18,495 nucleotides of DNA, taken from positions 1 through 18,495 of the forward strand of contig JAMORD010000184.1 in the NCBI GenBank assembly GCA_027063755.1, in the 5' to 3' direction. The notes below the pieces were generated by a model that was not told the origin of the DNA, did not search any database, and saw only the letters and a program-made list of their open reading frames with translations. The stretch comes from a bacterium (GTDB taxonomy: Bacteria; Coprothermobacterota; Coprothermobacteria; Coprothermobacterales; JAADFF01). Below, piece by piece: positions 1 through 18,495 of the stretch. Each line of letters starts with the position of its first letter. Positions within the stretch are counted from its first letter, which is position 1. The position numbers were made by a program, and so were the translations under genes.

Positions 1-166
1 CTATAACAGGAAAGATGGCACCTACCTTATTAAAAGATATAAGGTGCTTGATGGTATACCATACCTTGTTTCTGAAAGTTTAGAAGAAGAGTATACCCCT
101 ATACCCATAGATGAAAATATAGACATTGTGGCTATAGCCACAGGACTATTTAGAACAAGACTATAA
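1..166 (+). CDS. LexA/S24-family peptidase-like protein, C-terminal fragment
   Basis: The window opens inside this gene; the readable frame begins at base 2 and gives 54 residues before TAA at 164-166. The segment YLIKRYKVLDGIPYLVSES followed by YTPIPI matches the C-terminal half of the LexA/UmuD/S24 autoprotease fold: the lysine in IKRY sits where the catalytic Lys of the Ser-Lys dyad lies in LexA (TVKRL), and the ending resembles the last strand of that domain. The catalytic serine and any DNA-binding helix-turn-helix lie outside the window, so it cannot be told whether this is LexA itself or another S24 repressor. It is the only gene on the plus strand and converges on the nine-gene operon opposite, sharing its terminator. 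Confidence 0.6.
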   Translation, partial: YNRKDGTYLIKRYKVLDGIPYLVSESLEEEYTPIPIDENIDIVAIATGLFRTRL

Positions 167-191
167 GAAGGGGCCATGAAGGCCCCTTCTT
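165..191. terminator. Bidirectional intrinsic terminator between convergent genes
   Basis: An 11-bp perfect inverted repeat (AAGAAGGGGCC / GGCCCCTTCTT) with a five-base loop ATGAA lies between the plus-strand S24-like stop (164-166) and the minus-strand stop at 194-196. Both outer arms end in T-rich sequence (TTCTTTA on plus, TTCTTAT on minus). The U-tracts are short, but the symmetry and position suit a terminator used from both sides. Confidence 0.75.
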
Positions 192-193
192 TA

Positions 194-814
194 TCATCCC
201 AAGATATATGCTATAAGTTTTTTATTATTTCCTCTGTCAATAGAATAGTTGTCCCAGAAGACACATGTTCCACCAACAATAAGTTTTCCACCATCTATCT
301 CCTTTTCTGCAAAGAATACAAGGTCTTTACCCTGATTGGACTTGCTAGTATCTTTGCCAACAACAATGGGTTTACCACCCTCAACAGTTGATGTACATGC
401 CAACACAACTTCTCCACCGCCTACCATATTGGCTTTTATCATAAGATTATCGCCTTCATCGTTGTTAACATCGTCGGTAACAATATCTCCATTGTGCTTC
501 ATACCAAAGTGCTCTACCAATGTGTTGATGGTGTCAGCTATACGATCCTCATTCTTGTAATAACCGAATATACCAACCTTTCCACCCTTAGCAAGGAACT
601 TGCGAACAATGTCAATATCTTTTTCACCAAATGGAATCTCAGGATAATTGAAGATCAGAGTGTCATAGTCTCCCTCTAATACCTTTTCAAGGTTATCAAC
701 TTCTTCTACCTCTTTACCCAGCTCTTCTTTAATAAACTTCTCAAGTTTCCAAAAATAGTAGTGGTCCGAAATAATGAATTCCTGATGAGCTGTAGACCAT
801 GCAATCTTACCCAT
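194..814 (-). CDS. GIFT/DUF4350-like (IFT52-type) domain protein, function unknown
   Basis: A 206-residue soluble protein with no signal peptide or membrane segment. The layout resembles the GIFT/DUF4350 fold (glutamine-amidotransferase-like, as in IFT52): an N-terminal segment with HQEF and an aromatic stretch (residues 10-27), DYDTLIFNYPE (49-59), then KDIDIVRKFLAKGGKVGIFG (65-84), and a C-terminal GGKLIVGGTCVFWDN followed by GNNKKLIAYIL (175-205), like the closing 'GG+vvvvGds..l.N...gN..l' element of the family. There is no obvious catalytic Cys-His-Glu triad, so enzyme activity is doubtful; such domains often bind sugars or proteins. The start follows AAGGAGGGG at good spacing, inside the end of the Mrp-like gene (3 bases between the genes). 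It is last in the operon. The family assignment is by pattern only. Confidence 0.55.
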   Translation of the reverse strand: MGKIAWSTAHQEFIISDHYYFWKLEKFIKEELGKEVEEVDNLEKVLEGDYDTLIFNYPEIPFGEKDIDIVRKFLAKGGKVGIFGYYKNEDRIADTINTLVEHFGMKHNGDIVTDDVNNDEGDNLMIKANMVGGGEVVLACTSTVEGGKPIVVGKDTSKSNQGKDLVFFAEKEIDGGKLIVGGTCVFWDNYSIDRGNNKKLIAYILG

Positions 815-817
815 ACC

Positions 818-1609
818 TTACCCCTCCTTTTCCACAGCGTTGTACATGTTTTCAAATATATCTGTTATCTCGGGCATTTCATCAAGGATCTTATATAGAA
901 TACCATGATCGGCATATTCAGAAAATCTGGAGTCTATAGGTAATCTTCCCATAAAAGGTATATCCCACTGACGGCAAATATCTTCTGTCTTACCTTTGCC
1001 AAATGGATATACAATATCGCCATTTGGACATTTGTAGTATCCATAGTTTTCTACAACACCCAGTACTTTCTTATTAAGCATCTTGGCCATGTTCATGGTC
1101 TTAGCAACAATAGTCTTTACCAAATCCTGCGTAGATGTCACAAGGAAAAATCCCGTAACCGGTATCTTCTGCATCAGAGAAAGAGGAATATCTGATGTGC
1201 CCGGTGGTAAATCTACAACAAGCCACTCTACATCATCCCATACCGTATCTTCAAAAAATTGGGTAAGAGCTTTATTCATAATGGGAGCTCTCCAAATAAC
1301 AGGTTTCTCAGGATCATCAAGGAGTAAAGAAAGGGACATAACCTTAACACCAGACTCTGAATCTTTGGGAACAAGCTTATCGCCATCGGCAACATCAATA
1401 GGAGGCTTTACATTGAATATCTTACCCTGCGATGAGCCTGTGAAGTCAACATCCACCATACCGGTAGGAATCCCCTTCACCCTCTGAAGATACATGGCAA
1501 ACAGAGCAGATACCGTAGACTTACCTACCCCTCCCTTTCCACTCATCACACCAATAATTTTCTTTCCTTTAAATAAGGCATCGTTTCCTACCTTAAAATT
1601 CAGTTCCAT
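818..1609 (-). CDS. Mrp/NBP35/ApbC-family P-loop ATPase with an incomplete CPxC motif
   Basis: A 263-residue member of the MinD/Mrp clade of deviant Walker ATPases, typically Fe-S cluster carriers. Visible are the deviant Walker A GKGGVGKST (24-32), the switch segment VDVDFTGSS (52-60), Walker B-like VVDLPPGTSD (131-140) and VVENYGYYKCP (185-195). In most Mrp/NBP35 proteins a CPxC pair here makes the bridging 4Fe-4S site of a dimer; this protein reads CPNG (Cys194), so the second cysteine is missing. The only other Cys left is far off, near residue 212. I chose ATG at 1607-1609 because GGAGGTG lies six bases upstream; a GTG further out (1616-1618) lies within that ribosome site. Fe-S delivery is the family role, but the missing Cys makes cluster binding uncertain. 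Confidence 0.85.
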   Translation of the reverse strand: MELNFKVGNDALFKGKKIIGVMSGKGGVGKSTVSALFAMYLQRVKGIPTGMVDVDFTGSSQGKIFNVKPPIDVADGDKLVPKDSESGVKVMSLSLLLDDPEKPVIWRAPIMNKALTQFFEDTVWDDVEWLVVDLPPGTSDIPLSLMQKIPVTGFFLVTSTQDLVKTIVAKTMNMAKMLNKKVLGVVENYGYYKCPNGDIVYPFGKGKTEDICRQWDIPFMGRLPIDSRFSEYADHGILYKILDEMPEITDIFENMYNAVEKEG

Positions 1610-1630
1610 ACACTCCACCTCCCAGTGGTA

Positions 1631-2251
1631 TTAATAAAATAGTTTTAGCATTAAATTCCATACCGGGGATACAATAATTTCCACCCATTTGTTGAGAATA
1701 GACGGAAATATGAATATAACAAGCATGAGAAACATAGAGCCATACATCTCTACTGTGTGATTAGCAAATAGGTCTTCTGGATTTTCAAATGCCAGTGATG
1801 CTAATATTCTGTAACCATCAAGTGGGGGTAAGAAAAACAAGTTAAAAGCTGCAAGGAATAGATTAATCATGGAAACCTGCAAAAAGATGTTTGCCCAGAA
1901 TGGAGAAAAGGCAAATATCTTTACCAAGAAGAAAAAGAAGAAAGACAGTATGATATTGGCCACAGGTCCAGCCAAAGCAACAAGTATTATACTAATTCGT
2001 CTTGGTTCTTTCAAACCATACATATTGATAGGAACAGGCTTCATCCAACCTATCCTACGGGTAACAAGCAACACAAGTAGCCCTATAGGATCAATATGAT
2101 TTATTGGATTCAGTGTCAATCTACCTGCCAGCTTAGGTGTCATATCACCTCTAAGATAGGCTACATATGCATGGGCAAATTCGTGAAACGATAATGACAT
2201 TACAAGAAAACCTATTATAATGGCATAATTTAATATCGTCATAGCATCCAT
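1631..2251 (-). CDS. Site-2-protease-like M50 family membrane metallopeptidase
   Basis: A 206-residue polytopic membrane protein of the short (PDZ-less) M50 class common in Firmicutes. The zinc site HEFAH (23-27) lies in the first membrane helix. NPINHIDPIG (48-57), ALAGPVANI (92-100, family G-P-x-A-N) and PPLDGYRIL (142-150) with the third metal ligand Asp145 all match the family, so it looks catalytically complete. Hydrophobic segments lie near residues 6-30, 86-115, 120-141 and 165-185. The substrate is unknown; related proteases cleave membrane-embedded regulators or peptides. The start follows AAGGAGGGG. Its stop is 22 bases before the Mrp-like start, and it begins one base after the nucleotidyltransferase stop, so it is co-transcribed. 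In Clostridia a gene of this type often sits beside pyrimidine/purine phosphorylase genes. Confidence 0.9.
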   Translation of the reverse strand: MDAMTILNYAIIIGFLVMSLSFHEFAHAYVAYLRGDMTPKLAGRLTLNPINHIDPIGLLVLLVTRRIGWMKPVPINMYGLKEPRRISIILVALAGPVANIILSFFFFFLVKIFAFSPFWANIFLQVSMINLFLAAFNLFFLPPLDGYRILASLAFENPEDLFANHTVEMYGSMFLMLVIFIFPSILNKWVEIIVSPVWNLMLKLFY

Positions 2252-2252
2252 G

Positions 2253-3374
2253 CTATAACCCCTCCTTTTTCAAACAATCTACAAAAGCACTTTCGCCTTT
2301 GCACTTTTCAAATATCTTCCTCTCTTTCCTCGCTATATCAAGCACACTATAACCAGCATTTATTTTCTGTTTGTCATATACCAGCATAAGCACCATTTTT
2401 AACTGTTTATATGAATCTACATAGTTAATATACCTTAAGATTGTATCATACATCTGTCCTGTCAGGCTCTTTAAAATCCCCCATTGACTCTCTATATCAA
2501 TAAATCGCTCCATACCTACAGCATTTATAAGGTTCTCCATCTCTCTAAAATAACGTCTGGAAATGATTAAGTATGTCTTTTCACGCAAAGCCTTAACAGA
2601 GTGGTATTCTGTCTGTTTATCAAATGTGAGTTTCAAAAACTCACTGTAACGAATTCCCCTAAGCACACGCGATGGATCCTCATAAGGGGAATAAAGTCTG
2701 ATATAGCGTAACACTCCCCTATGTAAATCGCCCATAGAATCAAAGGCATCCATCAGACCTTTATACGGATATATCATGTACGATACAGCCCCTATGGTAA
2801 AATCCCGTCGTTCTAAATCGGCAGATATAGAAGAAGGAACAACAACAGGCATTTTACCAGGTGATGTGTAATAGTCATAACGACTGAATGTAAAGTCTAT
2901 CTTGTAAGGTCCTATGTTAAGCTTGATACCTAATGGAAACTTTCTTATATCATACTTCTGCTCTAATATACTTGTAAAGACTTGAAAATCACCATATACC
3001 GATATATCAACATCATAGGTTTTACGACCTAAAATTGCATCCCTAACAAATCCTCCAACAATGTAGATATAACCGTTAAAGTCATACTGCCTTATAACAG
3101 ACAGTATATCTTCAATTTCAGGTGGAATATACATTTCCAAAGGCTTTAATTGAGGCATATGAGACAGGATAACACGGGATACATCTCGTTTCACAGTCTT
3201 ATACCATGAAGGATAAGGAAACTGACCTGCCTTTTTTATACCTATAAGTTTCTGCCTCACAATGTCTCTATAGACCGCTACACCATCTATATCTAAAAAA
3301 GCCCCTACCCCACAAGGGGCAAGGGCTTTTAAGGCCACTTCTATATCTGTATCCTTACCAAGCCAAACAATCAT
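2253..3374 (-). CDS. CCA-adding/poly(A) polymerase family tRNA nucleotidyltransferase
   Basis: A 373-residue class II nucleotidyltransferase. The active-site core is clear: IVGGFVRDAILG (105-116), the metal-binding DVD (121-123) in TYDVDISV, a third acidic residue Asp160 in KIDFTFSR, the nucleotide-binding RRDFT (189-193), and EDPSRVLRGIRY (232-243) for the EDxxRxxR motif. The expected product maintains the tRNA 3' CCA end. The first 85 or so residues are unusual: they are not part of the catalytic core and look faintly like a degenerate CBS-type segment (GVGAFLDIDGVAVYRDI), as in the long DHH-CBS-PAP fusions, but the DHH part is absent. RRDFTIGA replaces the common RRDFTINA. It may add all of CCA or only part of it; sequence alone does not decide. 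ATGA overlap with the upstream phosphorylase stop suggests translational coupling. Confidence 0.85.
   Translation of the reverse strand: MIVWLGKDTDIEVALKALAPCGVGAFLDIDGVAVYRDIVRQKLIGIKKAGQFPYPSWYKTVKRDVSRVILSHMPQLKPLEMYIPPEIEDILSVIRQYDFNGYIYIVGGFVRDAILGRKTYDVDISVYGDFQVFTSILEQKYDIRKFPLGIKLNIGPYKIDFTFSRYDYYTSPGKMPVVVPSSISADLERRDFTIGAVSYMIYPYKGLMDAFDSMGDLHRGVLRYIRLYSPYEDPSRVLRGIRYSEFLKLTFDKQTEYHSVKALREKTYLIISRRYFREMENLINAVGMERFIDIESQWGILKSLTGQMYDTILRYINYVDSYKQLKMVLMLVYDKQKINAGYSVLDIARKERKIFEKCKGESAFVDCLKKEGL
3295..3320 (-). terminator. Terminator-like hairpin inside the nucleotidyltransferase gene
   Basis: Read on the minus strand, GCCCCT, an eight-base loop TGTGGGGT, AGGGGC and then six T residues (3300-3295) form a GC-rich hairpin plus U-tract about 55-80 bases inside the coding region. 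An alternative outer pairing AAAAGCCC (3330-3323) / GGGCTTTT also exists, so two structures could compete. It may be a partial attenuator or simply the codons for a stretch rich in Ala, Pro and Gly followed by Phe and Leu. Confidence 0.3.
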
Positions 3375-4678
3375 TCTATATGTTCGTATATAACAGGAGG
3401 TTTCTGGACAGGTGTATCTACAATGTCGTAAACTCCCTCAAGTCTCTTCAATGCTTCCTGAAGCTTTGCCTCATCGGAGTAATAGATACGCATGAGAATA
3501 TCCCCTTTGGCAACTTTATCTCCAATCTTTCCATCAACATAGATACCAACACTGTGGTCAATAGGATCACTTTTCTTCACACGACCACCACCAAGATCAA
3601 CCACAGCCATACCAACTTTATAAGCATCTACTCCAGCAATATAACCATCTCTGTCTGCTTTGTATTCATAAACCTTATCAGCCCTCTTCATAACAGACCA
3701 TGGCTCATCTATAACCTTCTTATCTCCACCTTGAGCCTCAATCATAGCCCCAAAGATCTCTAAGGCTTTTCCACTGCGTATAACTTCCCACACATTTTCT
3801 TCGGCCTCTTCATAGGAGGATGCATGCCCTAAATGGTGCATAGTAGATGCAGCAAGACCAACACACAGCGCCGTAAAGTCTTCTGGTCCTTCACCTTTCA
3901 GCGTCTGTATAGCCTCTGCCACTTCAATGCTATTGCCAACGGCAATACCAAGAGGCTGATCCATATTCGTTAGGTGGGCTATGGTATCCCTACCAAGAGC
4001 CTTACCAAGTTCTACCATTGTCTTGGCAAGTTCCCTGGCATCATCAAGGGTCTTCATAAATGCCCCTTTGCCTACTTTGACATCAAGGGATACAAGATCT
4101 GTACCAACGGCCAGCTTTTTACTCATAATACTACTGGCTATAAGTGGAATACTATCCACAGTAGCTGTAACATCTCTAAGTGCATATAACTTTCCATCGG
4201 CAGGTACAAGGTTGGCGGTCTGTCCAACAACGGCTATACCAACTCTGCGGACAATATCCTTAAACTTTTCCATAGGTAGATATACATTTAGCCCTGGGAT
4301 AGATTCCAGTTTGTCAAGTGTACCACCTGTATGGCCAAGCCCTCTACCACTCATCTTGGCAACTTTATATCCCAATGCAGCCAGTATTGGGCCAACAACA
4401 AATGTTGTTTTATCACCGACACCACCGCTGGAATGCTTATCAACTTTTATACCATCTATATCAGAAAGGTCCACAAGGTCTCCGGAATGCATCATAACAT
4501 ATGTTAAATCGGCCGTTTCCTGATAGGTCATGCCGTTAAACCATACAGCCATGAGCCATGCAGATACCTGATAATCGGGAATATCACCGTCTACATAGCC
4601 CTTTATAAACCACTCTATTTCTTTTCTCGCGTGGGTGCCACCATATTTTTTCTTAGCTATAAAATCTTGAGGTAGCAT
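3371..4678 (-). CDS. pdp: Pyrimidine-nucleoside phosphorylase
   Basis: A 435-residue enzyme, the usual length for this family. It cleaves uridine or thymidine with phosphate to base plus (deoxy)ribose 1-phosphate. Phosphate-site motif KHSSGGVGDKT is at 81-91 and the family signature SGRGLGHTGGTLDKLES at 110-126. The pyrimidine-binding residues known from the Geobacillus stearothermophilus enzyme fall at the same numbers: Arg168, Ser183 and Lys187. Domain order is helical N-terminal part, alpha/beta phosphate domain, and a C-terminal mixed domain ending near 435. The ATG overlaps the punA stop by one base (TAATG). Together with punA and deoB it makes a nucleoside salvage set. Dual uridine/thymidine use is inferred from similarity to pyrimidine-nucleoside phosphorylases rather than to E. 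coli thymidine phosphorylase. Confidence 0.96.
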   Translation of the reverse strand: MLPQDFIAKKKYGGTHARKEIEWFIKGYVDGDIPDYQVSAWLMAVWFNGMTYQETADLTYVMMHSGDLVDLSDIDGIKVDKHSSGGVGDKTTFVVGPILAALGYKVAKMSGRGLGHTGGTLDKLESIPGLNVYLPMEKFKDIVRRVGIAVVGQTANLVPADGKLYALRDVTATVDSIPLIASSIMSKKLAVGTDLVSLDVKVGKGAFMKTLDDARELAKTMVELGKALGRDTIAHLTNMDQPLGIAVGNSIEVAEAIQTLKGEGPEDFTALCVGLAASTMHHLGHASSYEEAEENVWEVIRSGKALEIFGAMIEAQGGDKKVIDEPWSVMKRADKVYEYKADRDGYIAGVDAYKVGMAVVDLGGGRVKKSDPIDHSVGIYVDGKIGDKVAKGDILMRIYYSDEAKLQEALKRLEGVYDIVDTPVQKPPVIYEHIE

Positions 4679-5520
4679 TATAGTTCTACCTCCTTAATAA
4701 CCTTTTCTACAACCTTCACCAATTTATCCCCGGCCTCAGATGCCACCTTTAAAACCTCTTCGTGGGTTAGCTCGTTAATGAAGCCGGGAATAGCAATATC
4801 GGTGATAACAGAAAAACCAAGCACAGGTATCTTCATATGGGCAGCAACAATAGCCTCAGGAACAGTACTCATGCCAACAGCATCTGCCCCCCATCCACGC
4901 AAAAGCTTCAGCTCTGCCTTGGTCTCGTATGTGGGACCAGTCACAGCAATGTATACGCCTTTTTCCAGTCTAATACCCATTTCATCGGCTATTTTCATAG
5001 CAAGTTTTCTAAATTTCTCGGGATATACATGGTTCATATCGGGGAATCTCACACCCCATTCATCTATGTTCGGCCCAATAAGAGGATTGGGCATAAGGAA
5101 GCTAATATGATCCTCAATAATCATAATGTCTCCAGTGCGGAATGTGGGATTCATACCACCGGCAGCGTTGGTAACAACAAGGAGTTTTATACCAAGAAGC
5201 CCAAATACCCTTACTGGAAATGTAACAACTTCCATAGGATAGCCTTCATAATAGTGAAAACGACCAGAAAGCATAACAACTTTCTTATCTCCTATCTTAC
5301 CGACAACCAGTTTACCACTATGCCCTTTAACCGTTGAACGGGGAAAATTAGGAATTTCCTCATATGGAATCTCAATAGGATCCTCAACAGCCTCAACAAG
5401 TCCACCAAGACCAGATCCTAATATTACACCAATATCAAATGACTCAAAACCAGCTTTCTCCTTAATGTAAGATGCAGCCTGCATTACCTTTTCTTTGTAT
5501 TCATTCACATCTGTTATCAC
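4678..5520 (-). CDS. punA: Purine nucleoside phosphorylase (trimeric, PNP/MTAP family) with Asp at the base-specificity position
   Basis: A 280-residue trimeric-type purine nucleoside phosphorylase. Visible are the phosphate-site GSGLG (35-39), VKGHSGKLVVGK (64-75), SGRFHYYEGY (85-94), VTNAAGG (116-122), GPTYETKAEL (195-204) with the base-binding Glu199, and DAVGMSTVPE (213-222). It converts (deoxy)ribonucleosides to base plus ribose 1-phosphate. The position equal to human Asn243, which selects 6-oxopurines, is Asp241 here (SVITDIA, codon GAT), as in adenine-specific relatives. The Glu199 context is PNP-like rather than MTAP-like. Specificity may therefore include adenosine. The GTG start (5518-5520) is preceded by AGGAGGTGA at eight bases and lies 18 bases after the deoB stop. 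Confidence 0.95.
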   Translation of the reverse strand: MITDVNEYKEKVMQAASYIKEKAGFESFDIGVILGSGLGGLVEAVEDPIEIPYEEIPNFPRSTVKGHSGKLVVGKIGDKKVVMLSGRFHYYEGYPMEVVTFPVRVFGLLGIKLLVVTNAAGGMNPTFRTGDIMIIEDHISFLMPNPLIGPNIDEWGVRFPDMNHVYPEKFRKLAMKIADEMGIRLEKGVYIAVTGPTYETKAELKLLRGWGADAVGMSTVPEAIVAAHMKIPVLGFSVITDIAIPGFINELTHEEVLKVASEAGDKLVKVVEKVIKEVEL

Positions 5521-5538
5521 TGCGGTTCACCTCCTGCA

Positions 5539-6711
5539 TTATTTTTCAAATATCTCTTTGATGACTTCACCATATTTCATTGGGCCAACACCAAAGTTCT
5601 TGGCAATAGTCTGTCCAAGGTCGGCATATGTCTTTCTCACACCCACATGTATTGGTTTGGTGTAAGCGGGGGAATAGGCAACAATGGGCACATACTCTCG
5701 GGTATGATCTGTATGCAGCATGTGGGTTGGATCACAACCATGATCGGCAGTGATGACAAGAAGGTCATCTTCATCAAGATGAGGTAATAGCTGTTTCAAA
5801 TACTCATCAAACTCCATAATAGCCTGATAATAACCATCTCTGTTTCTTCTATGACCATAAAGGGTATCAAAGTCTACAAGATTGGTAAACAGGAGTCCCT
5901 TCCAGTCTTTCTTCTTTACAAAGTCTATGGTAATCTCCATGCCCTCGGCGTTGTTATGGGTATGAGTTTCATAGGTAAGTCCTCTATGGGCAAAGATATC
6001 TCCAATCTTACCTATGCCGATGACATCGTAGCCTGCTTGTTTCAAATAGTCCAAAACCGTATCTCCAAGGGGTGGTAATGAAAAATCTCTACGGTTAGCA
6101 GTTCTCTTAAACTCACCTTTTTTCTTACCAATGAATGGCCTTGCAATAACTCTGGCTACCGCGTGTTCTCCCTGAAGTATTTCTCTGGCAGTTTCACATA
6201 TCTTATACAGCTCTTCTGGTGGAATTAACTCCTCATGGGCTGCAATTTGGAAAACAGAATCGGCAGATGTATAGACAATAGGATATCCCGTCTTCAAATG
6301 AAGTTCACCCAGCTCATCAAGAATAACTGTACCTGATGCCGGTCTATTACCAAGTACTTTTCTACCTATACGCTTCTCAAACTCCTCAATAATTTCTTTG
6401 GGAAAACCATTAGGATAAGTAGGAAACGGTTTTTGAAGAACAAGCCCCATCATTTCCCAGTGACCGGTTGTAGTATCTTTACCGGGGGACATCTCTGCCA
6501 TCTTACCGTAACGGGTATTCATTGTAGGTTCTTTACCCCACAAGAGATATCCCAATCCCATAGAGATATATGTATCGGGAAGTTTATCTCTTCCTTCAAG
6601 AACATGAAGCATGGTATTGGTACCTACATCGTTAAATTTGTATGCATCTGGGAGCTCACCAACACCACCACTATCTATAACAATTACAGTTATTCTCTTG
6701 AAGTTCAGCAC
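5539..6711 (-). CDS. deoB: Phosphopentomutase
   Basis: A 390-residue cofactor-independent mutase of the alkaline phosphatase superfamily. It interconverts (deoxy)ribose 1-phosphate and 5-phosphate, passing products of the two neighbouring nucleoside phosphorylases to the pentose pool. Metal and active-site motifs are [12 protein letters not shown] (near 12-23), GTNTMLH (30-36), [10 protein letters not shown] (77-86) holding the acceptor threonine, then ADHG and [10 protein letters not shown] in the C-terminal half. I place the start at GTG 6709-6711, six bases after GGAGGTG; the longer reading from 6720 would start at a GTG within the ribosome binding site itself. There is no deoC next to it, so deoxyribose 5-phosphate aldolase, if present, is elsewhere. 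Confidence 0.96.
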
Positions 6712-6731
6712 AATTAACACCTCCTCTAATT

Positions 6732-7229
6732 TCAGTATAGCACCAACATAGCAGATACAAGTGTTTTGCTATCGTGAAACTCCAAGTGTTTGCATTTTTC
6801 TATAAACTCCTTGATGGGCATAAAAATCACTTCTGATATAGTTTCCCCTTCATCAAGATGTTGTCCCACATAATTGTCTGTATTCACTTTCACCCTCACA
6901 AAGTGAAGAACCTCATTGGCATATCCAACAGTGGGGTACATATATCCAAGATACTCCTCTGTACCCTCAACATGGGTATAACCAGTTTCTTCTTGCAACT
7001 CTCGGAGTGCTGTCTGCAAAGGATCTTCTCCGGGATCTACAAGTCCGGCAGGTATCTCCACAGTCCAATTACCTATAGCAGGGCGATATTGCTTGACAAG
7101 AATAATATTACCCCGCTCATCAAGGGCAATAATACCTACAGCCTCTGGCCTTTTTACAACCTCATAATGATCATCAACAAGAAACACCTGCAGGAAACGA
7201 CCTTCCCACAAGAGTTTTCCTTCTTTCAT
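6732..7229 (-). CDS. Nudix hydrolase, ADP-ribose pyrophosphatase type
   Basis: A 165-residue Nudix protein. The Nudix box fits the consensus exactly: G62, E68, R76-E77, E80-E81 and G83 within [20 protein letters not shown] and the next three residues. The upstream [20 protein letters not shown] pattern (46-65) and the downstream YMYPTVGY are typical of the ADP-ribose pyrophosphatase subgroup (NudF-like), which yields AMP plus ribose 5-phosphate. Its place directly before deoB agrees with that: both feed ribose 5-phosphate, and the nudF-...-deoB-punA order is common in Firmicutes. The start follows AAGGAGATGA; the pgsA stop lies within that leader, three bases away. Substrate is inferred from subgroup pattern, not shown. 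Confidence 0.9.
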
Positions 7230-7232
7230 ATA

Positions 7233-7775
7233 CTAATCATCTCCTTTTTCCGTAAGATACGGCACGGCATGTAGGAAATAAGTGTATCCTGAATAAAGGG
7301 CAACTACTGCAGTAAGATATACAAGTATTTTAATTAGCAGATTCAAAGAAAAATAAGGAGACAAATAAACAGCAGATATAAGTATCGTCTGAAGGAGTGT
7401 TTTCATCTTACCCCACACATTGGCAGGCACAACAACACCTTTGGATGCCAAAAACATACGAATACCACTGACAAAAATATCTCTAAGTATAATTATGGCC
7501 ACAAACCACAGAGGAAGCTCCCTTGACCATAGGAAAATAAGGAATATAGCATTAATAAGCAATTTATCAGTAATCTGATCCATGAATTTCCCCAAATTGG
7601 TCACCATGTTATATCGTCTGGCAATCATGCCATCAAATACATCTGTAATCATAGCAAACCAAAATAATATGAGGGCTATCCAATAGTATTCTTTCTGGAT
7701 TGATAGGGGAAATAAAGGCACAATCATGAGAAGTCTAATTAATGTCAATATATTAGCTGCATTCCACAATTTCAT
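7233..7775 (-). CDS. pgsA: CDP-diacylglycerol-glycerol-3-phosphate 3-phosphatidyltransferase
   Basis: A 180-residue membrane enzyme of the CDP-alcohol phosphotransferase family, making phosphatidylglycerol phosphate from CDP-diacylglycerol and glycerol 3-phosphate. The family motif D-x2-DG-x2-AR-x8-G-x3-D-x3-D is complete (Asp45, Asp48, Gly49, Ala52-Arg53, Gly62, Asp66, Asp70). About five or six hydrophobic helices are visible, and the N-terminal NAANILTLIRLLMI is PgsA-like. FMDQITDK replaces the common FLDPxADK, so another CDP-alcohol transferase is possible but less likely. I chose ATG 7773-7775, preceded by GGAGAGTGAG; the ATG 18 bases further out (7791-7793) has no ribosome site and lies next to the likely -10. 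It is the first gene of the left-hand operon. Confidence 0.85.
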   Translation of the reverse strand: MKLWNAANILTLIRLLMIVPLFPLSIQKEYYWIALILFWFAMITDVFDGMIARRYNMVTNLGKFMDQITDKLLINAIFLIFLWSRELPLWFVAIIILRDIFVSGIRMFLASKGVVVPANVWGKMKTLLQTILISAVYLSPYFSLNLLIKILVYLTAVVALYSGYTYFLHAVPYLTEKGDD

Positions 7776-7796
7776 AGTCTCACTCTCCAACATATT

Positions 7797-7824
7797 ATTA
7801 TATAGTTATTCTACAACGAAAAAA
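7797..7824 (-). promoter_or_regulatory. Possible promoter for the pgsA operon
   Basis: On the minus strand a perfect -10 box TATAAT lies at 7802-7797, just after the terminator of the upstream operon. The only -35 candidate at 16 bases is the poly-T tail of that terminator (7824-7819), a poor match to TTGACA. Transcription would begin near 7790, which fits translation from the ATG at 7775. Confidence 0.4.
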
Positions 7825-7844
7825 GGGGGCCTTTAAGCCCCCTT
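7819..7844 (-). terminator. Intrinsic terminator of the efp-to-oxidoreductase operon
   Basis: Read on the minus strand, AAGGGGGC, a six-base loop TTAAAG and GCCCCCTT form an eight-base-pair hairpin whose arm runs into an unbroken T run (7824-7819). It begins 22 bases past the stop of the oxidoreductase gamma subunit (7866). Hairpin strength and U-tract are both typical of rho-independent termination. Confidence 0.88.
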
Positions 7845-7865
7845 CATACATGTAATGTATACACC

Positions 7866-8420
7866 TTATTTTTTCGCTTGTTCAGAAGCAAGCTCAAACC
7901 CTTTACGAAGTGCCTGTTCATTAAGATCTGCAAGCTCGGGTTTTTTCTTTCCAAGCTTTTCTCTCATGGCTGCAATAATATCATCAAGAGATACAACGTC
8001 CTGCAAGAAATAAGTCAATGCACCAAGAAGAATCATGTTTGTGGCCTTAACACTACCCATTCCCTCGGCAAGCTCTGTCGCTGCAATACCAATATAGGTT
8101 ACATCATCTCTGGTTGGCTTCTCGGTAATCATAGATGTATTGTATATAAAAACACCTCCCTCTCTTGCCATAGGCTCAAACTTTTGGAAAGAGGGATTGT
8201 TGAATATTACACAATATGTAGGTGCATGAGTAAGCGGAGAAGCAATTGGCTCATCAGATATCATAACAGTACAGTTTGCTGTACCGCCTCTCTGCTCCGG
8301 ACCATAGGAAGGAAGCCAAGTTGAGTAATATCCCTTTTCCATAGCTGCCTTAGCCAAAATCTGACCGGCAACCATTACACCCTGTCCACCAAATCCGGCA
8401 AAGATAACATCTTTAAGCAT
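7866..8420 (-). CDS. 2-oxoacid:ferredoxin oxidoreductase, gamma subunit (2-oxoisovalerate type)
   Basis: A 184-residue gamma subunit (domain III of pyruvate:ferredoxin oxidoreductase). GFGGQG is at 9-14 and the typical PSYGPEQRGGTANC at 37-50, followed by SDEPIASPL. With the alpha, beta and delta genes immediately upstream it makes a four-subunit, oxygen-sensitive enzyme that oxidises a 2-oxoacid with CoA to acyl-CoA, CO2 and reduced ferredoxin. The flanking ptb and butyrate kinase genes point to branched-chain 2-oxoacids rather than pyruvate or 2-oxoglutarate. The start follows AAGGAGGGA; there are three bases between it and the beta-subunit stop. It is the last gene before the terminator. 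Confidence 0.93.
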   Translation of the reverse strand: MLKDVIFAGFGGQGVMVAGQILAKAAMEKGYYSTWLPSYGPEQRGGTANCTVMISDEPIASPLTHAPTYCVIFNNPSFQKFEPMAREGGVFIYNTSMITEKPTRDDVTYIGIAATELAEGMGSVKATNMILLGALTYFLQDVVSLDDIIAAMREKLGKKKPELADLNEQALRKGFELASEQAKK

Positions 8421-8423
8421 GGC

Positions 8424-9185
8424 TTATCCCTCCTTCTTTTCTTCGCCTACATCCTTGTAGACGCCCAGTGGATAGACTTTAATCATTTCATTTTTGACAA
8501 ACTCTGCAGCCTTAACAGGATCCATACGCCAGTTTGTTGGACATGTAGAGACAACTTCTATAAATGTATAACCTTTGCCTTCCATCTGATACTGGAATGC
8601 CTTCTTAATCCACTTCTTCATATCAAGTACATGCTGTGGGTCAAATGCAGAAACCCTAACAGACAGAGCTGTTCCCTCAAACTGGGCGATATGCTCTGCC
8701 ATTTTTACAGGATAACCGGCATATTTAGGATCTCTACCATATGGAGAGGTTGTTGTCTTCATACCAACTAGTGTTGTTGGTGCCATCTGACCACCGGTCA
8801 TACCATAAACGGCATTGTTAACCATGATGGTGGTGATATTCACACCGCGAACAGCGGCATAAGATGTTTCAGCAAAACCAATTGATGCGGCATCACCATC
8901 ACCCTGATATGTAAAGACCAGTCTGTCTGGCCATGCCCACTTTATACCAGTTGCGTTGGCACAGGCCCTACCATGGGGAGCTTCAAACCAGTCTATATCA
9001 ATATAGTCGTATGCCAAAACTGCACAACCAACAGGTGCGATACCTATGGATATATCATCCCAGCCTTCTTCCTGAAGAATCTCTGCGATAACCCTGTGAA
9101 TGATACCGTGGAAACATCCGGGACAATAGTGATTAGGACCAGTATATATTTTAGGAACTTCGTACACAACCTGAAGGTTACCCAT
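8424..9185 (-). CDS. 2-oxoacid:ferredoxin oxidoreductase, beta (thiamine diphosphate-binding) subunit
   Basis: A 253-residue beta subunit. The thiamine diphosphate and Mg site is YQGDGDAA (93-100) with VNNAVYGMTGGQM (122-134). Cluster cysteines are Cys21 and Cys24 (HYCPGC), Cys54 (PVGC) and the Cys in VSTCPTNW near residue 210, the pattern for a 4Fe-4S cluster in this subunit. Its catalytic role is decarboxylation of the 2-oxoacid and electron passage through the cluster to the delta ferredoxin subunit. The start overlaps the alpha-subunit stop by one base (TAATG) and has GGGGGTG upstream. Substrate (2-oxoisovalerate and related acids) is inferred from the VorB-like partner and the neighbouring Ptb/Buk genes. 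Confidence 0.94.
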   Translation of the reverse strand: MGNLQVVYEVPKIYTGPNHYCPGCFHGIIHRVIAEILQEEGWDDISIGIAPVGCAVLAYDYIDIDWFEAPHGRACANATGIKWAWPDRLVFTYQGDGDAASIGFAETSYAAVRGVNITTIMVNNAVYGMTGGQMAPTTLVGMKTTTSPYGRDPKYAGYPVKMAEHIAQFEGTALSVRVSAFDPQHVLDMKKWIKKAFQYQMEGKGYTFIEVVSTCPTNWRMDPVKAAEFVKNEMIKVYPLGVYKDVGEEKKEG

Positions 9186-10267
9186 TACTTGGCACCCCCT
9201 TTCAGAATCTCAATAACTTTGTCCTCTACCTCTTTGGGGGTAGGAACAATACCACCTGGATATGGCATAAGGTGATATTTCTTATTAGGATCAAAGATAG
9301 ACAGTTTTACATCCTCAATAAGCTGACCCATGCTCATCTCAACAGTAAGAATATGCTCTGTCTTCTCTGCATATTCTTTCAGCTCTTTATCTGGGAATGG
9401 CCACAGTGTAATAGGTCTAAAGAGACCAACCTTGTAACCCTTGGCCCTGAGGTTCTTAACAGCTGTCTTGATAATACGAGCAGCTGTTCCATATGCAACA
9501 ATCATGACATCAATATCTGGCTCTTCCAGTTCAAAGGCCTCAAACATTCTCTCGTTTTCGTATACCTTCTGGTATTTCTCAAAGAGTTTGAAGTTGTGTT
9601 CAGCCAATTTGTTGGGATCAAGTTCAAGAGAGGTATTGACATTCTTCTTACCACCGTGCATTTTCTTACCAGAGAGTGCCCAGTCTGGCACAGGTATAGA
9701 ATCGGGATCAATATCATACTTAAACTCTACAGCCTCCATCATCTGACCAACAAGGCCATCAACAACCATCATGGCAAGCATACGATATTTAAAAGCGTTC
9801 TGGAATAACATTGGCATCAGGTCAACGGCCTCCTGAAGAGTAGATGGAGCATAAACAAGGTTGCGATAGTCTCCATGACCTCCACCTTTAACAGCCTGGA
9901 AATAATCAGACTGCGCAGGCTGAATATCACCAAGACCAGGACCTCCACGAATAAGGTTAATAATAACTGCTGGTACTTCAGCACCGGCCATGTAAGATAT
10001 AGCCTCTTGCATAAGGGAAACACCCGGAGAAGAAGAAGCTGTCATGGCATATTTACCGGCAGCACCGGCACCATAAATCATATTAGATGCGGCAACTTCG
10101 CTCTCCGCCTGGATAAACACGCCTCCAACCTGAGGCAACCTATATGCCATGTATTCGGCAAGCTCACTGGCAGGGGTAATTGGATAACCGAAAAATAGAC
10201 GGCATCCAGATCTTACCGCTGCCTCTCCAAGGGCCTCATTACCCTTCATAAAAACCTTTTCGCCCAT
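9185..10267 (-). CDS. vorB: 2-oxoacid:ferredoxin oxidoreductase, alpha subunit, VorB type
   Basis: A 360-residue alpha subunit joining domains I and II of the pyruvate:ferredoxin oxidoreductase fold. GYPITPASE (27-35), the catalytic-region QAESEVAASN (53-62), SSSPGVSLMQEA (78-89) and RGGPGLGDIQPAQSDYF (107-123) followed by GGGHGDY are the pattern of 3-methyl-2-oxobutanoate dehydrogenase subunit VorB. Domain II begins near residue 250 (IDVMIVAYGTAARI). It binds the thiamine substrate pocket with the beta subunit. The ATG follows AAGGAGGGGG; the delta subunit lies 15 bases upstream. The gene order delta-alpha-beta-gamma is the standard one. Because VorB-like and 2-oxoglutarate (KorA) alphas are close, the substrate remains an inference from context. 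Confidence 0.92.
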   Translation of the reverse strand: MGEKVFMKGNEALGEAAVRSGCRLFFGYPITPASELAEYMAYRLPQVGGVFIQAESEVAASNMIYGAGAAGKYAMTASSSPGVSLMQEAISYMAGAEVPAVIINLIRGGPGLGDIQPAQSDYFQAVKGGGHGDYRNLVYAPSTLQEAVDLMPMLFQNAFKYRMLAMMVVDGLVGQMMEAVEFKYDIDPDSIPVPDWALSGKKMHGGKKNVNTSLELDPNKLAEHNFKLFEKYQKVYENERMFEAFELEEPDIDVMIVAYGTAARIIKTAVKNLRAKGYKVGLFRPITLWPFPDKELKEYAEKTEHILTVEMSMGQLIEDVKLSIFDPNKKYHLMPYPGGIVPTPKEVEDKVIEILKGGAK

Positions 10268-10282
10268 ACTTTATCCCCCTCC

Positions 10283-10525
10283 TTATTCTGCTACTTCTAC
10301 GATCTCACGATAAACATCAATGACACCTTCGGGGCACATCATGGCACAGAAGGCACAACCTACACATTTATCGGGATCGGTTAGTTCAATGGGGCGATAT
10401 CCCTTTGAATTAATCTTGGTCTTTGAAAAGTCCAGAATATGAACTGGACAAACGGAAACACATAAACCACACTGCTTACATAGGTCTTCGCGAATCGTCA
10501 ACACACCTCTAACTTTTTTGGGCAC
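10283..10525 (-). CDS. 2-oxoacid:ferredoxin oxidoreductase, delta subunit (2[4Fe-4S] ferredoxin)
   Basis: An 80-residue ferredoxin-like subunit with two complete cluster motifs: Cys16, 19, 22, 26 followed by Pro, and Cys54, 57, 60, 64 followed by Pro. It carries electrons from the catalytic subunits to free ferredoxin. The linker between the motifs (residues 27-53) is longer than in small clostridial ferredoxins, as usual for oxidoreductase delta subunits. The start is GTG (10523-10525), preceded by AAAGGAGGGG; no ATG is available in frame upstream. It sits 18 bases after the stop of the P-loop NTPase and 15 bases before the alpha subunit. Confidence 0.94.
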   Translation of the reverse strand: MPKKVRGVLTIREDLCKQCGLCVSVCPVHILDFSKTKINSKGYRPIELTDPDKCVGCAFCAMMCPEGVIDVYREIVEVAE

Positions 10526-10543
10526 AACCCGTCCCCTCCTTTC

Positions 10544-11221
10544 TCAAACAAAAATATGCCTCTGGATAGGTAATACTGGATACTCAACCTTGTCAGCTAC
10601 CACTGGGGCAACTTCTGCCTCAGTAGCAACAAAGGGTATGGCAAGCTGTCTTTCAAGCTTTGCCACCGTCTCTTTAAATCTATTATACCCCGCAAAGAAA
10701 TCATCGGCTGTAAGGGCTCCGGCCAGGTTGATGTTGGGAATGACCTCTGAAATGGCAAAATCTGCCTCAAGTTTGTTATTAAATGTATTCATGTATGTTA
10801 GCAGTCCCTCATATGTAAAATTAGCCCTAAATGGGTTGACAACAAGTACTGTTTTAAACGGCACTTTGCGAATATCATCTCTGTAAATACCAATAGGACA
10901 AGTACCTGTTTCTTCTCCGGCAAGGTCAAAGATAATCTTTTTTTCTTCTTCAAGAAGGTCAGATATACCACCAGGTATAACAGGACTATCCATATATCTC
11001 AAGTCTCCATCAGGATACCTTGCAGGATACCCATAAACGGGAGCAATATCTCGTGTACGAATATAAGGCTTATACACATCAAGGTCTACAACGACAACTT
11101 CACCTTTGCCATTAATGGCTATATTGGCCGCAATTTCTGTTTTACCATTGCCCCTTGGTCCAATAAATAGCACAACTTGGGCATTGTCAAATAGATTCAG
11201 GCCATCGGTAATATTAGGCAT
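10544..11221 (-). CDS. P-loop NTPase of unknown role between butyrate kinase and the oxidoreductase
   Basis: A 225-residue soluble NTPase. A complete Walker A GPRGNGKT is at 21-28, a MinD/CobQ-like VVDLDVYKPYIRTRD at 44-58, a Walker B-like IIFDLAGEETG at 96-106 and a base-recognition-type VVNPFRANF near 127-135. It resembles ATP-binding proteins of the MinD/ParA/CobQ superfamily that are annotated only as 'ATP-binding protein' in anaerobes, but lacks the MinD membrane tail and any ferredoxin cysteines, so it is not a MinD/Ferredoxin fusion. The start overlaps the butyrate kinase end by eight bases, with GGAGGAAG inside that gene, so expression is tied to the fermentation genes. A role in assembly or activation of the oxidoreductase is a guess from position. 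Confidence 0.75.
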   Translation of the reverse strand: MPNITDGLNLFDNAQVVLFIGPRGNGKTEIAANIAINGKGEVVVVDLDVYKPYIRTRDIAPVYGYPARYPDGDLRYMDSPVIPGGISDLLEEEKKIIFDLAGEETGTCPIGIYRDDIRKVPFKTVLVVNPFRANFTYEGLLTYMNTFNNKLEADFAISEVIPNINLAGALTADDFFAGYNRFKETVAKLERQLAIPFVATEAEVAPVVADKVEYPVLPIQRHIFV

Positions 11222-12287
11222 ATTCTTTTGCTTCCTCCTCTCCCTTTAGCACACGAAGGGCACCAAGAGCAAGGGCCTCCATCTCCATCTCACCGGGATA
11301 CACATAAATAGGAGCAATCCACTCTGCATGTTCTTTTATCTTATCTACAAACCACTTGAAGTATGCAAGTCCACCTGTAAGGAGAATCGCATCAACTTTA
11401 CCCTCTAATGCTGCTGCCATATGTCCAATCCACTTAGCAATTTGATAAGCAGTAGCCCCCACCACGAGTTTAGCCTTCTCGTCACCAGCTTCTATATCAT
11501 TTTCTATCTTGATAGCATCAGAAGTTCCTAAATGTGCCACCCATCCACCTTTACCTTTGATTTTTTTCAGCATGGTTTTCTTATCATATTTCCCTTCAAA
11601 GCATAGTTTGGCAAGTGAATATACGGGTAAAGTACCGGAACGCTCAGGAGACATAGGCCCTTCTCCATCAAGGGCATTGTTAACATCTATCACCCTACCC
11701 TGTCTATGGGCACCAATGGAAATGCCACCACCCATATGAACAACAATAACATTGACATCTTTATAGTCCTTACCATGCTCACGAGCCCACCTACGAGCAA
11801 CAGCACGCTGATTAAGGGCATGGAAAATACTTTTCCTCTGAAATTCTGGCCAACCTGTAGGACGGGCAATATCTACCATCTCGTCCACAACTACTGGGTC
11901 AACAATAAATGCAGGTTTACCCCCAGCCTCCTGGGCAAGTTCATAGGCTATAAGGGCACCAAGATTAGAAGCATGTTCCCCCATTGGTCTATTTTTCAAA
12001 TCATCAAGCATCTTTTCATTAACCCTATATGTGCCACCTTCCATGGGTTTTAAAAGACCACCACGCCCCACAAATGCATCAATCTCCTCCAGAGATACTC
12101 CCTTTTCCTTCAAGAGTTTCAGTATAGTATCTTTTCTAAATTGATATTGATCGGCAATCCTATCAAACTTCTGAATTTCAGCGGGATCATGACGAACCGT
12201 TTCCTGCCACACTTTATTTTCATCTTCAAACAAGGCTACCTTCGTAGATGTAGAACCAGGGTTTATAACAAGTATCTTATATCCCAT
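11214..12287 (-). CDS. buk: Butyrate kinase 1 (canonical)
   Basis: A 357-residue acetokinase-family enzyme that transfers phosphate between butyryl (or isobutyryl/isovaleryl) phosphate and ADP, the ATP-yielding last step. Motifs match butyrate kinases closely: INPGSTSTKVALFEDE (8-23), FVGRGGLLKPMEGGTY, GEHASNLGALIA, FIVDPVVVDEM, KSIFHALNQRAVARR, VHMGGGISIGAHRQGR, GEGPMSPERSGTLP and LTGGLAY. All substrate and nucleotide elements look intact. The start follows AAGGAGGGAT; it lies three bases after the ptb stop and overlaps the NTPase start by eight bases. This copy is the more standard of the two kinases flanking ptb. Confidence 0.96.
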   Translation of the reverse strand: MGYKILVINPGSTSTKVALFEDENKVWQETVRHDPAEIQKFDRIADQYQFRKDTILKLLKEKGVSLEEIDAFVGRGGLLKPMEGGTYRVNEKMLDDLKNRPMGEHASNLGALIAYELAQEAGGKPAFIVDPVVVDEMVDIARPTGWPEFQRKSIFHALNQRAVARRWAREHGKDYKDVNVIVVHMGGGISIGAHRQGRVIDVNNALDGEGPMSPERSGTLPVYSLAKLCFEGKYDKKTMLKKIKGKGGWVAHLGTSDAIKIENDIEAGDEKAKLVVGATAYQIAKWIGHMAAALEGKVDAILLTGGLAYFKWFVDKIKEHAEWIAPIYVYPGEMEMEALALGALRVLKGEEEAKEYA

Positions 12288-12290
12288 ATA

Positions 12291-13193
12291 TCATCCCTCC
12301 TTCATGGCTATACCAGCCAAGAGTGAGTAATATTTGCTTTCATATGTATCCGCACGGGAAGGTACTATAACAGGCACAGTGGCCCCCACAACAATTCCAG
12401 CCATTTTTCCACCGGCTGCATATGTAAAGGACTTCCCAAGAAGATTACCTGCCTCTATATCTGGCACAAGAAATATATCGGCATCTTCTATAACGGGAGA
12501 CTTTATCCCCTTATGTTCTGCTGCAACACGGGATAGCACATTATCAAGTGCAAGTGGTCCATCAACAATAGCCTTTATCTGCTTTCTCCAAGACATCACA
12601 GTCAGTGCAGCAGCATCCATTGTTGCCGGCATCTTAGGATTAACTGTTTCAACAGCTGCAAGAACAGCTACCTTGGGCATATCGTATCCCAAGCGGGATG
12701 TCACCCATAGGGTATTATGAAGAATCTGCACCTTTTCATCAAGTGTAGGATATGGCACCATGCCACCATCTGTAAGGAATATAACCTTTGGATATGTTGG
12801 AACATCAAACAAAGCCACATGACTCATGAGTTTAGCCCTTCTAATACCCCACTCTTTGTTTAACACAGCCTTGAGGAACGTAGCTGTTTTAACAAGACCC
12901 TTCATAATGGCATGGGCTCCACCATCTCTTACAATCTTAACGGCCTTTTCAGCCATTTCTGCTTCATCGGAGGCATAGACAACCTCAAATTGTGAAATAT
13001 CTATCCCCTCCTCTTCAGCCGTCTTTTCAAGTTTTCCCTTATCGGCAACAAGTATAATCTCAGCAACTTTATCTTTGACAGCCATATCAGCTGCCTTCAA
13101 TGCTTCACTATCATGACCACCGGCTATAACAACTTTTACTTCTTCACGAGAATGTGCAAGTTCTTTCAGTGCAGAAAAATCTTTCAAAGCCAT
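12291..13193 (-). CDS. ptb: Phosphate butyryltransferase
   Basis: A 300-residue member of the phosphate acetyl/butyryltransferase family. It exchanges CoA for phosphate on butyryl-CoA or branched-chain acyl-CoA, giving the acyl phosphate used by butyrate kinase. The N-terminal VKVVIAGGHDSEALKAA (19-35), AIMKGLVKTATFLKAVLN (94-111), MSHVALFDVPTYPKVIFLTD and the C-terminal KSFTYAAGGKMAGIVVGA are typical of Ptb. The start follows AGGGAGGGGG. It is placed between two butyrate kinase genes, 3 and 14 bases from them. With the 2-oxoacid oxidoreductase downstream the acyl-CoA substrate is most likely derived from valine, leucine or isoleucine. Confidence 0.95.
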   Translation of the reverse strand: MALKDFSALKELAHSREEVKVVIAGGHDSEALKAADMAVKDKVAEIILVADKGKLEKTAEEEGIDISQFEVVYASDEAEMAEKAVKIVRDGGAHAIMKGLVKTATFLKAVLNKEWGIRRAKLMSHVALFDVPTYPKVIFLTDGGMVPYPTLDEKVQILHNTLWVTSRLGYDMPKVAVLAAVETVNPKMPATMDAAALTVMSWRKQIKAIVDGPLALDNVLSRVAAEHKGIKSPVIEDADIFLVPDIEAGNLLGKSFTYAAGGKMAGIVVGATVPVIVPSRADTYESKYYSLLAGIAMKEG

Positions 13194-13207
13194 ATATATC
13201 CCCCTCC

Positions 13208-14290
13208 CTACTGATAAACCTTAGGCTCTTCAATACCTTTGATAACACGCCATGCTCCTTCGGCAAGAGCCTCCATTTCAAAACCACCAGGATACACTTT
13301 AAATGGTGCAATCCAACCAATATATTTCTTAAAGAAGTTAATGACATAGTCGTTGTATGCCAAACCACCGGTAACGATAATAATCTCAACATTTCCCTTC
13401 AATACGCTGGCCATAGCAGCAATATCCTTTGAAACCTGATAAAGCATTGCATCAATGACAAGCTTAGCCTTTTCGTCGGTTTCGGAACGCTTAAGGGCTT
13501 CACGAAAATCTTTGGTACCAAGATGGGCATACATACCACCCTTACCGGCAATTCTCTTAAGAGTTTGTACCTTATCAGGTTTCTTATCGTAGATATACCT
13601 GACAAGGTCTCCAACGGGTAATGAACCTGCACGCTCTACCTGGAAAGGACCTCCCTCATTGGCATTATTGATATCAACAATACGACCATTCTTTATGGCG
13701 GCAATAGAAAATCCGCCCCCAAGGTGAACGGCAACGGCATTGACATCTTTTATATCCTTTCCAACCTCGGCCGCATATTTGCGAACAACAGCCCTTAAAT
13801 TCAGCATATGACCATGGCTTCTACGGGGAAGTTCAGGAAGACCTGAGAGCCTTGCATAATCTTCAAACTCATCAACAGACACAGGATCCGTAAAGTAAGC
13901 CTTTACACCAAACTCCTTTGCAAGCTCATAGCCAATAACGATTCCAACAAGGGAAATATGGTGAGCCTCAACACGCCAGTTGAGAATATCATCTACAATT
14001 TTCTCATTAACTTCATATGTGCCACCTTCCATAGCCTTTACAGGCCCACCACGGACGGCAAACGCAAGCAGGTTATCCTTTGTAACACCATGCTTGGACA
14101 TAAAGTCTATCACTGCTTTTTTTCTCATGTCTTTCTCCTCAAGAACATTCTGGAATTTATCAAGTTCTTCTTGAGGGTGGTCTATCGTCTCAACGACAAT
14201 TTTCTCTACACCAGTATCTGTAGCCTTGAAAAGGCCCAGTTTGGTAGATGTTGAACCGGGATTGACAACAACAATTCTGTCTTTATCCAT
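13208..14290 (-). CDS. Butyrate kinase 2 (divergent paralogue)
   Basis: A 360-residue acetokinase-family protein with the same framework as copy 1: VNPGSTSTKLGLF (9-21), RGGPVKAMEGGTYEVNEK, VHLGGGFSIAAIKNGR, VTGGLAYND. Several positions that are near-invariant in butyrate kinases differ: HASNLGA in copy 1 is HHISLVG here, KSIFHALNQ is RSHGHMLNL, and GEGPMSPERSG is EGGPFQVERAG with one residue less. Overall fold and ATP site look intact, so it is probably an active acyl kinase with different acyl specificity rather than a decayed copy. Annotated family would be butyrate or branched-chain-fatty-acid kinase. The start overlaps the recN end by eight bases and follows AGAGGTGAT. Confidence 0.85.
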   Translation of the reverse strand: MDKDRIVVVNPGSTSTKLGLFKATDTGVEKIVVETIDHPQEELDKFQNVLEEKDMRKKAVIDFMSKHGVTKDNLLAFAVRGGPVKAMEGGTYEVNEKIVDDILNWRVEAHHISLVGIVIGYELAKEFGVKAYFTDPVSVDEFEDYARLSGLPELPRRSHGHMLNLRAVVRKYAAEVGKDIKDVNAVAVHLGGGFSIAAIKNGRIVDINNANEGGPFQVERAGSLPVGDLVRYIYDKKPDKVQTLKRIAGKGGMYAHLGTKDFREALKRSETDEKAKLVIDAMLYQVSKDIAAMASVLKGNVEIIIVTGGLAYNDYVINFFKKYIGWIAPFKVYPGGFEMEALAEGAWRVIKGIEEPKVYQ

Positions 14291-15881
14291 TCATATCACC
14301 TCTCTTATAAGAGTTTATGAGCTCAAGGGCCACATCATAGGCCCCTTTAGAACCACCATCAATCAAACGAGCAATTTCTTTAATTCGGTGGTCCCCCTCT
14401 AACATTTTAACCTCTTTTCTCACTCCAAGGTCTTTAACAGAAAAGTGCATATCGGCAGCAGCGGCAACAAATTGGGAATGGGTTGATGTAATTACCTGAA
14501 CATTTTCAGCTAACCTTTTCAAAAACCATGCAATTTTAGATGCAACATTGCCACTGGTACCGGCATCAATTTCGTCAAACACCATAACCTCTTGTTTGGG
14601 TGGAACAAGAGTATAAAGAAGTAATAGAATACGGGATAACTCGCCAGATGATGCTATGTCATAGACAGGAACCGTTTTCTTGCCAACTTTAAAGACAAAC
14701 TCCACAATATCATTGCCATATGGAAAAAATCCATCCTTTTGTGCGAGATGAATATCAACAATACCACCCAATACATCCCTAGAATATTGGACAAGATATT
14801 GTTTTATAGTATCTACAGCTTCCTTGCGCCTTGAGGTGATAATCTTAGACAATGATATATACTTATCTTCCAGTTGTTTCGCCTCTTCACGCAACTTATC
14901 TATCTCTGCTCGTTTCTGCCTTAGTGTCACATCTACCTCTTCTATCTGTGTTACCATTTGTTTAAGCCCTTCTATATCCGTATCATATTTACGCATAAGC
15001 CTTTGTATCTTCCATATGATATGTTCCAATTCATCTAGAGACATCTCTGGATACTCGTATTCAGCAATGATATTTTCTACACTGTCGGTTATCTCAGAAA
15101 TAATGTCATACACACAATCCACATCTATATCAATAGATAGAGCCGAAAGGAGAGACTCCACACTTACCATAAGATTCCAAACAGAATCTTCGTTATTTTT
15201 TAATATATTCTTTATTTTATATGCCTTTTCCAATATATTTTCAGCCTGCTTCAATTTGTCCGCCAGTTTAAGCATATCCTCGTACCTATCAAGGTAATCT
15301 GCCACTTCCTTGAATTCATTTTCTAATAGCTTTAAGCGCTCCAGTCTTTCAGTAAGCAATGAAAAATTGACTTCAGAAGCTGCTATAACCTCCTGCAACT
15401 TCTCATACTTGTTGTAAACCAAGGCAATTTCTGAGAGCAATTTTTTATCCACAAACCTATCAATTAACTGCAACCGGAAAGATTCTTTTTTAAGACTTTG
15501 CCTCTCATCAACTGAGACTAAAGAAATAAGAGGACCAAGAATAGATGATACGGACGCCCATGTCATGAGAATACCGTTTAAACGATAAATTGTTCGCTCT
15601 TTTTTACTAATGAAAACTGATACCTCTGGAGAGTCTATATCGTATCCCATACCAGTAAGTTTAGATATAACATCATCGGGTAAGTCAACAATGGCACTAA
15701 TGGTATATCTATCAAGCTTGGAAAATCGTTGTGTCTTTCTTCCAAATACATGAGAGATAGCCTCAAGAATAAGAGACTTACCCGTTCCAGATTCACCGGT
15801 TATGACATTCAGCCCTTTTGAAAATTCAAGATCACCGTGAAAACCCAGTGAAGGAATATCAAGAGTTATCGCTTTCAACAT
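14283..15881 (-). CDS. recN: RecN-like SMC-type DNA repair ATPase
   Basis: A 532-residue protein with RecN layout: N-terminal ATPase half with Walker A GESGTGKS (29-36), a central coiled coil (about residues 150-375), and a C-terminal half with signature SSGELSR (411-417), Walker B VMVFDEIDAGTSG (432-444) and ITSTHSQFVAAAADMHFSVK. RecN acts in double-strand break repair. It is slightly short for the family (usually about 550-570). Two signatures deviate: the RecN-typical HGQHEHQ segment reads SVDERQSL (123-130), and the usual SGGE reads SSGE. Gene position (after nadK, before buk/ptb) matches Firmicutes recN. The start overlaps the nadK end by 23 bases, with only a weak GGGGT as ribosome site, so coupled translation is likely. 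Confidence 0.85.
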   Translation of the reverse strand: MLKAITLDIPSLGFHGDLEFSKGLNVITGESGTGKSLILEAISHVFGRKTQRFSKLDRYTISAIVDLPDDVISKLTGMGYDIDSPEVSVFISKKERTIYRLNGILMTWASVSSILGPLISLVSVDERQSLKKESFRLQLIDRFVDKKLLSEIALVYNKYEKLQEVIAASEVNFSLLTERLERLKLLENEFKEVADYLDRYEDMLKLADKLKQAENILEKAYKIKNILKNNEDSVWNLMVSVESLLSALSIDIDVDCVYDIISEITDSVENIIAEYEYPEMSLDELEHIIWKIQRLMRKYDTDIEGLKQMVTQIEEVDVTLRQKRAEIDKLREEAKQLEDKYISLSKIITSRRKEAVDTIKQYLVQYSRDVLGGIVDIHLAQKDGFFPYGNDIVEFVFKVGKKTVPVYDIASSGELSRILLLLYTLVPPKQEVMVFDEIDAGTSGNVASKIAWFLKRLAENVQVITSTHSQFVAAAADMHFSVKDLGVRKEVKMLEGDHRIKEIARLIDGGSKGAYDVALELINSYKRGDMNG

Positions 15882-16722
15882 AGCGACTACCCCAATGAAA
15901 TTTTGACCGTATATTGTCTATCCAAGAATAATAACCATCAACATGAATATACACAAGGGATATACCTTCGGCAAGTGTTACCTGCAAACATCTTTTACTA
16001 TCAAAATATGTATCAGAAAGACCATCAACAAGCAAATGCCATGGTTTTCCATTTATGCATATCTTTGTTTTACGCCCCATAGAAACAACAATAGGCCTAA
16101 TGGTTATATGATGTGGATTCAACATGCTAACAACATATACGGGGGCAATACTATCAACAATAGGCCCGCCTGCCGATAGCGAATAAGCCGTTGAACCGGC
16201 AGATGTAGCCACCACAATACCATCACCTTTCACTGTGCCAACGATTTCATCTTCAATGAATACAGAAATATCCAAGATATCAAGAGGTTTATCCTTAACA
16301 AAGACCACATCATTTATAAATAGAGATTTTTTTTCATCAGTTGTTGTGCTAATTTCCATAACAGGCCTTTGCCATTTTTCAATACTGCCTAACTTCAGTT
16401 TTTGAACAGCATCATGCACCTTAGATACATCTATCCGATCAGGCATAAAGTTAAACTCACCAGCGGCAATGGGCCATATGGGAACAGTCAACATAGCATT
16501 CAGAAGTAGATGAGAAACCCTTATCAGTGTCCCGTCGCCACCGATGGAGACAAGAAGATCAACTTTAGGTAGAGCTGTTAAGTCAAGAACTTGCCAATCT
16601 TCCAGCGGCAATATAAAAGACACTTCTATAGACTCAGTATGAAATACATTGCGAAACGCATCCACTAAAGCAAGAGCTTTCTTCCTTGTAGGATGATGAA
16701 TAATACCAACCTTATTAATCAC
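15859..16722 (-). CDS. nadK: NAD kinase
   Basis: A 287-residue NAD(+) kinase, making NADP from NAD and ATP. VSIGGDGTL (58-66) holds the catalytic Asp63, and the NAD-binding DGIVVATSAGSTAYSLSAGG with the following PIV is nearly perfect, as is FINDVVF (family NE/ND). The segment after GGDGT differs: families usually have GINxGxLGFL, but here it reads PIAAGEFNFMP (84-94). The start is GTG 16720-16722 with GAGGGGG eight bases upstream. Order nadK-recN is usual in Clostridia, often with argR between, absent here. It ends 23 bases inside recN. Confidence 0.9.
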   Translation of the reverse strand: MINKVGIIHHPTRKKALALVDAFRNVFHTESIEVSFILPLEDWQVLDLTALPKVDLLVSIGGDGTLIRVSHLLLNAMLTVPIWPIAAGEFNFMPDRIDVSKVHDAVQKLKLGSIEKWQRPVMEISTTTDEKKSLFINDVVFVKDKPLDILDISVFIEDEIVGTVKGDGIVVATSAGSTAYSLSAGGPIVDSIAPVYVVSMLNPHHITIRPIVVSMGRKTKICINGKPWHLLVDGLSDTYFDSKRCLQVTLAEGISLVYIHVDGYYSWIDNIRSKFHWGSRYVESDNS

Positions 16723-16737
16723 AAGGTATCCCCCTCA

Positions 16738-17010
16738 TTAGTAAGTGATACGAAATATACTTTCACCCTTTGGTTCAATGTCTTCTATCTCTAATGCTTC
16801 AACGATTGCATGCGACGGTCCTACTTTCAGTTTTTCAATAAGGGACTCAACAGCATATGTATCCCCTTCTGCCTCAACAAGCACTGAACCATCGGGCAAA
16901 TTTTTTACAAACCCACCAACACCCAACAAGCTTGCGTGCCGTCTGGTAAACCACCGAAAACCAACTCCCTGCACAACCCCTTTAATCTTGATTCTCTTTC
17001 TTACCCGCAT
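16738..17010 (-). CDS. acyP: Acylphosphatase
   Basis: A 90-residue protein of typical acylphosphatase length. The phosphate loop GVVQGVGFRWF (11-21) has the catalytic Arg19, and GFVKNLPDGSV (33-43) has the catalytic Asn37. It hydrolyses the carboxyl-phosphate bond of acyl phosphates. The start overlaps the nusB end by 29 bases; there is no other in-frame start that would keep the first beta strand, and the ribosome site is weak, so it probably depends on nusB translation. Placement upstream of the acyl-phosphate-making Ptb/Buk genes in one transcript is notable, but the family is also a common stand-alone housekeeping protein. Confidence 0.94.
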   Translation of the reverse strand: MRVRKRIKIKGVVQGVGFRWFTRRHASLLGVGGFVKNLPDGSVLVEAEGDTYAVESLIEKLKVGPSHAIVEALEIEDIEPKGESIFRITY

Positions 17011-17440
17011 AACTCTTAGTCACTTCTTCAGCAATACCTTTCAATGTTGCGTTAACAAGCGAAGCAAACTTTTCATCTACATAAAGTTTTGCAAGGTTAA
17101 CAGCCTCATTAACGGCGACAGCTACTGGTACAAGGTGTCTATAAAAAAGAATTTCTGCAGCCCCAATTCTCAGTATAGTCTTCTCCAATTCTCCCATCCT
17201 ATCAAATAAAGTTGATTTTATGTGATTACGCAATACTTCATCCAGAACCTCTCTCTTATCTATAACTGTGGAAATAATACGTTTGGCGTGTCTCTTTAAC
17301 TTGCTTGACGGCTTCAAATTGGCCATAGTTTGAGAAAGAACTTCTTTACGCGACGGTTTTATCTCAGCAACCTCATAACTATAAAGAGCCGTAAGTAAGT
17401 TTTTCCTCAGCTTTCTGAAATACTTATTACTCAGTGACAT
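16982..17440 (-). CDS. nusB: Transcription antitermination factor NusB
   Basis: A 152-residue all-helical protein. The N-terminal RKLRKNLLTALYSYE (9-23) and the C-terminal ILRIGAAEILFYRHLVPVAV followed by VNEAVNLAKLY and DEKFASLVNATLKGIAEE match NusB, which binds the boxA RNA with S10 (NusE) for rRNA antitermination. It is near the normal length, with a somewhat extended C-terminus (KSYAGKKENQD) that is encoded by the overlap with the acylphosphatase gene. The usual 'S.xFVNgvL' reads FASLVNATL, a mild deviation. The ATG overlaps the Asp23-like gene end by 14 bases and has no good ribosome site, so coupling is likely. The Asp23-nusB order is classic Firmicutes. Confidence 0.9.
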   Translation of the reverse strand: MSLSNKYFRKLRKNLLTALYSYEVAEIKPSRKEVLSQTMANLKPSSKLKRHAKRIISTVIDKREVLDEVLRNHIKSTLFDRMGELEKTILRIGAAEILFYRHLVPVAVAVNEAVNLAKLYVDEKFASLVNATLKGIAEEVTKSYAGKKENQD

Positions 17441-17726
17441 CCTCTACAAGCACCACCACTCGCACAATATAATGCATTCCCAGTATCCCAGAAACAACCT
17501 TCTCAACAAAAGAAGCTACCCTATTTACTATCTTTTCTACCTTAGCATTGGGGAATACCGATATAGGAACAACAATCTCTATAATATCCTTATCAATCTC
17601 TTCAATTGTAATAGCATCCATGCCTCCGACAATACCAGAAACCCCGTCAATATCAGGAACGAGGGCAACAAGTGTTGCCCTCAACACATCATATGCATTC
17701 GTTGAAGCCTGTGGCTTCTTTATCAT
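17427..17726 (-). CDS. Short Asp23/Gls24-like protein
   Basis: A 99-residue protein that I assign to the Asp23/Gls24 (DUF322) family by shape and position. It keeps ATLVALVPDIDGVSGIVGG (17-35), an alternating hydrophobic strand IIEIVVPISVFPNAKVEKI (48-66), a helix RVASFVEKVVSGILG (69-83) and the final strand YIVRVVVLVEDV (86-97), much like the 'V...V..y...v..v...v...V...v....G..v..V.v.v..v' of Asp23. It is shorter than Asp23 proper and lacks a membrane anchor. The gene sits between efp and nusB, where an asp23-like gene is normally found in Firmicutes. Function of this small form is unknown; it is linked to cell envelope maintenance in staphylococci. It overlaps the efp stop as ATGA. Confidence 0.7.
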   Translation of the reverse strand: MIKKPQASTNAYDVLRATLVALVPDIDGVSGIVGGMDAITIEEIDKDIIEIVVPISVFPNAKVEKIVNRVASFVEKVVSGILGMHYIVRVVVLVEDVTE

Positions 17727-18289
17727 TTTGAACGCACCCTTTCTACATATTCTCCTGTACGGGTGTCAATTTTCAAGACATCACCAATCTTTATGAAGAG
17801 TGGCACCTGTACTACCGCACCTGTCTCAAGGGTTGCTGGTTTACTACCACCTGCAGCTGTATCTCCTCTTAAGCCAGGATCGGTATCTACAACTGCAAGT
17901 TCTACAAATGTAGGAAGCTCTACAGACAGTGGCTGTCCCTCATAATAATAGATACGCACTGTGGTATCCTCTTTCATAAACTTAGCAGCATCACCAACAA
18001 TCTCTGCAGGAATACCAACTTGATCATATGTGTAAGTATCCATAAAGTAATAGGTATCACCATCGTTGTAGAGATACTGCATATCCTTACCTTCAAGATA
18101 TGCCTGTTTGACCTTTTCTCCCGCTCTAAATGTTGTCTCTATAGATGCCCCATCACTTAATCTTCTCATACGTACTCTAACGAAAGCAGAGCCCTTTCCC
18201 GGTTTAACATGCTGTGCTTCAAGAATCCTATAGAGCACACCATCAAGATCTATAACGACGCCTGAACGCAGATCGTTTGTAGATATCAC
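17723..18289 (-). CDS. efp: Translation elongation factor P
   Basis: A 188-residue protein with the three-domain EF-P layout. It relieves ribosome stalling at polyproline stretches. The tip loop VKPGKGSAFVRVR (28-40) carries Lys32, the residue modified in Firmicutes-type EF-P, rather than Arg32 or the EpmA-type Lys34 context. The C-terminal signature TDPGLRGDTAAGGSKPATLE and the end DTRTGEYVERV are nearly invariant. The start is GTG (18287-18289), eight bases after AGGAGG; an out-of-frame ATG lies between and can be ignored. No modification enzyme gene is seen here. It is first in the operon, right behind a likely promoter. Confidence 0.97.
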   Translation of the reverse strand: MISTNDLRSGVVIDLDGVLYRILEAQHVKPGKGSAFVRVRMRRLSDGASIETTFRAGEKVKQAYLEGKDMQYLYNDGDTYYFMDTYTYDQVGIPAEIVGDAAKFMKEDTTVRIYYYEGQPLSVELPTFVELAVVDTDPGLRGDTAAGGSKPATLETGAVVQVPLFIKIGDVLKIDTRTGEYVERVRSK

Positions 18290-18325
18290 TATACATCCCT
18301 CCTATTTCTTTTTATAGCTACATCT

Positions 18326-18355
18326 ATTATATCAGAGCCTAAATATCTTATCCAA
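18326..18355 (-). promoter_or_regulatory. Extended -10 promoter for the efp operon
   Basis: On the minus strand, TGATATAAT (18334-18326) gives a perfect TATAAT with the TG of an extended -10; the TGA is also the stop codon of the upstream peptidase. A weak -35 (TTGGAT, 18355-18350) lies 18 bases away. The start would fall near 18318, giving a leader of about 30 bases before the efp GTG. Confidence 0.5.
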
Positions 18356-18495
18356 AGAGGATAAAACTATGACTCCGTCATCTGTCATCATAACATCATC
18401 TTCTATTCTCACCCCAAATTCCCCCGGTAGATAAACACCAGGTTCAATAGTAAAGATAATGTTTCTATCTATAACCTCTTCAGACATATAAGACA
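18332..18495 (-). CDS. M24-family aminopeptidase (Xaa-Pro/PepQ-like), C-terminal fragment
   Basis: The gene runs off the right edge; 53 C-terminal residues are visible before TGA at 18332-18334. FTIEPGVYLPGEFGVRIEDD matches the C-terminal metal-ligand region of creatinase-fold M24 peptidases such as Xaa-Pro dipeptidase, including the Glu of TIEPG and the Glu of RIEDD. The next residues (VMMTDDGVIVLSSLDK) are the usual end. In Firmicutes a pepQ-like gene directly before efp is standard, which fits. The N-terminal half is outside the window, so substrate class cannot be judged. Confidence 0.88.
   Translation of the reverse strand, partial: SYMSEEVIDRNIIFTIEPGVYLPGEFGVRIEDDVMMTDDGVIVLSSLDKIFRL

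Follow-up and report, generated by a model that had tools for sequence, protein, structure and literature searches.

The gene order of a bacterial contig of 18,495 nucleotides (JAMORD010000184.1, assembly GCA_027063755.1; the window, considered here at its full length) follows that of Bacillota chromosomes in a region where the latter carry sporulation genes, which raises the question of whether such genes were removed from it or whether the order is older than their insertion. Every gene from pepQ (18495) to position 194 is on the minus strand, in the co-directional order pepQ-efp-Asp23-nusB-acyP-nadK-recN-buk-ptb-buk-vorDBAC-pgsA-nudix-deoB-punA-pdp-CCA-M50 (Table 1). Gene identities were assigned with Pfam and NCBIfam scans, and those of NusB, Asp23, EF-P and the PepQ C-terminus with tblastn or phmmer matches to relatives, the Asp23 ORF by itself having no Pfam match. 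Two buk paralogues flank ptb and are followed by a vorDBAC cluster, which had not been used in the preliminary description of the locus.

Table 1 Genes identified in the window (G numbers denote genomes used for comparison).
Gene or product	Position	Strand	Evidence
pepQ (Xaa-Pro peptidase), C-terminal part only	18337..18495	-	frame aligns with pepQ of relative G006, 63%
efp, elongation factor P	17723..18289	-	98% to G006, 65% to C. proteolyticus-like G002
Asp23-like protein	17427..17726	-	phmmer match to Asp23 ORF of G085; at junction where Bacillota carry spoIIIA upstream
nusB	16982..17440	-	tblastn to relatives' nusB
acyP, acylphosphatase	16738..17010	-	PF00708 1.2e-24
nadK	15859..16722	-	PF20143/PF01513
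recN (divergent)	14283..15881	-	TIGR00634 3.2e-71, below cut-off
buk2, butyrate kinase paralogue	13208..14290	-	TIGR02707 394 bits, above cut-off
ptb, phosphate butyryltransferase family	12291..13193	-	TIGR02706 328 bits, below cut-off
buk1, butyrate kinase	11214..12287	-	TIGR02707 548 bits, above cut-off
P-loop NTPase, between buk and vorD	10544..11221	-	homologue at same place in Bacillota G120
vorD, ferredoxin subunit of 2-oxoacid oxidoreductase	10283..10525	-	Fer4 domains and position
vorB	9185..10267	-	NF005507 VorB 494 bits, above cut-off
vorA (TPP-binding subunit)	8424..9185	-	PF02775
vorC (gamma subunit)	7866..8420	-	PF01558; TIGR02175 above cut-off
pgsA	7233..7793	-	TIGR00560 above cut-off
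nudix hydrolase	6732..7229	-	PF00293
deoB, phosphopentomutase	5539..6720	-	TIGR01696 above cut-off
punA, purine nucleoside phosphorylase	4678..5520	-	NF006054 above cut-off
pdp, pyrimidine nucleoside phosphorylase	3371..4678	-	TIGR02644 above cut-off
CCA/poly(A) polymerase-head protein	2253..3374	-	PF01743
M50 (site-2 protease-like) peptidase	1631..2251	-	PF02163

The 20 Bacillota loci compared had mostly the same backbone plus spore genes, namely spoIVB-spo0A after recN, spoIIM before xerD-deoB and dacF-spoIIAA-spoIIAB-sigF after pdp, and the identities of SpoIVB, Spo0A, SpoIIM, SpoIIAA, SpoIIAB and a SigF-like protein were confirmed at one of them. Where spo0A and deoB shared a contig (79 pairs), 74 pairs had both genes on the same strand and deoB downstream, 66 at a distance of 35 kb or less. 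The window was colinear with Bacillota G120 and G194 over 12/12 shared co-oriented genes, buk/vor genes included, and with G119 over 9/9 (permutation p <= 5e-5). Its four junctions corresponding to the spore-gene sites have no space for further genes: efp and Asp23 overlap by 4 bp (Bacillota have spoIIIA upstream of nusB), buk2 directly follows recN with an 8 bp overlap (spoIVB-spo0A in Bacillota), 11 bp separate nudix from deoB (spoIIM-xerD) and CCA directly follows pdp with a 4 bp overlap (dacF-spoIIAA-spoIIAB-sigF). The recN to sigF region of Clostridia differs from the window in carrying spore genes, argR and dacF. As in the window, buk and/or vor genes lie between spo0A and deoB in G120, G194 and G119; because these loci carry both, replacement of spoIVB-spo0A by the buk/ptb/vor cluster was rejected. 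The preliminary description had listed spoIIIA, argR, spoIVB/spo0A, spoIIM, xerD and dacF as missing, which holds for the window, although the absence of xerD proved specific to the genus, since C. proteolyticus-like genomes have the gene.

Within the Coprothermobacterota the order was retained in all nine genomes, as far as contigs allow, with recN-buk2-ptb-buk1-vor-nudix common to the three families of the phylum and xerD-deoB-punA-pdp-CCA-trpS found additionally in C. proteolyticus-like genomes. G002, which we take to be of the Coprothermobacter proteolyticus type, matches the window from pepQ-efp to recN-buk-ptb-buk-P-loop-vor-nudix-deoB-punA-pdp-CCA but with xerD separating nudix from deoB, dxs lying between nusB and nadK, trpS following CCA and pgsA missing from the vorC/nudix place. 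Only the window's genus is without xerD, its C. proteolyticus-like relatives having nudix-xerD-deoB, and pgsA is an addition at the vorC/nudix junction, seen in this genus but not in C. proteolyticus-like genomes (not there in G001-G005 and G007). 'Ca. Psychracetigena formicireducens' (G007), described as Ca. Lithacetigenota (PMC9751293) and of the same phylum as the window in the genome set used, shares pepQ-efp-(Asp23-like)-nusB-acyP-tlyA-nadK-recN-buk-ptb-buk-vorDBAC-nudix but has the two halves separated, with xerD-deoB on another contig. Given this retention in 9/9 genomes and the 12/12 and 9/9 colinearity, the match to Bacillota is not due to chance; the Firmicutes gene order without sporulation genes recognized in the preliminary description is confirmed, and close relatives do not show the unrelated order that would have made it a coincidence.

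The genome carrying the window is not a Firmicute. A ribosomal-protein tree, as proposed earlier, was built from 17 proteins (FastTree/LG) and grouped it with the Coprothermobacter-type G002 and G005 (support 1.000) rather than with Bacillota, and an exclusive clade of Coprothermobacterota and Bacillota was rejected (delta lnL 224, AU p 0.0005 in a fast constrained test with 1000 resamplings). In this tree G083 and G053 were placed with Bacillota and G021 and G085 with Coprothermobacterota; an unfinished longer ML run (23 taxa) had G053 with G085, not with Bacillota. Trees of deoB, pdp and xerD recovered Coprothermobacterales as monophyletic and outside Bacillota, joined in the deoB tree to G021 as in the ribosomal-protein tree; the buk, ptb and vor trees mixed phyla. 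The term "compressed" used for the locus, suggesting a Firmicute with lost genes, is misleading and unsupported, given a genome and deoB, pdp and xerD genes lying outside Bacillota, and a lack of xerD local to one genus.

The possibility that sporulation genes lie elsewhere in the genome was not borne out for the three families searched across the phylum: the Spo0A_C output domain of Spo0A, the SpoIVB S55 peptidase and SpoIIIAE of the SpoIIIA channel were each found in 0/9 Coprothermobacterota genomes. Spo0A_C was present in 175 of 199 Bacillota genomes, with G059 serving as the centre for sampling that phylum, and the Bacillota representative was the only one of 108 other phylum representatives with Spo0A_C and SpoIIIAE, as well as the only phylum representative with full-length SpoIVB. 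A SigB/F/G-type sigma factor encoded next to aspS in C. proteolyticus scored 190 bits against the TIGR02980 cut-off of 234, its SigB score exceeding that for SigF. SpoIID was considered as a relic and set aside, its family being widespread (69/117) and missing both from the family of the window and from that of C. proteolyticus-type genomes.

The same junctions were found in other phyla, among genomes with no Spo0A. G083 (GC 69%) has nusB-acyP-ispA-tlyA-nadK-recN-pyrG-ilvE-nudix-xerD-deoB-punA-pdp, thus sharing nadK-recN and nudix-xerD-deoB-punA-pdp free of spore genes, but with pyrG-ilvE between recN and nudix in place of the buk-ptb-buk-vor genes of the window. G085 has pepQ-efp-accBC-Asp23-nusB-dxs-tlyA-nadK-recN-nudix and, at a separate location, xerD-deoB-pdp-M50-trpS-scpB; G021 has efp-Asp23-nusB-acyP-...-recN-buk-ptb and G053 recN-vorDBA. 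We presume that G021 may belong to Thermotogota and G085 to Synergistota. Order and strand were those of the window for 9/9 genes in G083, 8/8 in G021, 7/7 in G085 and 7/7 in G053. The protein encoded upstream of efp in G021 and labelled "Spo0A" was rejected as such: by sequence it is an OmpR-type response regulator, and PF08769 had no match in that genome.

Of the two options offered in the preliminary description, removal of the spore genes or an order already in place when they were inserted, the second is favoured, since the junctions occur without spore genes in two further lineages, of which one is closer to Bacillota. We give a probability of roughly two in three to an old order that was inherited, with spore genes inserted in Bacillota and never in Coprothermobacterota, its direction being derived from parsimony. 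The run efp-Asp23-nusB-...-nadK-recN-...-nudix-(xerD)-deoB-punA-pdp-...-CCA-M50-trpS would predate endospore formation and would have reached Coprothermobacterota, Bacillota and several more phyla by vertical descent. Spore genes would then have entered it in the Bacillota stem at definite junctions, with spoIVB-spo0A placed behind recN, spoIIM ahead of xerD, dacF-spoIIAA-spoIIAB-sigF behind pdp and spoIIIA upstream of nusB, whereas Coprothermobacterota would never have had them. Insertion rather than loss is the simplest reading of the observed absence, shared order and outgroup arrangements, the parsimony contrast being one set of gains versus two or more losses over few informative outgroup phyla. 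A spore-forming common ancestor of Bacillota, Coprothermobacterota and their neighbours, followed by clean deletion of the spore genes in several lineages, would yield exactly the observed order, and it accords with the ready loss of sporulation in Bacillota (PMC3533761) and with proposed scenarios, cited in PMC8871954, that derive outer membranes from sporulation. We consider it unlikely, as all the tested genes would have had to be lost completely and independently at least twice (in G083 and on the side of Coprothermobacterota, G021 and G085), there are no relics at the tight junctions and no non-Bacillota representative has Spo0A_C or SpoIIIAE.

That selection repeatedly assembled these genes, so that their order says little on ancestry, is conceivable for deoB-punA-pdp and buk-ptb-vor, metabolic units that could form more than once, but is improbable for the whole, as the functionally unrelated recN, nudix, xerD, deoB, efp, Asp23 and nusB retain the same order and orientation in different phyla. 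Slightly less probable still is a horizontal transfer of the block linking Bacillota and Coprothermobacterota, which may have preceded or followed the addition of spore genes. The high share reported for transferred genes in Coprothermobacterota and related thermophiles (PMC10356935) and the mixing of phyla in the buk, ptb and vor trees would suit it, but the deoB, pdp and xerD trees, with monophyletic Coprothermobacterales outside Bacillota, the grouping of deoB with G021 as for ribosomal proteins, and the occurrence of the block across phyla without a recent common donor argue against it.

Published work had already described Coprothermobacter as asporogenous and as distinct from Clostridium; the common gene order may have helped this organism, long filed as Clostridium, to look like one. 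We found no description of the junction-by-junction comparison in the literature. Endospores may have originated once in the Bacillota stem, or they may be older and have disappeared from many lineages; this question is linked to the origin of double membranes, and gene junctions bear on it independently of gene trees. Should the same junctions free of spore genes be shared by several non-Bacillota phyla, the insertion events would be located and ancestral sporulation disfavoured. We lean slightly towards the view that Coprothermobacterota, G083, G085 and G021 preserve a pre-endospore chromosome, in which case the four junctions would mark early insertion sites of spore genes and the sporulation programme would have been built through insertions beside housekeeping genes that already had this order.

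Contig C184, from a draft genome of 1.51 Mb (completeness 88%), is covered by the window in full, and all of the window's annotated genes lie on one strand, running from 18495 to 194. It leaves no room at the four sites where spore genes would be expected in Firmicutes: adjoining genes overlap by 4 to 8 bases at efp/Asp23, recN/buk2 and pdp/CCA, and 11 bases separate nudix from deoB. The preliminary description of a Firmicutes-like order lacking spore genes was therefore correct. We label Asp23 from its match to a clear Asp23 of another phylum, the Pfam scan of the window ORF having given no match. RecN of the Coprothermobacterales is unusually divergent (240 bits vs a family cut-off of 408), with about 25% identity between families; that of 'Ca. 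Psychracetigena formicireducens' scored 464 bits.

Gene order of the window, in reading order, and positions of individual features
Feature	Sequence	Positions	Strand
pepQ (end only), efp, Asp23-like, nusB, acylphosphatase, nadK, recN	window		minus
buk2, ptb, buk1, P-loop NTPase, vorD, vorB, vorA, vorC, pgsA	window		minus
nudix, deoB, punA, pdp, CCA/poly(A)-polymerase-type protein, M50 peptidase	window		minus
Mrp-type ATPase, DUF4350-like protein	window		minus
recN	window	14283-15881	minus
ptb with flanking butyrate kinases (also L030)	window	11214-14290	minus
P-loop NTPase	window	10544-11221	minus
P-loop NTPase	L054	3876-4595
SigB/F/G-type sigma beside aspS, C. proteolyticus	L037	2164-2895
Tandem cmk-plsC fusions, C. 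proteolyticus-type	L038	8613-10942

Among named records, the closest to the window's genome carries the label 'Dictyoglomota bacterium' (a MAG, 94% identity in buk1). Nine genomes of the phylum were compared, including a contig of Ca. Psychracetigena formicireducens and a single-contig genome of 1,424,912 bases, which we take to be Coprothermobacter proteolyticus; on these grounds we treat the phylum as Coprothermobacterota. Related genomes keep the order of the window rather than an unrelated one: recN adjoins buk in 9/9, and buk-ptb-buk-vorDBAC-nudix is retained wherever contigs are long enough. Upstream, genomes of the C. proteolyticus-type family begin the run with aspS-sigma-yrrI-ruvX-pilBTC-pepQ-efp, and downstream they continue it as xerD-deoB-punA-pdp-CCA-trpS-cmk-ispH-der. 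The reported lack of xerD near deoB thus holds for the window's genus, where pgsA is an addition at the vorC/nudix junction, and not as a general feature. In Ca. Psychracetigena other genes follow nudix, and xerD-deoB lies on a separate contig. Two tandem cmk-plsC fusion genes of the C. proteolyticus-type genome have apparently identical N-terminal parts (about 200 residues), as would result from a recent duplication or from gene conversion.

Nor did searches for three spore-gene families find them elsewhere in the genomes. Spo0A_C and SpoIIIAE were detected in 0/9 phylum genomes and in 1/108 representatives of other phyla, the one being the Bacillota representative; the SpoIVB S55 domain was likewise detected in 0/9, with only short, weak matches outside Bacillota. 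The window's own genome is 88% complete, and its more complete relatives give the same absence. The SpoIID family, present in 69/117 genomes, has little evidence value for that reason. The sigma factor beside aspS in C. proteolyticus scored below the family cut-off, and higher with SigB than with SigF; a related sigma occupies the corresponding position in the window's genus (L046, from a relative of the window's genome), in a phylum without sporulation.

Spo0A was present in 175/199 Bacillota genomes. Among 79 with listed spo0A and deoB matches sharing a contig, paired by hand, deoB lay downstream of spo0A on one strand in 74; the distance was no more than 35 kb in 66 and had a median of 12 kb. 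This count is biased to genomes with both genes on one contig, and it is 20/33 where spo0A sits past position 250,000 on its contig. The usual order, fully read at 20 loci from about 19 families, was nadK-argR-recN-spoIVB-spo0A-...-nudix-spoIIM-xerD-deoB-punA-pdp, followed by dacF-spoIIAA-spoIIAB-sigF-...-CCA-M50-trpS-scpA-scpB. At one locus curated models identified SpoIVB (479 bits), Spo0A (404), SpoIIM (142), SpoIIAA (126) and SpoIIAB (208), all above cut-off; an S11 carboxypeptidase and a sigma of SigF/G type were also recognised there. In the Bacillota representative, spoIIIAE, recN, spoIVB, spo0A and deoB succeed each other on a single strand. At three Bacillota loci (G120, G194 and G119) the stretch from spo0A to deoB includes buk and/or vor genes; G120 also has the window's P-loop gene ahead of vorD. 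Colinearity with the window was 12/12 shared genes in G120 and in G194, and 9/9 in G119.

The outgroups comprised apparently about one genome per phylum. G083, which lacks Spo0A, reads nusB-acyP-ispA-tlyA-nadK-recN-pyrG-ilvE-nudix-xerD-deoB-punA-pdp. In G085 the genes stand at two separate places, as pepQ-efp-accB-accC-Asp23-...-nusB-dxs-tlyA-nadK-recN-nudix and as xerD-deoB-pdp-M50-trpS-scpB. G021 has efp-Asp23-nusB-acyP-ispA-dxs-tlyA-nadK-recN-buk-ptb, G053 has nusB-acyP-tlyA-nadK-recN-vorDBA, and in G074 and G029 vor genes follow recN. No spore genes were recognised at these places in the six genomes. Most remaining phyla retain just nadK-recN or dxs-tlyA-nadK-recN. In G021 (L173) and G053 (L174) the deoB half of the block has broken up: deoB is on a different contig from recN, and none of nudix, xerD, punA or pdp adjoins it.

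A FastTree phylogeny of 17 concatenated ribosomal-operon proteins (2792 columns, 38 genomes) placed G021 and then G085 with Coprothermobacterota; G083 and G053 fell with Bacillota. Constrained likelihood on 23 genomes (1000 resamplings) rejected an exclusive Coprothermobacterota-Bacillota clade (delta lnL 224, AU p 0.0005). A recent loan of the block from Bacillota is ruled out by the deoB, pdp and xerD trees, in which the Coprothermobacterales fall outside Bacillota. Phyla are intermingled in the trees of buk, ptb and vor, which were uninformative.

Spore-less junctions thus occur on both sides of the split, in the group of Coprothermobacterota, G021 and G085 and also in G083, a lineage nearer than Coprothermobacterota to Bacillota. 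Parsimony over few lineages gives, as the simplest history, a spore-less order that came first and into which spore genes would then have been inserted in the Bacillota stem; we favour it at about two to one over all other readings together. Removal of spore genes from these junctions, the other option raised initially, needs more steps, namely at least two complete losses, each leaving clean junctions.

It is already known that Coprothermobacter does not sporulate and falls outside the Firmicutes: C. proteolyticus has been listed as asporogenous, its placement in Clostridia finds no support from ribosomal or whole-genome trees (PMC3533761), and it clusters with Dictyoglomota, Caldisericota and Thermotogota (PMC10356935; PMC7203096). 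Our literature search, with most subscription papers outside its reach, turned up no account of such a junction-by-junction comparison.

The genes of the run serve unrelated housekeeping roles (translation, NAD phosphorylation, recombination, nucleoside salvage), and we infer co-directional transcription, proposing no further special mechanism for its order. In all three families of the phylum ptb is flanked by two butyrate-kinase paralogues (about 50% identical), as it is in a Synergistales MAG. The P-loop NTPase, for which curated families gave no match, separates buk from vorD in Coprothermobacterales. It has the same position in the Bacillota genome G120, and may therefore be conserved as a partner of the buk/vor module. 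Judged by established pathways, the buk-ptb-buk-vor genes form a branched-chain 2-oxoacid fermentation module yielding acyl-CoA, acyl-phosphate and ATP, as suits a proteolytic anaerobe.
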